A stretch of 64,000 bases of DNA from Symbiodinium sp. CCMP2592 (lineage: Eukaryota > Sar > Dinophyceae > Suessiales > Symbiodiniaceae). The notes under the pieces were generated by a model. It made no database searches, had not been told where the DNA came from, and saw only the letters and a list, made by a program, of their open reading frames with translations. The stretch is taken from assembly GCA_905221615.1 (NCBI GenBank), contig CAJNDT010006191.1, positions 413,585 to 477,584 of the forward strand, in the 5' to 3' direction. A program made the translations under genes and the position numbers. Positions 1 to 64,000 of the stretch are shown here, in pieces; the stretch's first letter is position 1, and each line of letters starts with the position of its first letter.

Positions 1-148
1 CCTGAGCCTACACCCCAATCGTTTCCAGGAACTGTGGGACAGGTAGAGGCCTGAATAATTCGCAAGATTGTTCCCCCGACTTGCTTGTTGTAAGTATACT
101 TCAGTACGTACCTCTCCCTAAACCCTCAAGCCCTCAGTACACGTCCAG

Positions 149-220
149 GCCATCACTGAGCTTCTGAGCGAAGCACAGGAAGGTATCGCAGGGGCTTGCA
201 TGCGTTGTGCTATTCTGTGG
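149..220 (+). CDS. Exon candidate, product unknown
   Basis: Twenty-four open codons lie between an AG|G acceptor at 147-148 and a GT donor at 221. The peptide starts AITELLSEAQEGIAG and looks like a normal amphipathic helix. The flanking DNA is telomere-like or AT-rich. The parent gene is not recognised. It is probably one exon of a gene that begins left of the window. Confidence 0.5.
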
Positions 221-620
221 GTTTTTATGAGAGTTCCTTGCGGATCTAGATTGGTTTTCACAGGTTTCTGTGTAGATTCTATACTGTGTTATCGGGTTCT
301 TGACGGAGTTTTTTGGAGGGTCTTTGATCAGGGATGAACATGGGCGTTGACAGTGTTTTCAGGACATTTTCAGTTGGATCGGTAGGTTGTTCTTTTTGGC
401 GGGTTTGGTGAAGTTTCAGCCAGCACGTTCCAGGCGCCCAGACATTCCAAAGGTTTGTCGGCGTGCGCAGTTAACGCCTCGGGAAAGCCTCCATAAATGG
501 GGTTTCTACGATTTTCTGTTTGTAGGCTCTTCATGGACTTCTTGTAGGGTCTGCAAGACATTTTACACGGTCCTGTACACATACCATTAAGAGATCTATA
601 ACGGATTAGTGCTTAGGATT

Positions 621-712
621 TACCTTAACCCCAAGTAGCCTACCGTTTTCAGGACTTATACAAAGAAATCATATCAGGGAACCCTAACAAGGTAGGTTGT
701 TTAGGGCGCAGG
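621..712. mobile_element. IR-element family E, copy 1
   Basis: An imperfect hairpin of about 90 bp. The left arm begins TACCTTAACCCCAAGTAGCC and the right arm carries AAGGTAGGTTGTTTAGGG. The same arms recur at 4551, 12577, 13747, 16099, 18161, 22521 and 48926. No coding capacity. Confidence 0.7.
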
Positions 713-769
713 GGTAGAGGAGTAGGGTCCAGTGCCCTCGCAGTCATGCAGTTGTTCAAGCTTGTAACC

Positions 770-854
770 CTAGGGCTCTAAGGACTCATATTTTAAGGCT
801 TTTGGGCCTCAAGACCATATTATAAAAGGCTTTTGTGCCATTTTGAGCCTTAGG
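770..854 (-). mobile_element. IR-element family A, copy 1
   Basis: A diverged reverse-orientation copy of the 84-bp element whose ends read CTAGGGATC and GATCCCTAG. The internal TTTGGGCC core is kept. See 15928-16012 for the copy that acts as an intron. Confidence 0.65.
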
Positions 855-945
855 GTAAGGTTTGAGGACTAAGGTCGGCAGAGTCCCGTTTTCTGTACTC
901 AGAAGGGTTTAGGGTTCAGGGTGTAGGGGGCGACGGCTTGTTTAT

Positions 946-1062
946 GTGCGATGCACCCCAGATTTGCTCTCCAAGGTAGCTCCTTGTTATCTTAGCATGC
1001 TTTCTGGGCATGACCCACAATCAAGGTACCATGTCGAAAAACACTGGAACTTGCAATTCCCG
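946..1062 (+). CDS. Exon candidate, product unknown
   Basis: An open frame of about 39 codons (ends EKHWNLQFP) stops exactly at a GT donor, GTAGGC at 1063. The composition is protein-like and contains no repeat sequence. The 5' border is not fixed. Function not recognised. Confidence 0.5.
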
Positions 1063-1107
1063 GTAGGCTGGGCTGGGTTTAAGGTTGAAGGTTTAGGGTT
1101 CTTATCT

Positions 1108-1180
1108 CTAGCTGCATCTAAGGAATCAAACCAAGCATGCACGAAGCCAAGATCTCCTTGCTCATAGACTCCTTTTACAG
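1108..1180 (+). CDS. Weak exon candidate
   Basis: A short open segment in the frame LHLRNQTKHARSQ. It could be the next exon after 946-1062, but neither border is clear and another frame is open for nearly as long. Confidence 0.3.
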
Positions 1181-1626
1181 TCGAAGTCAGAAAATTGGAA
1201 CATTGCTATCCCCATGCCCTTAAGGCAAAAGGTCGGGAATCCCAGTGCTAAACATCCGTATCATTTCTTATCCCGTGTTCCATCTTTAAGCCCTAACCCC
1301 TGAACCCTTGACCCCCTAAATCGTTGAATCCTAAATCCTAACATCCTCAAACCCTTATAGAGCCGCGGTAGAACCCGTACAGAAGCTGTCGCATCCTGCC
1401 GTAAACCATTATAGATTGCTTGGAGGCCTAGGGGACATAACAAGTCGGCTATAAGCATTTTCATAAATGGCGTGTCTCCGTTAAGGGTACTTATAATATA
1501 CGTTTGCAGAGACGTTTGCAGAGGAATGTATATTGCCAACCATCATCACATCTCACAGTCGGACATGTGGACCGTGAACTGCAGGATTCTCGCAGGGTAC
1601 TTATAGATAGCTCTACTTAAACCGCT

Positions 1627-1677
1627 AGGCCCGGAGTAGTTCCTTTTTGGGATAACAGCTTTGGGGCCTATGGGTAT
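1627..1677. mobile_element. IR-element family D, deleted relic
   Basis: Contains the GTAGTTCCTTTTTGGGAT left-arm segment joined directly to TTTGGGGCCTATGGGTA, the right end. The middle of a normal 93-bp family D element is missing. Confidence 0.55.
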
Positions 1678-2036
1678 TAAGGCCCCTATACTATAATATA
1701 TATATATATATACATACTATAGACCCCTACTATAATACTATAGATCCCCGAAAGACCCCTTTAAGGAGCCCTTTAGAGGAACCCTCAAAAGGAACGACTT
1801 TTAGTTTCGAATCCTTCCCGTTTTGGGACCAGGGTCCCCAGCCGACTCGGCTGTTTTGCGGGGTTTCGGGCTTAGGGGGGGTTTAAGAAGGGTAGAGGGG
1901 TATTGGGGGATTAGGGTACAGGGGTTGAGGGTTTAGGGTTGAAGGGTTAGGGGTTTAGGAGCTTAGGGTTTAGGAGTTTAGGGGGTTCCAAGGCTTAAAT
2001 CTCGCGGTGTTCAGGATACTTCGAGTTGTTTTTCTA

Positions 2037-2150
2037 AGTCTTCACCACATGAGCATACTGAACACCAAGTGCAAGCTCTCAGTAGCATGATGTTCTAGTT
2101 TCCTTTTTGTGAGGGAGTACCTTGACACTGACTTGCGGTACGTACTGGGA
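2037..2150 (+). CDS. Exon-like overlapping frames
   Basis: One frame reads HEHTEHQVQALSSMMF and closes with TAG. A +1 frame starting at the same TAG reads SFLFVREYLDTDLRYVLG. Either two exons abut through a junction I cannot place, or this is a frameshifted relic. Product unknown. Confidence 0.35.
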
Positions 2151-2248
2151 TAGATTCTGTTCACAAGAAAATCAGGTACTCAAGCCAAGAATCTGCAATT
2201 ATCAGGGTCTGAGTGTACGTAAGGAACATAGTCGCTAAATTTGCGATC

Positions 2249-2447
2249 ATGGAGGTCTACCTGCTGACATTAGGGCTGTCCCTTTCTGAGAAGTCCCCTT
2301 GTGAAGAGTGTGCGCTGACTTCAGACGGGCCTGAATACTTAGAACAGGGTTTTGGCCATATTGTACATTAGTCAAAATGGAGACCATGAGAGAGCCTGTT
2401 TGCCGTGTGAACTTAACGAAAGCAGGTTGTGCATGGTCGGCACTCCG
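2249..2447 (+). CDS. Exon candidate(s) with frame change at TAG
   Basis: From the ATG at about 2249, an open frame reads MEVYLLTLGLSLSEKSPCEE and onward to TAG at about 2370. A second frame, VKMETMREPVCRVNL, is open directly after it until about 2447. Both have protein-like composition on the + strand. The junction is unresolved: frameshift, exon border or decay. Confidence 0.45.
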
Positions 2448-2617
2448 CAAAACTCTAATCCCTAAACCCTGGACCCTAAACCCTAAGCCCTAAACCCTAA
2501 ACCCTGAACCCTGAGCCCTAAACCGGCACGCCTTGGACTACAGCCCACCGACCTCTTCTAATCTCTTAAAGGGTTTGGGGTTACGGGTGTGGGGTTTATA
2601 ATTTATATCTCTTCAAG

Positions 2618-2967
2618 GGACAACCCCTGATGACATGTTTCACCGGCTATGCCCAATCTGGAAGCAGCTGAAAGCCGAGGGTGTTGAGCAAACTCCGATT
2701 GCAGGGCTACTAGGTTTTAGGGCTTAGGGTTTAGGGATCCACCTCACAGCCCAGACGCTTTGTCTACAGCACTTCGATGAGGGTTTTTCTAGGCGTCTTG
2801 CCGGGGCTTATAAATTCATTACGGAAGATGCATACCTTAACGTGTGCGGTGCTTCTTGTTGCGGCCCTAAACCCTAAACCCTAAACCCTTGAGGTCTGTT
2901 GAATGGCAGGATCCTGGACTCTCCGGGTGCATGTAGCCGCAGCCCTGAAGACCTGCCTACAAAGTAG
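2618..2967 (+). CDS. Three-exon gene fragment, unknown product
   Basis: Exons 2618-2713, 2735-2863 and 2894-2967 join in one frame of about 99 codons ending in TAG (2965-2967). The first exon includes DMFHRLCPIWKQLKAEG, the second AGAYKFITEDAYLNVCG, the third GLLNGRILDSPG. The two intervening pieces are pure telomere-like sequence with GT-AG and GC-AG ends, only 21 and 30 nt long. Exon 1 begins after an AG|G acceptor. No family is recognised. The phase works at both junctions, which argues against chance. It is probably the 3' end of a longer gene. Confidence 0.55.
2714..2734 (+). other. Candidate 21-nt intron (GT-AG|G)
   Basis: Begins GTTTTAGGG, ends GGGTTTAG, followed by G. Read through, it puts a TAG in frame. 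Removed, it joins the open frames on both sides (phase 1). The whole piece is telomere-like repeat. It is far shorter than ordinary introns, so decay by insertion is the alternative. Confidence 0.4.
2864..2893 (+). other. Candidate 30-nt GC-AG intron
   Basis: Begins GCCCTAAACCC and ends CCCTTGAG, followed by G. Its removal joins exon frames in phase 1. It consists of three CCCTAAA units plus a short tail. Confidence 0.4.
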
Positions 2968-3002
2968 AGGAAGTGATCCTCCCAATATCCTCTCGTTTTA
3001 GG

Positions 3003-3104
3003 GTTTAGGGGTTTAGGGTTTAGGGGTTTAGGGGTTTAGGGTTTAGGGGTTTAGGGTTTAGGGTTTAGGGGTTTAGGGTTTAGGGGTTTAGGGTTTAGGG
3101 TACG
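3003..3104. repeat. Telomere-like array, TTTAGGG and TTTAGGGG mixed
   Basis: An uninterrupted head-to-tail run alternating 7- and 8-nt units. It is one of the cleanest interstitial telomere-like blocks in the window and lies inside gene-bearing DNA, not at an end. Confidence 0.9.
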
Positions 3105-3132
3105 GCTTATGACCGGTTTGACCTTTGAACTA

Positions 3133-3250
3133 GTACAGTAGAAGGCCAAAAATTGGAAACCTCATAGCCTCAATCCTTAAGAGTCATGTATAGGGAATCC
3201 CAACACTATGTGGCCTTAATCTGGTTTCCAACTTTATGGAGTTTACAGTA
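3133..3250. mobile_element. IR-element family L, copy 1
   Basis: Arms TACAGTAGAAGGCC and TTTACAGTAACT enclose the TTGGAAACC...GGTTTCCAAC inner arms. Relatives at 11464, 22139 and 40645. Confidence 0.7.
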
Positions 3251-4369
3251 ACTTGTGGGTAATTGGAGCCGGGTATGGTCTTTTTTGGCGCTCCATCGTG
3301 ACATTGCGAGCTGAGATGTTTGTGCTTTGCTCCATTTCAACAGCAACCTTCATGGAGCCCTTATGTGGAACCCTTATAGAACCCCAACAAGGAACCCGTA
3401 CAGAACCGCAATGAACAGGAACCCTTCTAAACCTGGCAGGACCCCTTCAAGCAGCCCTGAAAGCTCGGAGCTTCGGTCGTTTGCCTTTTGCTCAAGAGAC
3501 GTGCGCTGAACCACGTCCGGAGACGTCGGAAGGCACATCGGGACAAGGGCCTTCGGAATCATTCCTTTCAGGCTTCCTTGAAAGGTTCCGCGAAGGGTTG
3601 TACGGGGCCTTTAAGGTGTCCTTTCAGTTTTTCTTTAACGGTTCTCCAAGGCTTTTTAACCGGTTTAGGGTTGAGTACAGGGCTTCATCATGACAGGGCC
3701 GAGGTATCTGCGTAAAGATAAGGTCTTCCTAAAATGTGTCCTGTTTTATAGGCCCCTCAGGGAATGATATCCTCTTTTTCATCTGCAAAAGTTGTACCCT
3801 AAACCTTGAGCCCTGAAACAGAACACCCAACCTGAAACTTAAACCCTAAACCCTCGCTACTGGTTTCGAGAACACCTGTTGGCTTACGCCGCCTCAGGTC
3901 TTTTGGCTTCTTGAGGTCTCTTGAGGTTGGCGTTTGCTAGGTTCACTCCTCTGTGACATAACCCTAAACTAGGCCCTAAACCCTAAACCCCTAAACCCTA
4001 ATCCCCTGAACCTCTGAACCCCTAAACCCCAAACCCTAAACCCGAAACCCTAAACCTGCTCCTTGGTGCCGTGTGGACCGATGCCAAGCTTCCACCACAT
4101 CTTTCAACATCCGCCGTCTCGAAGAAGATCGCAACGCACTCAACCCTAAGCCCTTAAAGGTACAGGGTGTGGGGCTTAGGGTTTAATTGTTTGAACCTGA
4201 AAAGCAACAAACACCCCACCCAGCCTAAACTCTAAACACACCGATTGAAGTTCAAGGCGGCTTGGATTGATTATATGCTAGTCTTTTCTTTATGTTTTAA
4301 ATCTTACATCATATTTTACTACACTGTATTTCACGATATTCTGGTATATTACATCATACTATTCTATGG
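3251..4369. other. No confident gene; telomere-like filler
   Basis: About 1.1 kb. 3327-3715 has overlapping short open frames in both strands with no conserved look. 3790-4060 is degenerate CCCTAAA repeat. 4080-4140 might hide a short exon, but no frame stands out. Confidence 0.5.
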
Positions 4370-4476
4370 GGCGCAATGTTGGGTTGAAGCTGGGATGCAA
4401 GAACTGGGGCTTCTGAGCCCCTTATGGAGACCTACATTTCTCGGCTTGCTCACTGTGATCTTTTTGCCGAAACCCA
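4370..4476 (+). CDS. Weak exon candidate
   Basis: A frame containing CWVEAGMQELGLL and a hydrophobic tail is open up to the edge of the family G element at 4473. Upstream DNA in the same frame is AT-rich and looks non-coding. Product unknown. Confidence 0.3.
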
Positions 4477-4678
4477 GAGATCTCCATACCCCCTTAATTA
4501 AGGAATATATACCTTAAGCCATCATATTAAGGCACCTATGATCTAAGGTATACCTTAATCCTGAAAAACCTACCTTTCTAGGGTTCCCTATTCTGATTTT
4601 TCTTTATAAATCCTTAAAAATGTAGTTTCTTCGGGGTTAAGGTATTCCTTAATTAAGGGGTTTTGGGATCTCTGAAGA
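4473..4678. mobile_element. IR-element family G, copy 1, split by a family E insertion
   Basis: Outer arms carry ACCCAGAGATCTCC and the complementary GGGATCTCTGAAG. Next inside is CCTTAATTAAGG on both sides. The centre is interrupted at 4551-4644 by a family E element, so E inserted after G. Confidence 0.7.
4551..4644. mobile_element. IR-element family E, copy 2 (nested in G)
   Basis: Ends TACCTTAATCCTG and CGGGGTTAAGGTA. It sits within the family G element at 4473-4678, giving the relative age of the two insertions. Confidence 0.7.
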
Positions 4679-4751
4679 GTCAGGGCTTTGGGGTTTGTAG
4701 GGGTTTCGGCCACTGGAGGCCCAGGGGACCTAGTAATCTTAAAGGGTTCCT

Positions 4752-4876
4752 TACCCAGACCCCCGGGAGGATCCAAAAAGTAGATCCCTTAATGGGGGTT
4801 CCTATAAAGTACCCTTAGCAGTATAGGGCCCCAAATTAGGGGATCTACTTTCTAGATCCTCCCAGGGGTCTGGGTA
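4752..4876. mobile_element. IR-element family F, copy 1
   Basis: Long hairpin. ACCCAGACCCCCGGGAGGAT pairs with the right-hand GATCCTCCC..GGTCTGGGTA, with inner arms AAGTAGATCCC and GGGGATCTACTT. Relatives at 19341 and 45837. Confidence 0.75.
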
Positions 4877-4923
4877 AAGGTCTCTTTGAAAGGGATCCAT
4901 AACACAAGGGGTTCTATGAGGGG

Positions 4924-5130
4924 GCTTGAAGGCCCAGAGGACTTGGTAAGTCGGTTATAAGTAGGGTTATACTTGGAGTAACTCCATTTAGGGTCACTTA
5001 TAACCTACTTATAACCCTACTTACCTCTAAGTAACCCTAAGACCCCCCCTTCTAGAACCCTTATAGATCCCTTTTAAGGAGCCTGTTAAAGAACCTTAGT
5101 ACTTACTAAGTCCCCTGGGCCTCCAAGTAC
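4924..5130. mobile_element. IR-element family B, copy 1 with internal insert
   Basis: Left arm GGCCCAGAGGACTTGGTAAG and right arm CTTACTAAGTCCCCTGGGCC are about 150 bp apart. Inner GGTTATAAGTAGGG arms pair with TTATAACCCTAC. About 60 bp of extra sequence separates the two right-hand half arms. Confidence 0.7.
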
Positions 5131-5480
5131 CTAGACGGACCCAGACCATCCTTCAACGGGGAGTTCCCATAATCAAGAATCCTTTGGTTGGCCTGGTAGA
5201 GGGGTCAAAATACCTAGACCTCCCGAAGTAGGTAAAATCATGGCCCTAAACCTATAAAAGCCTATTATTCTACGTACTTTTGGGGTTCAGGTAATTACCA
5301 ATACGTAGTATAGCGCCCCCGATTAGGAGAGCTACTTTTTGCATCCTTTTGGCGGCCTGGGTAAGCCACATTCTAAACCCCAAACATGCACGCCAAGAGG
5401 AGGTGCTAATGGCTCTCTGAAGGATTCCCCACATCATATCCGAAGCCCTAAACCCTGAATCCTTGAGCCCTACGCATGAA
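5131..5480. other. No gene seen; IR-like and telomere-like fragments
   Basis: Diverged fragments similar to family F and B arms (for example near 5100-5130 and 5310-5350), then short CCCTAAA pieces. No coding frame is supported. Confidence 0.5.
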
Positions 5481-5481
5481 G

Positions 5482-5570
5482 CAAGAAGCTATCTCCAGGC
5501 CTCTCCCCGGCCATGTCGCTGCCGGGGAACATGAAGGGGGTGATGACGCCCAATGACCGGCTGTTGCATT
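5482..5570 (+). CDS. Exon candidate, product unknown
   Basis: Frame SKKLSPGLSPAMSLPGNMKG continues to LLHFFR with protein-like composition between telomere-like flanks. An AG acceptor precedes it. Family unknown. Confidence 0.4.
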
Positions 5571-5897
5571 TTTTTAGATTTGGCCAAAGGGACCCTTAGG
5601 GTGTTAGGGGAGGGGGGGTAGGGGGCCTTCATGCCTATAATAAAGACCTAATAAGCCTATTTGAGGAAGTATAGTCCCCTACTCCCCTTCATCTTACCCC
5701 TAAGGGTCCCTATGATTTGGGGTTTGGGTTGAGAGGGTTGAGGGGTTTGTGGGGGGCTGTGTCGTGGTGGGCAAATCTGGATGCAGGGTGTGAGGGCTTT
5801 GGAGTTTCGGGTGTGCGGTTCAGGGCCCTGGATCTCGAGTGTAGGGGACCCTGTGGCATGGCACGGATCGCGGGGCTAGAGATTTTCGGCATATTTT

Positions 5898-6018
5898 TCG
5901 CACAGACACACAGACACACACGTATAATGCACAAACACGCACGCACGCACATCTAGATATATAAATGCATATTATGTATCTGTGTCTGTGGTTTTTCGTG
6001 TGTGTGTGTACACACACG
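5898..6018. repeat. Two CA/TG microsatellite tracts
   Basis: ACACACAGAC-type repeats at 5898-5950 and TGTGTGTGTACACACACG around 5998-6018. The short open frames here are low-complexity and not genes. Confidence 0.8.
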
Positions 6019-6059
6019 TACGTGCTGACGGTTCAATAGAGATGCACGTCCATAAATGT

Positions 6060-6182
6060 CTGTAGTTCCCAGAGGGTCCATATACACTACTATTATGGAA
6101 TTAGGTCCCCAAAACCATAATGGGCATGGTCCTATAGGGCCTAATTCCATAATAGTAGTGTATATGGACCCTCTGGGGTTAT
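6060..6182. mobile_element. Near-perfect palindromic element (family W)
   Basis: About 40-nt arms beginning CCAGAGGGTCCATATACACT, with the complementary right arm ending TATATGGACCCTCTGGGG. At most one mismatch was seen, and the loop is about 15 nt. This arm identity makes it probably the youngest IR element in the window. Confidence 0.85.
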
Positions 6183-6246
6183 TCACAATCTATCTTCGAA
6201 AGTGCGTGCAGGACATCTTGGAACCCGAAGCCCCACTGTAAGCGCT

Positions 6247-6340
6247 ACCCATAGGCCCCAAAGTTGTGGCTTTTTTGGGGTTCGTATGTAGAATCCTATA
6301 AGGTAATCCCAAAAACGAACGACTCTGGGGCCTATGGGTA
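6247..6340. mobile_element. IR-element family D, copy 2
   Basis: Starts ACCCATAGGCCCCAAAG and ends TGGGGCCTATGGGTA, with an internal TTTTTTGGGGTTCGTATG core. Relatives at 7356, 13878, 16971 and 23108. Confidence 0.8.
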
Positions 6341-6470
6341 CACTGTATAGCAGGACTCCATCCACCTGCGGATCAAGCGGAGGCACACCAGCCGGGGACC
6401 CCAGCAAGAGGTGCCCAAAGACGTTCGAACGTAGAAGCCCGATGGAACTTTTGGGGTTTTGTGAGGTGCT

Positions 6471-6584
6471 ACTTGGAGGTTCAGGGGTAGTTATACGTAG
6501 GGTTATAAGTCCTTTAATATGGGGTTATCAGTATAGTTACCCTACTTATAACCCTACATATAACTACCCATGAACCTCCAAGTA
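6471..6584. mobile_element. IR-element family C, copy 1
   Basis: Arms ACTTGGAGGTTCAGGGGTAG and CTACCCATGAACCTCCAAGT. Inner GTAGGGTTATAAGT is shared with family B, so B and C are related. Confidence 0.8.
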
Positions 6585-6849
6585 CACGGGCATATGCCCC
6601 AAAATCCTCTTCCATACTACCCTATACCCTAAGCCTTAAACCCTAAACCCTTTTATGGGGTCGTATCGATCTTTCAGGTCTTCTGAGGATCTGTAGGTTC
6701 CATCTATCGCGGTTCTACAAAGACAGCACCTTGCAGCGAGAGATGGCTTGACTCCCTAAACAAAGACCCGTAAATAGCAGATTTTTATAGCAACCCTTTT
6801 AGCGCGTAAGCCGCACCCTTCATTAGGGGCCACTGCCCTTGTCGAACTT
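6585..6849. other. No gene seen
   Basis: A short telomere-like run at 6620-6650, then unique sequence without a convincing frame or element. Confidence 0.4.
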
Positions 6850-6986
6850 ATAGTATCCTTAAGGGAGGGGGCTCCAAGGGGGGTATATAGCCTAGTGATC
6901 CCTAACTCTCCCTAGTACTCCCTAAGGTTCCCCTAAGGATTCCTTGTACCCTCCCCCCTTGAACCACCCCCCCTTAAGGATCCTAT
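6850..6986 (-). mobile_element. IR-element family I, copy 1 (inverted)
   Basis: Arms TATCCTTAAGGGAGGGGG and CCCCCTTAAGGATCCTATA. It lies in the opposite orientation to the copies at 9721 and 45657. Confidence 0.75.
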
Positions 6987-7170
6987 AACGAACCCTATAG
7001 AGCCCTTCGGAGCCCTAAACCCCCGAAACTATTTTGCCATATGGTGACCCGTATAGAAGCCTGAAACCTAAGCCCTAAACCCCGAAACCCTTTAAAAACC
7101 CTAAACCCCTTAAAACCCATAAACCTTAAGCCTTGAACCCTAAACCCTAAACCCTTTGAAGTGCCTATAT

Positions 7171-7283
7171 ACTTGGAGGTTCATGCGTAGTTATAAGTAG
7201 ACTTAGAAGTCCCCTAATAAGGGTTATAAGTATAACTACCCTACTTATAACCCCTCTTAAAACTACTCCCGGACCTCCAAGTA
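7171..7283. mobile_element. IR-element family C, copy 2
   Basis: ACTTGGAGGTTCATGCGTAG at the left and GGACCTCCAAGTA at the right, with paired TTATAAGTA/TACTTATAA inner arms. Confidence 0.75.
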
Positions 7284-7317
7284 CTTGCTCAGCTCTCTTC
7301 CTCCTCTGCTACCCATC

Positions 7318-7480
7318 ATGAGGAATATATCATAATTCCCACAGTTTAGGATCATTACCCTAAGGCCCCATAGTAGTCCCTTTTTGGGATTACCCTAAAG
7401 GAGTCTAAATATGAACCACAAAAAGGAACTACTATGGGGCCTATGGGTAAGGTAATGCAAGATTTATATCATCAACCGTT
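7318..7480. mobile_element. IR-element family H, copy 1, with family D nested inside
   Basis: The left half reads GAATATATCATAATTCCCAC. The right half ends ATATCATCAACCGTTG. The middle is replaced by the family D element at 7356-7449. Confidence 0.65.
7356..7449. mobile_element. IR-element family D, copy 3 (nested)
   Basis: TACCCTAAGGCCCCATAGTA at the left and CTATGGGGCCTATGGGTA at the right. It interrupts a family H element. Confidence 0.75.
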
Positions 7481-7481
7481 G

Positions 7482-7586
7482 AATATACCATAATTCCTAT
7501 AGTTTAGGATCATTAAGGCTTAATGATCCGCAACTATGGGAATTATGGTAGAAGGTAATGCAAGACTTATATCATCAGCCGTTGCT
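7482..7586. mobile_element. IR-element family H, copy 2 (tandem to copy 1)
   Basis: Begins AATATACCATAATTCC and ends ATATCATCAGCCGTTG, directly following copy 1. Two H copies side by side suggest a local duplication or a repeated insertion site. Confidence 0.65.
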
Positions 7587-7679
7587 GAGCTCTCTTCCTG
7601 CTCTGCTACCCGGATCAGCCCGTCAGCGCCGTAAAGAGGAAGATCGAGCAAGTCCTCCTCCGATACTCGGCTTTGAGGG

Positions 7680-7800
7680 CGGAGGGGGGTTTAGGTTTTG
7701 GAGTTTAGGGCTTAAGGTTTAAGGTTCAGAGGTTTAGGGTTTAGGGGGTTTTAGGGTTTAGGATTTTCGGTTTGGGGTTCAGGGTTTAGGATTTAATGAA
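7680..7800. repeat. Degenerate TTTAGGG block
   Basis: Head-to-tail GGTTTAGGG-like units with frequent point changes. No coding frame. Confidence 0.8.
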
Positions 7801-7906
7801 GTTTTTGAGGATTCAAGTTGAGGATTCAGGGTTTTTTAGGGCTTCCCGGCTGTCAGATCGAGGGTTAAGTGTTCAAGGGTCTGGGGTTTATATCTGGTCA
7901 GGGCTT

Positions 7907-8069
7907 ACTTGGAGGTTCATGGGTAGTGGTAAGGGTTCCTTTCAGGGTCCCTTTAAAGGGACCTTTAGGGATACTATTATAAGTAGGGTTATAAGTATGA
8001 TAACTATTCTTATAACTCCAATTAGGGGACTTATAACTATACTTATAGCTACCCATGAACCTCCAAGTA
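7907..8069. mobile_element. IR-element family C, copy 3, with internal insert
   Basis: Intact terminal arms ACTTGGAGG..GGGTAG and CTACCCATGAACCTCCAAGT. About 45 bp containing GGGTCCCTTTAAAGGGACC is inserted near the left arm. Confidence 0.75.
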
Positions 8070-8407
8070 GGGTTGGGGCCCTAGTGACGCTTGGTACTAT
8101 AGAAGCCTGGGTTTTTCGGGTTTATTAATTGTTCAGGCTTGACCCACATCACTGCGACACCCCCAAAATACTAAACCTGGCAGCAGCTTTGCAGCATATC
8201 TGCCTGAGCTACACCTTGCCGCAGAGGGCCATTTGGTATTTGCTGGCTCTATGTGAAGGGACAGCTCTCTGAATTAGAGTGGGTTTGTGAATGCCCCAAG
8301 TGGCAGGTAAGGAGGAACCGTAAAGGAAACCTAAAAGGAAGAAACACCACCTCGACCTGCAGGGTGTAGTGAGGACGTCATTTGATGCCCTTACCGCCGG
8401 TATGCAT

Positions 8408-8510
8408 GAGCGGTTGTCAAAATTATGGTTCCTTTGTGGGTCCCTATTGTAATACGGCACCTAATATCTAGGGTACCCAAAAAGGAACCATAATTTTCAC
8501 AACTACCCAC
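8408..8510. mobile_element. IR-element family K, copy 1
   Basis: CGGTTGTCAAAATTATGGTT pairs with AACCATAATTTTCACAACTA. The core includes TACGGCACCTAATAT. Relatives at 41611 and a fragment at 36807. Confidence 0.75.
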
Positions 8511-8691
8511 ATGTAAGCGATAATATACCCCAGAGCCTTAGTTTAGCATGGAGACCCCCTGTATCGTCCAACCCTGAACCCGTGGTTCCGGGGCCTCATT
8601 CCTGATGCTCAATCTTTGTGGGATCCCGGTATTTTGGGTCTGTACTAGGGTTTGTTTAGGGATCCCATCGTATTGAGGATCATGTCGCTTC

Positions 8692-8776
8692 CTAGGGATC
8701 AAAATAGGCCAGAAGCTTTATGTAGTATGGTCTTTGGGCCCAAAAGCCTTAATGTATGAGTCCTTAGATTTCTAGG
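8692..8776 (+). mobile_element. IR-element family A, copy 2
   Basis: CTAGGGATCAAAATAGGCC at the left, TGAGTCCTTAGATTTCTAGG at the right, with TATGGTCTTTGGGCCC between. Confidence 0.8.
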
Positions 8777-8901
8777 GGTTGTGGGATTAGATCGAGCCCC
8801 TAATCCTACACTCCTCAAGCCCTATGCCCTAGGCATCTTTAAGCCCTAGACCGAGACCCCTCAACATCTAAACCGCTAGGCTTCTAAACCTTAAACCTAG
8901 G

Positions 8902-9009
8902 TTCCTGAGAAGTACCCTTTTGCCCTTTTTGTTTCAGGCTCTCCTTGTTAAAACCGAACAGTAGGAAAGAAGGGTACCCTTCTTATAAAGGGGCTGCGCA
9001 GGAACCTAG
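8902..9009 (+). mobile_element. IR-element family O, copy 1; likely intron end
   Basis: AGGTTCCTGAGAAGTACCC at the left pairs with GGGGCTGCGCAGGAACCTAG at the right. It abuts the exon at 9010. Three other copies (21080, 30500, 49144) have the same TAGGTTCCTGAG and GGAACCT ends. Confidence 0.65.
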
Positions 9010-9120
9010 AAACTATGTGGTTCCCGATGTTTCTAAGATTCAGAGATGCTTCGTAGCTCCACCCCAAGGAGAGCACGTCCCTTTCCGGCTGCTGTACAAG
9101 GATGCCTCGGGCTTTGGGGA
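9010..9120 (+). CDS. Exon candidate, product unknown
   Basis: A frame reading NYVVPDVSKIQRCFVAPP and on through FRLLYKDASGFGE is open from the AG at the right end of a family O element to the left edge of the family X repeat. Composition is strongly protein-like. The exon is boxed by two repeat elements. Function not recognised. Confidence 0.6.
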
Positions 9121-9275
9121 GACTTCCCAAAGGGTCGTAGGTGTACTGTTACGGGGGGATACTTCCCCAAATCGTAGTAGTAACTCCTAATGTAGTAATA
9201 TGGGGACTATGGGGGACTTCCCCAAATCATAGTAGGAACTCCTAATATAGAAACATGGGAACCCTACATACTACT
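9118..9275. repeat. Family X duplicated segment
   Basis: Two diverged copies of a segment containing GACTTCCCCAAATC and AACTCCTAATGTAG, the second at about 9210. It probably forms the intron after the exon at 9010. Confidence 0.55.
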
Positions 9276-9397
9276 ACACTGGTACGTTGGGCCCTTTGGG
9301 CTTGGGTGTTGGGTGGTGGAGGATCTTCGGAAGCTGCGTCGATCTGGTGGGTTGCGGTTTCGAGAGTTTTAGACCTAAGTTCCTTAAATCAAAGGGG

Positions 9398-9526
9398 AAA
9401 AGGAGGGACCCCTAATAAGGACCCCTAGGTAATATACCCTTAATATAGCCATTATATACCCATTGTATAGCCCATTATAGGGTAGGGATCCCCATTAAGG
9501 GTCCCTCCTTCTCCCCTTTGATTAAA
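9398..9526. mobile_element. IR-element family N, copy 1
   Basis: TCAAAGGGGAAAAGGAGGGA at the left pairs with TCCCTCCTTCTCCCCTTTGA at the right. A one-armed relic lies at 42738. Confidence 0.8.
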
Positions 9527-9720
9527 GCAGAGGCGGATCTTCAGTATGATTCACGATACATTCCTAAGCTAGGTCTCCATTCAGGATGTTTTCATATGAC
9601 TCCTAATTCCCCGTATTGTTTAAGATAGGGGACTGTTGTCATCGACACCTCGTCATGGATTTTAGGGCTTTGGTTGACGGCTTCGCATTGGCGGACGGTG
9701 GGTCGGTCGGGTTCAATGAT

Positions 9721-9860
9721 TATAGGATCCTTAAGGGAGGGTGGTTCAAGGGGGAGGGTATAAGGAATCCTTAGGGGACTGTAAGGGAACCTTAGGGAGT
9801 ACTAGGGAGAATTAGGGATCACTAGGCTATATACCCCCCTTGGACTCCCCTCCCTTAAGA
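9721..9860 (+). mobile_element. IR-element family I, copy 2
   Basis: TATAGGATCCTTAAGGGAGG at the left and TCCCCTCCCTTAAGA at the right. Internal GGGAGTACTAGGGAG is shared with 45657. Confidence 0.8.
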
Positions 9861-9867
9861 TGAAGAC

Positions 9868-10062
9868 TCCCCAAGGGTCCAAGTACTTAACACTTATATA
9901 CGCTCCCAAACAGTAACCTACATGACTGCTATCCGAAACCTAAGTACTTCATTATCCTACTAGTAGAGTAGGTAACCTTTAACTTTGTTTGGGTAGTATA
10001 GTCCCTATATAATCCCAATATAACCAAAAAGGTTAACCTTTAGTTCCCTATGATACCCGCAA
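9868..10062 (+). mobile_element. Family M element, copy 1
   Basis: CCCCAAGGGTCCAAGTACTT, then GTAGGTAACCTTT and TAGTCCCTATATAATCCC. The same series lies inside the private intron of unit A at 20640-20927. Confidence 0.65.
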
Positions 10063-10078
10063 GTAGGTTATTGGTCTG

Positions 10079-10168
10079 GTTCCTGACGACATGGACTTTG
10101 CTTCGGACTTCGGAGGTGCTTGCTACTCGAGCCTACTGCCTGAAGAGCCCCGAAACCAATACCACTGA
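10079..10168 (+). CDS. Exon candidate, product unknown
   Basis: VPDDMDFASDFGGACYSSLL is open and acidic, followed by PEEPRNQYH and TGA. It lies just after the family M element. Possibly a terminal exon. Product unknown. Confidence 0.45.
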   Translation, partial: VPDDMDFASDFGGACYSSLLPEEPRNQYH

Positions 10169-10299
10169 ACCCAGGTATGTACCTTAAATGAAAGAAGCTA
10201 GCATCTAGCACACGTCTTCATACTTAAGTCCACGGAGTTCCAGGCCCTATCATGGACACGAAACAGCCGGATCCGTCTTAGAAGCACCCAAACACACGA

Positions 10300-10860
10300 G
10301 TGTCAGTACTCCCCTATTCCTCGGCGCAGGACATGATACTGGATGATGACGTGGGGCACCCTGTATGGTGCATGGTTGCGCATGTGAGCTGCTTTTCTCT
10401 CTCATGCCGTGCTCGTTTCGGCAGTGTTGGTGATGCTGATGAAAGTAGTGTTCGTGATAGCGAATCTGGTGCTGATGAGGACGATGTTGCGCTGATGATA
10501 TTGGTGCGGTTTTGGTCTAGCTGAGGCTGGGACAGACTCTGATGCTGATGCTGTCGCTGCTGATGATGCCAGTAGAAGGATAACTATAACCACAAGGTTG
10601 ATGATGACGGCGACAAGCTGATGAAGCATGTGCTGCTGCGCTTATGAAGAAGACGATGTTTCTGATGGTGATAACGATGTCGACGAGACTGCTAGGGATA
10701 GCGGATAGCGGTGGTGATGATATAAGGACCGCGCATATGACGATGGTGATGCCTACGATTGCGGAGACGGTGCCGGTAATGATGTTCTTGCTTCGTTTCG
10801 CTGCTACCGTGGCCGTGTAGGTGACTGTTATCATGATGATGAGAATCTACACGTCAGGAT
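10300..10860. repeat. GATGATG-rich low-complexity region
   Basis: Dominated by GAT/GCT triplets, which keep several frames open on both strands. Acidic or Ser-rich translations result whichever frame is chosen. A coding origin cannot be excluded, but no frame is preferred. Confidence 0.5.
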
Positions 10861-10921
10861 CGCGGCGATTACCGTGATGACGAATATCGAGCCTCCATGC
10901 AAGCCTACAGCGAGCACTGCC

Positions 10922-10990
10922 CAAAGATCCCAGGCCAGTCTCCGTGCGCAGCAGATAGGTTCCAATGACATCGTGCACCTTGTGTACAAG
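10922..10990 (+). CDS. Exon candidate, product unknown
   Basis: The frame QRSQASLRAQQIGSNDIV runs to LVYK and meets a GT donor (GTGGGG) at 10991. Acceptor uncertain. Function unknown. Confidence 0.45.
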
Positions 10991-11463
10991 GTGGGGTCTT
11001 TGGGCGTTAGGGTTCAAGGGTCGTACCCGCCCAATCTCCTAAACTAAACCTTATAGAATGCTATCGCCAAACCGTGAAGGTTTAGGGTTGGGTGTCTACG
11101 GCTGGGCTGGGAGGGTTTGGGGTTTAGGGTGTAGAAGGTAGGGTTGGTTCTCCGTCACAGATCCGAATTCTTGGATTCCTTATGTGGAGGCTTTTTTTCT
11201 GAAATAGGGGCACCCTCTCTCTGGGGTCCTTGCCATGTTGATGCTATTCTTCAGAGGGTTCAGGGATCTGGGTGTCCTTTTTTTTCTGAGATGCTCATAA
11301 TATCGTTTTACAGGCCTTTGCTGTGCTAGGTACCCTCATTCGCAATGGCTTTTGGGTTCTCGACTTTCGCAGCCTTCAAGCTTGTAGGTACTCTAAACTC
11401 CAAACTAACGTTATGGGCCTTTTTCAACAGATGCTGCTGAGTTTCTGAAACAATAAAGAAAGC

Positions 11464-11579
11464 CTACAGTAGAAGCCCAAAAGTTGGAAACCCAATAGCC
11501 TCAATCCTTAGGAGTAATGAATAGGAAATCCAAGCACTATTTGGCCTCAATCCGGTTTCCAACTCTATGGGGTTTCCTA
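11464..11579. mobile_element. IR-element family L, copy 2
   Basis: TACAGTAGAAGCCCAAAAGT at the left. CCGGTTTCCAACTCTATGGG at the right. Followed by a CCCTAAA run. Confidence 0.75.
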
Positions 11580-11725
11580 GAACCCTAAACCCTAAACCCT
11601 AAACCCTATATGGGGTTTCCTAGAATCATAGACAAGAAAATCCTCGCCCCTGCCTGAGCACCTCGAAGCCTCAATCTCGATTCTACCAAAGTCTGAACGG
11701 TTTTGCCACCCTTTGAGGGATCTAA

Positions 11726-11810
11726 GGACTCATATAGGGTTCCTTCAAAGGGATCTATAAGGGGTCCTTTAAAGGGATCTATAAGGGGTCCTTTAAAGGG
11801 ATCTATAAGG
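11726..11810. repeat. 28-bp tandem repeat, about three copies
   Basis: Unit contains TCCTTTAAAGGGATCTATAA. Copies are nearly identical. The same motif occurs singly at several other sites next to IR elements. Confidence 0.85.
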
Positions 11811-11811
11811 T

Positions 11812-11897
11812 TTAGGGATCTAAGGACTCATATATTTGGGCATTTTGGGCCCAAAGACCATACTATACAAGGCTTTTGGGCTATTTTGATCTCTAGG
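11812..11897 (-). mobile_element. IR-element family A, copy 3
   Basis: Reverse orientation: AGGGATCTAAGGACTCATAT...GGCTATTTTGATCTCTAGGG. Directly follows the 28-bp tandem repeat. Confidence 0.8.
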
Positions 11898-12059
11898 GAT
11901 CAGGGTTCAAGGATATTCAGGGATTTGGGTATTGTTTCCTTTGAACCCACAGAACATAGAATGTAGCATTCATTTCCCGCACAGCCCTGGTCTAATTGCG
12001 GAGGCTCCAACATTACTTCTCCTTGCCGTAGCCTCCCAGACCCAAAACTTGAGGACTCA

Positions 12060-12168
12060 CCAGAGAGCCCAATGCCCCTTAATTAAGGAATATGGCTTAG
12101 ATTATATAGGGCTTCATATTATGTTTGAAGCTCTACTCCTTAATTAAGCGGTATTGGGCTCTCTGGGG
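12060..12168. mobile_element. IR-element family G, copy 2
   Basis: CCAGAGAGCCCAATGCCCCT pairs with the right end GGTATTGGGCTCTCTGGG. Inner CCTTAATTAAGG arms are on both sides. Confidence 0.8.
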
Positions 12169-12346
12169 GTCGGCTGAGTCTTTACAGAGCCGCAGGCACT
12201 ATCGGATGTACGGGGGTTTTGTGTATCAGGTTTCGGGTTTGGGGTGTAAAGTTTAAGGTACCCTAAACCCTGAACCCCAACTCCTAAACCCTAACCCGTG
12301 GCGAAGGTTAAGGTCTTGACTGCAAGATTCGGGGAATGTAGGGGGC

Positions 12347-12440
12347 TGGCGAGTTACCACTACTATTCCTGAAGGAGCTTCCTCCATACAGCTACAGTAT
12401 GAAAACCTCAACCCTGGTCTACTTGGTCACACGCCAAATT
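12347..12440 (+). CDS. Exon candidate, product unknown
   Basis: Frame VTTTIPEGASSIQLQYENLN is open with protein-like composition and is flanked by telomere-like DNA. Borders approximate. Function unknown. Confidence 0.4.
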
Positions 12441-12576
12441 AGACCTCAACAAGCCTGTGTTGAGATCTGAAGCGCACTTTGCTTAGAGTTTGGGGCTTTA
12501 GCACCGTTTCCCTGCGAGGACGAGAAGTCCGACGGCTACGAAAAGGTTCCGCTGACCAGACAGGGCATTTAGCCGT

Positions 12577-12669
12577 TACCTTAACCCTGAAGGACCTACC
12601 TTTTCAAGGATTTATATAAGGAGATCATAATAAGGAATCCCAAAAGGTGGGCTGTTCAGGGTTAAGGTA
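12577..12669. mobile_element. IR-element family E, copy 3
   Basis: TACCTTAACCCTGAAGGACC at the left, TGTTCAGGGTTAAGGTA at the right, with the core ATTTATATAAGGAGATCATA. Confidence 0.8.
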
Positions 12670-12870
12670 AGTTTTGAGCCAAGGAAAGGAACGAACACAT
12701 TGAAAATTGCAGCCTTCTAGGGTGATTGCATTGCTCGGTTTTTGCTGTTTTTCTTGTGTGCTCCTATGAAATAATGTCGTGAACTCTTCAGTTACAGCAG
12801 CTTCAGCCTAGTGTTGAAGCCTTCAGGCTTCGGGCTATATTTTGGTTGTCCGGGTCTGGGTTTAGGATGT

Positions 12871-12971
12871 ACGGTTGAGAAAAAAAAATCCTGCATTACC
12901 TTAATGACCCTAGACTTTTGGGAATTATGGTATATTCCTTATGAGTCATGCAGGATTTAATTCATCAGCCG
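12871..12971. mobile_element. IR-element family H, copy 3
   Basis: TCCTGCATTACCTTAATGAC at the left and GTCATGCAGGATTTAATTCA at the right, ending CATCAGCCG. Confidence 0.75.
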
Positions 12972-13144
12972 CAGGTTTGAGGGTATGGAGATGAGGCTGT
13001 GCAGTGACATGCTTCTGAGTCTTAAGTCTGGTTCTCCTCCTAGTTGCCAACATAGTGCGGGTATAGTGCCAGCTGCTTTTGATTAAGCATTCAGATGAGT
13101 AGTGCTGCGATAGCCGGCATTGTAGTTTTGGTTCCACTGACCCG

Positions 13145-13260
13145 GGGTTGCAGCAAGGCCACCACCACCAGCGGCGGCAGCAGCAGCAGCCTTGTCGGCA
13201 TCACCAGCAACATCATCAGCCGGAGCAAGCAGCAACAGCGATTCCTGACTTCCCTAAGCC
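13145..13260 (+). CDS. CAG/CCA-rich segment, possible exon
   Basis: Runs of CACCAC and CAGCAG keep all three forward frames open (Gln/His-, Ser/Thr- or Ala/Pro-rich). It may be coding because a good exon follows at 13405, but the frame is not decidable. Confidence 0.3.
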
Positions 13261-13404
13261 GGCCCTAAGCACAAACCTATCTCCGAAGCCCAATACCCTT
13301 CAGCCCGAAGATAACCTGAACATCCCAAGCACTATAGCTCATCTCTAAACCCCGAGACCAAGCCCTAAATGCTAAACCCTAAGCCCTAATAATCCTCCCT
13401 ACAC

Positions 13405-13508
13405 AGGTGGAGTTTGATGACCTGGACAAAATGCACTTGGACTATGAGGACGGCACGCTTGCAGCTTCGTTGCTGCGGGCTTCCAACAATTTGCGTCGCA
13501 TGGTTTAG
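13405..13508 (+). CDS. Terminal exon candidate
   Basis: After a CAG acceptor, the frame VEFDDLDKMHLDYEDGTLAA continues to RASNNLRRMV and a TAG stop at 13506-13508. Both the acceptor and the composition support a real 3' exon. Upstream lies a CCCTAAA-rich intron. Protein family unknown. Confidence 0.6.
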
Positions 13509-13746
13509 GGTGTATTGTTCGAAGATATTGTATACACGTATATGTACAAAATATGTGCATATACATGTTATATACTATACATATGTATGTATATTGATCC
13601 GATTGTTTGGGGGTTCATACTGATCTTGTATCGCCAAATGGATCCGAGTTTGGGCTTTCTATCGGGTCCCTTCTTGGGGTCCTTTATCATTGCGGTGGGG
13701 GGATCCAAGGCCTGAAGAGTTCACCACCCTTAAGCCCTAAACCCTA

Positions 13747-13838
13747 CTTGGACCCTGAGGAACCTACTTTGTTAGGGTTCCTGATAATGTTTTTTTTATA
13801 TAGGTCCTTAACAAATTAGGTTCTTCCCGGATAAGGTA
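13747..13838. mobile_element. IR-element family E, copy 4 (diverged)
   Basis: GGACCCTGAGGAACCTACTT at the left, TAGGTTCTTCCCGGATAAGG at the right. Confidence 0.65.
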
Positions 13839-13877
13839 AACCTAAACCCTAAACCCTACATGCTAGACCTGAGCCTT

Positions 13878-13945
13878 ACCCATAAGCCCCAAAGTAGTTC
13901 CTTTTTTGGGTTCATGTGTAGAATCCTGTAAGGGAATCCCGAAAT
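13878..13945. mobile_element. IR-element family D, half copy
   Basis: ACCCATAAGCCCCAAAGTAG plus the core up to AAGGGAATCCC. The right arm is absent. Confidence 0.6.
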
Positions 13946-14997
13946 TGAGTGAGGGTGTAAGGATAAGGGTTTGCTGGCTTTGGGGTTTGGGGTGTCGGGA
14001 TCACGGTACAAAAGTACAGGGAGAAGGGTTTGCTGGCTTGCGGGCTTCGCGTTTCGGGATAGGGGGGTGAGGGTGCAGGGGTAAGGCTTTACTGTCTTTC
14101 GCAGGTTTTCTACGGGGTGGCGAGGCCTGTAAACCGACGCAATGCGGCGAATTCAAGCTGAAAGCCTGCTTGTAATGTTCCAAGTACCTGAGAACACTCC
14201 TCAGCATGCTAAGCTCACCTTGGAAGTTGAAGCTTCAGTCAGCACGAACATTTTCATGATAGTCAGCATAGCCGGAAGCCTAGTCACAGTCGTCATCCTA
14301 ATTCTTTGCCCCTGAGCCCTCAACCCCACTCACGCGCCCTATTCATAATAGGCTCTACAACCCGAACCCCGACAGCTTCAATCCAAACTGTATGCTAAAC
14401 TCTAGTTTGTACACCCGCAATAAAATCGAAGCCTCCCGATTGCACACATTGGTCCAGGCCAAAGCAAAGACCTCAAGCTGATGGGTTCCGCTCGCGCTGG
14501 CCCAGGGAATAGACTTTACGGCTTTGGGTCGGAGGGAAGTGTGTGTGACCAGGTAGCCAAGCGAGAAAGAGCATAGCCGACTTCGTCGAAGCCTGCCCTG
14601 GTCCTCCAACAATCAATCCGTCCAGTTATGGGTAACTAAACCATACAAACCTGAAATACATTTAGGAACAATCCGAATGACATGCCTAGAGCCTTTTCGT
14701 GTAAATGTGTTGGTTCAGGCTTGTGTAACAGACCTCACCTTCGCACAGAGTCCACCGTTTCACCGAATTCCTGGCGGCAAGAGAAGCCAACTTGCAAAAA
14801 GAGCTCAGATCTTCCAATGTCCCGCAACTAAGGAAAATTCCTCCAGTTATAGTAGCATCCCATATATGGTTCAAGGTATATTCCTGAATCCCTAGTCTGA
14901 GCTAAGGGATATTGGTTCGCTTCTGGGGGTTTGCAAGACCGTAACCCCCGCTCACAGCTGAGTACATCACCATGACTCACATTCATAGACGTTAACC
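13946..14997. other. No confident gene
   Basis: About 1 kb with higher complexity than its surroundings. Short frames occur on both strands (for example around 14100-14200 and 14480-14600), but none has clear splice borders or a recognisable product. Confidence 0.4.
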
Positions 14998-15082
14998 CAG
15001 GGATCAAAATAGCCCACAAGCCTTCTAAAAAGTATGGTCTTTGGGCCCAAAATCCTTAATATCTGAGTCCTTAGATCCCTCA
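14998..15082 (+). mobile_element. IR-element family A, copy 4
   Basis: CAGGGATCAAAATAGCCCAC at the left, GAGTCCTTAGATCCCTC at the right. Confidence 0.8.
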
Positions 15083-15107
15083 AGTCCTAAAGTAACTGAG
15101 CCTTAAG

Positions 15108-15108
15108 C

Positions 15109-15136
<28 letters not shown>
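15108..15136. repeat. Poly-C tract of about 29 nt
   Basis: Uninterrupted cytosines after CCTTAAG. Its length may be unreliable in the assembly. Confidence 0.9.
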
Positions 15137-15139
<3 letters not shown>

Positions 15140-15580
15140 GCCCCGCTCGGAACTCCGAAGCCCTCAGCTATAGCGTTTAAGGCTTTGGGTTTAGGGTTTA
15201 GGCTTTAAGGCTTAGGCTTAGGGTTTAGGCTTCTTTGCAGCCCCAACCCTTGGAAACCCGAAGCCCTCTGCACTTCTCACTGCAACATAGATAGAAGAGG
15301 GTTTAGGGCTTCGGGCCCGAAGCCTGCAACCCTTTCTTATCTTACAAGCATGAGTCGGATGATCAACGGCGAATGGTGATATGCTCATGACCGCTTTGTT
15401 TATGTGTTTTTCTTTGGGTTGTTTTGCATTTTGGTCCGGTACCAGCTTTGCTGCTCGGGACTGGCAGATTTTGGATTCGGGGCTTGAGGCCAGCAGATAC
15501 AGGTGGATATTGGGTGCAGGTGCCCTCTAGTCGGCTCAAGAAAGCTTCGGGCGCCAAGCATAGAAGTGTCTGGCTGCAAA

Positions 15581-15650
15581 ATGCCCGACATCCTCTTGAG
15601 AGCTGCTGCTTCTGGTGCTGAGACTCTTGGATCTCTTGAAGGAGCTTCAA
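15581..15650 (+). CDS. Unit A exon 1 (start)
   Basis: ATG at 15581 opens MPDILLRAAASGAETLGSLE. In unit B (24214) the same codons differ at five or so positions, all synonymous (AAA/AAG, AGA/CGA, GCT/GCC, TCT/TCC, CTT/CTG), which identifies frame and selection. Upstream, GTGCAGGTGCCC is a plausible cis- or trans-splice acceptor. The 3' border is unclear because reading on meets TGA. Confidence 0.6.
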
Positions 15651-15899
15651 CTTGAGATAGGGTTTAGAGCTGAAGGTTTCGGGTTTAGGGGTTCAGGGTT
15701 TAAGGTTTAAGGTTTAGGGGTTTAGGGTTTAGGGTTTAGGGGTTTAGAGTTCAAGGTTTCGGGTTTAGGGGTTTAGGGCAGCTATTATATTATTCGACAA
15801 TCAGGATTTTCCTGGACCTTAGAAACTCTACACTATCAGGGTTCTTTATGGTGTTTCGTCATATTGAAGCCCAGAGAAAGAAAGCTTAATTTTAAACTT

Positions 15900-16057
15900 G
15901 AGCTACGTACCCGAATATGAGAAAAATGCTAGGGATCAAAATAGCCCAAAAGCCTTGTACAGTATGGTCTTTGGGCCCAAAGGCCTCAATATATGAGTCC
16001 TTAGATCCCTAGGGAACCGAAGTATGCACTGCTTGTCCCCACTATGCGGAAGCCTAC
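15900..16057 (+). CDS. Unit A exon 2, split by an IR-A element
   Basis: Two halves, SYVPEYEKN (to 15927) and GTEVCTACPHYAEAYL (from 16013), join in frame once 15928-16012 is removed. They then match unit B (SYVPEYAETPLCTACSHYAEA, 24625-24708), which has no interruption. Confidence 0.6.
15928..16012 (+). mobile_element. IR-element family A acting as a GC-AG intron, absent from unit B
   Basis: 85 nt: GCTAGGGATC at the left, GATCCCTAG at the right, then G. The element supplies its own AG and the C of the GC donor. Removal joins AAT and GGA codons in frame. The homologous exon in unit B lacks the element, so this is either a recent gain in A or a precise loss in B. Confidence 0.7.
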
Positions 16058-16098
16058 TTAAGCTTGAAGGATCCGGTGGCATAGAAAGTATTTGAATC

Positions 16099-16190
16099 AC
16101 CAAAAAACCTACCTTTTTTCAGGATTTATATAACGAAATCATACTAATTACGGAACCCTAAGAAACGTAGGTTCCTTAGGGTCCAGGTAG
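16099..16190. mobile_element. IR-element family E, copy 5
   Basis: CACCAAAAAACCTACCTTTT at the left, AACGTAGGTTCCTTAGGGTC at the right. Confidence 0.7.
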
Positions 16191-16693
16191 GTTATAGGTA
16201 AGGTCTGAATGTGCAAGGCACAGTTGGGGTAGCTACAACCCCACCGAAACCTGCTTACTAAGTCCCCTGATCCTGGATAATATGTTTAGTCTTCCTGATT
16301 GAAAAGGAAACCTGGTGTCTAGAAGACAACGCGAACGTTTGTTTCCCACGTCTGGTGTTTGAAGGGTGTCTGTTTTTACGGGTTTCGCACGGTTTTTCCG
16401 GGTTTCGCATGGTTTTGACGGGTTTCGTACGGGTTGTTTACGGGCTTTGGACGGGCCGAAGAATTGGGAACCTGGTTTTATGTTCAGAAACCAGGTATGT
16501 ATCAACAATTGCCTAAAACCCCAGTTCTTGGAACACTTCCTGCTTTAAAGCAGGTTTCGGAAGGCGTAGGTAAGCCCTAACCTCTGAAACTCCACACTCT
16601 GAACCCTGGTTGAAAATCCTAACGCCTAAACCCCTAAACCCTAAACTTCAAACCGTATTCAAACCCTAAGCCCTAAACCCTATAACCCGCCTT

Positions 16694-16803
16694 ACTTGGC
16701 GGCCCAGGCGACTTAGCAAGTATAGGTTATAAGTAGGGTTATACTTGGGGTACTTATATCCCTACTTATAACCTCCTTATTAAGTCCCCTGGACCTCCAA
16801 GTA
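16694..16803. mobile_element. IR-element family B, copy 2
   Basis: ACTTGGCGGCCCAGGCGACT at the left, TTAAGTCCCCTGGACCTCCA at the right. Not seen at the corresponding point of unit B (about 25,100). Confidence 0.75.
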
Positions 16804-16810
16804 GAATGGG

Positions 16811-16951
16811 CTCAGGATTGCGAAAGTAGCCGTCGAGCCCCTTGAGCCGATTGCACGGCTCCGCCGAGCCGCGGTGGCGGCTGGGCATGGAGGCCCAGCC
16901 GAGCTGCGCTGCGGCCTGCGGCTGATGTGTGGCTCCGAGGTTTGCGGGAGT
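16811..16951 (+). CDS. Unit A exon 3
   Basis: LRIAKVAVEPLEPIARLRRA through MCGSEVCGS. Compared with unit B (25124-25264), nearly all nucleotide changes are third-position, and only I/V differs. It ends at TGA if read on, so the true donor lies just before. Ala/Arg-rich. Function unknown. Confidence 0.6.
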
Positions 16952-16970
16952 TGATGGGGTTTGGGGCTTT

Positions 16971-17063
16971 ACCCAGAGGCCCCAAAGTAGTTCCTTTTTG
17001 GGATTACCTCATAGGGTTCTATATATGAACCCCAAAAAGGAACTACTTTGGGGCCTTTGGGCA
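16971..17063. mobile_element. IR-element family D, copy 4
   Basis: ACCCAGAGGCCCCAAAGTAG at the left, TACTTTGGGGCCTTTGGGC at the right. Lies in the intron after unit A exon 3. The matching unit B intron lacks it. Confidence 0.8.
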
Positions 17064-17156
17064 GGGACTATGGAGTATATGGCTTGAAAGTTTAAGCGGT
17101 GTATCAGCCTCTTTGGGTCCCTAATTAGAAGGGGATCAGAAGTTTGATAGTTAAAT

Positions 17157-17240
17157 CTAGGGATCAAAACAGCCCAAAGGCCCTATATAGTATGGTCTTT
17201 GAGCCCAAGAGCCTTCATATATGAGTCCTTAGATCCCTAG
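17157..17240 (+). mobile_element. IR-element family A, copy 6
   Basis: CTAGGGATCAAAACAGCCC at the left, CCTTAGATCCCTAG at the right. It is inserted into an intron, and the homologous unit B intron (around 25,460) has no copy. Confidence 0.8.
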
Positions 17241-17308
17241 GACCATACCCTAAACCCTAAACCCTAAGCCTTAGTGTATGAGTCCTGAGACCCCTGGGGT
17301 AAGTGCAG

Positions 17309-17380
17309 GTGCTGCGCGACAGCGCGACGATGGAGGCATCGGGCCTTGGTGGTGGCGGCACGGTCGACGTGGTGAAGGAG
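17309..17380 (+). CDS. Unit A exon 4
   Basis: After AG|G, VLRDSATMEASGLGGGGTVD is conserved in unit B at 25478-25550, where a GT donor follows. Gly-rich middle. Function unknown. Confidence 0.6.
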
Positions 17381-17476
17381 GGCATGGGTTTAGGGGTTGT
17401 AGGGTTTAGGGTTTAGGGTGTTTAAGGTTTAGGGTTTAGGGTTTGGGGCTTAGGGTTCTGGTGTTTATATACTACT

Positions 17477-17572
17477 ATAGTCTCCTTAGGAATTATTTTC
17501 GTTCATTTAAAAACCCAAGAGAAGATTGAACATATGTTTTTTATTATGGTTCTGAGGGGGGTACAGACTATC
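17477..17572. mobile_element. IR-element family Q, copy 1
   Basis: TAGTCTCCTTAGGAATTATT at the left, TATTATGGTTCTGAGGGGGG at the right. Second copy at 38787. Confidence 0.65.
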
Positions 17573-17772
17573 CTTGTTGCCAAATTTAAGGGTTCGCGGC
17601 AATATATACTTAGACATCCTCTGAGTTAGGGATCCTAGATACGAATTAAATTGAACTGCACTATAAAGTCGCCTGCAGACTCGACATTTCTACATAATAC
17701 GGTTTAGGGTTTAGGGTTTAGGGTTTAATAAGTCCTTAGCCAAGTGGGTTTCTTAGGGTCCAGGTGAGCTCT

Positions 17773-17861
17773 ACTCTGAGGCCCAGGAGACTTAGTAAAC
17801 GGGTAATAAGTAGAGTTATAAGTTACTTTTTTGCTGGCTTACTAAGTCATCTGGGCCTGAA
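17773..17861. mobile_element. IR-element family B, copy 3 (diverged)
   Basis: CTGAGGCCCAGGAGACTTAG at the left, CTTACTAAGTCATCTGGGCC at the right. Confidence 0.65.
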
Positions 17862-18160
17862 CCCCTTGTAGATCCCTTTTAAAGAGCCCTGTAAGGAACC
17901 CTTTAAGGAACCGTAGTTATTAAAAATTCCCTCTCAGGATCCAAAGACCTTCAGGTTAACCCAAAAAAAGGAGGAACTACAGTGGAGGGTTTAGGGTTTA
18001 GGATGTAGGGTTTGGAGACTATCCTGAACCCTATACCCTCAACCTTAAACTAAACCCTAAACCGACTACCAAAATTTTCATTATCTAGATATGAAGCCCT
18101 TTTTCGGAACCGTTTTCGTAGCCCTAAACCTTAATCCCCAAACCCCAAAGCCCTAAGCCC

Positions 18161-18252
18161 TACCTTAACCCCAAATAGCCTACCTTTTTAAGGATTTGTA
18201 AAGAAGTCATATTTGGGAATCCTAGAAAGGTAGGTTTTTCAGGGTTAAGGTA
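18161..18252. mobile_element. IR-element family E, copy 6
   Basis: TACCTTAACCCCAAATAGCC at the left, GTTTTTCAGGGTTAAGGTA at the right. Confidence 0.8.
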
Positions 18253-18382
18253 ATCCCTAAACGCCCTAACCCCTAAACCCTAGACCTTAAGCCCTAAACT
18301 TTAAGCCCCCAAAATCCTGAACCCTAAACCCTAAACCCCCTTAAGGGATCCTCTAAGGGCTCCCTTAAATCCGACCCTTCAG

Positions 18383-21081
18383 GTGCCCTCTCTTGAGTTC
18401 TGGCGCGAGAGCACCATCGCTTGGAACTCGATCCAAGCTCCGGTGGGGGGCGCGCTCTGCGAGGGCGCCAAGGCGCAGGGTTTAGAACCACGGTTTAGGG
18501 TTCAGGGGTTTAGTGTTTAGGGTTTAGAACCCAAAGCCCTGAAACCCTAAACCCTAAACCCAAGAGACCCTAAATCTTAAACCCTGTAGACCCTAAATCC
18601 TAAACCCTATAAACCCCAAGGCCCTTGTGCGAGCCGTAAGGTGCAGCATGTTGGTTTCGATCTAGACCCTAAACCCTAAACCCCAAACCCCAAACCCTAA
18701 ACCCTAAACCCTATACACCCTAAACCCCAAACCCTAAACCCTAAACCCTATACACCCTAAACCCCAAACCCTAAACCCTAAACCCTATACACCCTAAACC
18801 CTAAACCCTAAACCCTAAACCCTATACACCCTAAACCCCAAACCCTAAACCCTAAACCCTATACACCCTAAACCCCAAAACCCTAAACCCTAAACCCTAT
18901 ACGCCCTAAACCCCTATACACCCTAAAACCCCAAACCCTAAACCCTAAACCCTATACACCCTAAACCCCAAACCCTAAACCCTAAACCCTATACACCCTA
19001 AACCCTATACCCTTATAGAATCCCTATAGATCCCTTTAAAGGAGCCCTAGGAACCCTAAACCCAAGGTGCAGCAAGTTGGTTTCGATCGGCTCCTGGCCT
19101 TCCCAGGGCTCCCGGCCTGGCGCCGCTATCTCGGAGATCGCAAAGATCCTGGGTTACGGTTTAGGGTTTAGGGGTTTAGGGACCCTTAATAGGGACCCCT
19201 AGGCTTTAGGGTTTGGGTTTAGGGTTTAGGGTTTAGGGTGAATAAACAAACCGGCTAGTGGAAAGGGATATAGGTATAGGGCTCTGTCTATTATTTCTAA
19301 AAGGACAAGGGTGATCCTGCGTTCTTGTTACAGGGATTGAACCCAGAATCTGGGAGGATCCAAAAAGTAGATCCCTTAGTGGGGGTTCCTATAAAGTACC
19401 CTTGGTAGTATAGGCCCCCTTTCTAGATCCTCCCGGAGGTCTGGGAATTTAAGGTACCATAAGGGTAGGGGTTCCTTTAAAGTCTAAACCCTAAACCCTA
19501 AATAAAGGATCTATATGAGGGTTAAACCCCTCCACCAGAACCCAGGATCCTGAAGCGTCTGCACTCTCTGACTTCATCGGCCCCTACGAGATCAAGCGCT
19601 TCGAGGCCCTATACCCTACCGAACCCCTCAAGCCCTAGTCCTTAAAACTCTTAATATCCTAAAGCCCGAAACCCTGACCCTAAACCGTATGTAAACCCTT
19701 AGACCCCACCCGCCTAAACCCTTTAATTAAACCCTAGACCTTAAACCCCTCAATAAAAAAGCCCTCAATACCGTAAACACCGAAGCCTTAACCCCCTAAG
19801 CCGTTCGAGATGGGAGTTTCCAAAACTAGGGGACCCTAATATAGTACCCTAAATAGTAGGATCCTTATTATGAGGACCCCAAAATATGGTACCACTAATG
19901 TTCGGAAACTCCAAACCCGAAGCCCTTTATAGAACCCCTCTAGATCCCTTCAAGGCACCCTTATAGATCCCTTTAAGGAACCACTAATTCCCGAAACCGT
20001 TCGAGATTCAAGTGTTTCGAGGCGTCGGACGTCTGGTTGATCGGTGCTAACGAGCCCATTGCCTCGGAGGGCTCTGTGAAGACCAGCTCTGGCTACATCA
20101 GCGCGAGACGGATCCCCTTACCCCTGCCGGAGGCCCTAATCTTAGGGGTACTTAGAAATAATTTTAGTTTTTTGTTATTATAATCCCTAAGAGACAGCTG
20201 AAATTAGTATTTTTGCAAGGGTTCTAAGTTCAGTATAGTCATGGGTTCTATAAAGGTTCCTTTCAAGAGTACTAGAAGGGTGTTATAGGGGTTTTGGGGG
20301 GGTTTAATTTAGGAACCTGATTAAGAAACCCTGGGTCTGTATTAGGGCTCCATATATGAATCTTATTATTTGGGGGTTGCAGGACCAGGTTTTCTTAATC
20401 AGGTTCCTACATTAAACCCTAAACTCTTGAACCCCTGAAACCCCCAAACCCCTTCAGCCCTGAGCCCCTAAACCCCTTAAGCCCTAAACCCCTAAAGCCT
20501 TTGTAAGCCCTAAAACTGTACCCCTGCCGGAGGGTCACGCCATCCACGCCTTTAAGCTGGAGGGCGATTGCGCCACCGTGCTGTTGGCTCCGGGGCTGGC
20601 GGGTGAAGCCATGGAAGGTCTGAAGGATGGGATGCTTCAGAAACTTCGCCTTTACCCCAAGGGTCCAAAGGACCCAATAATTAAGTACTCGGTTTTAGGA
20701 TAGAAGTTATGTAGGTTAGGATTTTGGAGACGGTACTTGGACCCTTGGGGTTATAGAGTAGGTAACCTTTAGCCTTTTTTGGGTAGTATAGTCCCTATAT
20801 AATCCCTATATAACCAGAAACCTGGGTTTGGAGTACCATACTTGAATATTTTTGGTACCTGTTCCTTAAGGGAACCATTATGAAAAAAAGTCTATACTTT
20901 GTTCTCCCTGGTTACTTCAAAGTCCAGGAAATTTCGCCTTCATGGCCTCGAGGAGGAGGATTTCCGCGCGGCCCGTTTTGAGGCAGAAGGTGCTCCTGTT
21001 CCCTTCAAGTTCAAGTTCCCAGCCGTGTCCCATGGGCATGATCTTCGCGTCGAGGGCTACTATGTGATGATGCGCAATTAG
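18383..21081 (+). CDS. Unit A exon block 5-10, unknown conserved protein
   Basis: Six exons (18383-18472, 19067-19144, 19546-19605, 20022-20132, 20533-20639, 20928-21081) join into about 199 codons ending MRN-TAG. Recognisable stretches are EFWRESTIAWNSIQAP, DFIGPYEIKRFEASDVWLIG and KFKFPAVSHGHD. All introns except the last are phase 0. Donors are GC (18473, 19606, 20133) or GA (19145, 20640), and every acceptor is AG|G. The unit B homolog (29518-30501) has only four exons. No known domain was recognised. The protein looks globular and soluble, with no signal peptide or membrane segment. The TAG coincides with the left end of a family O element, so a longer spliced protein is possible. Confidence 0.65.
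18473..19066 (+). other. Unit A intron with 37-bp minisatellite (GC-AG)
   Basis: 594 nt, GC donor, AAG|G acceptor. The exon end CCAAGGCGCAG is echoed at the intron end as CCCAAGGTGCAG, a direct repeat across the intron. The unit B equivalent (29608-29759) is 152 nt with a GT donor. Confidence 0.6.
18666..19015. repeat. 37-bp telomere-derived minisatellite, about nine units
   Basis: Unit is CCCTAAACCCCAAA, then two CCCTAAA, then CCCTATACA. Copies are near-identical with a few slips. It is absent from the same intron of unit B, so it expanded after the duplication. Confidence 0.9.
19145..19545 (+). other. Private intron of unit A (GA-AG), absent from unit B
   Basis: 401 nt bounded by the direct repeat GATCCTG at its start and just after its end. 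Donor GA, acceptor CCCAG|G. Removal gives ...RKDPEASALSDF in frame. Unit B reads continuously through EASALSDF. The intron contains telomere-like sequence and a family F element (19341-19446). Confidence 0.65.
19341..19446. mobile_element. IR-element family F, copy 2
   Basis: TGGGAGGATCCAAAAAGTAG at the left, CTAGATCCTCCCGGAGGTCT at the right. Lies inside the private intron 19145-19545. Confidence 0.75.
19606..20021 (+). other. Shared GC-AG intron with about 20-nt exon echo
   Basis: 416 nt. The last 18 nt of the upstream exon (GAGATCAAGCGCTTCGAG) are repeated, slightly changed, as the last bases of the intron. Unit B has the same arrangement at 29928-30041 in only 114 nt. Contains a family V element at 19818-19912. 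Confidence 0.65.
19818..19912. mobile_element. IR-element family V, copy 1
   Basis: GAGTTTCCAAAACTAGGGGA at the left, CTAATGTTCGGAAACTCC at the right. Relative at 35065. Confidence 0.65.
20133..20532 (+). other. Shared GC-AG intron with 15-nt direct repeat
   Basis: 400 nt, GCCCTAA start, GGAG|G end. TACCCCTGCCGGAGG occurs at both borders. The unit B equivalent, 30153-30240, is 88 nt and is almost only CCCTAAA repeat. Confidence 0.7.
20310..20413. mobile_element. IR-element family J, copy 1
   Basis: TAGGAACCTGATTAAGAAAC pairs with TTTTCTTAATCAGGTTCCTA. Lies in the intron 20133-20532 and is absent from the unit B intron. Confidence 0.85.
20640..20927 (+). other. Private intron of unit A (GA-AG), absent from unit B
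   Basis: 288 nt. CAGAAACTTCGCCTT at the start is echoed by CAGGAAATTTCGCCTT across the end. Donor GA, acceptor CCAG|G. Removal restores ...GMLQKFRLHGLEEED, the continuous reading in unit B (30241-30501). It is filled by a family M element (20654-20830). Confidence 0.7.
20654..20830 (+). mobile_element. Family M element, copy 2
   Basis: CCCCAAGGGTCCAAAGGACC...GGACCCTTGGGGTTA hairpin, then GTAGGTAACCTTTAGCC and TAGTCCCTATATAATCCC, as at 9868. Confidence 0.7.
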
Positions 21082-21183
21082 GTTCCTGAGCAGTGCCCTT
21101 TTTTCTTTCTAGTCTCTTGTTTTTTAAATAGAACACTATAGGTAGAAGGGTGCCCCTATCATGAAGGGGTTACTGCGGAACCG
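21080..21183 (+). mobile_element. IR-element family O, copy 2
   Basis: TAGGTTCCTGAGCAGTGCCC at the left, GAAGGGGTTACTGCGGAACC at the right. Also present at the same position in unit B (30500-30611), so it predates the duplication. Confidence 0.75.
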
Positions 21184-21300
21184 AGGCAACTTTAACTGGC
21201 AGGAGGGCGACCAGTCTGACGGCCCTAGGGAAAAAGGCCTCGGGAGGGGCTCATGTCATGATGGGATCTTTGGCCGTGATCGCTGCGGCCAGTTGCTCCT
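21184..21300 (+). CDS. Unit A conserved segment after the TAG
   Basis: Directly after the family O element, a stretch with GACCAGTCTGACGGCC is conserved in unit B (30612-30727). One frame (ATLTGW/RRATSLTA..) continues in phase with the upstream exon across TAG. Another (GNFNWQEGDQSDG) is also open. It could be a further exon or 3' UTR. Confidence 0.4.
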
Positions 21301-21335
21301 AGGTTTTTGTTAAGGAACTTCTTTCAATATAAGAG

Positions 21336-21438
21336 CCTGAATAATTACTAGTATTTTTTGGGTGTTCCTTATTGTAGTCCTAGTATAATGGCCCCCCCAA
21401 AACCCTATTGTATTTATTAAGGCGCCCGTTTTAAGCTA
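21336..21438. mobile_element. IR-element family T, copy 1
   Basis: TAGTATTTTTTGGGTGTTCC and CCTAGTATAATGGCCCCCCC core, as at 48360. Confidence 0.6.
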
Positions 21439-21753
21439 GCACAATAGAGATCTACGCTAAATTATTAGGTTTTCTTTTTGAACTTCCTATGGTAACTCAA
21501 GGCAAATTCCTTATCAAGCACCCTCAACCCTAAACCCTAGACCGTCAAGCACCCTGAAAAAGGAGCTTTAAAACGAAAGACTGCTCGACCGGAGCTGCTG
21601 AACCCTAAATCCTAAACCCTGAACCCCAAACCCTAGACCCTAAACCCCTGAACCGTAAACCCTTATCAAGCACCCTAAACCCTAAACCCTAAACCGTCAA
21701 GCACCCTCAAAAGGGATCTCAAAAAAAGAAGAAAAAGAACGTTAAGCACCCAG

Positions 21754-21838
21754 GCTCGCCCGCTGTTGCCCTCAGCAAGATCCAGCGCAAGATCTTCAGC
21801 GGGGCTTCGACTTCGAAGTTTGCGAACCTTGGCCTTTG
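21754..21838 (+). CDS. Unit A exon with SKIQRKIFSGAS
   Basis: After CCCAG|G, a basic segment ending STSKFANLGL is conserved in unit B at 32867-32949. The following family P-like sequence (TTGTTAAGGAAGT) starts the next intron. Function unknown. Confidence 0.5.
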
Positions 21839-22138
21839 TTAAGGAAGTACGGTTATGTTACCATACTAGGGATATATAAGCGCTCCTTTAAGGGATCTAT
21901 ACTATATAGGGATATATAAGCGTTCCTTTAAGGGATCTATAAGGTTCCTATTCAGGAAGTTAGCTGAAGTTTCCTGTTCAGGACGTTAGTTCAAGCTACC
22001 ACAATTAGTGATGTATAACAGATAATGTGGTTTCCTTATAGCTTAAAAACTCCGCCGCCTAAACCCTACTCCCCAAGCCATAAACCCTAAACCCCTAAGC
22101 CCTAAACCCCAAGCCCCCAAACCCCTAAAACCTCAACT

Positions 22139-22257
22139 CTACGGTAGAAGCCGAAAAGTTGGAAACCCAATAGCCTCAATCCTGAAGAGTACTGTATAGG
22201 GAATCCCAGCACCATTTGGCCTCAATCAGGTTTCCAACTGTATGGGGCTTACTGTAG
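22139..22257. mobile_element. IR-element family L, copy 3
   Basis: CTACGGTAGAAGCCGAAAAG at the left, CAACTGTATGGGGCTTACTG at the right. Confidence 0.75.
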
Positions 22258-22334
22258 CAAGAACTCTAAACCCTAAACCCCCAAGCCCTAAACCCTAAGC
22301 TCCTAAACCCCTACAGCCTCAACTCTAAACCCTA

Positions 22335-22988
22335 GCAAGAGCCAAGGAGCTTCAAGAAGGTGCCGAGCCTCGGCAACTGGCCACATGGAAAGCTGTAGGC
22401 CACATCTGCCACACCTGCCAGGCCTTGGGGGAACCGGCTCTGGCTGATGCCGACCGGGGTTTAGGGTTTCGGGTTTAAGGGTTTCGGGCGTAGGGGTTTA
22501 GAGGTTTAGGGTTTAGGATGTACCTTAACACCCCAAGTAACCTACCTTTTTTAAGGACTTATATAAAGAAATCTTATTAGGGAACCCTAAAAAGGTAGGT
22601 TCCTTAGGGTCCAGGTAGGATTTAGGGTTTGGGGCCAGGCCCTGGGCGACCGACTCCTGCTGATGCCCACAAGGGCTGGTGAGGACGCTTCTAGGTAGGG
22701 CTTTGGGACATTTTATATTTTCCCTTATTGGGCTTAAGAGGATCTTACCTACTAATATTTTTCAATGGCTTTAAGAGCACCTCCTAGGCTTTCTATGAGA
22801 GCATGCAGCTGATCGAGTGGCCCACACAGAGCAAGTTGCGTGAGGTTCCCTTAGAGTTTCGGATGGGGTACATCGAGGGCGAGTGGCCACGTGGCATCCT
22901 TGCCGGGAGCACACAGACTTTCTTTACCTGCCACGAGATTGATGAGTACACTGAAACCGTCTTCGTTTTCGCGACCCCGGAGATATAA
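22335..22988 (+). CDS. Unit A terminal exon block
   Basis: Exons about 22335-22457 (QLATWKAVGHICHTCQALGE), about 22645-22686 (LGDRLLLMPTRAGED) and 22788-22988 (FYESMQLIEWPTQSK to VFVFATPEI, TAA). Unit B matches with an extra intron after WKA and no intron after GED. CHTCQ is a short Cys pair, not enough to call a metal site. The product is unrecognised. Whether it is the C-terminus of the 18383-21081 protein or a separate gene depends on how the TAG at 21079-21081 is handled. Confidence 0.6.
22521..22619. mobile_element. IR-element family E, copy 7, absent from unit B
   Basis: TACCTTAACACCCCAAGTAA at the left, TAGGTTCCTTAGGGTCCAGG at the right. At the corresponding point of unit B (about 33,515) the flanks GGATGTA and TTTAGGGTTTGGGGCCAGG meet without it. 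Confidence 0.8.
22687..22787 (+). other. Private intron of unit A (GC-AG), absent from unit B
   Basis: 101 nt. Upstream exon ...GAGGAC, intron GCTTCTAGGTAGG...CTCCTAG, then GCTTTCTATGAG. GCTT is duplicated at the borders. Unit B reads GAGGACGCTTTCTATGAG without a break. Confidence 0.75.
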
Positions 22989-23107
22989 GCAAATCTCTTG
23001 TGTCAGCAAACCAGAGACTCGAACAGACCCATTCGCGCAAGGAGAAACGAGCTCGTGCCTCTGTTTTTGAGGTGTAGGAGACGGATGCTTGCTCCCTGGA
23101 ATCCTAA

Positions 23108-23200
23108 ACCCATAGGCCCCAGAGTGATTCGTTTTTGGGATTACCTTATAGGATTCTACATATGAACCCCAAAAAGGAACTACTTTGGGGCCTATGGGTA
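23108..23200. mobile_element. IR-element family D, copy 5, absent from unit B
   Basis: ACCCATAGGCCCCAGAGTGA at the left, CTTTGGGGCCTATGGGTA at the right. Unit B (33,908-33,930) joins the flanks GAATCCT and ACCCTATAAATCC directly. Confidence 0.85.
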
Positions 23201-23324
23201 CCCTATAAATCCGTGTCAGCGCAGAGAAGCCGAAAGCTGAGGCTCAAAGCCGAGAAGCCTGCTTAAATAGCGTGCAGCATCAAAGACCCCAGTACCCAGT
23301 AAGCATTGAAAAGCATAGCGCAAA

Positions 23325-23328
<4 letters not shown>

Positions 23329-23360
<32 letters not shown>

Positions 23361-23561
23361 TATATATATATATAGAGAGAGAGATGTATATAGATAGAGT
23401 ATATATATATATATATATATCTATATGTTTATAGTAAAACATAACATAGTATATGTTTATATATAACATGATAGAATAGAGGAAGTATACAATACAGTAT
23501 AATGGATTATAATATATACTACATATATATATATATATATGTGTATATATAGATAAATATA
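23329..23561. repeat. TA/GATA-rich microsatellite, private to unit A
   Basis: Long TATATA runs with AGAGAGAG and ATAGATAG inserts. The unit B equivalent (about 34,060-34,075) has only a few bases. The hydrophobic frame on the - strand is a repeat artefact. Confidence 0.85.
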
Positions 23562-24213
23562 GCCCGTAGTTGATTTTAGGCATCTACCTAAATGAAGCAA
23601 GGGTATTGGACTCGGGGTAATACTACACCTGGACAACGTTGTATCAGCCTGCCCTGAAAGCCCTTGCTCAGGTCGTGCAGATATGGGTAGAATATATCCC
23701 AAAAAAGCAATCATGAATGAGACGCTCAAGCCACCGAACTCAAACCCGCAATGCCTGGAAACTTGATCCGTAACCTAAACCTAGAACTTAAACCCTGAAA
23801 CCTGCACCCGAAGCCCTAAAGCCCAGTACGCTTCCAGACTCTGAATTCTTGATACAACATGGCCGGAAGCTCCCTGCGCAACAGTTTGCAGCAGCGGGAC
23901 CCAGTTCGGGGTGACATGGTTGGTAGGGATGTGTGGGTTTTGGGGTTTGTGATTTTGCAATCCTGGGTGTCTTTCGGGTGCGCGGTAAGGTATTTTTTTA
24001 TGTGCAAGGGCTAAGCATCACGACGACTGCACAGCGTCGTCTTCCTTTTGTGCTCCTAGTGCAGGTCGGACTGTATGAGTTCATCACTATGGCACTTTGT
24101 CGCATTCTTCCGACCAGGTGCCCTCTAGTCGGCTCAAGAAGACAGCTTCCCTAAGCCCTAAACCCTAAACCCCTAACCCTAAACCCTAATCCACCAAACT
24201 GTCCGGCTGCAAG

Positions 24214-24283
24214 ATGCCCGACATCCTCTTGCGAGCTGCTGCTTCTGGTGCCGAGACTCTTGGATCCCTGGAAGGAGCTTCAA
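24214..24283 (+). CDS. Unit B exon 1 (start)
   Basis: Same peptide as 15581-15650 with only synonymous changes. A CCCTAAA-rich insert separates it from the upstream GTGCCCTCTAGTCGGCTCAA segment, whereas in unit A the two are nearly adjacent. Confidence 0.6.
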
Positions 24284-24624
24284 CTTGAGATAGGGTTTAG
24301 AGTTGAGGGTTTCGGGTTTAGGGGTTTAGGGTTTAAGGTTTAGGGGTTTAGGGTGGAACATGTGGAACTAGAGTGGGTTTTGGAATCAACTTGACCCTAA
24401 GGGCCCCGGTGCCCAATATATACTCTCCCAGTGGTAACTTGTAAACTGTTATCCGAAACCCGAGCACTGAATTATTGAGATAGGGAGCTAGACTGGGGTT
24501 CTCGCAGAGAAATTGGATTTTCCCGGACCCTAGAAACTCTATGCCATCAGGGTTCTTTATGATAATTTCGTCATACTGAATTAAAACCCAGAACAAGATA
24601 GGTTTTGAGGGGTTAATGTCAAGC

Positions 24625-24708
24625 TGGAGCTACGTACCTGAATATGCGGAGACCCCACTATGCACTGCTTGTTCCCATTATGCGGAAGCTTACTTCTTGC
24701 TCGACATG
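24625..24708 (+). CDS. Unit B exon 2
   Basis: WSYVPEYAETPLCTACSHYA through AYFLLDM, followed by a textbook GTAAGT donor at 24709. Uninterrupted here, split by a family A element in unit A. Confidence 0.65.
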
Positions 24709-25123
24709 GTAAGTAGGTTTCAGGTAAGGTCACCGAAATCTGTTTACTGAGCCCCCTGATCCTCCTTGATGTATTCTCCCTTATTGGAAAGGAAACCTCG
24801 TTTCTAGAAGACAAAGCGAAATCTGGTTGTTCACGATGGGGTTCTCGTGTTTCGCACAGGTTCTTTACGGGTTTTGGGAGCCTGGTTTTATCCAGGTATT
24901 TAGCAACACTTGCCTAAAACCCTGGTTCTTGGAGCTCTACCTGCTTTAAAGCACGTTTTGGAATGCGTAGGTAAGCCCTATAGCCTAAAGCTTTATCACC
25001 CCTGAAACTCTACACTCTAAACCCTGACTAAAAAAGCTAAAGCCTAAACCCTTAAATCCTAAACTCTATACTTCAACCCCTATAATCTCTAAACCCCTAA
25101 ACCCTAATCCCCCGTACTGCGAG

Positions 25124-25264
25124 CTCAGGATTGCGAAAGTAGCCGTCGAGCCCCTCGAGCCGGTTGCACGGCTCCGCCGAGCTGCGGTGGCGGCTGGGCA
25201 CGGAGGCCCAGCCGAGCTGCGCTGCGGCCTGCGGTTGATGTGTGGCTCCGAGGTTTGCGGGAGT
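25124..25264 (+). CDS. Unit B exon 3
   Basis: LRIAKVAVEPLEPVARLRRA..., homologous to 16811-16951 with mostly silent changes. Confidence 0.6.
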
Positions 25265-25477
25265 CTATGGGGTCAAGGGCTTTAGGGCCTGCATACGGGC
25301 CGTAATAATCACCTATATTATTTTCGAGGTTCCTTATGATAATAGTTAAGGTATAATATACACCACTAGATGTAAGGCCCCTACATTGCGGAGTCTATGG
25401 CTTGCAGGGTGACAGGGATTTATCGGGGCTTCAGGGTCCCTAGAAAAGGATCAGCAGTTTGATAGTTGTAAGTGCAG

Positions 25478-25550
25478 GTGCTGCGCGACAGCGCGACGAT
25501 GGAGGCATCGGGCCTTGGTGGTGGCGGCACGGTGGACGTGGTGAAGGAGG
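25478..25550 (+). CDS. Unit B exon 4
   Basis: VLRDSATMEASGLGGGGTVD..., AG|G acceptor, GT donor (GTTAGGGG) at 25551, so the donor is itself a telomere-like unit. Confidence 0.6.
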
Positions 25551-26296
25551 GTTAGGGGTTTAGGGTTTTTGTACCATCCTTGCTGCTAAATTTAAGGGTT
25601 CGCGGCAATACTTAGACTTAGGAATCATATCCGGTGATTTATAAATCCTAGATGAGAATTAAATAGAACTGCACTAGAAATTAGCCCCCTGACTCGACAT
25701 TTCGATGTGAACGGCTTTTTTCTTGCCTGAAGCAAAGGTAACACGGGGGGCATGTTGTTTGTTAATTTGAAACGCTGCGCGTCGTCCGCCTCGGCCCGGC
25801 TGTAGGCGCATGTGGCGAGTGGCTACTATCTGCAGCAAGCTCTTGTAGGAAAAAAGTAACAGTTGGAATCGCACTTATAGTAAAAGTATAATGTTCATAG
25901 CAACACGAAGCAGGATGATTGTGAGTAGTATTAGTAGTGGTAGTATCAGTACGAATTTTGGTGTCGTCATTCCGAAACACTGGATACCAAGACTCTCGCA
26001 AGCGGCGGGATGCCTTAAGTATGGGCCGTTGAGGCTGTGGATTTCGTGGGCGTCTTGGATTAGGGAAGCATTACAGCCTTTTCAACCACGTTACTCCGCC
26101 TATCCCAACGAAAGGGCGTCTAAAACAAGCCTGAGACGCAAAGCCATCAATTCGATACCAACATAAGGGCCCAAACAATGATTAAGACCCTGCTGGGGTT
26201 GTTTTGATAGAGTTAAAGTATATTGAAGTCATTAAGGCCTTGCAAGAAATAGAGACGGCAGCCATGCATGCCCGCTTGTTGTCCGGGCTTTGAAAG

Positions 26297-26464
26297 TTTT
26301 TCAGGCTGGGGTTAGGCTGTAGGGTTAGGAATTCAAGTTTGAAACTCCCTTGGTACTGCAGCCTTACAAGCGAGCCCCAATTTTTCAGGCTGGGGTTAGG
26401 GTGTAGGGTTAGGATTTCAGGTTTGAAACTCCGTTGGTACTGCAGCCTTAAAGGCGCGCCCCAA
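26297..26464. repeat. 84-bp tandem duplication
   Basis: Two copies (26297-26380, 26381-26464) starting TTTTTCAGGCTGGGGTTAGG and ending GAGCCCCAA/GCGCCCCAA, with a few differences. Confidence 0.9.
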
Positions 26465-26524
26465 GAGATAAACATGCTACATTACAGTCCGGTGTCGTCG
26501 GAAATTCCCAGAAAACTCGCACCT

Positions 26525-26790
26525 GTCAGCGAGGGGGGGAGGGGCGGGAGGGTGGGGGAGGAGGGGAGGCGGGGGGCAGGGCGGGGGAGGGGGGGCGTCG
26601 TCTTTGGGGGGGAAGCGAGGAAAGGGTGGGACTGCCCACAGAAGCAAAAATCCGTTGGAGGGGGCGAGAATTCACCGCCGTACCTTGGAGCTCAGTGACG
26701 CGCTTCCATTTTTAAGGGGGGGGGGGGCAGTGGCCCCGATTTTTGGTGTGGGGTCAGTGGGGAGGGGATTAAGAGGTGGGGAATAGAGGG
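26525..26790. repeat. Purine (G)-rich tracts
   Basis: GGGGGGAGG-type runs at 26525-26620 and a G12 run near 26717. The open frames here are Gly/Arg-rich artefacts of composition. Confidence 0.7.
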
Positions 26791-26931
26791 AATCCGAATA
26801 GGAGGCGAAGAAACAGAGCATTTGGGGGATAAATCCATGGTACAAGCCATGGGTCATAAGATCTGAGATGCCAAAGCCCTAGAAGCCCTAAACCTTTAAA
26901 ACCCTGAACCTTAAACCCTAAACCCTTGAAC

Positions 26932-26948
26932 AGCCATTTTGGCTCAAG
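26932..26948 (+). other. Dinoflagellate spliced-leader relic
   Basis: AGCCATTTTGGCTCAAG is an exact 17-nt match to the 3' part of the dinoflagellate spliced leader (CCGTAGCCATTTTGGCTCAAG). The first four bases are replaced by telomere-like DNA. Chance occurrence in 64 kb is negligible. Embedded leaders of this kind are known to mark cDNAs that were reverse-transcribed and reinserted. Confidence 0.8.
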
Positions 26949-26959
26949 CTCGTCTTCCT

Positions 26960-27289
26960 TTATGCCACACTTCTTGCACTACTCCGAGAGCTGGTGATGG
27001 CTTCACGGCGGAGGTAGTCTTTCTCACCGGAGGTGGTGGCGCGGAGGAGGACGCGAAACGGGGGCTTGACGGGAGTCTGGTGGACCTCGGCCGCGAGCTT
27101 GCGCCATGATGGGGTCTGTGTCGTACGCAGAGCGGGCGGCGGCATAGGCCTGGTCGACTGTTGAGGGGTTGTAGAAGGGGTCCTCGTTGCCCGTGAGGGG
27201 CAGGGTTCTGGTGCCACAACGGCTACGTCAGACGTGCCGCAACCGAGCTGGCCACGTGCCGCCCAACACGGCCACAGCCGCCACGACAA
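26960..27289 (-). pseudogene. Broken - strand reading frame
   Basis: On the - strand, GNEDPFYNPSTVDQAYAAAR and then, after a frame change near 27,110, RKLAAEVHQTPVKPPFRVLL can be read as one protein. The frame break and missing 5' end suggest a dead fragment. Family not recognised. Confidence 0.4.
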
Positions 27290-27348
27290 AAAAAATAATT
27301 ATTTGGACCACACCGCCCTAATCCTCAGACCTGGACGCGACCGACACA

Positions 27349-27640
27349 ACGGGCACTCTGGTGAGCCACGTGTGCCACCACAGCAGGAAGGTGGTGCTGC
27401 ACACGGACACGAGCATGTTGGATGCTGCGAAGCACCTTGCCCACTGCAAACCCAGGATGAACATGGGCACGTTCAAACTGCGGTAGTTCGCCTTGGGCCT
27501 GAACTATTCCAAGCACGGGCCGCTTTTCGCTCCGGAGCTGCAGGAGCACCTGAAGCCCATCTCCATCAGCATGTTCGACTACATGCACAACTTTGTTGGC
27601 GTCTTTCATGTGGAGATGACGCAGCTCCTCCAGGTATTGC
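27349..27640 (+). pseudogene. Decayed + strand ORF, possibly repeat-encoded
   Basis: One frame reads SHVCHHSRKVVLHTDTSMLD...MNMGTFKLR, TAG (27484-27486), then FALGLNYSKHGPLFAPELQE and FDYMHNFVGVFHVEM. The pattern of a Met-His within an aromatic stretch reminds me of multicopy dinoflagellate repeat proteins, but this is from memory and weak. The in-frame stop and absent flanks suggest a relic. Confidence 0.4.
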
Positions 27641-27699
27641 AAAACCAGGACTTCAGTATCCACGGCCGAGGCCCACCCGCCGACGCCTCCGATGCTCCC

Positions 27700-27930
27700 G
27701 GTGGTTGACGCGTCGTCTACTGCGGATCCGCCACCACCGTTTTCGCCGAGGGCCCGTGCCACTTACGCCGCGACGTCGCCGGCGACACGGACTACGCCGA
27801 ATAAGACTACGCCGGCGTCGTCCTGACCGTCGACTCCATCCTCGACGCCCACCGCCACTTCGGCACCATCCGCGCCTTCGTCGCCTCCCTCGCCAAATGC
27901 TTCCTGCACATTAGGGGTCGTCTTGCTGTG
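27700..27930 (+). pseudogene. GC-rich fragment, possible continuation
   Basis: A frame with PCHLRRDVAGDTDYAE, a TAA stop, then LTVDSILDAHRHFGTIRAFV. Very GC-rich. The alternative Arg/Pro-rich frame is a composition artefact. Possibly part of the same decayed cDNA. Confidence 0.3.
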
Positions 27931-27999
27931 GCTGGTGCTGGTGCTGTTGTTGTTGTTGTTGTTCTGAGCAGCAGTCCTCCGATTCTTCCTACCTACCAA

Positions 28000-28680
28000 A
28001 ACTAAGTGGCACCTTTAGCCTGCTGCTGTGCTGGTGGCACCTTTAGCCTGCTGCTGCGCTGGTGCTGTTGTTGTGCTGTTGTCGGTGCTGGTGCTAGTGT
28101 TGCTTTGTTCTGGCTGGAGCAGCGGCTAAAGGCACTCACAGCAGCGCCGCGATCAGAAAGCCCGGCTCCTGTCAGGATTGCAAGGTATAGGGTGTAGGGT
28201 GCAAGGCTTCAGCACTGGACTGTCCTTGCGGCCGGGGTCTTGCTGCGCAGCAGCTGCTTCGACCTTTCTCCTGTTCCGTCTTGTCGTTTTTTTCGTTGTG
28301 TGTGTTCTCTCCTGAGCCGATGAGGCGGGGTCTCGAGCACCTCTTCTTCAACCTGTCGCGCTCTTTTCTCTGTCTCTTTCTCTGTGGCTTGTGTTTGCTT
28401 TGCTGAGCCCAGATGCGTCCTCGCAGAGGTCTGCCTCCTCGGAGTCTTCCACTTTGCTCTCTATCTCTTTCTCTCCTCTGTCTTGGTCGTGTGTGTTTTT
28501 CTCTGCTGAGTCGATCGCGGGGCCGGCCTCGCAGACTTCCTCTCTCACCTTGGTTTTTTTTTCTCGCTCTCTCCTTTGTCTCTGTGAGTTGTGTTTGTTC
28601 AGGTGCTGAGCAAATCGCAGGAGGAGAAGCTTCGCCTGCTTCCCGCGATCATACCAAACTCGCAGGGCTGTTTTCGTTGA
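28000..28680. repeat. Local tandem and CT-rich repeats
   Basis: Two copies of GTGGCACCTTTAGCCTGCTG (from about 28,004), then three diverged copies of a roughly 110-bp CT/TG-rich unit with CTCTTTCTCTGTG-like segments (28,260-28,620). No gene supported. Confidence 0.55.
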
Positions 28681-29212
28681 TTTGGGGCTGGATATTGGCC
28701 GCTAGGGTCAAGGAAAGAAGCCAGGCCAACAACAGCACCAGCAATAGACTAACAGCAGCAGTCTTACGGTGCCACGTAGCTTTGCTAGGGTTTAGTCAAC
28801 TCAGGACCTCGAGCTTTTGTGTAAGCGGCTCAGACTGCTGTGCTAGAAGCTCTTGTTGTAGTGCTACTGTTACAGTTTAAGCAGTAACCCCACCAGGATT
28901 GCAATAGACCCTAAAGGTCCATGCCACAAAGCACTAAACCCTGATCCTCCAGCCCGAAACCTCAAAACAGCAGGCTAAATGCCCAAGCCCCGAAACGTGC
29001 ACCTTTAAGATGACTGCCGTGAGCCTTTTACGCCCTGACCCTTAAAGACCTTAAACCCTAAACCTTTAACAGAAGCTGCCCAACACCCTGGACCCTAAAC
29101 TCTAACACGCAAAACCCAAAGCCTTAGAACCCTCAAGCCTGTATCACCGTACTACCTGGCCCCTAAGAAACCTACATCTTTACAGTCCTTGGGTATGATA
29201 TCCGTATATAAG

Positions 29213-29360
29213 TCCAGGTACACCCTATAAAGGATCCTACCTGTAGTCTCCATTGTAATATAGTGTAGTTCCTTGTTTGTTGATTTTTTATATTCAATGG
29301 CTCGGACCCTATAATATAAATTTCGTTAACCCAGGAACTACTACGGAGACCATCCGAAAC
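29213..29360. mobile_element. IR-element family R, copy 1
   Basis: CTACCTGTAGTCTCCATTGT at the left, GGAACTACTACGGAGACC at the right. Relative at 46911. Confidence 0.6.
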
Positions 29361-29517
29361 CTTATACCCTAAACATCCCTAAACCGTAAACCCCGAAGCC
29401 CCAAACCCTCATAGCTTTTAAAAGCCTTCATTAATGTTTACAGATTGCGCCTTTTTGGGGAACCCTTTTTGTAGCCCTGGTAGACTAAGCCCTATAAACC
29501 CTGAATCGACTCTTCAG

Positions 29518-30501
29518 GTGCCGGCCCTGGAGTTCTGGCGCGAGAGCAACATCGCTTGGAACTCGATCCAAGTTCCGCTGGGGGGCGCGCTCGGCGAGGG
29601 CGCCAAAGTGCAGGGTTTAGGGGGCTGCAAGCCTAAACCGTCTTAAACCCCTAGGCCCCTATAACACCCAAACTCTACGCCATAGCAAGAGCCCAGGAGC
29701 TGCCGTAAATCCTATAATTAGACCCTAAACCCCAAGGTCCGTAGTGTGCTGGCCCCAAGGTGCAGCAAGTTGGTTTCGATCGCCTCGTGGCATTCCCTGC
29801 GCGCCCGGCCTGGCGGCGCTATCTCGAAGACCCGTTTTCCGCGTTTTCCCCGGGTTCCTATGACGAAGAGCTTGAAGCGTCTGCACTCTCTGATTTCATC
29901 GGCCCCTACGAGATCAAGCGCTTCGAGGCCCTAAACCTCAACCGCCTAAACCCCTACCCTAAAGCTTAAAGCCCTTAATACCGTAACCCTTAAACCTAAA
30001 CCCCCTAAATCCCTAAACCGTTCGAGATCAAGCGTTTCGAGGCGTCGGACGTCTGGTTGATCGGTGCTAACGAGCCCGTTGCCTTGGAGGGCTCCGTGAA
30101 GATCAGCTCTGGCTACATCAGCACAAGACGGATCGCCTTGCCCCTGCCGGAGGCCCTAAACCCTAAACCCCTAAACCCCTGAACCCTTAAGCCCTAAACC
30201 CCTAAACCTTTTAAGCCCTGAACATGTACCCCTGCGGGAGGGTCACGCCATCCATGCCTTTAAGCTGGAGAGCGGATGCGCCACCGTGCTGTTGGCTCCG
30301 GGGCTGGCGGGTGAAGCCATGGAAGGTCTAAAGGATGGGATGCTTCAGAAATTTCGCCTTCATGGCCTCGACGAGGAGGATCTCCGTGCGGCCCGTTTTG
30401 AGGCAGAAGGTGCTCCTGTTCCCTTCAAGTTCAAGTTCCCAGCCGTGTCCCATGGGCATGATCCTCGTGTCGAAGGCTATGATGTGGTGATGCGCAACTA
30501 G
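29518..30501 (+). CDS. Unit B exon block 5-8, unknown conserved protein
   Basis: Four exons (29518-29607, 29760-29927, 30042-30152, 30241-30501) give about 209 codons ending MRN-TAG. Homologous to 18383-21081, with SPGSYDEELEASALSDF where unit A has a shorter segment plus an intron. Introns are all phase 0: GT-AG (29608-29759), GC-AG (29928-30041) and GC-AG (30153-30240), each ending AG|G or repeating the exon end. No domain recognised. Mostly conservative differences from A suggest that at least one copy is functional. Confidence 0.65.
29928..30041 (+). other. Telomere-like GC-AG intron with exon echo
   Basis: 114 nt of CCCTAAA-like repeat. The intron's last 18 nt (GAGATCAAGCGTTTCGAG) repeat the exon's last 18 nt (GAGATCAAGCGCTTCGAG). 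Confidence 0.7.
30153..30240 (+). other. Telomere-like GC-AG intron, 88 nt
   Basis: Begins GCCCTAAACCC, ends CCCCTGCGGGAG|G. The end repeats the exon end CCCCTGCCGGAG with one change. Confidence 0.7.
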
Positions 30502-30611
30502 GTTCCTGAGTAGTGCCCTTTTGCTCTTTTGATTTTGGGGTTTCAAACAAGAATAGAATATTAGGATTAGGACAGGGCACCCTTATCATTAAAGGGTTAC
30601 TGGGAACCTAG
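30500..30611 (+). mobile_element. IR-element family O, copy 3
   Basis: AGGTTCCTGAGTAGTGCCC at the left, AAAGGGTTACTGGGAACCTA at the right. Orthologous to the copy at 21080. Confidence 0.75.
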
Positions 30612-30870
30612 GCGACTTTAACTGGCTGGAGGGCGACCAGTCTGACGGCCGCAGAGGAAAAGGCTTCGGGAGGGGCTCACGTCGTGATGGGATCTTTGGC
30701 CGTGATCGCTGCGGCCAGTTGCTCCCAGGTTCTTGCTAAGGAACTTTTTTAACTCTACCACGATAGGGATCTTTGGTAAATAACAGGGTTTCTTTCTGAA
30801 ACTTATATGGTAACTCAAAGTAAACTCCCTAAACCCTAAACCTCTTTAGCACATAGAAATCTAAACCTTA

Positions 30871-31100
30871 ATGAAATTCGTCGGCAAGGCCCGAAAATTC
30901 GTCGAACATTCGTCGGCAAGGCCCTTCGTCGGCAAGGCCCGACAACTCGTCAGCAAGGCCAATTCTTCGGCAAGGCCCAACGACACGGCACAAAAATTCG
31001 TCGGCAAGGCCAAGTCGTCGGCAAGGCCCGCAAATTCGTCCCAACGGCAATGCCCAACAGTTCGTCGGCAAGGCCCGAAAATTCGTCGGCAAGGCCATGC
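30871..31100. repeat. TTCGTCGGCAAGGCC minisatellite
   Basis: About a dozen imperfect copies of a 15-17 nt unit. It keeps a + strand frame open, but the peptide is purely repetitive. Absent from unit A. Confidence 0.85.
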
Positions 31101-31109
31101 CTTACGATT

Positions 31110-31660
31110 CCGGCTTCAAAGTTTCGGCGCTAGGGTATCCGCTGTAAGGTTTCGGCCGTATGGTATCGGCCTTAGGGTTTCGGCCTTTGGGTTTCTGGCT
31201 AAGAGTTTCGGCCCTAGGGTTTCTGCCTTGAGGCTTCGGCCGGCTTCGGTTTTAGGGTCTCGGCCTTACGGTTTCGGCGTTCCGGCCTCAAGTTTCGATT
31301 TAGGTCGGGTTTCGGCCTTAGGGCTGCGGCCTTTGGGATTCTGCTTTAGGGTCTCGGCCTTAGGTTTTGGCCATAGGGTCTCGGCCGTACGGTTTCGGCC
31401 TTAGGGTTTCGGCCTCAGGGATAGGGTTGTGGCGATAGCCGGTTTCGGGCTTAGGGTTACGGCCATAGGGTCGTTTCGGCCTCAGGGTTTCTGCTTTAGG
31501 GTTCGGCCCTAGGGTTTCTGCCTTGGGCCTTCGGCCTTGGGTTTTGGCTTCGGTTTTCGGGTTTCGGCCTTAGGGTTTTTTCGGCCATGGGGTTTCTGTC
31601 AGTCATAAGGTTTCGGCCTCAGGGTTTCGGTTTAGGGTCTCGGCCATGGGGGTTCGGCCT
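31110..31660. repeat. TTTCGGCCTTAGGG repeat field
   Basis: Degenerate 14-nt unit, a TTTAGGG repeat whose every second unit is replaced by TTTCGGCC. It follows the 15-17 nt minisatellite directly, giving a two-stage repeat. Confidence 0.85.
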
Positions 31661-31712
31661 CATTATAAAGAAGTGTTCAACCCAAAAGCTGTTAAACTAT
31701 AATTAGTTGGTT

Positions 31713-31792
31713 CCAGCGGAGACATTGAAAATTCAGCTGCGCAAGGAATATGAATCCTTGTATATTCCTGATGTTATGGGATTCTTTGGGCG
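31713..31792 (+). CDS. Exon candidate inside unit B
   Basis: PAETLKIQLRKEYESLYIPD through GFFGR, then a GTGGGT donor. A damaged copy of this exon and its downstream flank occurs near 32,640-32,790. No equivalent was found in unit A. Product unknown. Confidence 0.5.
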
Positions 31793-32159
31793 GGTGGGTT
31801 TTTCCACATCGAAAACCGCTAGCTTGAGTAGAACCTGCTCGATCCGGATCTGCTTGCTGAACCCTAACTTAAACCCTCAATCTTAAACCCGAAACCCTCT
31901 CCTTCTTATATTATGTATATGTATATATACACATATGTGTTCACTTATTTCAACCCCGAGGAACGTTTCATTTTCGCCAATATTACCCCTGGTGTTCAGC
32001 CTCAAGCTGCCCCTGAGTGCCTGTTAAGAAGCCTCTGCTCTGCAAATCCAGCCACTTTTCGCCAAATCGGACCGGTGTTGGGCACAAACTCCTTGAGCCA
32101 TAAAGCCTTAGTGTGGCCTCAGGGTTTAGGATCGAGGGTGGGTTGGGGATGAGTCTAGA

Positions 32160-32690
32160 GTGTGACGCGATGGTTTGAAGCACTGCACCAACATCTTGCT
32201 ATTTGGAGCGAGGGTGTGCCCAAGATGTAGCAGGGTGTACTTGAGCGAATGAGCATTCAAGTAGGGTAAAGTACCTTGCAGCAGATTTTTAAGGTTATAC
32301 ACCAGCTAGTCGAATTTGTAGCTGATACTAATATTCTGCCATGAAAGAAGCGATCAGCAACACGCGCGACTGTTCAGGTTCAGCTCGGACACTGATGTCA
32401 TCTATAAGAACTCTGTTATGTTATACCAAGAACGGTAATTAAGACAACAGATTTTCAGGTTTAGTTCGTACATCGACTAACAACGTCTATGATCAGTTAT
32501 CTTCTGCCATGGCAGACACGGTAACCAAAGCAAACGAATTTTAAGGTTTAGCCTGTGGCTCGAACAACACCGCTTGTAACGTTTGATACTGTTACACATC
32601 AAGACAACAGCAGTCACTACAAATAAAAGAATTCGTCTGAAGTAGAAATATGGCGCGAGGCCGTGTGAATTAGAAAAAGTTGTATTTCTG
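32160..32690. repeat. Diverged tandem segments with CAGATTTTCAGGTTTAG motifs
   Basis: Three loosely similar segments of about 120 bp between the two copies of the PAETLK exon. No frame is supported. Probably expanded intron or intergenic sequence private to unit B. Confidence 0.45.
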
Positions 32691-32866
32691 AATGTTTTGG
32701 AATTCTCTGGGTGGGAGGGTGGGTATTATTCCATCTTCTAAATAGCAAGCTCGATGAGAGACTGCTCGACCGGAGCTGCTGAACCCTAAATCCTAAACCC
32801 TAAACCCTGAACCCCAAACCCTAGACCCTAAACCCCTGAACCTTAAACCCCTTATCAAGAACCCAG

Positions 32867-32949
32867 GCTCGCCCGATATTGCGATCAACAAGATCCAGGG
32901 CAAGATCTCCAGCGGGGCTTCAACTTCGAAGTTTGCGAACCTTGGCCTT
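32867..32949 (+). CDS. Unit B exon with NKIQGKISSGAS
   Basis: Homologous to 21754-21838. AG|G acceptor, ends at FANLGL before a TTCGTTAAGG family P-type intron start. Confidence 0.5.
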
Positions 32950-33196
32950 CGTTAAGGAAGTTAGGTTATGTTACTTTACTCGGGATATATGAGCGTTCCT
33001 TTAAGGGATCTATAAGGTTCCTATTCAGGAAGTTAACTAAAGTTTCCATAAGCAGGGATCTATAACAAATATATAACTGGGTTTTTTCCTTAAAATCTCT
33101 GCAGCCTAAACCCAAAGCTCTTCACTTTAATCTCTGAACCCCCAAACCTTAAACCCGACACCCTTAAACCCAGAAAACCTCAGCTCTAAACTGTAG

Positions 33197-33799
33197 CAAG
33201 AGCCCAGGAGCTGCGAGAAGGTGCCGAGCCTTGGCAACTGGCCACATGGAAAGCCGTAGCCGGGTTCTTGTTAAGAAAATTTAGGGTTTTGGGGTTTAGG
33301 TTTTCAAGGTTTAGGGGTTTACGGAAAAAGCTACCATAGCAAAGAAAACCTATTATTTGCCATAGATTTCGAAAAGGTAACTTACTTTGACAAGAACCCA
33401 GGTAGGCCACATCAACCACACCTGCCAGGCCTTTGGGGAACCGGCTCTGGCTCATGCCAGCAAGGGTATAAGGTTTCGGGTTTAAGGGTTTATCGGTTTT
33501 GGGGGGTTGGGTTTAGGATGTAGGATGTAGGGTTTAGGGTTTGGGGCCAGGCGTTGGGGGACCGGCTCATGCTGATGCCCACAAGGGCTGGTGAGGACGC
33601 TTTCTATGAGAGCATGCAGCTGATCGAGTGGCCTACACAGAGCAAAGTGCGAGAGGTTCCCTTACAGTTTCGGCCGAGCTACATCGAGTCCGAGTGGCCA
33701 CGTGGGATCCTTGCCGGGAGCACACAGACTTTCTTTACCTGCCACGAGATTGAGGAGCTCAGTGAAACCGTCTTCGTTTTCGCGACCCCGGAGATATGA
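33197..33799 (+). CDS. Unit B terminal exon block
   Basis: Exons about 33197-33255, 33402-about 33470 and about 33545-33799 (TGA). WQLATWKAVGHINHTCQAFG spans the private intron 33256-33401. Then GDRLMLMPTRAGEDAFYESM reads continuously to VFVFATPEI. Homologous to 22335-22988. Confidence 0.6.
33256..33401 (+). mobile_element. Private intron of unit B made of a family P element (GT-AG)
   Basis: 146 nt. GTAG occurs at the start and immediately after the end, as expected of a 4-nt duplicated target. Inner arms CCGGGTTCTTGTTAAG and CTTACTTTGACAAGAACCCA pair. Removal gives KAVGHINHTCQ, matching the uninterrupted KAVGHICHTCQ of unit A (22,380-22,410). Confidence 0.8.
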
Positions 33800-34735
33800 G
33801 CAAAGCTCTTGTGTCAGCACACCGGAGACTCGAACAGACCCATTCGCGCAAGGAGAAACGAGCTCGTGCCTCCGTGTTTTGAGGTGTAACAGGGATGCTT
33901 GCTCCCTTGAATCCTTTACCCTATAAATCCGTGTCAGCACAGGGAAGATGCGAACCGTGCTTCCGGAAGCCAAGGCTCAAAGACGGGAAGCAAACTTAAG
34001 CAGCAGGAAACATCAAGAGATCCCAGTACCCCGTAAACTGGAATAATACAGCGCAGAAGCTATTTAGCCCCTAGCTCGTTTCAGGCATCTTCGTAGATTA
34101 AGGGTGTTTTTGGTGACTGCAACCTGGACAAAGGTTGTATCAGCCTGCCCTGAAAGCCCTTGTTAAGGTCGTGCAGATATTGATAGACTATATCCCAAAT
34201 TACCGTTCCAATCATGACTGAGACGCTCAAAGCACCGAGCTCGAACCTGCAATCCATAACCTAAACCTTAGAAGTTATACCCTCAAACCTACACCCGAAG
34301 CCCGAAAGCCCAGTAGGCTTCCAAACTCCTCTGAAGTCTTGATACAACATGGCCGGAAGCTCCCTGCGCAAAAGTTTGCAGCAGCGGGACCCAGTTCGGG
34401 GTGACATGGTTCGTAGGGATTGGGGTGTGGGATTTGGGGTTTGGGATTTTGCATTCCTGGGTGTCGGTGGTGTGCGCGGTAAGGTATTTTTATGTGCAAG
34501 GGCTTAGCATCACGACCACTACACAGCACTGTCTTCCTTATGTGCCCTTAGTGCAGGTAAGGACTGTGATTAGTTCATCACCATCGTGCTCGTTCGCATT
34601 CTTCCGACTGCTCTTGCCTTGCTAGGAGCCCAAAGCTTTGGGGCAGAGGGCTGGATTGATCAGCGGACTAGCTAAGCAGGCCATGTCATTAGAGTTATAA
34701 GTCCACTAACTGAGGTTATCCTGTCTCCACCCCTA

Positions 34736-34960
34736 CGGTGACAAAAGCCGGCCTTTCAGCTCTATCTAAGTTGTTGTTCAAGGATCCCATTGAAGCCTTT
34801 AAGCCCTTGTAGTTGGTTAAAGGGTTAAAGGTCGATGGAGTTGAGAGGGCAGATGGTTGCTGCGTCAGGCCTAGCTCCCATGATCCTCAGAACGTAGTGA
34901 AGAAGCTGGCGCTGGAGTGGTCAGGGTGGGCTCGCGGAAGAAATGACATTGCCAAATGGA
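34736..34960 (+). CDS. Exon candidate(s) after the tandem array
   Basis: One frame reads VTKAGLSALSKLLFKDPIEA..., an in-frame TAG at 34810-34812, then LVKGLKVDGVERADGCC and PQNVVKKLALEWSGWARGRN. An 18-nt GC...AG segment (34795-34812) would remove the TAG in phase 0, but such an intron is implausibly short. A decayed gene is the alternative. Product unknown. Confidence 0.5.
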
Positions 34961-35004
34961 CCCTAAACCCCTAAACCCCTAAACCCTAAACCCTAAACCC
35001 TAAA

Positions 35005-35064
35005 GTGAAGTTCGTGGACGCGCTGGAGATGCTATTGGAAGGTCTGGGGTGGGAACATATGCGG
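35005..35064 (+). CDS. Exon candidate ending at a family V element
   Basis: KFVDALEMLLEGLGWEHMR, then GTTTCCG, where GT is the first two bases of the family V element at 35065. Probably the next exon after 34960, across a CCCTAAA intron. Confidence 0.55.
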
Positions 35065-35218
35065 GTTTCCGAAAATAGGGGACCTCTGTGCTGCCTGAAA
35101 GATTTCAATCCAGCATTGCAGTTTAAGTTCTGCACACTGCATGTGGTCCACCCCCCTAAATAGTAGGATCCTTATTATAACGACCCCGAAATAAGGGTAC
35201 CCCTAATTTTCGGAAACC
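35065..35218 (+). mobile_element. IR-element family V, copy 2, split by foreign insert
   Basis: GTTTCCGAAAATAGGGGA at the left, CCCTAATTTTCGGAAACCC at the right. About 60 bp of unrelated, possibly exonic sequence (35,090-35,150) separates the left arm from the core. The left arm provides the donor for the exon at 35005. Confidence 0.6.
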
Positions 35219-35559
35219 CTAAACCCTAAACCCTTTATAGAACCCTTCAAGGCACCCTTATAGATCCTTTTAAGGGTACCCCTAATTTTCGGAAGCTCGA
35301 AATCCTAAACCCTATATAGATCCCTTGTAGGAACCCTTAAAGGATCCCCTTAAAGGAACCCTTGGATACCCCGTAATACCCCAAAATAAGGGTGCCCTTA
35401 ATTTTCGGAAACTCCCATATAAACCCTAAACCCTAAACCCTAAACCCTAAATGCGGGCTGATACGCGAGCCCAGAGCTTCCCGAGGGATTTCTCCCCGGA
35501 TTTTCGTGAGGCCCGTGCCCTAAGCCCGAAGGCCCGGGCCTCAAGTTGGGTTTCGTTTT

Positions 35560-35700
35560 TTAAGGTTTAGAGTTTAGGGCTTAGGGGTTAGAGTTTAGGG
35601 CTTAGGGGTTAGAGTTTAGGGTTTAGGGTTTGGGGGGTTAGGGTTTAGGGTTTAGGAGTTAGGGTTTAATTAGGGGTTTGGGTTTTAGGATTTCGTTTTT
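35560..35700. repeat. TTTAGGG-type block with GGGGTTAGAG variants
   Basis: A short higher-order repeat, TTTAGGGCTTAGGGGTTAGAG, repeated two to three times. Confidence 0.8.
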
Positions 35701-35767
35701 CCGGGTTGAATCACACGGGGAGGGCTTGAGAATGGGATTCAGTAGTTTGCCAGGAAGACATACAGGG

Positions 35768-35886
35768 AGAAGCCCAGGGGACTTCGTAAGTAGGTTATAA
35801 CTATGGTTATAAGTGCCCTAAATGGAATTTCCCCAATCATAGCCTTAGTTGTAACCTACTTACTAAGTCCCCTGGGCCTCCAAGTA
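35768..35886. mobile_element. IR-element family B, copy 4
   Basis: AAGCCCAGGGGACTTCGTAA at the left, TTACTAAGTCCCCTGGGCCT at the right. Confidence 0.8.
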
Positions 35887-36129
35887 TGCCCAAGCCCGAA
35901 ATCCTCACCTGGACGGGAACCCCAAGCCGAGCCCGTGCTTTTACGCCAGGCGGGCGCTCAGGTTCTACGTGGGGAACTCTGCTCCGGGCGCAGTGTTTTT
36001 GTTGCGTGGAGGTAGTCCGAGGAGTTCTAGTCCCTCTTGTAACAGTCGACAAGAAGCAGTAGTTGTAGCAGTCGTGATGGTGATGGGGGTGGTGGTGCTA
36101 GTGGTGGCAGTGGTAGTAATAGGTAGTAG

Positions 36130-36532
<403 letters not shown>

Positions 36533-36544
36533 AATTTGTGGTAG

Positions 36545-36660
36545 TGCTGGTTCGAGCTTCAAGGAATTTGAATTGGATTTCGGCGATCGAAGTGGCGGAC
36601 AATTTCCAACTCAGACCAGATGTTGGTGGCTTCCTTCTGTTGCTCCGCAAGGGGTCCTCA
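36545..36660 (+). CDS. Exon candidate, product unknown
   Basis: The frame RNLNWISAIEVADNFQLRPD continues to GGFLLLLRKGSS and TGA. A second open frame overlaps it, so the reading is uncertain. Confidence 0.4.
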
Positions 36661-36952
36661 TGAAACGTCATGAGCCCATCGAGAGCCTGTGTGATAGCTA
36701 GGAACCTGGAGCCGTAACGAACCCACACCCGTAAACGCTCTAAACCCTAAGCCCAGAAATCCAAACCCCGAGGTTCTACGTGTGTTTTTGCACTTACCCA
36801 CACAGTACGGCACCTTGATAAGGACCCAGAAAGGGACCATAATTTAGAGAACCAGTCGAGGGAACCCACTTATTGGGTGTAGGGTTTAGCGTTTAGGGTA
36901 TAGAGCTTCACCCACAAATTGGTATATCATCCCGACTCTCATTCAGCAAGGA

Positions 36953-37050
36953 ACCTGATTAAGAAACCCTGGGCCTATAATCCCCAAAATAGTAGGGTTC
37001 ATGTAAGGAACCCCAAATAAAGGCCCAAGGTTTCTTAATCAGGTTCCTAC
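36953..37050. mobile_element. IR-element family J, copy 2
   Basis: GGAACCTGATTAAGAAACCC pairs with GTTTCTTAATCAGGTTCC. An arm pair also appears, damaged, at 49028-49108. Confidence 0.85.
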
Positions 37051-37433
37051 ATTAATCTCTACTGAATCTCCACAGCCTCCATTTCAGACGCCTCTGGGTG
37101 TAGGCTGCGTTCTCTGGCTGTTGGTGCTAGTAGGTTTAGGGTTTAGGGGCTTAGGGTTTAGGGTGCCTTTTATGGATTCGTATGGTTGCTTGTTATGAGG
37201 TTTTGTGCAGGTTTTTGAGATTATCTCCGGCTTTGTGTATTCTCTCTCTTCTCTCTCTTTCCCCAAGCCTGTGTCTACAAATGCAGATATTGATATGCGG
37301 TATGCAAATGGCTGATGTCGCTTCAAGAGACAGTGGACTCACGCAGCTGAGACATCCATCGACAGCGGATGCACCATCCTCATTCAGTGACCTGAGACCC
37401 TAACCCGTATCCCAAAGTCCTACAACGGCCTAA

Positions 37434-37589
37434 AGCAGTCTTATGGGCTCCTTGCTGCAACGTGGACACCCTTATATCAAGGAGATGCTCAACTTCATAG
37501 CGGTGGCAGAATTCCCTCGAAAATGTTGGTGTTTCAACTGGGTATACTGGATGTTTGCTCATAAAGCTGTTGCCAAGCAGCCTGAGTAA
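37434..37589 (+). CDS. Terminal exon candidate with Trp/Cys-rich end
   Basis: Fifty-one codons: SSLMGSLLQRGHPYIKEMLN, then FPRKCWCFNWVYWMFAHKAV and TAA at 37587-37589. Aromatic-rich with CWC. Could be membrane-associated. Not recognised. Confidence 0.55.
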   Translation, partial: SSLMGSLLQRGHPYIKEMLNFIAVAEFPRKCWCFNWVYWMFAHKAVAKQPE

Positions 37590-37841
37590 GGATATGTAGT
37601 GAATCATCGACGTACTTTCCTTTTGATGGGGCCAGGGCGGTGTTTATGACTGGACATACATCGTCACTCCAAACTAATGCCACCTTGAAAAAGAAGATTC
37701 GAAACTGGCTCTTCGGAGCCCTCAACCCTAAACCCTATGAGCACCTTTAAAGGGATACTATAAGGGATCTCGGATCTATAAGGGTTACTTTATAAGCCTA
37801 TACCCCAGACTCTCTGAGACGTATGCCTGGATTGCGCGGCC

Positions 37842-38040
37842 TTGCCTTCGGCTCAAAAGATCGTACAAAGTTCCTTTTTGTTGTCGGCTCCGCTGGCGAC
37901 CAGGTTAAAGAAGGCAGACCGCTATGTCTCGAGGTTTTCGGGAAGTTACTTCTTTTGGGTTCAAACCCAGACTGCTATGGCTCTCGGTTTTCGGGTAGTT
38001 TGGGATTTCGGACTTAGTGAACGGTTTAGGGTAGAGGGTT
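37842..38040 (+). CDS. Exon candidate
   Basis: KKADRYVSRFSGSYFFWVQT followed by MALGFRVVWDFGL gives the most protein-like frame. A second forward frame (LFVVGSAGDQVKEG) is also open. Product unknown. Confidence 0.45.
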
Positions 38041-38208
38041 ATGGTTCTGGGCTGCAAGTCGTAGTGGTTTAGAAAGGAACCTGCAGCGGGGCGAAGCTGG
38101 GGATTGCAGAGTGTCTCACGTCATGATTTAGCTTTTCTGTGGCGTTTTGAATTTTGATCCCTATATACTCCCACTGTTGAACCTTCTGTGCCATAGCAAG
38201 CCTGGACA

Positions 38209-38319
38209 ACCCAGACCTTCCAAAACCCCTTAATTTAGGAATATACCTTAAATTATAATAGGATCCTTAATATGATTTAAGGTATATTCCTTAATTAAGG
38301 GATTTTGGAAGGTCTGGGA
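38209..38319. mobile_element. IR-element family G, copy 3
   Basis: ACCCAGACCTTCCAAAACCC at the left, TTTTGGAAGGTCTGGG at the right, with inner ATTATAATAGGATCCTTAAT. Clean hairpin. Confidence 0.9.
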
Positions 38320-38454
38320 AGTAAAGCTGGAGGATGTGGCTTCTGGAGAGTATTCATAGGTCAAGGCTCCCTTCGTTACGGCTCTGTGTGGATCTGGGGT
38401 TGAGGGTACCCAAACCCGTAAGCCAAGTTTGTGGATTTGAGGTTGAAGGTGTGA

Positions 38455-38565
38455 ACTTGCCGTTCTTCTGGTTTACTCTTAGGACTTTAAGTTTTTGGGT
38501 TTCTATATGAGCTATAATAAGGAGGCTAAAAGTTTAACTTTTTAGAGGGGCTCAGGAGTCAGCCA
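38455..38565. mobile_element. IR-element family S, copy 1
   Basis: GCCGTTCTTCTGGTTTACTC, then TTTCTATATGAGCTATAATA and TTTAACTTTTTAGAGGGGCT. Second copy at 47716. Confidence 0.7.
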
Positions 38566-38786
38566 AGTGAATACTAGATCATGAACGCCTCTGAATTGGT
38601 TCCGCAGAAACCCTCCAACCCTAGATTTACCCTTACACCCCCTACAAAAGACCCTGTACAGTACCTGTTATGCTGTTAAAATCCTTAGGATGGAAGCACC
38701 GCGATTTTCAGAACAAAATGCAAAACCTTTGTGAAACCTCATGCAGACCCGCAACCGTTCCAAAGCCCATATAGAACCCCTAAACG

Positions 38787-38882
38787 ATAGTCTCCTTAGG
38801 ATTTTTTCTATTTTTGTTCATATAAATCCCAAGAGAATATTAAGCAGCATATTGTTATTATGGTTCTAAGGGGGGTATAGTA
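38787..38882. mobile_element. IR-element family Q, copy 2
   Basis: TAGTCTCCTTAGGATTTTTT at the left, ATTATGGTTCTAAGGGGGGT at the right. Confidence 0.7.
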
Positions 38883-39104
38883 AAGCGATAAAGAGCCTTC
38901 AGGCCCGAAAAAGCCACCTCGAAGTTTCGGCTTCGGCTTCTGTGGTCTTGACACCACAAGCCCTAAACCCGAAATGCTTGAACTCCCTAAACCCCAAGGG
39001 CATAATGCAAGCCCGTGATGAGTTTCTTGTCTTTGGGGCGACCATGGATTCAGGAGATTTGCAGCTGCGGGGCTTCGGAGGGGATCAGCATTCACCGAAA
39101 CCTT

Positions 39105-39328
39105 GCTTGAAGGCCCAGGGGACTTAGTAAGTAGTAAGGCTCTTTAAAGAGTTCCTTACAAGGGATCTTAAGGGTTCTATAAGGGGGATTAGGGTTACTT
39201 AGAGGCCCAGGAGACTTTGTAATTCGGTTATAAGTAGGGGAATTATATTGGGGTAACTCCGTTTGGGGTACTCATAACCCTACTTATAACCTACTTGCTA
39301 AGTCCCCTGGGCCCTGGGCCTCTAAGTA
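39105..39328. mobile_element. IR-element family B, left-arm fragment plus full copy 5
   Basis: A lone arm (AAGGCCCAGGGGACTTAGTA) at 39,110, then a complete element 39,195-39,328 with CTTAGAGGCCCAGGAGACTT and CTAAGTCCCCTGGGC. Confidence 0.75.
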
Positions 39329-39507
39329 TCAAACCTGAGAGAAACCTGACCTAGAGGGTCGTACCCTACCCCTTTTTTGGGGTACCCCACTTGTCTAGAT
39401 AACAGATCCTAACCATAAAACTAGTTACATCAAGCAAGAGGGGTGGAGTCTTACCCGCTAGGTATGGACATCGCAATCGTACCGAAATCCTATAAACGTC
39501 CTTACAG

Positions 39508-39563
39508 ACGACTTCTTGAACCCTACCGCCCTGGAAAACTTAGAGCCCCTAGTCAGAGTTTCT
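39508..39563 (+). CDS. Exon candidate with GTGAGT donor
   Basis: DDFLNPTALENLEPLVRVS between an ACAG acceptor and a GTGAGT donor at 39564. Short but well bordered. Product unknown. Confidence 0.5.
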
Positions 39564-39813
39564 GTGAGTCTTTTTAATGGCTCTGGTTGTCAGCCTTCCC
39601 AAAAGCCCAAAATGCAGCCCTTTTGGGTTCAGGGTTTAATGCCGGCATGCTTGTGCTGGGCTCGACGTGTAACTTGTACTTGTATATTCTCCCTGATCCG
39701 CTGAACACCCAAACTCTTGCAACGTAGTTTCAGCAGGAGTGCCAGAACATCAGAACCCAATATAGTCCCTATAAGCAGTAGGATGCTTAGTACATGTTTA
39801 TACCCGGAACGCC

Positions 39814-39930
39814 ATGAGCCCCAAGTTTTCGGAGATATTGGGGAGGATCGAAGTACATTGGCATAGTCTACTATGGCCTTATCGTCCGGTAACATTGAAA
39901 CAGATCTCCCCACGAAGTCCCTATACATAA
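39814..39930 (+). CDS. Exon candidate ending in TAA
   Basis: MSPKFSEILGRIEVHWHSLL and on to SPRSPYT, TAA. Thirty-eight codons of protein-like composition. An opposite-strand frame of similar length is the alternative. Confidence 0.4.
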   Translation: MSPKFSEILGRIEVHWHSLLWPYRPVTLKQISPRSPYT

Positions 39931-40145
39931 TACTGCTTAAGTGCAGATAGTGCTATGCTTTGCTGTTCAAACTGTTAAGGCCCCGGCAGTATTCCTTATT
40001 CCCCTGTTTATCATAAAGCTGAAGTTTAAGGGCTAGCCTATACTCTTCAAACTTTTGTGGCCCCGAGACTATTCCTCAGAGTTCCGACGACCTGGCAGGT
40101 TTCCCTCGGCCGTGTTGGCCATGGGGCGGGGATCACAGGCAACTG

Positions 40146-40518
40146 GCACCCTAAACCCTAAACCAAAAAAAAAAGAACCCTAAACCTTAAACCCTAAACC
40201 AAAAAAAAAAGAACCCTAAACCTTAAACCCTAAACCAAAAAAAAAAGAACCCTAAACCTTAAACCCTAAACCAAAAAAAAAGAACCCTAAACCTTAAACC
40301 CTAAACCAAAAAAACAAGAACCCTAAACCTTAAACCCTAAACCAAAAAAAAAGAACCCTAAACCTTAAACCCTAAACCAAAAAAAAAACCCTAAACCTTA
40401 AACCCTAAACCAAAGAAAAAAGAACCCTAAACCTTAAACCCTAAACCAAAAAAAAAGAACCCTAAACCTTAAACCCTAAACCAAAAAAAAAAGAACCCTA
40501 AACCTTAAACCCTAAACC
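40146..40518. repeat. Telomere plus poly-A minisatellite, about 10 units
   Basis: Unit is CCCTAAACC, A9-10, GAACCCTAAACCTTAAA (about 37 bp). Copies differ mainly in A-run length. A second, independent expansion of a telomere-derived 37-bp-class unit. Confidence 0.9.
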
Positions 40519-40644
40519 CGAGTTTGATTGCTGTCGGTGTTTTGATCGGGGAAGGGGGGGTGGGGGGTGTATGGTTGAGAGCCTTTTTGGTCTTAGGGAG
40601 TTTTGTTTTTAGGGTTTAGGGTTTACCTACCTACCTAAAGGGAA

Positions 40645-40742
40645 CTCCAGAAAGTTGGAATATGGTTTCATGGTAGGATCCCCTATAAATTACCTTAAAG
40701 GGGTTACGATAATGATATTCCAACTTTCTGGCTTCTACTGTA
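40645..40742. mobile_element. IR-element family L, copy 4
   Basis: CCAGAAAGTTGGAATATG at the left, ATATTCCAACTTTCTGG at the right. Clean arms. Confidence 0.8.
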
Positions 40743-41116
40743 CTACCTACCTAACTATCCACCTACCAACCAACCAGCCTACCGACCTACTCCAACGTAC
40801 ATGCAGCCTTGCAAGCGGACAAGCAAGCAACCGTTCGAAGAAGCAGGCAAACGTCATAGGAGGCCAAAAGGGGTTTTAGCCTATGGGGGTTTAGTGGTGA
40901 TTAGGGTCCCCATAATAGGTTTCATATTAAGGAATCCCTGCCCCAAGAATCTTAAACCCCCTTTTTGGCCTCCCCATCAAAAAGGTCGAATAAGACCCAG
41001 AGTAAGGCGCTCCCAGGGGGGTGGCAAACCAGGACCTCACAAAGCCTCCACGGGTTTAGGCTGGGTTTAGGGTTTAGGGTTTAGTTTAGGGTTTCCATAC
41101 TTCTTTAGGGTTGTAG

Positions 41117-41202
41117 ATGATCTATAGTCGAGTGGAGACCCTGCTACACAAGAGAGAGGCGGCAGCTCTTTTGCGGTTTCTGGGCTCTGCGAGTGGCCGC
41201 TT
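41117..41202 (+). CDS. Exon candidate
   Basis: MIYSRVETLLHKREAAALLR then FLGSASGRF, before repeated TTCCATACTTCTAA motifs. Product unknown. Confidence 0.45.
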
Positions 41203-41610
41203 CCATACTTCTAAACCCCTATGCCTGGGTTTAGGGTTAGGGTTTCCATACTTCTAAGCCCCTATGCCTGCAAGTTTCAAGTTTTGGCTTTACATCTCCA
41301 GCCCTAGAGAGCTAGCAAGCAACCGAAAGCTATCAGGCCAAAGATGATGCGACGACGAGCCGACAGGTTCGTTTCGGCGAGGACTTTGCTTTCCGTGAAT
41401 ATTGGTAGAAACATCCACTTGAAATGGTTCTTCAAGGGTCGTATGATGCTGTTGTTCCAACAATTGGACCGGTGTTGTTCGGTTTCAAGTCGTGTCCTCT
41501 TCCGGGCTCTGTGGTGATGGTCGTTCTGCTGATTATTTCTTTGCTTCGGGCCCTTCAACTGTCGAAGTTGAAACCTTAACCTCACCCCCAAACCCCAAGC
41601 CTCAACCCCG

Positions 41611-41717
41611 TATGGGCGGTTGTCAAAACAAGGGGCCCTGTTTGGGTCCTTATTATAATACGGCACCTAATATTTAGGGTACCCAAAATAGGGACCCTAT
41701 TTTTGACAACCACCCAT
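41611..41717. mobile_element. IR-element family K, copy 2
   Basis: TATGGGCGGTTGTCAAAACA at the left, TTTTTGACAACCACCCATA at the right, with the TACGGCACCTAATAT core. Confidence 0.85.
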
Positions 41718-41806
41718 AAAAATCACAAATTATGTGTCAGTGTCTTGAGGCTTTTTTGCACGAAGATGCGTTTGTGGAAGCTCCGGGGCTGAGCCAGCAG
41801 GCGGTT

Positions 41807-41933
41807 ACTTAGAAGTACAGGGGACTCAGTAAGCAAGCTATAAGTAGGGTATAAGCAGCTTGAATGGAGTTACCCCATTTCTAGCTGTATATAATCGTTA
41901 TAATCTACTTACTACGTCCCCGGCCTCCAAGTA
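41807..41933. mobile_element. IR-element family B, copy 6
   Basis: ACTTAGAAGTACAGGGGACT at the left, TACGTCCCCGGCCTCCAAGT at the right. It abuts family H copy 4 with no spacer. Confidence 0.75.
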
Positions 41934-42036
41934 ACGGTTGATGATATAAATCCTGCATTACTTTTAAGGACCCTAAACTATGGGAATTCTGGTATATTCC
42001 TTATTATGTGTCATGCAGGATTTGTATCATCAACCG
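41934..42036. mobile_element. IR-element family H, copy 4
   Basis: ACGGTTGATGATATAAATCC pairs with GGATTTGTATCATCAACCG. Complete and clean. Its right end abuts an exon. Confidence 0.85.
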
Positions 42037-42126
42037 ACGGATCGATCCCAAACTAAGAGATGCTGTCCATGGTGATGTCTTAACCTGGACTGCTGTAGCC
42101 AGCTTCGTGCTGGTTTACGGCACGAG
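42037..42126 (+). CDS. Exon candidate between two elements, hydrophobic
   Basis: RIDPKLRDAVHGDVLTWTAV through SFVLVYGT lies exactly between the family H element and a hairpin (42,127-42,198, arms GTAGTTCTCTA/TAGAGAACTAC). After the hairpin MMAEIAIALGITGLVL is open to TAG (42,251-42,253). The two pieces could form one short membrane protein, but the junction phase is not settled. Confidence 0.5.
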
Positions 42127-42247
42127 TAGTTCTCTAAATACGGGTCCCGTTTTGGGTCTCAAGGAACCGGACAATTTATATTTATATAGAGAACTACCCG
42201 CATGATGGCGGAGATAGCCATTGCCCTTGGCATCACTGGATTGGTGC

Positions 42248-42373
42248 TTTAGAGGGTCAGGGGACTTAGTTCAGGAGGTTATAATAAGTAGAGTTATAAG
42301 CACCCGAAATCTAGTTATCCCAATCATCACCCTACTTAGAGCCGACTTACTAAGTCCCCTGAGTCTTCAAGTA
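42248..42373. mobile_element. IR-element family B, copy 7
   Basis: AGAGGGTCAGGGGACTTAGT at the left, TTACTAAGTCCCCTGAGTCT at the right. Confidence 0.75.
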
Positions 42374-42399
42374 GGGGCTCCTTTAAAGAGATCGATAAG

Positions 42400-42498
42400 G
42401 AATCCTTTAGGGCTTCCTTTAAGGAATCCCTAGGGGCTTCCTTTAAGGAATCCTTCGGGGCTTCCTTTAAGGAATCCTTCGGGCTTCCTTTAAGGGAT
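42400..42498. repeat. 24-bp tandem repeat, about four copies
   Basis: Unit GCTTCCTTTAAGGAATCC plus TTCGGG or TAGGG. Each unit contains the small palindrome CCTTTAAGG. Confidence 0.85.
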
Positions 42499-42608
42499 CA
42501 AGTAGGGGTGGAGGGCTTCGTTGGTCCCCCGGGGGCATCGAAAGTGAGTCGCTCACAATGTGTCGGCAGACCGGAGCGCTGTGGAGCTCCTCACTTTGCC
42601 GATGAAGT

Positions 42609-42716
42609 CAGAGAGTGCAATATCCCTTAATTAAGGAAGATACCTTAAATTATAGTGGGATCCTTAGTATGATTTAAGGTCTATTCCTTAATTAATGGGA
42701 TATTGGAGTCTCTGGG
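42609..42716. mobile_element. IR-element family G, copy 4
   Basis: CAGAGAGTGCAATATCCCTT at the left, GGGATATTGGAGTCTCTGGG at the right. Confidence 0.8.
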
Positions 42717-42737
42717 AAGTCAAAGAGTGCAGACGCT

Positions 42738-42820
42738 TCAAAGGGGAAAAGGAGGGACCTTTAATGGGGACCCCTACCCTATAATGGGCTATATAATGGG
42801 TATATAATAGCTATATTAGA
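42738..42820. mobile_element. IR-element family N, one-armed relic
   Basis: TTCAAAGGGGAAAAGGAGGG and the core are present. The right arm is replaced by GATCCTGGGTTCTGGTGAAG. Confidence 0.65.
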
Positions 42821-42909
42821 TCCTGGGTTCTGGTGAAGGAGCTGTAACCTTATAGATCCTGTAAAGCAACCCTTACCCTTATGGTACCTTAAAGTAAATC
42901 CCTGTAACC

Positions 42910-42992
42910 CTAGGGATCAAAATCGCCCAAAAGCCTTATACAGTATGGTCTTTGGGCCAAAAGCCTTAATATACGAGTCCTTAGTTCCTTAT
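42910..42992 (+). mobile_element. IR-element family A, copy 7
   Basis: CTAGGGATCAAAATCGCCC at the left, GAGTCCTTAGTTCCTTA at the right. Confidence 0.75.
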
Positions 42993-43089
42993 GGATAACG
43001 TTTGGGGTATTGTAGGATTCAGGGATTCAAGGTTGAAGGTTTAGGGTTTTTATCGTTTAGGGTTTTGAGTTTGTACGGCGTGGGGCCTT

Positions 43090-43230
43090 GATCATTTTTA
43101 CCGTTGCCTCTTCAGTCACAACGGCCTCTGGTCGGTGGTCGGTATGTGTAGCCATGCGGGCAGCCTACTCCGCGATCTTAAGAACTTTTTTCGCGCGCTT
43201 TGTGTCGTTTGGGAATTCGGGGGATTCTAG
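43090..43230 (+). CDS. Exon candidate
   Basis: DHFYRCLFSHNGLWSVVGMC through FRALCVVWEFGGF, TAG. A parallel frame (IIFTVASSVTTASG) is longer but of poorer composition. Product unknown. Confidence 0.4.
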   Translation, partial: DHFYRCLFSHNGLWSVVGMCSHAGSLLRDLKNFFRALCVVWEFGGF

Positions 43231-43954
43231 CAGTTATGATTCGGGCAATTTGCTGGAGGGTTCAGGGTTCAGGGTCTTCAGAGCTTAGCTGACAGGTATT
43301 GTTCGGGATTCGCGATTCAGGGCTTGGACTCTAGAATTAGGAGTTAGCGTTTAGGAATTAGGTTTTCGGCTTCAGAATTCATGGTTAGGGGGGTTCGGGT
43401 TTCAGAGTTCATGGTGTGGGGTTTAGAAGTTAAGGTTTGGGGTTCAGGCTGTCACTGTCTGGGTACAGCAGGCACTGAAGCTCGACGACTTTCATTCCTG
43501 AGCCCTTAACCGTCTAACCCCTAAATCCTAAGTCCCACACCCTGCATGAATGGCAGGAAGAGAGGAGTTTCTGCGACAACAAAGTCATCACATCGCTCCT
43601 CGCATGAACCGTAAGGGTGTTGGTTTCGGGTGTTATGGTTTGGCTCGGGCTTCAATTCGTGCAGAGTTTTAGGTGTGTTTCTGTCAAAGCGCAGGGCGGG
43701 TTGTTGAAATTGTCTTGCTGAGTGTGACCTGCTGTTGCAGTCGGCTTGCCGATTTGGCTAGGGTTGAGAGTTTAGAGTTAGGGCTGTGGAGTATTGGTTC
43801 AGTATCCATGGTGCAATAGGTTGCTTCTTGATTGCAGTACTAAAGTGTTGATTCGCCGTTGTCTTGTCTAGTTCTGAACACTCGACGCTTCCTCTTATTG
43901 TGTGGCTATAATTATGTCTGGCATTCTTCCAATGGTTCGTGATCAATGCTACTG

Positions 43955-44190
43955 TTGTTCTTGCTGCTGCTGCTGATGCTGGTGCTGGTGCTGGTGTTGT
44001 TGTTGGTGCTGCTGGTGCTGCAGGTGCTGCTGGTGCTGCAGATGCTGCTGGTGCTGCAGGTGCTGCTGGTGCTGCTGGTGCTGGTGCTGGTGCTGGTGCT
44101 GGTGCTGGTGCTGGTGCTGTTGTTGTTGCTGCTGCTGCTGCTGGTGCTAGTGTTGTTGTTGCTGCTGCTGGTGTTGTTGTGGTGGCGGTG
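43955..44190. repeat. GCTGGT/GCTGCT triplet repeat
   Basis: Nearly pure GCT/GGT codon-like repeat, open in two frames as poly-Ala/Gly or poly-Leu/Val. Not a credible gene by itself. Confidence 0.85.
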
Positions 44191-44507
44191 GATGTGGTGG
44201 TTGTTATTGTGCTATGTCCTATCAGTGTACCGCTGTATCACTGCTGGGCGACTCGTTGGCATAGTTGCATCATGTAAATAATGGTCCATCTGGTCTGCCT
44301 TCCGACACTCTACTATGCTTCTGCTACATTGCAGCCTTTCGTTGTATGGCCATAACCCTAAACCCTAAACCCTGAACCCTAAACCGATTGATACTGCCTC
44401 AAGGTTGGAATTCTCTGTGCGAGCGTTTCGGATAGGAGTATACATCCTACGCCCGAGGCAATATATTATATAAGTGCGCGGCTTTGTCGTGATGTAGGGA
44501 CTCCTAA

Positions 44508-44985
44508 ATCCTTGGACTGCCCCACCCAGATTGGCCAATTTGTGCTTCATCATGACCCAGTATACATTGGGTACAAATATGTACACATTATCATGTTCAT
44601 ATCAAAGGTATGTATATGTAGCCCTTATTATGACCCCTAATGCAGACTGTTACAGTATGGGCACAGTACCCACAGTATACAAGATGTATGGTGCGAAGCC
44701 CCACTTGTTCCATGGCATCCGCCCAGTTCTTGGGTATTGGGTTATCGGGCTCAGGGTAAACCGTCGACACTAAATACCCAAACCCTAAACTTTAACCCTG
44801 TAGCCTAAATAGGCCCTAAACCCTAAACCCTGAAACCCAGAATCTAAACCCGAAACGTAAGACCCCAAAGCCTAAACTCCTCAGCCCTAAACCAGAACCC
44901 CGAGGCACTACACGATGCTGAACTTTGTCCCGAAGAACACCTTGGAGCAGCATCTCTGCTTCAGATTCATGACTTGGAGGTCTAG
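44508..44985 (+). CDS. Three-exon gene end, unknown product
   Basis: Exon 44508-44607 (QIGQFVLHHDPVYIGYKYVH..MFISK) ends at a GTATGT donor. Exon about 44676-44755 (YKMYGAKPHLFHGIRPVLGY..IGLR) ends at GTAAAC. Exon 44905-44985 (ALHDAELCPEEHLGAASLLQ..LEV, TAG) follows a GAG|G acceptor in phase 0. GTAT is repeated at both borders of the first intron, whose exact ends are ambiguous. The middle exon is aromatic and hydrophobic. Family not recognised. Confidence 0.6.
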
Positions 44986-45189
44986 AGTTTGGGGTTTCGG
45001 GTTAAGGGGGAATCACACCTCTTCAGGTTCGGCTTACGGTTCCTTTTCAGGGTTCCTGTTGAAGGTTTTGTTTTGAGGGGTTCCTTTGAGGGTTCCTTCA
45101 AGAGTTCCTGCGGCGGTTTTGGATTTGGGTTGTATGGTATCGGAAATCCCCAAACGGAACACCCTAATGACCCTAATGCCTAATCCTAG

Positions 45190-45273
45190 CCCAGCACGCT
45201 TTTACGGAACCCTCAATCAGGCTACCATCGAACTCGCAAAAAAAACTCTTACAACGCCTAGTAAACCCACATA
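45190..45273 (+). CDS. Exon candidate
   Basis: PARFYGTLNQATIELAKKTL then TTPSKPT, TAG. Protein-like, but borders unknown. Confidence 0.35.
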
Positions 45274-45387
45274 GAGCACTACACCCCAAACCCCTGATTC
45301 AGCGCTTGGTTTTAGTGTTTAAGGGTCCTGAACCCTAGTTTCGGGTCTTAGTTGGACGTTTATAAGTTAACTTGTTGTTTGCCTGAC

Positions 45388-45500
45388 CCGGCACTCTGGA
45401 AGGGAATGCCCGTGCTTCAGTCCCCTCTTCCTTTGACCTGAGGGCTATGGTAAGGGATGCCACTGACGGCGACCAGAAGGGACAGGGCTTCGGGATTAGA
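45388..45500 (+). CDS. Exon candidate
   Basis: GTLEGNARASVPSSFDLRAM followed by VRDATDGDQKGQGFG. A second open piece with IFGAAAAPLTTASSTP follows at 45,530-45,620 after a TTTAG acceptor. Possibly one gene with 46012-46345. Confidence 0.45.
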
Positions 45501-45656
45501 GTACTCTTCTTAGGATAGCTCTTGTGTGTTTAGATCTTTGGGGCTGCGGCTGCACCTCTTACGACAGCATCATCAACCCCCCTCCCCCGCTGCACACAAC
45601 AACGGCCCCAGGCCCAAAGCCCAAAGACCGGAAATCCCGAACCTGGAAGCTGCTCT

Positions 45657-45793
45657 TATAGGATCCTTAAGGGAGGGTGGTTCAAGGGGGGAGGGTATAA
45701 GGAATCCTTAAAACTGTAAGGGAACCTTAGGGAGTACTAGGGAGGATTAGGGATCACTAGGCTATGGACCCCCCTCCCTTAAGGATACTACAA
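45657..45793 (+). mobile_element. IR-element family I, copy 3
   Basis: TATAGGATCCTTAAGGGAGG at the left, CCCTCCCTTAAGGATACTA at the right. Confidence 0.8.
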
Positions 45794-45836
45794 TGCTCCC
45801 TTCACCTTACGCTGAAGTCCCCAAACCCGAATCCCT

Positions 45837-45957
45837 ACCCAGACAGCCGGGAGTATCTCGAAAGTAGATCCCCTAATTTGGCCTTATACTACTAAGGGTA
45901 CTTTATAGGAACCCCCATTATGGGATCTACTTTATGGATCCTCCCGTCGTCTGGGTA
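45837..45957. mobile_element. IR-element family F, copy 3 (inverted core)
   Basis: ACCCAGACAGCCGGGAGTAT at the left, GGATCCTCCCGTCGTCTGGG at the right. The core runs opposite to that of copies 1 and 2. Confidence 0.8.
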
Positions 45958-46011
45958 GACGCCAGACGTTCTAGCTCAAAATGGATCAATCTCCTGAATC
46001 CTCAGTGGCTT

Positions 46012-46345
46012 GCCAGAGCTCGCAAAGGTTTTCGAAGCCTGCAAACTTGTACTTCTTGCTCCTGATGGCCCTTCAGATGACACCCAGGGCCTCTTGGAAC
46101 GGATTATGGTTTGGCCTTTCAGATGACCCCCAACACCTTTGTCTGCGGTTGCGCCTTAAGCGACAAGTATGGTCAATATCAGTTCCGGTATTGCAAGCAG
46201 TCAGCAGTCATGTTCGGATCGGGTTTAGGGTTTGAGGGGCGTGCAAATGCGGACGTAGTATTGCTGTTGTCCCTGCGCAGTGGTCGTCGGAGAAATCTAC
46301 ATGAAACGCTGTGGGACACTTGGTTTCTGAGTTTCCGGTCATTTG
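46012..46345 (+). CDS. Exon cluster with duplicated CTTCAGATGAC border
   Basis: LAKVFEACKLVLLAPDGPSD and TQGLLERIMVW form one frame. Then, +1, TPNTFVCGCALSDKYGQYQF and RYCKQSAVMFGSG. Later DVVLLLSLRSGRRRNLHETL. GCCCTTCAGATGACACCC and GCCTTTCAGATGACCCCC lie about 55 nt apart, which could mark an intron border repeat. Product unknown. Confidence 0.45.
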
Positions 46346-46910
46346 TGAGTAGGGAGGCTTTTGTTTTGCTTATATTAAACCCGAACCAAACCCTAAACTC
46401 CACACCCAGGAAATCCTTCAGATTCGAACTTCCTCATACTGTCCATTGTTACTCCTTTCTTGGGTTACCTTTAAATTTGTAGGATCCTTAATATCAATGA
46501 TGACCAGGAACTACAATGAAGGCCTTGTTTATGACGGCTCCGCATGGGCTCGTGGGACTGTGAACGTGCCCACGGTTTGGGGATCCGGTAATACTAAAAC
46601 CGTAACCCTTGCGCAATAAACCCTGAACCCGAATCTCTGGATCCAAACCCCTACCCCTAAACCCTAAACCCTAAACCCTAAACCCCTAAAACCGTGACCC
46701 CGAAGTCTTAAATCTTTAACCCATAGACCCTTAGGAGCCCTAAGCCCAGCAAGTTCAGTTCCAAGCCCGGCACCGTGAATCCCATGTTAAAGCGGTAGAC
46801 GGCCCGTCCTGAGTCTTACGACCCCTAAGCCCGAAGCCCAAGACCCTCTAAACCGAAACCGTCCGGAACCCCAATCCCAGACAATCGGGTCCTGCAGCCC
46901 AAGAACCTGC

Positions 46911-47065
46911 CTATAGTCTCCGTTGCAGTTCCTGTCATGTTGTATCTAACCAAGTCTATAATTTACCATCCGGGAAGGTAACTGCCAAAAGGAACTACAA
47001 TTATTTCTAGGTTTAACCAAGTTTGCATTTAGGATCCAAGGTAGCGCCCAGAAGGAGACTATAAG
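46911..47065. mobile_element. IR-element family R, copy 2
   Basis: CCTGCCTATAGTCTCCGTTG at the left, CAGAAGGAGACTATAAG at the right. A nested hairpin lies between (CTAACCAAG/CTAGGTTTAACCAAG). Confidence 0.6.
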
Positions 47066-47101
47066 TAAACCCTTAAATCCCTGGCCCGAATCTGAGCCGA
47101 C

Positions 47102-47341
47102 ATGCCGCAGGTGACGGTCACAGGACAAATACCGACCATTTCGCTTCCCCTAGCGCCCGGGCCCTGGCATCAAAGAAACTTCGTCATTCATCGAAAGTGC
47201 AATCACGCGTATTTTGCGAATAGTCGTCATGAGAAGTTGAGGTAGGTTGACAATCGTGATGATGATGATGATGATGACGACGGCATTGAAGATGGCGAAG
47301 AGTATCACCACCGCCGGCTCCGGCCTAGGATGCAGGAGTAA
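47102..47341 (+). CDS. Gene fragment with in-frame TAG, acidic tail
   Basis: MPQVTVTGQIPTISLPLAPG through RHEKLR, TAG (47243-47245). In the same frame, VDNRDDDDDDDGIEDGEEYH then RLRPRMQE, TAA. A GT at 47242 could open an intron. Either two exons, or one frame interrupted by TAG. Product unknown. Confidence 0.5.
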
Positions 47342-47532
47342 AGGCGGATCAAGAGTTGAGGCTTTAGGCATGGAGCTTAGGCTTTAGGTTTTGGGTCTAG
47401 GCTTCAGGGTTTATGGGTATGTATAAGAGACGGTCTTCGTGTCCTGGTTGGTCGCTACAGGATGCACATGTCGTGGCAAATTGTTGCAAGTTGGATGTGA
47501 ACGGTTGGTGAGCAAGCGTATTAATTGGTACT

Positions 47533-47621
47533 GCTGATGGACAAAATCCTGCATGACCCTTTATAGCGGATATGCCATAGTTTAGAGTCCTTAGGGTTAT
47601 GAAGGATTTTGTCCATCAGCC
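47533..47621. mobile_element. IR-element family H, copy 5
   Basis: GCTGATGGACAAAATCCTGC at the left, AAGGATTTTGTCCATCAGC at the right. Confidence 0.8.
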
Positions 47622-47715
47622 GTATGACTTCAATCAAGCTCATTAGTATGACTTCAATCAAGTTAACAGGGAGCTTTTTCCATGGGGTCGTTTGACTGAG
47701 GAGATCTTTGCTTGG

Positions 47716-47826
47716 CGTTCTTCTGGTTGGCTCTTTAGACTTTAACTTTTTGGGTTTCTATATGAGCTATAATAAGGAGGCTAAAAGTTTAACTTTTAGG
47801 AGGGGTTCAGAAGTCTGCCAAGTTTG
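47716..47826. mobile_element. IR-element family S, copy 2
   Basis: GCGTTCTTCTGGTTGGCTCT, then TATATGAGCTATAATAAGGA and GTTTAACTTTTAGGAGGGGT. The open frame crossing it is an element artefact. Confidence 0.7.
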
Positions 47827-47929
47827 TAGTAGCAAGTTAAGCAACCTTCCGGGATCTAACGTCTGTATGATCTCAAAAGTGAACCTGAACGAATTTCGGC
47901 AACTGGGCCAGCAAGACGTAGATTCAGAT

Positions 47930-48200
47930 GTCAAGGCTTAGGGCTTCGAGTCAGAAGCACTGGCATCTTCATCGCGAGCGCTGCGTACGAAGATCTGGCC
48001 TGGCTCTCTTTGAGTGCGTGCGTGGCGCGCCCGCCACAGCAGGCGCAAGCTCCCACACCGGGCATGGCTGGACTGCCCAGTCGCGGACGACGCGTGGGCA
48101 GGGAAGGCGCCAGGGTTTTTCTTTTGCACTGTGCTCTCCCAGAGCTAACCGAAGGCGAAATTCCTTTCTCCTTGCCCCGAAGCATACCTGAGCTCTGATA
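47930..48200 (+). CDS. GC-rich exon candidate, frame undecided
   Basis: All three forward frames stay open for 40-90 codons. The best by composition is HRAWLDCPVADDAWAGKAPG. No splice borders could be fixed. Confidence 0.3.
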
Positions 48201-48359
48201 CACCAAACCCTGAACAGAGTGCTCTAAACCCTAACCCCGCAAAAACTCGAAACCCTAAACCACCCAAAAACCAGAACTCCCAAACCCAGAACCCTAATCC
48301 CGAAACCCTGTACCCAAACCCTAAACCCGAAACCTGAATCCCTCAACCCTACGGTTTAC

Positions 48360-48475
48360 AGGTAATATAAGGGCCAAAATATTTACCAATACTATTTTGG
48401 GTGCTCTTTATCACAATCATAGTATAATGGGGCCCCAAAACCCTGTTCTAATTATAGAGGCTTCTATATTAGGTC
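48360..48475. mobile_element. IR-element family T, copy 2
   Basis: GGGCCAAAATATTTACCAAT, then CATAGTATAATGGGGCCCCA. Related to 21336. Confidence 0.6.
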
Positions 48476-48677
48476 CTTCGGATTCAAAGTTTAAGGGTTT
48501 AGGGTACTAGGCTCTCTGGACTAGGACTGGGTTTCAGGGTTTATAGAGGCTCGGAGCTTCAAAGTTTAGGGCGCAGCGTTTATTAGAAACCGGGTGGAGG
48601 GTTCAGGGTTTAGGGGCTACATCTCGAAGCCCTTTAGGCATCAGCTCCTGAATGCAACACCCTGAAGCGACCTAAGG

Positions 48678-48749
48678 GCGGTGATCCTCATGAACGCCCT
48701 CAAGGCGCACGCCTTGACTGGGTCTGCTGCAAGGGTTCGTCTTGAAGCA
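48678..48749 (+). CDS. Exon candidate with GT donor
   Basis: AVILMNALKAHALTGSAARV then RLEA, ending at GTTTTTG. An AAG|G acceptor lies just upstream. Product unknown. Confidence 0.55.
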
Positions 48750-48809
48750 GGTTTTTGTGGTTGAGGCTTCGGGATCTTAAAGCTCTTAAAGTTATCCTAA
48801 ACCCCAAGA

Positions 48810-48896
48810 AGCCAGGACGCCCTCGAAGATTGGAGGCGGCACAAATCCGATCGCCGGGGCCTCGTTCGGACTGCTTTCACATCCCGAAGACGGCCA
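48810..48896 (+). CDS. Exon candidate
   Basis: After CCAG|G: DALEDWRRHKSDRRGLVRTA then FTSRRRP. Basic. Likely the next exon after 48749. Confidence 0.45.
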
Positions 48897-48925
48897 TGAT
48901 GTAGGAAACTTAGGGGTTTAGGGTT

Positions 48926-49020
48926 TACCTGTAGCCGAATAGACCTACCTTTTCTAAGGAACCATATATAGAAACCATAGCAATGAACCCTAAAAAGGTA
49001 GGTCTTTCCGGCTACAGGTA
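48926..49020. mobile_element. IR-element family E, copy 8
   Basis: TACCTGTAGCCGAATAGACC pairs with GGTCTTTCCGGCTACAGGTA. Arms are cleaner than in most family E copies. Confidence 0.85.
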
Positions 49021-49027
49021 GGGCCTG

Positions 49028-49108
49028 GGCCTTTTACACCAAAATAGCAGGGTTCATATACGGAACCCTAATAAAGGCCCAAGGTTGCTTAATCAGATTC
49101 CTACATTA
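49028..49108. mobile_element. IR-element family J, right-hand relic
   Basis: The core AATAGCAGGGTTCATATACG and right arm GGTTGCTTAATCAGATTCCT are present. The left arm is missing, truncated near the adjoining family E element. Confidence 0.65.
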
Positions 49109-49143
49109 GGGTTCAGCGTTTAGTGTTTAGGGTTGATCGATTC

Positions 49144-49232
49144 TAGACTCCTGAGTAGTACCCTGTCGCCCTGTTTAATATAGGGTCCGAGAGTACCCTC
49201 TTCATAAAGGGGTTGCCCAGGAACCTGGTGAA
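49144..49232 (+). mobile_element. IR-element family O, copy 4
   Basis: CTCCTGAGTAGTACCCTGTC at the left, AGGGGTTGCCCAGGAACCTG at the right. Confidence 0.7.
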
Positions 49233-49316
49233 TCAAGGAGAAGATCCATTCCCAACAACATCTACAGTAGTTCATGTTGTTGTTACCGTGTGTTTGTTTC
49301 CTGTCTTCTTGTCGAG
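49233..49316 (+). CDS. Exon candidate before a family P intron
   Basis: The frame that joins the next exon reads YRVFVSCLLVE and ends TTGTCGAG. Upstream composition is poor, so only the last part is supported. Confidence 0.4.
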
Positions 49317-49538
49317 GTTCTTGTTAGGAAGTTAAATCCCATAACCATCAAACCACATTTTTGACTACAGACCCCTATAATGATAGATCCCTGTTATGGT
49401 ATCTTGTACTTATGATAGATCCCCATTATGGCGTCTTAAACTAAATCCCTTAGCAAGAACCCTTATAGAACCCTTGAGGGAACCTTAAATGACGGTATCT
49501 TAAACTAACTCCCTTAGCAAGAACCCATTTTTGTCGAG
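49317..49538 (+). mobile_element. Family P element as GT-AG intron with 8-nt direct repeat
   Basis: 222 nt, GTTCTTGTTAGGAAG start. TTGTCGAG lies both before the donor and at the intron's end, and G follows the AG. Arms TTCTTGTTAGG and TTAGCAAGAACCC pair. Same family as the private unit B intron at 33256. Confidence 0.75.
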
Positions 49539-49615
49539 GTGAGGAGAACGAGCGCCAGGTTCTCGCTCTTGAAGGACGAGGTCGACAGGCGCGCCGTGCG
49601 CCGCAGGGGATCCTG
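49539..49615 (+). CDS. Exon candidate after a family P intron
   Basis: VRRTSARFSLLKDEVDRRAV then RRRGSW, basic and helical. It is in frame with the exon ending at 49316 once the intron is removed. Confidence 0.5.
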
Positions 49616-49835
49616 GGTTCAGGGTTCCCGTGGCCATGTGTCTCTTGGGGTGCACAGGGTTGAGAGTTTCGGGTTTAGTTCATAGTGTAGAGTTATATAG
49701 AGTTTGGGCACAAGCTGTGCATTTAGAGCTTGAGCTCTACATAACTTGGTGGCCGTTTCGGGGATTTTTAATTTTTTGGTGTTTTGTGGGGTTCATTGCA
49801 TACAACCAACTGCAGCCTTCAGGCTCGAGGGGTCA

Positions 49836-49895
49836 GACCAGGCATCAATCCAACCAGGTGTTTCCAGTGGAAACACCTGGTTGGAGTTGATGCCT
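49836..49895. repeat. Palindrome
   Basis: CCAACCAGGTGTTTCC faces GGAAACACCTGGTTGG with two bases between, extended outward by GGCATCAA../..TTGATGCC. Confidence 0.9.
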
Positions 49896-49899
49896 GTCG

Positions 49900-50110
49900 G
49901 GGGATGCACGGACATCCCTCACCCCTGCAAGATGTCTGTGGTCCCACCACCGACATCTTGCAGGGGTGAAGGATGTGCGTGCATGAACCCCGACCGAGGC
50001 CCCAGCGTGCATGGATAGAGACATCCATCACCCCCGCAAGATGTCTGTGGTCCCACCACTGACATCTTGCGGGGGTGAGGGATGCCCGTGCATCCCCGAC
50101 CGAGGCCCCA
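49900..50110. repeat. Two tandem hairpin units
   Basis: Each unit has CCCCTGCAAGATGTC or CCCCCGCAAGATGTC, a short loop with TGGTCCCACCAC, and the reverse complement. The arms of each unit match each other better than the other unit (GCAG vs GCGG), implying arm-to-arm correction. Confidence 0.9.
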
Positions 50111-50410
50111 GCGTGCATGCACAGACCCAGAACAATGCACCAGGCTCGGTCAGACCCCAGCATGCATGCACAGACCAATGCACGAGGCTCTGTCAGACCC
50201 AGAACAATGCACCAGGCTGGGTCAGACCCCAGCATGCATGCACAGACCCAGAACAATGCACCAGGCTCGGTCAGACCCCAGCATGCATGCACAGACCAAT
50301 GCACGAGGCTCGGTCAGACCCAGAACAATGCACCAGGCTGGGTCAGACCCCAGCATGCATGCACAGACCCAGAACAATGCACCAGGCTCGGTCAGACCCC
50401 AGCATGCAGG
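50110..50410. repeat. ACAGACCCAGAACAATGCACC tandem repeat
   Basis: A higher-order unit of about 120 bp built from ACAATGCACCAGGCT and CCAGCATGCATGCACAGACC blocks, repeated about 2.5 times. Confidence 0.9.
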
Positions 50411-50619
50411 TCCAGGCTCAGTCAGTCAGACTACAGTAGGTGGTGGCTCCAAGGCTCCCAGGCTGCCAGGCTCAAGGCCCACCCCTAACCCGTGCCGCCA
50501 TGTCTTCATGGACTTCGTCGTGATCACTCTTCGGCTGTGGCCGCAGCCGCAGCCGCAGCCTCAGGGGGGGGGGGGGGCAGGACGAGAGCAAAAATCATGT
50601 TATAGCATGACATGCAATG

Positions 50620-53600
50620 ACAGTCAGCTGCTTTGACTTGCGATTCCTGTCACGGCGGCTCCCAGGCACTTTAGGCTCCCAGGCACTTTAGGCTCCCAGG
50701 TTTCAGTCAGTTCCACTGAGGTTTTGAACGCCTGCCGACGGCCGCCGCGGCTCTGCGAAGACAAGCCGCCAGTTTTGCATTTACCCATGGAGTGTTGCAT
50801 GCATGCCTTGAGTGTTTGCCGTGCACCACATGCAATCAGAGTCAGCTGCTTTGACTTGCGAGTGTTGCCACTGGAGTGTTTGCCGAGCACCACATGCAAT
50901 GACAGTCAGCTGCTTTCAGTTTAGGCTCCCAGGCACTTTAGGCTCCCAGGTTTCAGTCAGTTCCACTGAGGTTTGAACACCTGCCGACGGCCGCCGCGGC
51001 TCTTCGAAGACAAGCCGCTCTCTCTCTCTCACACGGACTCGGGGGAGAGAGAGAGAGCAGCTTGTCTTCGAAGAATGTTTGCCGTGCACCACATGCAATC
51101 ACAGTCAGCTGCTTTGACTTGCGAGTGTTGCCACTGGAGTGTTTGCCGAGCACCACATGCAATGACAGTCAGCTGCTTTCACTTTAGGCTCCCAGGCACT
51201 TTAGGCTCCCAGGTTTCAGTCAGTTCCACTGAGGTTTTGAACACCTGCCGACGGCCGCCGCGGCTCTTCGAAGTTTGAAGACGAGCCGCCAGTTTTGCAT
51301 GCACCCGTGGAGTGTTGCATGCATGCCTAGAGTGTTTGCCGTGCACCACATGCAATCACAGTCAGCTGCTTTGACTTGCGAGTGTTGCCACTGGAGTGTT
51401 TGCCGAGCACCACATGCAATGACAGTCAGCTGCTTTCACTTTAGGCTCCCAGGCACTTTAGGCTCCCAGGTTTCACTCAGTTCCACCGAGGTTTCCTGCC
51501 GAAGGCCGCCGCGGCTCTTCGAAGACAAGCCGCCAGTTTTGCATTTACCCGTGGAGTGTTGCATGCATGCCTAGAGTGTTTGCCGTGCACCACATGCAAT
51601 CACAGTCAGCTGCTTTGACTTGCGAGTGTTGCCACTGGAGTGTTTGCCGAGCACCACATGCAATGACAGTCAGCTGCTTTCACTTTCCCAGGCACTTTAG
51701 GCTCCCAGGCACTTTAGGCTCCCAGGTTTCAGTCAGTTCCACTGAGGTTTGAACACCTGCCGACGGCCGCCGCGGCTCTTCGAAGACAAGCCGCTAGTTT
51801 TGCATTTACCCGTGGAGTGTTGCATGCATGCCTAGAGTGTTTGCCGTGCACCACATGCAATCACAGTCAGCTGCTTTGACTTGCGAGTGTTGCCACTGGA
51901 GTGTTTGTCGAGCACCACATGCAATGACAGTCAGCTGCTTTCACTTTAGGCTCCCAGGCACTTTAGGCTCCCAGGTTTCAGTCAGCCCCACTGAGGTTTT
52001 GAACACCTGCCGACGGCCGCCGCGGCTCTTCGAAGTTTGAAGACAAGCCGCCAGTTTTGCATGCACCCGTGGAGTGTTGCATGCATGCCTAGAGTGTTTG
52101 CCGTGCACCACATGCAATCACAGTCAGCTGCTTTGACTTGCGAGTGTTGCCACTGGAGCGTTTGTCGAGCACCACATGCAATGACAGTCAGCAGCTTTCA
52201 CTTTAGGCTCCCAGGCACTTTAGGCTCCCAGGTTTCACTCAGTTCCACTGAGGTTTCCTCCGACGGCCGCCGCGGCTCTTCGAAGACAAGCCGCCAGTTT
52301 TGCATTTACCCGTGGAGTGTTGCATGCATGCCTAGAGTGTTTGCCGTGCACCACATGCAATCACAGTCAGCTGCTTTGACTTGCGAGTGTTGCCACTGGA
52401 GTGTTTGCCGAGCACCACATGCAATGACAGTCAGCTGCTTTCACTTTAGGCTCCCAGGCACTTTAGGCTCTCCCAGGTTTCAGTCAGTTCCACTGAGGTT
52501 TTGAACACCTGCCGACGGCCGCCGCGGCTCTTCGAAGACAAGCCACCAGTTTTGCATGCACCCGTGGAGTGTTGCCCCTGGAGTGTTTGCCCAGCACCAC
52601 ATGCAATGACAGTCAGCTGCTTTGACTTGCGAGTGTTGCCGCTGGAGTGTTTGCCGAGCACCACATGCAATGACAGTCAGCTGCTTTGACTTGCGATTCC
52701 TGTCACGGTGACTCCCAGGCACTTTAGGCTCCCAGGCACTTTAGGCTCCCAGGTTTCAGTCAGTTCCACTGAGGTTTTGAACGCCTGCCGACGGCCGCCG
52801 CGGCTCTGCGAAGACAAGCCGCCAGTTTTGCATTTACCCATGGAGTGTTGCATGCATGCCCAGAGTGTTTGCCGTGCACCACATGCAATCACAGTCAGCT
52901 GCTTTGACTTGCGAGTGTTGCCGCTGGAGTGTTTTCCGAGCACCACATGCAATGACAGTCAGCAGCTTTCACTTTAAAGGCTCCCAGGCACTTTAGGCTC
53001 CCAGGTTTCAGTCAGTTCCACTGAGGTTTTGAACACCTGCCGACGGCCGCCGCGGCTCTTCGAAGACAAGCCGCTAGTTTTGCATTTACCCGTGGAGTGT
53101 TGCATGCATGCCTAGAGTGTTTGCCGCGCACCACATGCAATCACAGTCAGCTGCTTTGACTTGCGAGTGTTGCCGCTGGAGTGTTTTCCGAGCACCACAT
53201 GCAATGACAGTCAGCAGCTTTCACTTTAAAGGCTCCCAGGCACTTTAGGCTCCCAGGTTTCAGTCAGTTCCACTGAGGTTTGAACACCTGCCGACGGCCC
53301 GCCGCGGCTCTGCAAAGGCAATCCGCGAGTTTTGCACGCACCCGTGGAGTGTTGCCAATGGAGTGTTTGCCGAGCACCACATGCAATCACAGTCAGTTGC
53401 TTTGACTTGCGAGTGTTGCCGCTGGAGTGTTTGCCGAGCACCACATGCAATGACAGTCAGCTGCTTTGACTTGAAATTCCTGTCACGGTGGCTCCCAGGC
53501 ACTTTAGGCTCCCAGGCACTTTAGGCTCCCAGATTTCAGTCAGTTCCACTGAGGTTTTGAACACCTGCCGACGGCCGCCGCGGCTCTTCGTGAAGGCAAG

Positions 53601-53720
53601 CCGCCAGTTTTGCATGCACCTGCGGAGTGTTGCATGCATGCCTGGAGTGTTTGCCGTGCACCACATGCAATCACAGTCAGCTGCTTTCACTTGCGTTTCC
53701 TGTCACGGTGGCTCCCAGGC
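50620..53720. repeat. Satellite array, about 252-bp unit, 12 copies
   Basis: Counted by GACGGCCGCCGCGGCTC: near 50736, 50988, 51250, 51503, 51763, 52011, 52263, 52513, 52790, 53041, 53294 (one extra C) and 53570. Each unit also carries AGCACCACATGCAATGACAG and GGCTCCCAGGCACTTTAGGC. Small deletions and insertions vary between units. One frame stays open through most units (RAPHAMTVSCFHFRLPG), probably because of the repeat structure. Confidence 0.95.
50999..51075. repeat. Inverted repeat with CT/GA stem inside one satellite unit
   Basis: TCTTCGAAGACAAGC, then a CT run, ACACGGACTCGGGG, a GA run, then GCTTGTCTTCGAAGA. Unique to the second unit of the array. Confidence 0.9.
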
Positions 53721-53783
53721 TCTTTCAGGCTCCCAGGTTTCAGGCTCCTGAAGCAGGAGTCAGACCAGTTCCTGGGTTAGCAT

Positions 53784-55854
53784 ATGTCAAGCAGCGCGGA
53801 CAGTGACATCATGGCTGCATTGAAGCTCCGAGCGAAGGCGGTCGAGTCCACGGACACCGCCGCAGCTGCGGCTGCACAGCCGTCCGAGACGGTGGATTCG
53901 GAGGGCTTCACAGTGGTCTCAGATCCCGCCAAAAAGGAGGACCAGGAGGAGCAGCAGCAGCCTGGCTCGGGATCGACTTCGTTGGCAAGGGCCAGTGACG
54001 ATGCCACTTCGTCGGATGTCGGCGAGAACATCCCACAAGTCCTTCAGTCCATGATCAAACCGGCGATGCTGCGCTACAAGGCTACGGATCTCCAGTCCCA
54101 CTATATGCACATTGGCTTAAACGACTGGGAGTTCAAGTTAGATGTTACATTAATTATTTGGTTTATTGCTTTGAATTATAATTAATCAGTTTTTTATTTT
54201 AATAATTATTATTATAGATCCTCCAGGCACCTGAAGCAAGCGCCGGACCTGCTGAGAGACCGTTACGACACGAGTGAGCAGTTCACGTGGGCACTGGCAG
54301 GGTTCAATGCGTATCGCAGCTCATTCTACCCAGACGGCAGTTTTTCCGACAATTGTGGCATCATAGCATGTACCTCGGCAGAATAACATTAAAATTTAAT
54401 TTAATAATATAATAATTAAATAATTAATTTAATTTAGTAATCATAATAATTAATCATATTATTATAGTAGGTTGTAGTTTAGTTTTTCATTTGAATTGTT
54501 CTGAAGATCGTGTCAACTCAGATTTCCCGTGGGAAGACATGGAGGTTATGCCCAAGTTGCAGAGCATCGCGACGTCCATGCCGCCGCAGAATGCAACGCC
54601 GCAGGTGTACTCTGTTGTACCTGAGCCTGATGAAGTTATTAATTAACTTAAATCTGTGAATGAATGTAATTATTATTAATTGCACTGAGGTGGCGTGCTG
54701 CATCCGGGAGCTTCTGGATCAGTTTCTCTATGCGCCTGACGAAAAGGTGGTCCGCATCCTCTTGTTCCCATACATAGCAAACGGGGCTGCGCGAGGATGT
54801 ATGTTGAATCGCTTCGAACCCTGGCTAGGCTAGATCGAAGTTGGAGTAACAGATTGTTTGCATCGTTTGACTTATATATGACTCATTCGACTGAGTCCAG
54901 ACTTAACCAAGGACCAGGATCCCCAGTGGGCAGGATGGTCACTGCCGATCATGACGGATGGCTTGCTCTTGTCGGTGTCATCGTACGCCCAGGATGTCTT
55001 GGCCTTTGCCTCCATGTTCTTGAACAAATGCGGGTTCCTGTCAGCGGTACCAAGATCTGCTCCGATAGGCATTGCTGCGCAGACCTTCGCATCCGTGGAG
55101 GAGAGGAACGAGATGATGCTCCAAAACAGTTTCCTCCGCGAGCGCTTCACCGAGGAGTATGAAAACAAGCTGTACAAGTGCGGCGTGCGGCTTGCTGTCT
55201 TCAACCAAGCCCTGCGGCAACTTGGCTCAGTATTTTGTGCCGTTCCGTTATGATTAAATTATTTATTAATTAGATAAAAATCCAAGGCGGTCGGAGGTGA
55301 TGACCAACACTGCCCGGATGGATGCCGGGTTTGGGCACTTCATTACGCCACTCCCTGCCGACGGCCTTGAGATGGCGGCGCTGTACGGATCCAAGTCTTT
55401 GTGGGCGACCGATCAAGGCTATTTCTACTCCATCGGCCTGATCCCAGCGACGGTTTGCGCTTCGAAGAAGTTCGTCACTGAGACGAAGATGCCGTTCTGT
55501 GAGGTGATCAAGGGCGATCTGGACGAGACCATGGAGGACTTCCGCTTCTCGAAGAAGAGGGAGGTGACCTTCGCCTACCTGGGCGATGGGGACGACTTCG
55601 GGCTCTTCTTGGATGGCTACACTCTGGCGCCTGGGCGATTTTAAATAAAATAGTTTAGTATTAACTTGACTGATAACCTTCCATCCCAGGAACGCGTGAT
55701 CCTGTGGAAGCGGGTGCCCTTGGTGATGAAGTTTCAGCGGCACCTGGATGCCATTGGCAGGCCGTACACGGTCACCCTCTGCCGGTGCGGTAAATGGGGG
55801 CGACAGGTCGACTTGGCCATGAAATACTCAGGCACCAGGAACCCTGATCAGTGA
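53784..55854 (+). CDS. Seven-exon gene, unknown conserved-looking protein
   Basis: Exons 53784-54136, 54218-54369, 54468-54634, 54690-54788, 54912-55236, 55274-55626 and 55690-55854 (TGA) join into one frame of roughly 520 codons. The first 90 residues are low-complexity (Ala run, SETVDSEGFTVVSD, Glu/Gln-rich) and likely disordered. The rest is globular, with NDWEFK, SDFPWEDMEVMPKLQ, WAGWSLPIMTDGLLLSV, EEYENKLYKCGVRLAVFNQA, YFYSIGLIPATVCASKK and YTVTLCRCGKWGRQVDLAMK. Donors are GT (four) or GC (54789, 55627). Introns are 37-123 nt and mostly AT-rich with TAATTATT runs, unlike the telomere-like introns before 50 kb. The gene starts 60 bp after the satellite array. No family recognised. Confidence 0.7.
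54137..54217 (+). other. AT-rich GT-AG intron 1
   Basis: GTTAGATGTTAC...ATTATTATAG. The junction codon AA|A keeps frame (WEFK-SSRHLK). Confidence 0.65.
54370..54467 (+). other. AT-rich GT-AG intron 2
   Basis: GTACCTCGGCAG...ATTATTATAG. The last 80 nt are almost only A and T. An AG dinucleotide flanks the AT block on both sides, so the AT block may be a later insertion. Confidence 0.55.
54635..54689 (+). other. Short GT-AG|G intron 3
   Basis: 55 nt, GTTATTAATTAAC to GCACTGAG, phase 0. Confidence 0.65.
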
Positions 55855-55996
55855 AGCCTGCTGACTGTTTCATTGCTGGCTGGCTTTGTTTTGCACAGGC
55901 GATCCCCAGGCCCCTAGGCTCCTAGGTTCTAAGGCTGGGATGTCTTGAGGAGCCATGATTTATATTAATGACAATAATACAAAAGTGATATGATTC

Positions 55997-56500
55997 ATGT
56001 GTAAATGTATTATAGCTTTGTTTCACTCAAGTTCAAGGTTCCAAGGCTCCCAGGCTCCCAAGGCTCCTAGGCTTAGGATCTTGGCCGAACGCACAGGGGG
56101 ACAAGCAGCTTGTGCCAATTCAAAGATTTCAAGCCAGCCAGCCACGACGGAATCCTGGCATTGTCCAGCTGGCCAGAATCCTGGCATGTGCAGAGCAACG
56201 TCAAGTCTAGTCGATGTTGCCTGCACCCTCCAGCCGTGCGGCCGACAGCGAGCGCACATGCAAAAACAATGCTTTCTTCAATCAGCTTGTCAAGTAAAAC
56301 CCCCCAGCCCGATAAACCGCAGAACCCCCCCCCCCGCGGCAGGCGATCTTCATCCCGGCCCGGCTTGCCTGCTCAGGCCAGCGGGAATTCAGGCTTTTTT
56401 GAAGGGTATCCATAAATCCTAAACCCTAAACCCGTGGAGCCTTGCCTGCCTGTGCGAGTGTGAGCGTCGAAAACCCTAAACCCTAAACCCTAAACCTTAC
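55997..56500. other. No confident gene; GGCTCC-type repeats
   Basis: AGGCTCCCAGGCTCCCAAGG repeats at 56,040-56,075, then unique sequence with overlapping frames of about 100 codons on both strands and no splice support. Confidence 0.45.
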
Positions 56501-56549
56501 TCGCCGAGGCTCGGCAGCGGAATCCGCGCTGGAGCCGGAGGCGGGTTCG

Positions 56550-57320
56550 GGTTTGTAAGGACTTAGGCTTAGGGTTTAGGGTTTGTAAGGATTTAGTTAG
56601 GGTTTGTAAGGACTTAGGGTTTAGGGTTTAAGTAAGGATTTAGGGTTCAGGGTTTGCAAGGAGTTAGGGTGAAGGGTTTGTAAGGACTTAGGCTTAGGGT
56701 TTAGGGCTTGTAAGGAATTTAGGGTTTAGGGACTCGCGGAAGGTTCCATTAAGTTAATTCCAAAACCCTTAAAGCCCAAACCCTAGACCCTAAGTCCTTA
56801 CAAACCCTAAACCCTAAGGCCTTACAAACCCTAAACCCTAAGCCTAAGTCCTTACAAACCCTTAACCCTAAGTCCTTGCAAACCCTGAACCCTAAATCCT
56901 TAAACCCTAAACCCTAAGTCCTTACAAACCCTTAACCCTAAGTCCTTGCAAGCCCTGAACCCTAAATCCTTACTTAAACCCTAAACCCTAAGTCCTTACA
57001 AACCCTAAACCCTAATTCCTTACAAACCCTAAACCCTAAGCCTACGTCCTTACAAACCCTTAACCCTAAGTCCTTGCAAACCCTGAACCCTAAATCCTTA
57101 CTTAAACCCGTAACCCTAAGTCCTTACAAACCCTAAACCCTAAATCCTTACAAACCCTAAACCCTAAACCCTAAGTCCTTACAAACCCTAAACCCTAAAT
57201 CCGATAAACCCTAAACCCTAAGTCCTTACAAACCCTAAACCCTAAATCCTTGCAAACCCTGAACCCTAAATCCTTACAAACCCTAAACCCTTACAAACCC
57301 TAAACCCTAAATCCTTACAA
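56550..57320. repeat. Telomere-like array with internal orientation switch
   Basis: 56,550-56,735 repeats GGGTTTGTAAGGACTTA. After about 30 bp of unique sequence, 56,765-57,320 repeats the complement, TAAGTCCTTACAAACCC. The two arms can form a large cruciform. Confidence 0.9.
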
Positions 57321-57369
57321 ACCCTTAACCCTGTTGCTTCGGAGTTACCCTGCAATGCGGGCTTCGTCC

Positions 57370-57630
57370 TTGCTAGGTAGCCTTAAACCCTTAGCCCCGA
57401 AACCCTAAACCCCAATCCCCTAAACCCTAAACCCCTCTGCCATCGCATCAAAAAAACCCTAAACCCCTGTAAACCCTAAACCCTAAACCCCTAAACCCCT
57501 AAACCCTAAACCCCTAAACCCCTAAAACCCTACCCTAGACCCCTAGACCCCTAAACCCCTAAACCCCTAAACCCCCCCTAAAACCCTAAACCCCTAAATC
57601 CCTAAACCCTTAAATCCCTAAATCCTAAAC
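57370..57630. repeat. CCCTAAA / CCCCTAAA array
   Basis: Dense mixed 7- and 8-nt telomere-like units. Confidence 0.9.
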
Positions 57631-57694
57631 CGGAGTTCACACAAAGGCATGTCCCGTATCGGGCATCGCCGCGGGGCTCAGCCCTATGAACACG

Positions 57695-57888
57695 CTGCTC
57701 GAATTGGGACGAGCTAAGCGTGGTATGGCAACAACTCCACGGGGCAATCCTGGAGGCCATACGGCGAGTACAATTGCCTGCCGGTCGCGGCAAACTGGGG
57801 CTGCACATGGCAGCACGGCAACGCCACAGCCATGCGGTACTGGAAGTTCCAGACCACAAACGCATGGAGACTGCGCAGCGGCTGTGAG
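57695..57888 (+). CDS. Orphan ORF fragment
   Basis: Frame NWDELSVVWQQLHGAILEAI then QLPAGRGKLGLHM to a TGA. Charged, helical, protein-like. A second + frame and a - frame overlap it. Could be a piece of a retroelement or a gene exon. Not recognised. Confidence 0.35.
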
Positions 57889-58322
57889 CCGGCGCTCCGG
57901 TCCACGGACCCTCAGAAGCGCGTACATGCGCGTATAGCGTGACAGAAACACATTGTCACGCACGCGTCACGCGTCCGCGAGGGCCCCTAGGCTCCAAGGC
58001 TCCAAGGCTCCGAAGGATTTTGTTTGGCAAACCCCTCACAAAAATGATTAAAGAGGTAGTGGCGGGGTTTAGCAACGTTTTTGTTGAAAGTAGGCCATAA
58101 ATCGTCTAAACCCTAAACCCTGGACCCTATTAAATTCCAGACCCTAAACCCTTAAGATTATCACCATCTTACGGTACTCGGCTGCAGTCGATTCATTAAA
58201 ATCCCTTTGAACGCCTATGACCCCGCCGTAAGCCTAACACCCTGCCCATAGCCCGCTCCCTAAAGCCTGGTACCCCTAAAATGCCCACTCCAGTAAAGGC
58301 TTCAACCCCTAACAGCCCCCAT

Positions 58323-58425
58323 GAGGGTTTAGGGTTTAGGGTTAAAGTTTAATTTCAAAATTATTATTTTAAATTAAGTAACTTTAATTAAATAATAAGT
58401 TAAAATGAAAGTAAACCCTAAACCC
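58323..58425. mobile_element. AT-rich core with inverted telomere-like arms
   Basis: GGGTTTAGGGTTTAGGG at the left, CCCTAAACCCC at the right, with about 75 bp of A/T between (AATTATTATTTTAAATTAAG). Resembles the element at 62289. Confidence 0.7.
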
Positions 58426-58496
58426 CGTTCTTGATCGTCGATAATTGCTGAAACCCAGGTTACACTCGAAACCCTGGACACCAAACTACCTAAATC

Positions 58497-58740
58497 CTAA
58501 AGCCCCCTGTACCCCCTGTATTCCTTAAGCAAAGCACACACCAAAACTTGACAGGACCCTTCAATGCACCCGGATGACCCTTGGATGCAACGATCAGGCC
58601 AGGCACTGCATCTAAGGGTGTTTTGTGTGCATCCAAGGGTCATTGAGGGGTACTGGTCTGGTGGGATCATCGCCTTTGCTTCTGTCCCAGTGCCAGTCAC
58701 TCGTCGCGAAGTTTGAAGTTGTCAGCAAGTGCTCAACTTA
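58497..58740. repeat. Hairpin repeat HR, copy 1
   Basis: Contains GACCCTTGGATGCA and, 40 nt on, TGCATCCAAGGGTC, then CTTCTGTCCCAGTGCCAGTC. Copies 2 and 3 at 59,400 and 59,625. The second half occurs alone at 59,033. Confidence 0.9.
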
Positions 58741-59032
58741 AACGTTGCATTCAAGGCTCCAGGCACCAAGGCACCCAGGCTCTCAGGCTCCAAGGCCTAG
58801 TAGAGTGTGCATTTTGACCCTACCCACACAGTGTACGCTGCCGTTACGTCACTGTGGGCACCGTTGGCCGGGTGTCGGGCCGCAGGAACTCAGCCTTGAG
58901 GCCAACCTGCCAAGGCAGTGGCAGATGACAGCTGGGCCAATGGGCTAATGCGCCAGCTGGGGCAAAATCTGGGCCAGGGATCCTGTTGTCCCGCCAGATT
59001 GTTCCTGCAATGAGGGGGAGGCTTTACTGCTG

Positions 59033-59340
59033 GGATCATCGGCTTTGCTTCTGTCCCAGTGCCAGTCACTCGTCGCGAAGTCTGAAGTTGTGCAAGTGCA
59101 GAATTCAAACTTTGCATTCAAGGCTCCAGGCCCCCAGGCCCCCAGGCGCCCAGGCTCTCAGGCTCTCAGGCTCCAAGCCCCTGAGGCTGCATGTCTACCA
59201 GCCCTCCGTGCGTCTCCAGGCACTTTGAGGCAGTGGCTGGATGGCTGGGGTTCGGGCTTTCAGAGTGCCACCGATGCCAGCACGTTTTGGTCTCGGGGCG
59301 ACCAAGCTTCCACAAAGATTGATACAAGTCTTCAAACTCG
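59033..59340 (+). pseudogene. Truncated 5' copy of the methyltransferase gene
   Basis: The HR second half, a GGCTCCAGGC repeat, then GAGGCAGTGGCTGGATGG...GCCACCGATGCCAGC and CGACCAAGCTTCCACAAAGA match 59,770-60,075 in order with deletions. It ends about where the catalytic domain begins. A partial tandem duplication. Confidence 0.75.
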
Positions 59341-59399
59341 TCATTGTTGTTCGTCGATGATAGTTGAAACCCAGGTTACACTCGAAACCCTCGTTACCA

Positions 59400-59570
59400 A
59401 ACCACCTAAATCCTTAAAGCCCCCCTGTACACCCTGTAAATTCCTTAAGCAAAGCACACACCAAAACTTGACAGGACCCTTCAATGCACCCGGATGACCC
59501 TTGGATGCAACGATCAGGCCAGGCACTGCATCTAAGGGTGTTTTGTGTGCATCCAAGGGTCAATTGCTGA
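59400..59570. repeat. Hairpin repeat HR, copy 2
   Basis: Same hairpin core as copy 1. Ends abruptly at GGGTCA, where copy 3 begins. Confidence 0.9.
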
Positions 59571-59870
59571 AACCCAGGTTACACTCGAAACCCTCGACAC
59601 CAAGCCACCTTTATCCTAAACCCCACCCTGTACCACCTGTATTCCTTCAGCAAAGCACACACCAAAACTTGAAAGGACCCTTCAATGCACCCGGATGACC
59701 CTTGGATGCAACGATCAGGCCAGGCACTGCATCTAAGGGTGTTTTGTGTGCATCCAAGGGTCATTGAGGGGTACTGGTCTGGTGGGATCATCGCCGTTGC
59801 TTCTGTCCCAGTGCCAGTCACTCGTCGCGAAGTTTGAAGTTGTCAGCAAGTGCAGCAATTTAAACGTTAC
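59571..59870. repeat. Hairpin repeat HR, copy 3
   Basis: Full-length relative of copy 1, immediately upstream of the methyltransferase gene. May contain its promoter or 5' UTR. Confidence 0.9.
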
Positions 59871-59944
59871 CGTTGCATTCAAGGCTCCAGGCACCCAGGC
59901 ACCCAGGCTCTCAGGCTCCAAGGCCCAGTAGAGTCGCTGCCGCC

Positions 59945-61555
59945 ATGATTCCAGGCACTTTGAGGCAGTGGCTGGACGGCTGGGGGTCCGGCTTTCAGAG
60001 TGCCACCGAGGCCAGCATCGGTGCCACTCATGCCCGTTTTGGTCTCGGGGCGGCCAAACTTCCACAAAGATTGTTGGTGGGAACTGATTGCAGTGGCATT
60101 GATGCACCGATCCATGGCCTTAGGGAGCTCGGCATCACGCACCAGCATTTGTTTGGGAGTGAGGTGGCTGCTGGTCCTCGGTCGGTTATCGAGGCTAATA
60201 CCAAGCCCTCGGTACTGTTCCACAGTGTCCTGGATGCTGACAAGGCACCGTTCGTTCACCTGTACATTGCCGGCTTCAGCTGCAAGCCGTTCAGCCTGCT
60301 CCACAATAAGTCAAGGCTCCTCAAGGAAAAACAGGCTCAAATATTCTATGGGGTCGTTGCACGCATCCAACTTGTGCGGCCCTCGTGCTTCGTGCTGGAG
60401 AATGTGTCAGGCATCAAGCGTGTTTCTGCAAAGGTTCTGGCGGCACTCAGGTCCACAGGCTATCATGTCGAAATGATTTTGATGAACCCTGCCGAGCTAC
60501 AGGAGCCCATCCAGAGGCCTAGGTACTACTTCATCGGGGTCCGGCAAGATGTGAGCCTCATCTCGCCAAAGGACATGTCGTGCTGGCTTCGTGAGGCTTG
60601 GGCGGAAGTCCTGGATGCAGTTGCTTCCGGAGACGCAGTCGATCTTTTGGATAGACTGCTACCGGCGAGCCACCCTGCTGTGGCACAGTACCAGGAAAGC
60701 CGCAAACGGAAGTGGTCGCAAGCTTCCAACCGTGGGTTCCCAGGCTCCCAGGCTCCAGGCTCCCATGCTCCAAAGTGGAAAGAATTGCACAAGATGTGCA
60801 AAGCTTCAATGCAGCAGGGCAGCCGGTTGAAGAGTGAGAGTCGGAGGCCTTGCACTGAGAGCGGAGTCGCCTGCTGCGCAGACACGTTGTTCCTGCATTT
60901 GCCGCGTGAGCGTGATGCCTGGGACATCATTTGCACAAAGCATGCAGGCAGTAAGGAGCTTGTCGCGGATGTATCCCAGAATGTGAACCGAGCCCGGGTG
61001 CGGACCGATGGCTCCCTGCCTACTGTTACACCTGGGGCCGTACTGGTATCCGCACGAGCTGGAAGGATCATTAGCCCGCTTGAAAAAGTCATGCTGCACG
61101 GTTTTCCAATTCACCGTATGGTTTTTCCCAGCAAAGTGACCGACAAGGAGCTCGCCAGCATGGGCGGCAACACGATGCATGTGCAGATTGTAGCCGTGGC
61201 AATGAAGTTTGCGCTTGCGTTGGTAAACTGGAGCCTGCCCAAAGCTTCCCGGCCGACAGCCTTGTGCAGCACCGTTGCTGCGCCAAGCATAACTGCTTCA
61301 GTTGTGCTCGGCGCAGCAGCGAAATGCCGCAAGCGCCATGGCAAGCCACGGAAGGCTCCCAAGGCGCGAAAGGCTGCATCGGCGCAGAAGCCTCCAAAGG
61401 CACCAAAGGCTCCAAAGGCTCAGAAGGCTGAAGGCATGTCAGCTTTGGCAAAGCGTTGGCAGAAAGTCTTGAGACCGCAGGCAGCAAAGAAGTGCTCGAG
61501 GAAGGGTGCCACGGCCACATTGGCGTCCCGTCTTGCCCATCGCTGGGCAAAGTAG
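59945..61555 (+). CDS. C5 cytosine DNA methyltransferase
   Basis: Intronless, 536 residues from the ATG at 59945 (GCCGCCATGA context), ending TAGTAG. An upstream ATG at 59873 in the same frame only adds 24 residues read from GGCTCCAGGC repeat, so I prefer 59945. Motifs in order: I, GTDCSGIDAP (residues 46-55, S-adenosylmethionine binding); II, acidic E73; IV, GFSCKPFS with catalytic Cys113; VI, ENV (152-154); VIII, QRPR (190-193); then a linker with a GSQAPGSHAP repeat (the target-recognition side); IX/X, LHGFP and GGNTMHVQ (from about 408). The usual motif IV PCQ is SCK here, a notable variant. The tail is Lys/Pro/Ala-rich (PKAPKAPKAQKA), written by a GGCTCC-type repeat, and could bind DNA. 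It would methylate cytosine in DNA using SAM. The absence of introns among intron-rich genes, and nearby repeats, suggest retroposition or a mobile-element origin; C5 methyltransferases carried by retrotransposons have been reported in dinoflagellates. Confidence 0.9.
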   Translation: MIPGTLRQWLDGWGSGFQSATEASIGATHARFGLGAAKLPQRLLVGTDCSGIDAPIHGLRELGITHQHLFGSEVAAGPRSVIEANTKPSVLFHSVLDADKAPFVHLYIAGFSCKPFSLLHNKSRLLKEKQAQIFYGVVARIQLVRPSCFVLENVSGIKRVSAKVLAALRSTGYHVEMILMNPAELQEPIQRPRYYFIGVRQDVSLISPKDMSCWLREAWAEVLDAVASGDAVDLLDRLLPASHPAVAQYQESRKRKWSQASNRGFPGSQAPGSHAPKWKELHKMCKASMQQGSRLKSESRRPCTESGVACCADTLFLHLPRERDAWDIICTKHAGSKELVADVSQNVNRARVRTDGSLPTVTPGAVLVSARAGRIISPLEKVMLHGFPIHRMVFPSKVTDKELASMGGNTMHVQIVAVAMKFALALVNWSLPKASRPTALCSTVAAPSITASVVLGAAAKCRKRHGKPRKAPKARKAASAQKPPKAPKAPKAQKAEGMSALAKRWQKVLRPQAAKKCSRKGATATLASRLAHRWAK

Positions 61556-61599
61556 TAGTCATTAATTCGTCATATTATGACGGAGAATGGCATGCGTTT

Positions 61600-61920
61600 T
61601 CTAATTTGGCCACTCGGAGTTGGCATCATAGACTGACTTAGGTGAGGCCGGGTGCAAAATTCGGGAAAGCCTGCTCCGAGCAGTACAGATTATTTGGACT
61701 GGGTCACCCTGCCGACTCCCAGTGAAACAAACCGCCGCAGTGTGCATAGGAGTTCGCAGTGTTGTGCCATTCGGGCTGCTTGACTCGGGGTAATACCCTC
61801 ACGTCTGCCAGGCAGCTGCTCGCTGTCGGATCGAACGGGAAGCTGGAGGCGCGGTTCTCGGGTTAGTCGGAGTCGGTTGGACCAGTTGCAGAGTCTGATT
61901 CAGTTCCAGTCTTAGCACGG
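61600..61920. other. No confident gene downstream of the methyltransferase
   Basis: Short frames (for example 61,660-61,790) are open but unsupported. No polyadenylation signal or terminal repeats were identified. Confidence 0.4.
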
Positions 61921-62009
61921 TTGCCACGGTTGCGTTTGCTTGTCATCGTAAGTGCTGCGCGGTCGCTTCAGGCTCCCAGGCTCAAGGCTCCAAGGCCCCC
62001 AGGATTTCA

Positions 62010-62300
62010 ATGCCAGTGGGTAGCCGCACCCTGCGTGGTCTTGCCGCTCGGTTCGGACTACGCTCCCGGAAGCAGGACCGGACGCCGACAAAAAAAAGAC
62101 GAGGTCCACAAGGATCCGTGCCTGCGGCCCCGAAGAAGCTTCGGCTCGAGTCCGGCGAAGGCCTGGCTCAGGAGGGCGACGACGACACCGGAAAGGGATG
62201 TGGCGATGTTGGTCTCGCGACTGAGAGCGATGCAGAGCATTTGGCTCGCCATCGTGGTGGCGACGAGAAATGCAGCCGATGCAAGCTGCCCGGTTCAGAA
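62010..62300 (+). CDS. N-terminal exon with CxxC, likely of the gene at 62885
   Basis: MPVGSRTLRGLAARFGLRSR, a Lys/Arg-rich basic stretch, an acidic Glu/Asp stretch, then EKCSRCKLPGS. The CxxC pair at the end suggests half of a zinc-binding site continuing in the next exon. The frame runs into the AT-rich palindrome at 62289, the likely intron start. Confidence 0.5.
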
Positions 62301-62409
62301 ACCCTAATTTTAATTTAAATTATTATTTAATTTATAATTTTATTTAATATTTAAATAGAAATTTAAATCATAAATGGTCTTATTATTAATAGGGTTTCTG
62401 AACCGGGCA
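62289..62409. mobile_element. AT-rich palindromic element
   Basis: GCCCGGTTCAGAAACCCTAA faces TTAATAGGGTTTCTGAACCG across about 75 bp of A/T. The left arm is also coding (KLPGSET), so the right arm is an inverted copy of exon DNA. Confidence 0.85.
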
Positions 62410-62519
62410 ACTAGACATACTACATACATACATACTTACATGCCTGCCATGCATGCATACACATTACATGTCAATCTATTTTTTCATTTTGGTTCTTTAT
62501 CATCTTGCTGTCGTGTTTC

Positions 62520-62568
62520 TCTCTCTCTCTCTCTCTCGGTGGCTCTCTCTCTCTCTCTCTCTCCGTCG

Positions 62569-62599
<31 letters not shown>

Positions 62600-62706
62600 T
62601 CTCTTTCTCTCGTTCTCTCTCTATCTCTCTCGCTCTCTCTCTCTCACTCTCTCTCTCTCTCTCTCTCTCTTTCTCGTGCTCTCCGTCTCTCTCTCTCTCT
62701 CTCTCT

Positions 62707-62754
<48 letters not shown>

Positions 62755-62772
62755 GTCTCTCTCTCTCTCTGT
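62520..62772. repeat. (CT)n microsatellite, about 250 bp
   Basis: CTCTCT with sporadic TTT, GTC and ATC breaks. The Ser/Leu-rich frames over it are artefacts. Confidence 0.95.
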
Positions 62773-62884
62773 TGGATCGTTATTGTTTGTGGCAGACTTG
62801 CTACTTGACTATGTTGCAGTTGCTGGTTGGTTCTTGCTTCCGGCATTCTCGACTTGATCTCGTCCGTTTGCATACAATCCCAAC

Positions 62885-64000
62885 ATGTCAGTCAGGTTCC
62901 TTCGCTTCCAGGAAGTTTGGAGCAAAGCCGGAAGCCTCACCCACACGTCTTGGGGCAAGCAGCAGCGGACAGTTTGGCTGGGCCAGAGACCAGCTCGCCG
63001 AGGAGGCGATTGGGGCATCGGCTGTCACTTTTGTGCACACTTGATGAATGTTTTGGCACAGAACCCAGCAGAGCGGAAGAGGTTGCAGTCCGGCCGAATT
63101 GTGCAGTGTAGTGCGAGCGGATAGCCCCTTTGTGATCAAATTAAGGCTGACCGTGACCAGCCCAACTTTCGCAGCCCTAAATGCCTAAGGCTGGGCAGTC
63201 GCCTCTCTACCAAGTGGGGTGCCTATGAGGTCCGATCAAGGACCGCATCATGTTGTCGTTGTCAGCTGTGATTTAAGGCATCAGTCGCGGACTTTGGCAG
63301 GAGTGCGATGCAGGCATGCTGCATACACGCTCACAGCAAGACCTTCGTTCACCAGGTGGCCACGAAGGTTTACCTAGCTCCTGACACGCCGATCTCACAG
63401 TGCTTGCCTTACAGCATCAAGCATCAGCACCTCTTCTCCGGCAACGTTCCTCAGCCGGCAGATTGGCTGCGAGCGTGGCGGGCGTGCCGGACAGCATCTT
63501 CTTTCAAAGGTGCCGTGAAATTCTATTCCACGGAAGACTTCGCTGCTGGCAGGAACACGAAGCTTGACAGTGTGAGCCAGGATGCAGCACTTTAAAAGGC
63601 CTAAGGTTTCAGATTGTTGACATTTTATTTTGGCACATTTAAATTTAAAATTGGACAAATAATTTAATTAATCATCTGAGGTCTCAAGAACATGATTCTT
63701 GTTATGCACTGGGCTGTCAAGAGTGTTCGCAAGCAGCGTCTCGAACAAGCCACCAGCATCAGCTTGTCCGTGGACGACCGCAAGGAGTATCGTTTGGTGA
63801 GGTACCGTTGCGATGTTCCACCGCGCACTGCCAAGCAGTCAGCGGCTCCAGGCTCCCAAGGTCCCCAAGGCTCCCAAGGCTCCCAAGGCTCGGAGGATGG
63901 CCCGCTTGTCGCCGATGGCTTGCTTGGGGTCTACAAGACAGGTGCCAGTGTTCCTGAAAACACATTGGAGGAGCACGATGCGGACAAGAGTCAGGTGATG
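62885..64000 (+). CDS. Split gene with CxxC motif, runs off the window
   Basis: Exons 62885-about 63100 (RRGGDWGIGCHFCAHLMNVL), 63146-63244 (RLSTKWGAYEVRSRTAS), 63278-63569 (KVYLAPDTPISQC and NVPQPADWLRAWRACRTASS) and 63681-64000 (MILVMHWAVKSVRKQRLEQA), all in one frame. Two stops, TAG 63122-63124 and TGA 63269-63271, fall inside introns 63101-63145 (GT-AG, or 63113-63145 GC-AG) and 63245-63277. Intron 63570-63680 is AT-rich GT-AG|G. WGIGCHFC with a downstream His-rich part suggests a zinc-finger-like N-terminus. The layout recalls multicopy dinoflagellate repeat proteins, possibly transposon-derived (memory only). The last exon contains a Gly-Ser-Gln repeat written by CAAGGCTCC. Confidence 0.6.
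63245..63277 (+). other. 33-nt GC-AG intron with 6-nt direct repeat
   Basis: GCATCATGTTG start, GATTTAAG end. GCATCA lies at its start and immediately after its end. Removing it deletes the in-frame TGA and gives RSRTASVADFGRS. Confidence 0.6.
63570..63680 (+). other. AT-rich GT-AG|G intron
   Basis: GTGTGAGCC start, CATCTGAG end, phase 1. Removal joins KLDS and LKNMILVM and removes the TAA at 63593. Confidence 0.6.

Follow-up and report, generated by a model that had tools for sequence, protein, structure and literature searches.

Introners are the closest described counterparts of the introns reported here. In Symbiodinium microadriaticum they are described as taking the 5' splice site from the target repeat and the AG from the element itself (Gozashti et al. 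2022, PMC9860276). Of the five dinoflagellates covered by Roy et al. (2023, Curr Biol), as summarised in PMC11453091, four show recent introner activity. The introner elements of Amoebophrya are reported with direct repeats of 3-5 nt, variable in length and position, and with very variable splice motifs (Farhat et al. 2021, PMC7789003). Here we describe a tandem pair of paralogs in Symbiodinium sp. CCMP2592, on a contig of 1,444,356 bp, in which four introns occur in one copy each. We consider it probable that these introns are recent gains, three of them (I4b, I10 and I11b) created by insertion of an element with terminal inverted repeats and the fourth, I6b, either by break repair with filler DNA or by an insertion that was later overgrown.

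Tandem paralogs and an outgroup copy

The window, by which we mean the whole 64-kb stretch of DNA that was analysed, holds unit A (15.5-24.1 kb) and unit B (24.1-34.6 kb). An earlier note on this DNA had claimed two copies of a gene side by side, and the paralogs indeed form a head-to-tail tandem with coding exons; blastn blocks between them are collinear, running in order from 15564/24197 to 24090/34584 (E < 1e-12), and a looser search adds short out-of-order matches that are mostly repeat-like. The coding span of gene A (15581..22988, on the plus strand like that of B and the A and B introns below) comprises 14 exons and 13 introns, and its spliced model is open in frame for 442 aa plus stop; that of gene B (24214..33799) comprises 12 exons and 11 introns and encodes 452 aa plus stop. 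Spliced at its 11 introns, B matches the deposited CCMP2592 protein P0001 at 452/452 residues, P0001 being a predicted protein that also served as guide in placing several junctions of the B model. The A and B exons are 92.6% identical in nucleotides over 442 aligned codons (dN 0.058, dS 0.145, NG86), and judging by these sequences both reading frames are open and constrained. A further homolog, P0002 (438 aa), comes from a transcript-like contig of at most 1410 nt and is silent on the introns of its own gene. Rfam returned 0 matches at gathering score, Pfam 0 families for P0001 and likewise for an early B model, and scans of viral and genome contigs found no relative; the AlphaFold model is weak (mean pLDDT 43).

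Ten intron positions are common to A and B, in agreement with the earlier statement that the copies share most other introns; three are found in A only and one in B only. A fifth copy-specific intron had been proposed at IR-A (15928..16012, plus strand), which was thought to split an exon of A. IR-A is a dispersed inverted-repeat element whose group has 7 members in the window, and it lies inside I1 (15622..16815 in A), an intron whose position is common to A, B and the outgroup paralog D. Among eight aligned homologs, including P0003, which begins only downstream of exon 1, none contains this stretch, and none contains the reading frames at 15.62-16.1 kb of A or their B counterparts, which we likewise reject as exons. 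With IR-A being intronic, five supposed events become four.

Polarity is carried by one outgroup gene. Paralog D lies on another contig (C4987, minus strand), and a tree places it outside A, B and P0002 with support 97/96. D is without all four copy-specific introns; it is also without I5, I6 and I7, all shared by A and B, and carries one intron of its own. Given that D lacks all four and branches outside A and B, parsimony favours gain, requiring 4 changes rather than 8. An outgroup with all of these introns, which the earlier note had named as pointing to repeated loss, was not what the comparison returned, as D shows the opposite; the choice between gain and loss within these 20 kb, left undecided by that note, probably falls to gain.

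Were A and B neighbours when the introns arose? That the changes came after duplication holds, on the evidence of D, for the gene lineages; it does not follow for the side-by-side arrangement, given that repeats are dense in A and the flanks and sparse in B. Short dispersed repeats number 28 in 15.4 kb of left flank, 19 in 8.7 kb of A, 24 in 15.4 kb of right flank and 1 in 10.5 kb of B, counts that include at least two simple-repeat intervals in A and at least two in the right flank, the sole repeat in B being itself a TGC-rich simple repeat. The deficit in B has a Poisson p of about 1e-7, or 3e-4 leaving out a B-only insert of about 6 kb. Moreover, B is matched about equally well by P0002 (399/438 residues identical) and by A (393/442). 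It is possible, rather than probable, that A and B were separate loci or lineages while they diverged and that B came to lie beside A late, whether by conversion, by introgression or by unequal exchange between diverged haplotypes; the intron differences would then be older than the tandem arrangement. Against this, the junctions are those of a plain head-to-tail tandem, and elements abound in the right flank beyond B too, which a single exchange would leave unexplained. Selection could also have purged B of elements; the A protein changes faster than that of B with some outgroups (28:13 with P0003, p 0.028; 24:12 with P0002, p 0.065; 21:10 with D, p 0.071), and five further outgroups give p values of 0.33 to 1.0. 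An element-free B beside an element-rich A allows late placement and purging to be tested against each other. Late placement is in any case compatible with intron gain, and bears on where and when the gains took place.

Structure and origin of the copy-specific introns

All four copy-specific segments lie at the coordinates given in the earlier note and have G(A/C/T)...AG ends, and premature stop codons appear if any one of them is kept. I4b (19145..19545, A only) is a GA-AG intron with the repeat GATC and inverted ends CTGGGTT matching at 10/14; it holds a nested second repeat element at 19341-19445, and position 19136 is also a possible donor. I11b (22687..22787, A only; 101 bp) is GC-AG, with the repeat GCTT and inverted ends of 10/14, and I10 (33256..33401, B only; 146 bp) is GT-AG, with the repeat GTAG and inverted ends of 12/14; removal of I10 gives the match to P0001. 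I6b (20640..20927, A only) is again GA-AG, but flanked on both sides by an exon duplication, GAAAYTTCGCCTT, matching at 12/13, with inverted ends of only 6/14. Its interior is a mosaic, in which an inverted-repeat element (about 20654-20751) and a repeat piece (20754-20820) are joined by sequence that we could assign to neither.

The earlier note had all four cleanly absent from the other copy, each removal restoring a frame that matches it. Empty sites are clean for I6b and I11b in B and for I10 in A, with 0 footprints detected at the three. At the I4b site the frame is restored, whereas the neighbouring residues mismatch and B has 10 codons more than A and 13 more than P0002. A relic at 42.6-42.9 kb repeats the 3' end of I4b plus exon. 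Because of the nested element, this relic and the extra B codons, I4b may be of greater age, its absence from B reflecting an imprecise loss.

A perfect 4-bp repeat that begins at the donor marks 4/4 copy-specific introns versus 4/20 ends of shared introns (Fisher p 0.007, with A and B ends of shared introns counted separately and hence not independent), and 2.9% of 725 control AG|G sites have such a boundary repeat. Inverted ends of 10/14 or better characterise I4b, I10 and I11b; among 1969 control sites, 0.4% score as high as 10. In these three introns the donor is the first two bases of the repeat and the AG the last two bases of the element. A scan of the 64 kb for the whole signature gave 5 matches at 4 loci, I4b being matched on both strands, compared with a mean of 0.05 and a maximum of 1 in 20 control resamplings. 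Three of the four loci are exactly I4b, I10 and I11b, which indicates specificity and not discovery, as the motif was derived from introns already seen. Across 46 kb of other sequence the single locus found was intron I8 of D, a match that is not independent since its A and B counterparts had informed the motif; the scan missed I6b, as well as I7d and I11 in D. With telomere-like stretches masked, neither I10 nor I11b recurs at full length within the window. What I4b, I8, I10, I11b and the D introns I8 and I11 have in common is their ends, by which they may belong to a high-copy family of the kind that defines introners.

We propose that, at I4b, I11b and I10, the exon received a short non-autonomous DNA element bounded by inverted repeats (5'-CYNGG...CCNRG-3'), presumably mobilised by a transposase acting in trans, and that a 4-bp target, GNNN, was duplicated in the process. 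Of the two target copies, the left one would become the first four intron bases, its GA, GC or GT serving as 5' splice site, and the AG would be supplied by the end of the element. The right copy would restore the exon, and splicing, if it proceeds as predicted, would leave the mRNA unchanged. A single introner mechanism for all four introns is rejected, as I6b is a mosaic whose duplication extends to 13 bp; it would reflect a break repaired with captured filler, or an insertion that other elements overgrew afterwards.

Could the same pattern stem from repeated precise loss of ancestral introns, by element excision, deletion between short repeats or cDNA-mediated replacement? Deletion between short repeats would also restore an empty site, and for I4b loss is possible on the grounds given above. 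Yet two events per intron would be needed with D lacking all four, neighbouring introns are retained, which speaks against cDNA replacement, and the three clean sites bear no footprint. We regard loss as unlikely. If gain is accepted, the locus offers four polarised gains within 20 kb, to be set against a dS of 0.145 for 1326 aligned coding nucleotides. Filled and empty sites can be compared inside a single genome, and an outgroup copy is available as well. One way in which GA and GC 5' splice sites can arise is seen directly, as whatever the target duplication happened to contain.

Shared introns with exon duplications

Two shared introns resemble the copy-specific ones in part. I7 (21074..21185 in A, repeat GCAA/GCAA; 30494..30611 in B, GCAA/GCGA) has inverted ends of 9/14 in both copies and is absent from D. 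I8 is common in position to A, B and D, and has the repeat GCTC/GCTC in A (21295..21753, inverted ends 7/14) and B (30721..32866, 11/14). I5 and I6 are built differently. I5 of A (19606..20021) lies within an exon duplication of about 20 bp (19/21, one gap) around partly telomere-like filler, and I5 of B (29928..30041) within one of 21 bp (20/21 identical) flanking CCCTAAA-like filler. I6 of A (20133..20532) has a 15-bp duplication (15/15) and an inverted-repeat element at 20308-20411 that is missing in I6 of B (30153..30240), where a duplication of about 13 bp flanks CCCTAAA-like filler. By mask, 59% of I5 and 67% of I6 in B is telomere-like. D has a single copy of the exon segment at the I5, I6 and I6b sites. 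An in-register exon repeat score of 8 or more is reached in both copies by 4/10 shared introns (I4, I5, I6 and I11), and by I6b in A, compared with 0.4% of 1149 control pairs. Simple tandem duplication, in which the intron is the duplicated exon itself, does not describe these introns, the filler being telomere-like (I5, I6) or made of repeat pieces (I6b).

Tentatively, these features suggest two routes of intron birth in one gene, introners with a 4-bp target duplication and, alongside them, a staggered exon break whose repair takes in filler, either telomere-like (CCCTAAA) or derived from repeats. Repair by the second route would duplicate 13-21 bp of exon, and the filler would at once be a spliceable intron; it would have acted before the A/B split at I5 and I6, and after it at I6b. 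That break repair with filler, rather than transposition, accounts for every copy-specific intron as well as the shared long-repeat ones is improbable, since exact 4-bp repeats go together with matching inverted ends in I10, I11b and I4b, a combination that a transposase would be expected to leave. Such repair does fit the long duplications and filler of I6b, I5 and I6, and also B intron I4, in which 20 bp from the I9 acceptor and exon start, 3.5 kb away, recur exactly. If the telomere-like introns with long duplications are general, they would add a little-described intron source, and dinoflagellates would acquire new introns through telomerase or the capture of telomere repeats.

Comparison with known systems

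Intron gain by tandem duplication, as described, has its likeness in I4, I5, I6 and I11, where an exon segment with a splice-site AG stands on both sides; the difference is the filler between the duplicates, much of it telomere-like, and the sites here are often AG|GC. Interstitial telomeric repeats at double-strand breaks are likewise telomere-like inserts, sometimes with a direct target duplication, which alone is reported for 3/66 horse loci (PMC7215372). In that account the human loci seem to lie outside coding exons, whereas the inserts here are introns at exon-exon junctions. The portions consulted of the literature on telomere repeats and intron gain, including PMC7215372, PMC4974935 and PMC11782384, do not describe introns born from telomere-like filler, and an account may already be in print.

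The elements of Amoebophrya, as presented in PMC7789003, share with those here introns that end in inverted repeats, boundaries marked by short direct repeats, and unusual splice sites; their repeats vary from 3 to 5 nt, whereas here a 4-bp repeat begins at the donor. The dinoflagellate introners, compared through the review summary in PMC11453091, are alike in the creation of introns by introners. Closest are those of S. microadriaticum, and on their sequences I4b, I10 and I11b appear to be further cases of the mechanism already published for that species. As far as PMC9860276 describes it, our case differs in the Symbiodinium strain, in resting on introns present in one tandem copy and absent from the other, with a further paralog serving as outgroup, and in elements that are recognised here by their ends.

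Intron content of the tandem genes

Genes A (15581..22988) and B (24214..33799) lie in tandem on the forward strand of a 1,444,356-bp contig, which carries the window at 413585-477584, in a genome of 1.098 Gb. When a hand-stitched model of B was searched against proteins, 11 matches were obtained, of which 8 carry the label Symbiodinium; P0001, the top match, is labelled Symbiodinium sp. CCMP2592. Removal of 11 introns from B yields P0001 exactly (452/452 residues), an identity to be read as agreement with a deposited prediction and not as independent proof of splicing, several junctions of B having been set with P0001 as guide. No Pfam families were found in the protein of B, and the predicted structure of the gene's protein is too weak for use. 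Gene A, upon removal of 13 introns, encodes an intact protein of 442 residues; 393/442 aligned residues are identical to B (dN 0.058, dS 0.145). Neither copy looks like a pseudogene. A's own product is absent among the 11 returned proteins, the closest to A being P0001, the product of B. Protein change is faster in A with one of eight outgroups at p<0.05 and nearly so with two more, a weak indication that A evolves faster.

Ten intron positions are common to A and B, and all 24 introns of the two genes have an AG acceptor and a GA, GC or GT donor. The earlier note had claimed at least four introns present in one copy and cleanly absent from the other, and a fifth, the inverted-repeat element IR-A, splitting an exon of A. 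The four hold: I4b (19145-19545), I6b (20640-20927) and I11b (22687-22787) are confined to A and I10 (33256-33401) to B, and retention of any one of them introduces premature stops. Clean absence applies to I6b, I10 and I11b, whose sites are empty in the other copy; at the I4b site B is longer than A by 10 codons, and the donor of I4b in A may be either 19136 or 19145, both in frame. IR-A (15928-16012), one of seven repeats in its group, lies inside intron I1 and drops out of the list.

A third paralog and the direction of change

The genome contains a complete third paralog, D, on the minus strand of another contig (C4987, 523,527 bp), with 438 residues and 8 introns. The homologous protein P0007 is recorded on a contig of this same length, and its residues 327-697 match D piecewise at 90-100% identity. 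In a tree rooted at the midpoint, with more distant homologs falling beyond D, A, B and the homologous protein P0002 cluster separately from D (support 97/96). Given that D lies outside this cluster and lacks I4b, I6b, I10 and I11b, parsimony from this one outgroup gene favours gain of all four over loss. D also lacks I5, I6 and I7, so these would have been gained between the split of D and that of A and B, or lost in D. A single intron, I7d, with the repeat GAAG, is specific to D. Of the four copy-specific gains, that of I4b is the least secure, because a relic at 42598-42893 on the minus strand repeats its 3' end and the following exon; the relic is split by two other repeat elements, one with an exon repeat of ~15 bp on either side, as judged by eye.

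Intron I9 of D spans 8.4 kb (C4987:251177-259555, loci L009/L010) versus 0.27 kb in B. A gene fragment corresponding to B residues 104-162 lies at 4039-4170 of locus L011 (C384:60001-69000); it ends abruptly and, by eye, is very close to D.

Repeats in and around the two units

The left flank (15.4 kb) holds 28 short dispersed repeats, A 19, the right flank (15.4 kb) 24 and B 1; that of B is a simple repeat, and the counts for A and the right flank also hold a few such repeats. Likewise, 18 query elements have 30 copies in the left flank, 16 in A, 21 in the right flank and none in unit B (24100-34630), although the queries all come from outside B and are blind to B-only families, which the first count could detect. 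B-only inserts amount to ~6 kb and may be young; with these set aside, the chance of finding none in B is 3e-4. The same elements occur 5 times in 17.9 kb around D, and none was found in 9 kb of C384 or between position 50 kb and a point 9.4 kb past the window's end; being rare elsewhere, they form a local tract. Unit B may be a late arrival at this site, may have undergone late conversion, or may have lost its elements by purging. For 14 elements of A we looked in B for the corresponding empty site and judged about five to be convincing (IR-A, F16, F17, F1 in I11 and F4 downstream); divergence of the introns or telomere-like sequence obscures the others.

Positions 1-50000 hold 24 short-repeat groups, many of them inverted-repeat elements of around 60-150 bp, some flanked by TA and a few by 4- or 5-bp repeats; a few groups are simple or tandem repeats. 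The insert in intron I3 of B (25704-29506) has no blastn match in A; it includes a GC-rich part and has open frames reaching 249 aa, some of which are interrupted by stops if another frame is read. A 252-bp tandem repeat occupies 50667-53472 in eleven copies, and a 563-aa open frame at 59864-61555 carries a C-5 cytosine DNA methylase domain (PF00145, E 4e-18).

Exon duplications, terminal tetramers and inverted ends

At the shared introns I4, I5, I6 and I11 some 11-43 bp of exon, the splice-site AG included, are duplicated in register on either side of the intron, with scores of at least 8 in both copies versus 0.4% of 1149 control pairs; no such duplication was found at I2 or I3. I5 and I6 contain CCCTAAA-like filler, and in D their sites are single-copy and without intron. 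The copy-specific I6b has a 13-bp repeat (12 identical) around a mosaic in which an inverted-repeat element is joined by part of a different repeat and by sequence left unassigned. We read I5, I6 and I6b as candidate products of break repair with filler. Positions 29684-29703, within I4 of B, are an exact 20-bp copy of 33195-33214, the I9 acceptor and next exon start 3.5 kb downstream, a trace that templated repair could leave. Telomere-like sequence makes up 10% of the window by mask, and is thus common enough that the filler of I5 and I6 need not derive from telomerase; the portions consulted of the literature on telomere repeats with intron gain hold no description of such filler as an intron source. 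I4 is also found in D. The case of I11 is less clear, since D has at that position an intron (inverted ends 12/14, tetramer 3/4) resembling those made by introners, mobile elements that create introns.

Each of the four copy-specific introns opens with the tetramer that also starts the exon after it (GATC, GAAA, GTAG and GCTT), as is the case at 2.9% of 725 AG|G control sites. The sequence after the tetramer matches the inverted complement of the intron end at 10/14 positions in I4b, 12/14 in I10 and 10/14 in I11b, and at only 6/14 in I6b. A scan of the 64 kb for the whole signature, with a motif derived from introns already seen, gave 5 matches at 4 loci (0.05 expected): I4b, I10, I11b and an element at 8897-9013 on the minus strand, with an exact GTTT repeat, 12/14 inverted ends, ends like those of I7 and no gene assigned there. 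Another 46 kb of sequence gave a single locus, intron I8 of D, which argues that the signature is rare outside introns; given that the A and B introns at this position had fed the motif, and that I7d and I11 of D were missed, this second scan is a check of specificity only. Exact tetramers occur in 4/4 copy-specific introns versus 4/20 shared-intron ends (p 0.007; each shared intron contributes one end from A and one from B, and these are not independent), an excess expected if the copy-specific introns were younger than the shared ones.

Duplication of the target would provide the 5' splice site, and the end of the inserted element the 3' site. By these sequence features, the mechanism of three of the four gains, I4b, I10 and I11b, appears to be of an already known kind. 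Introners of S. microadriaticum, as described in the legend to Fig. 2B of PMC9860276, combine a 4-bp duplication with inverted repeats, a 3' splice site within the element and a 5' splice site from the duplication; in the duplication, the inverted ends and the sources of both splice sites, that arrangement is the one found here.
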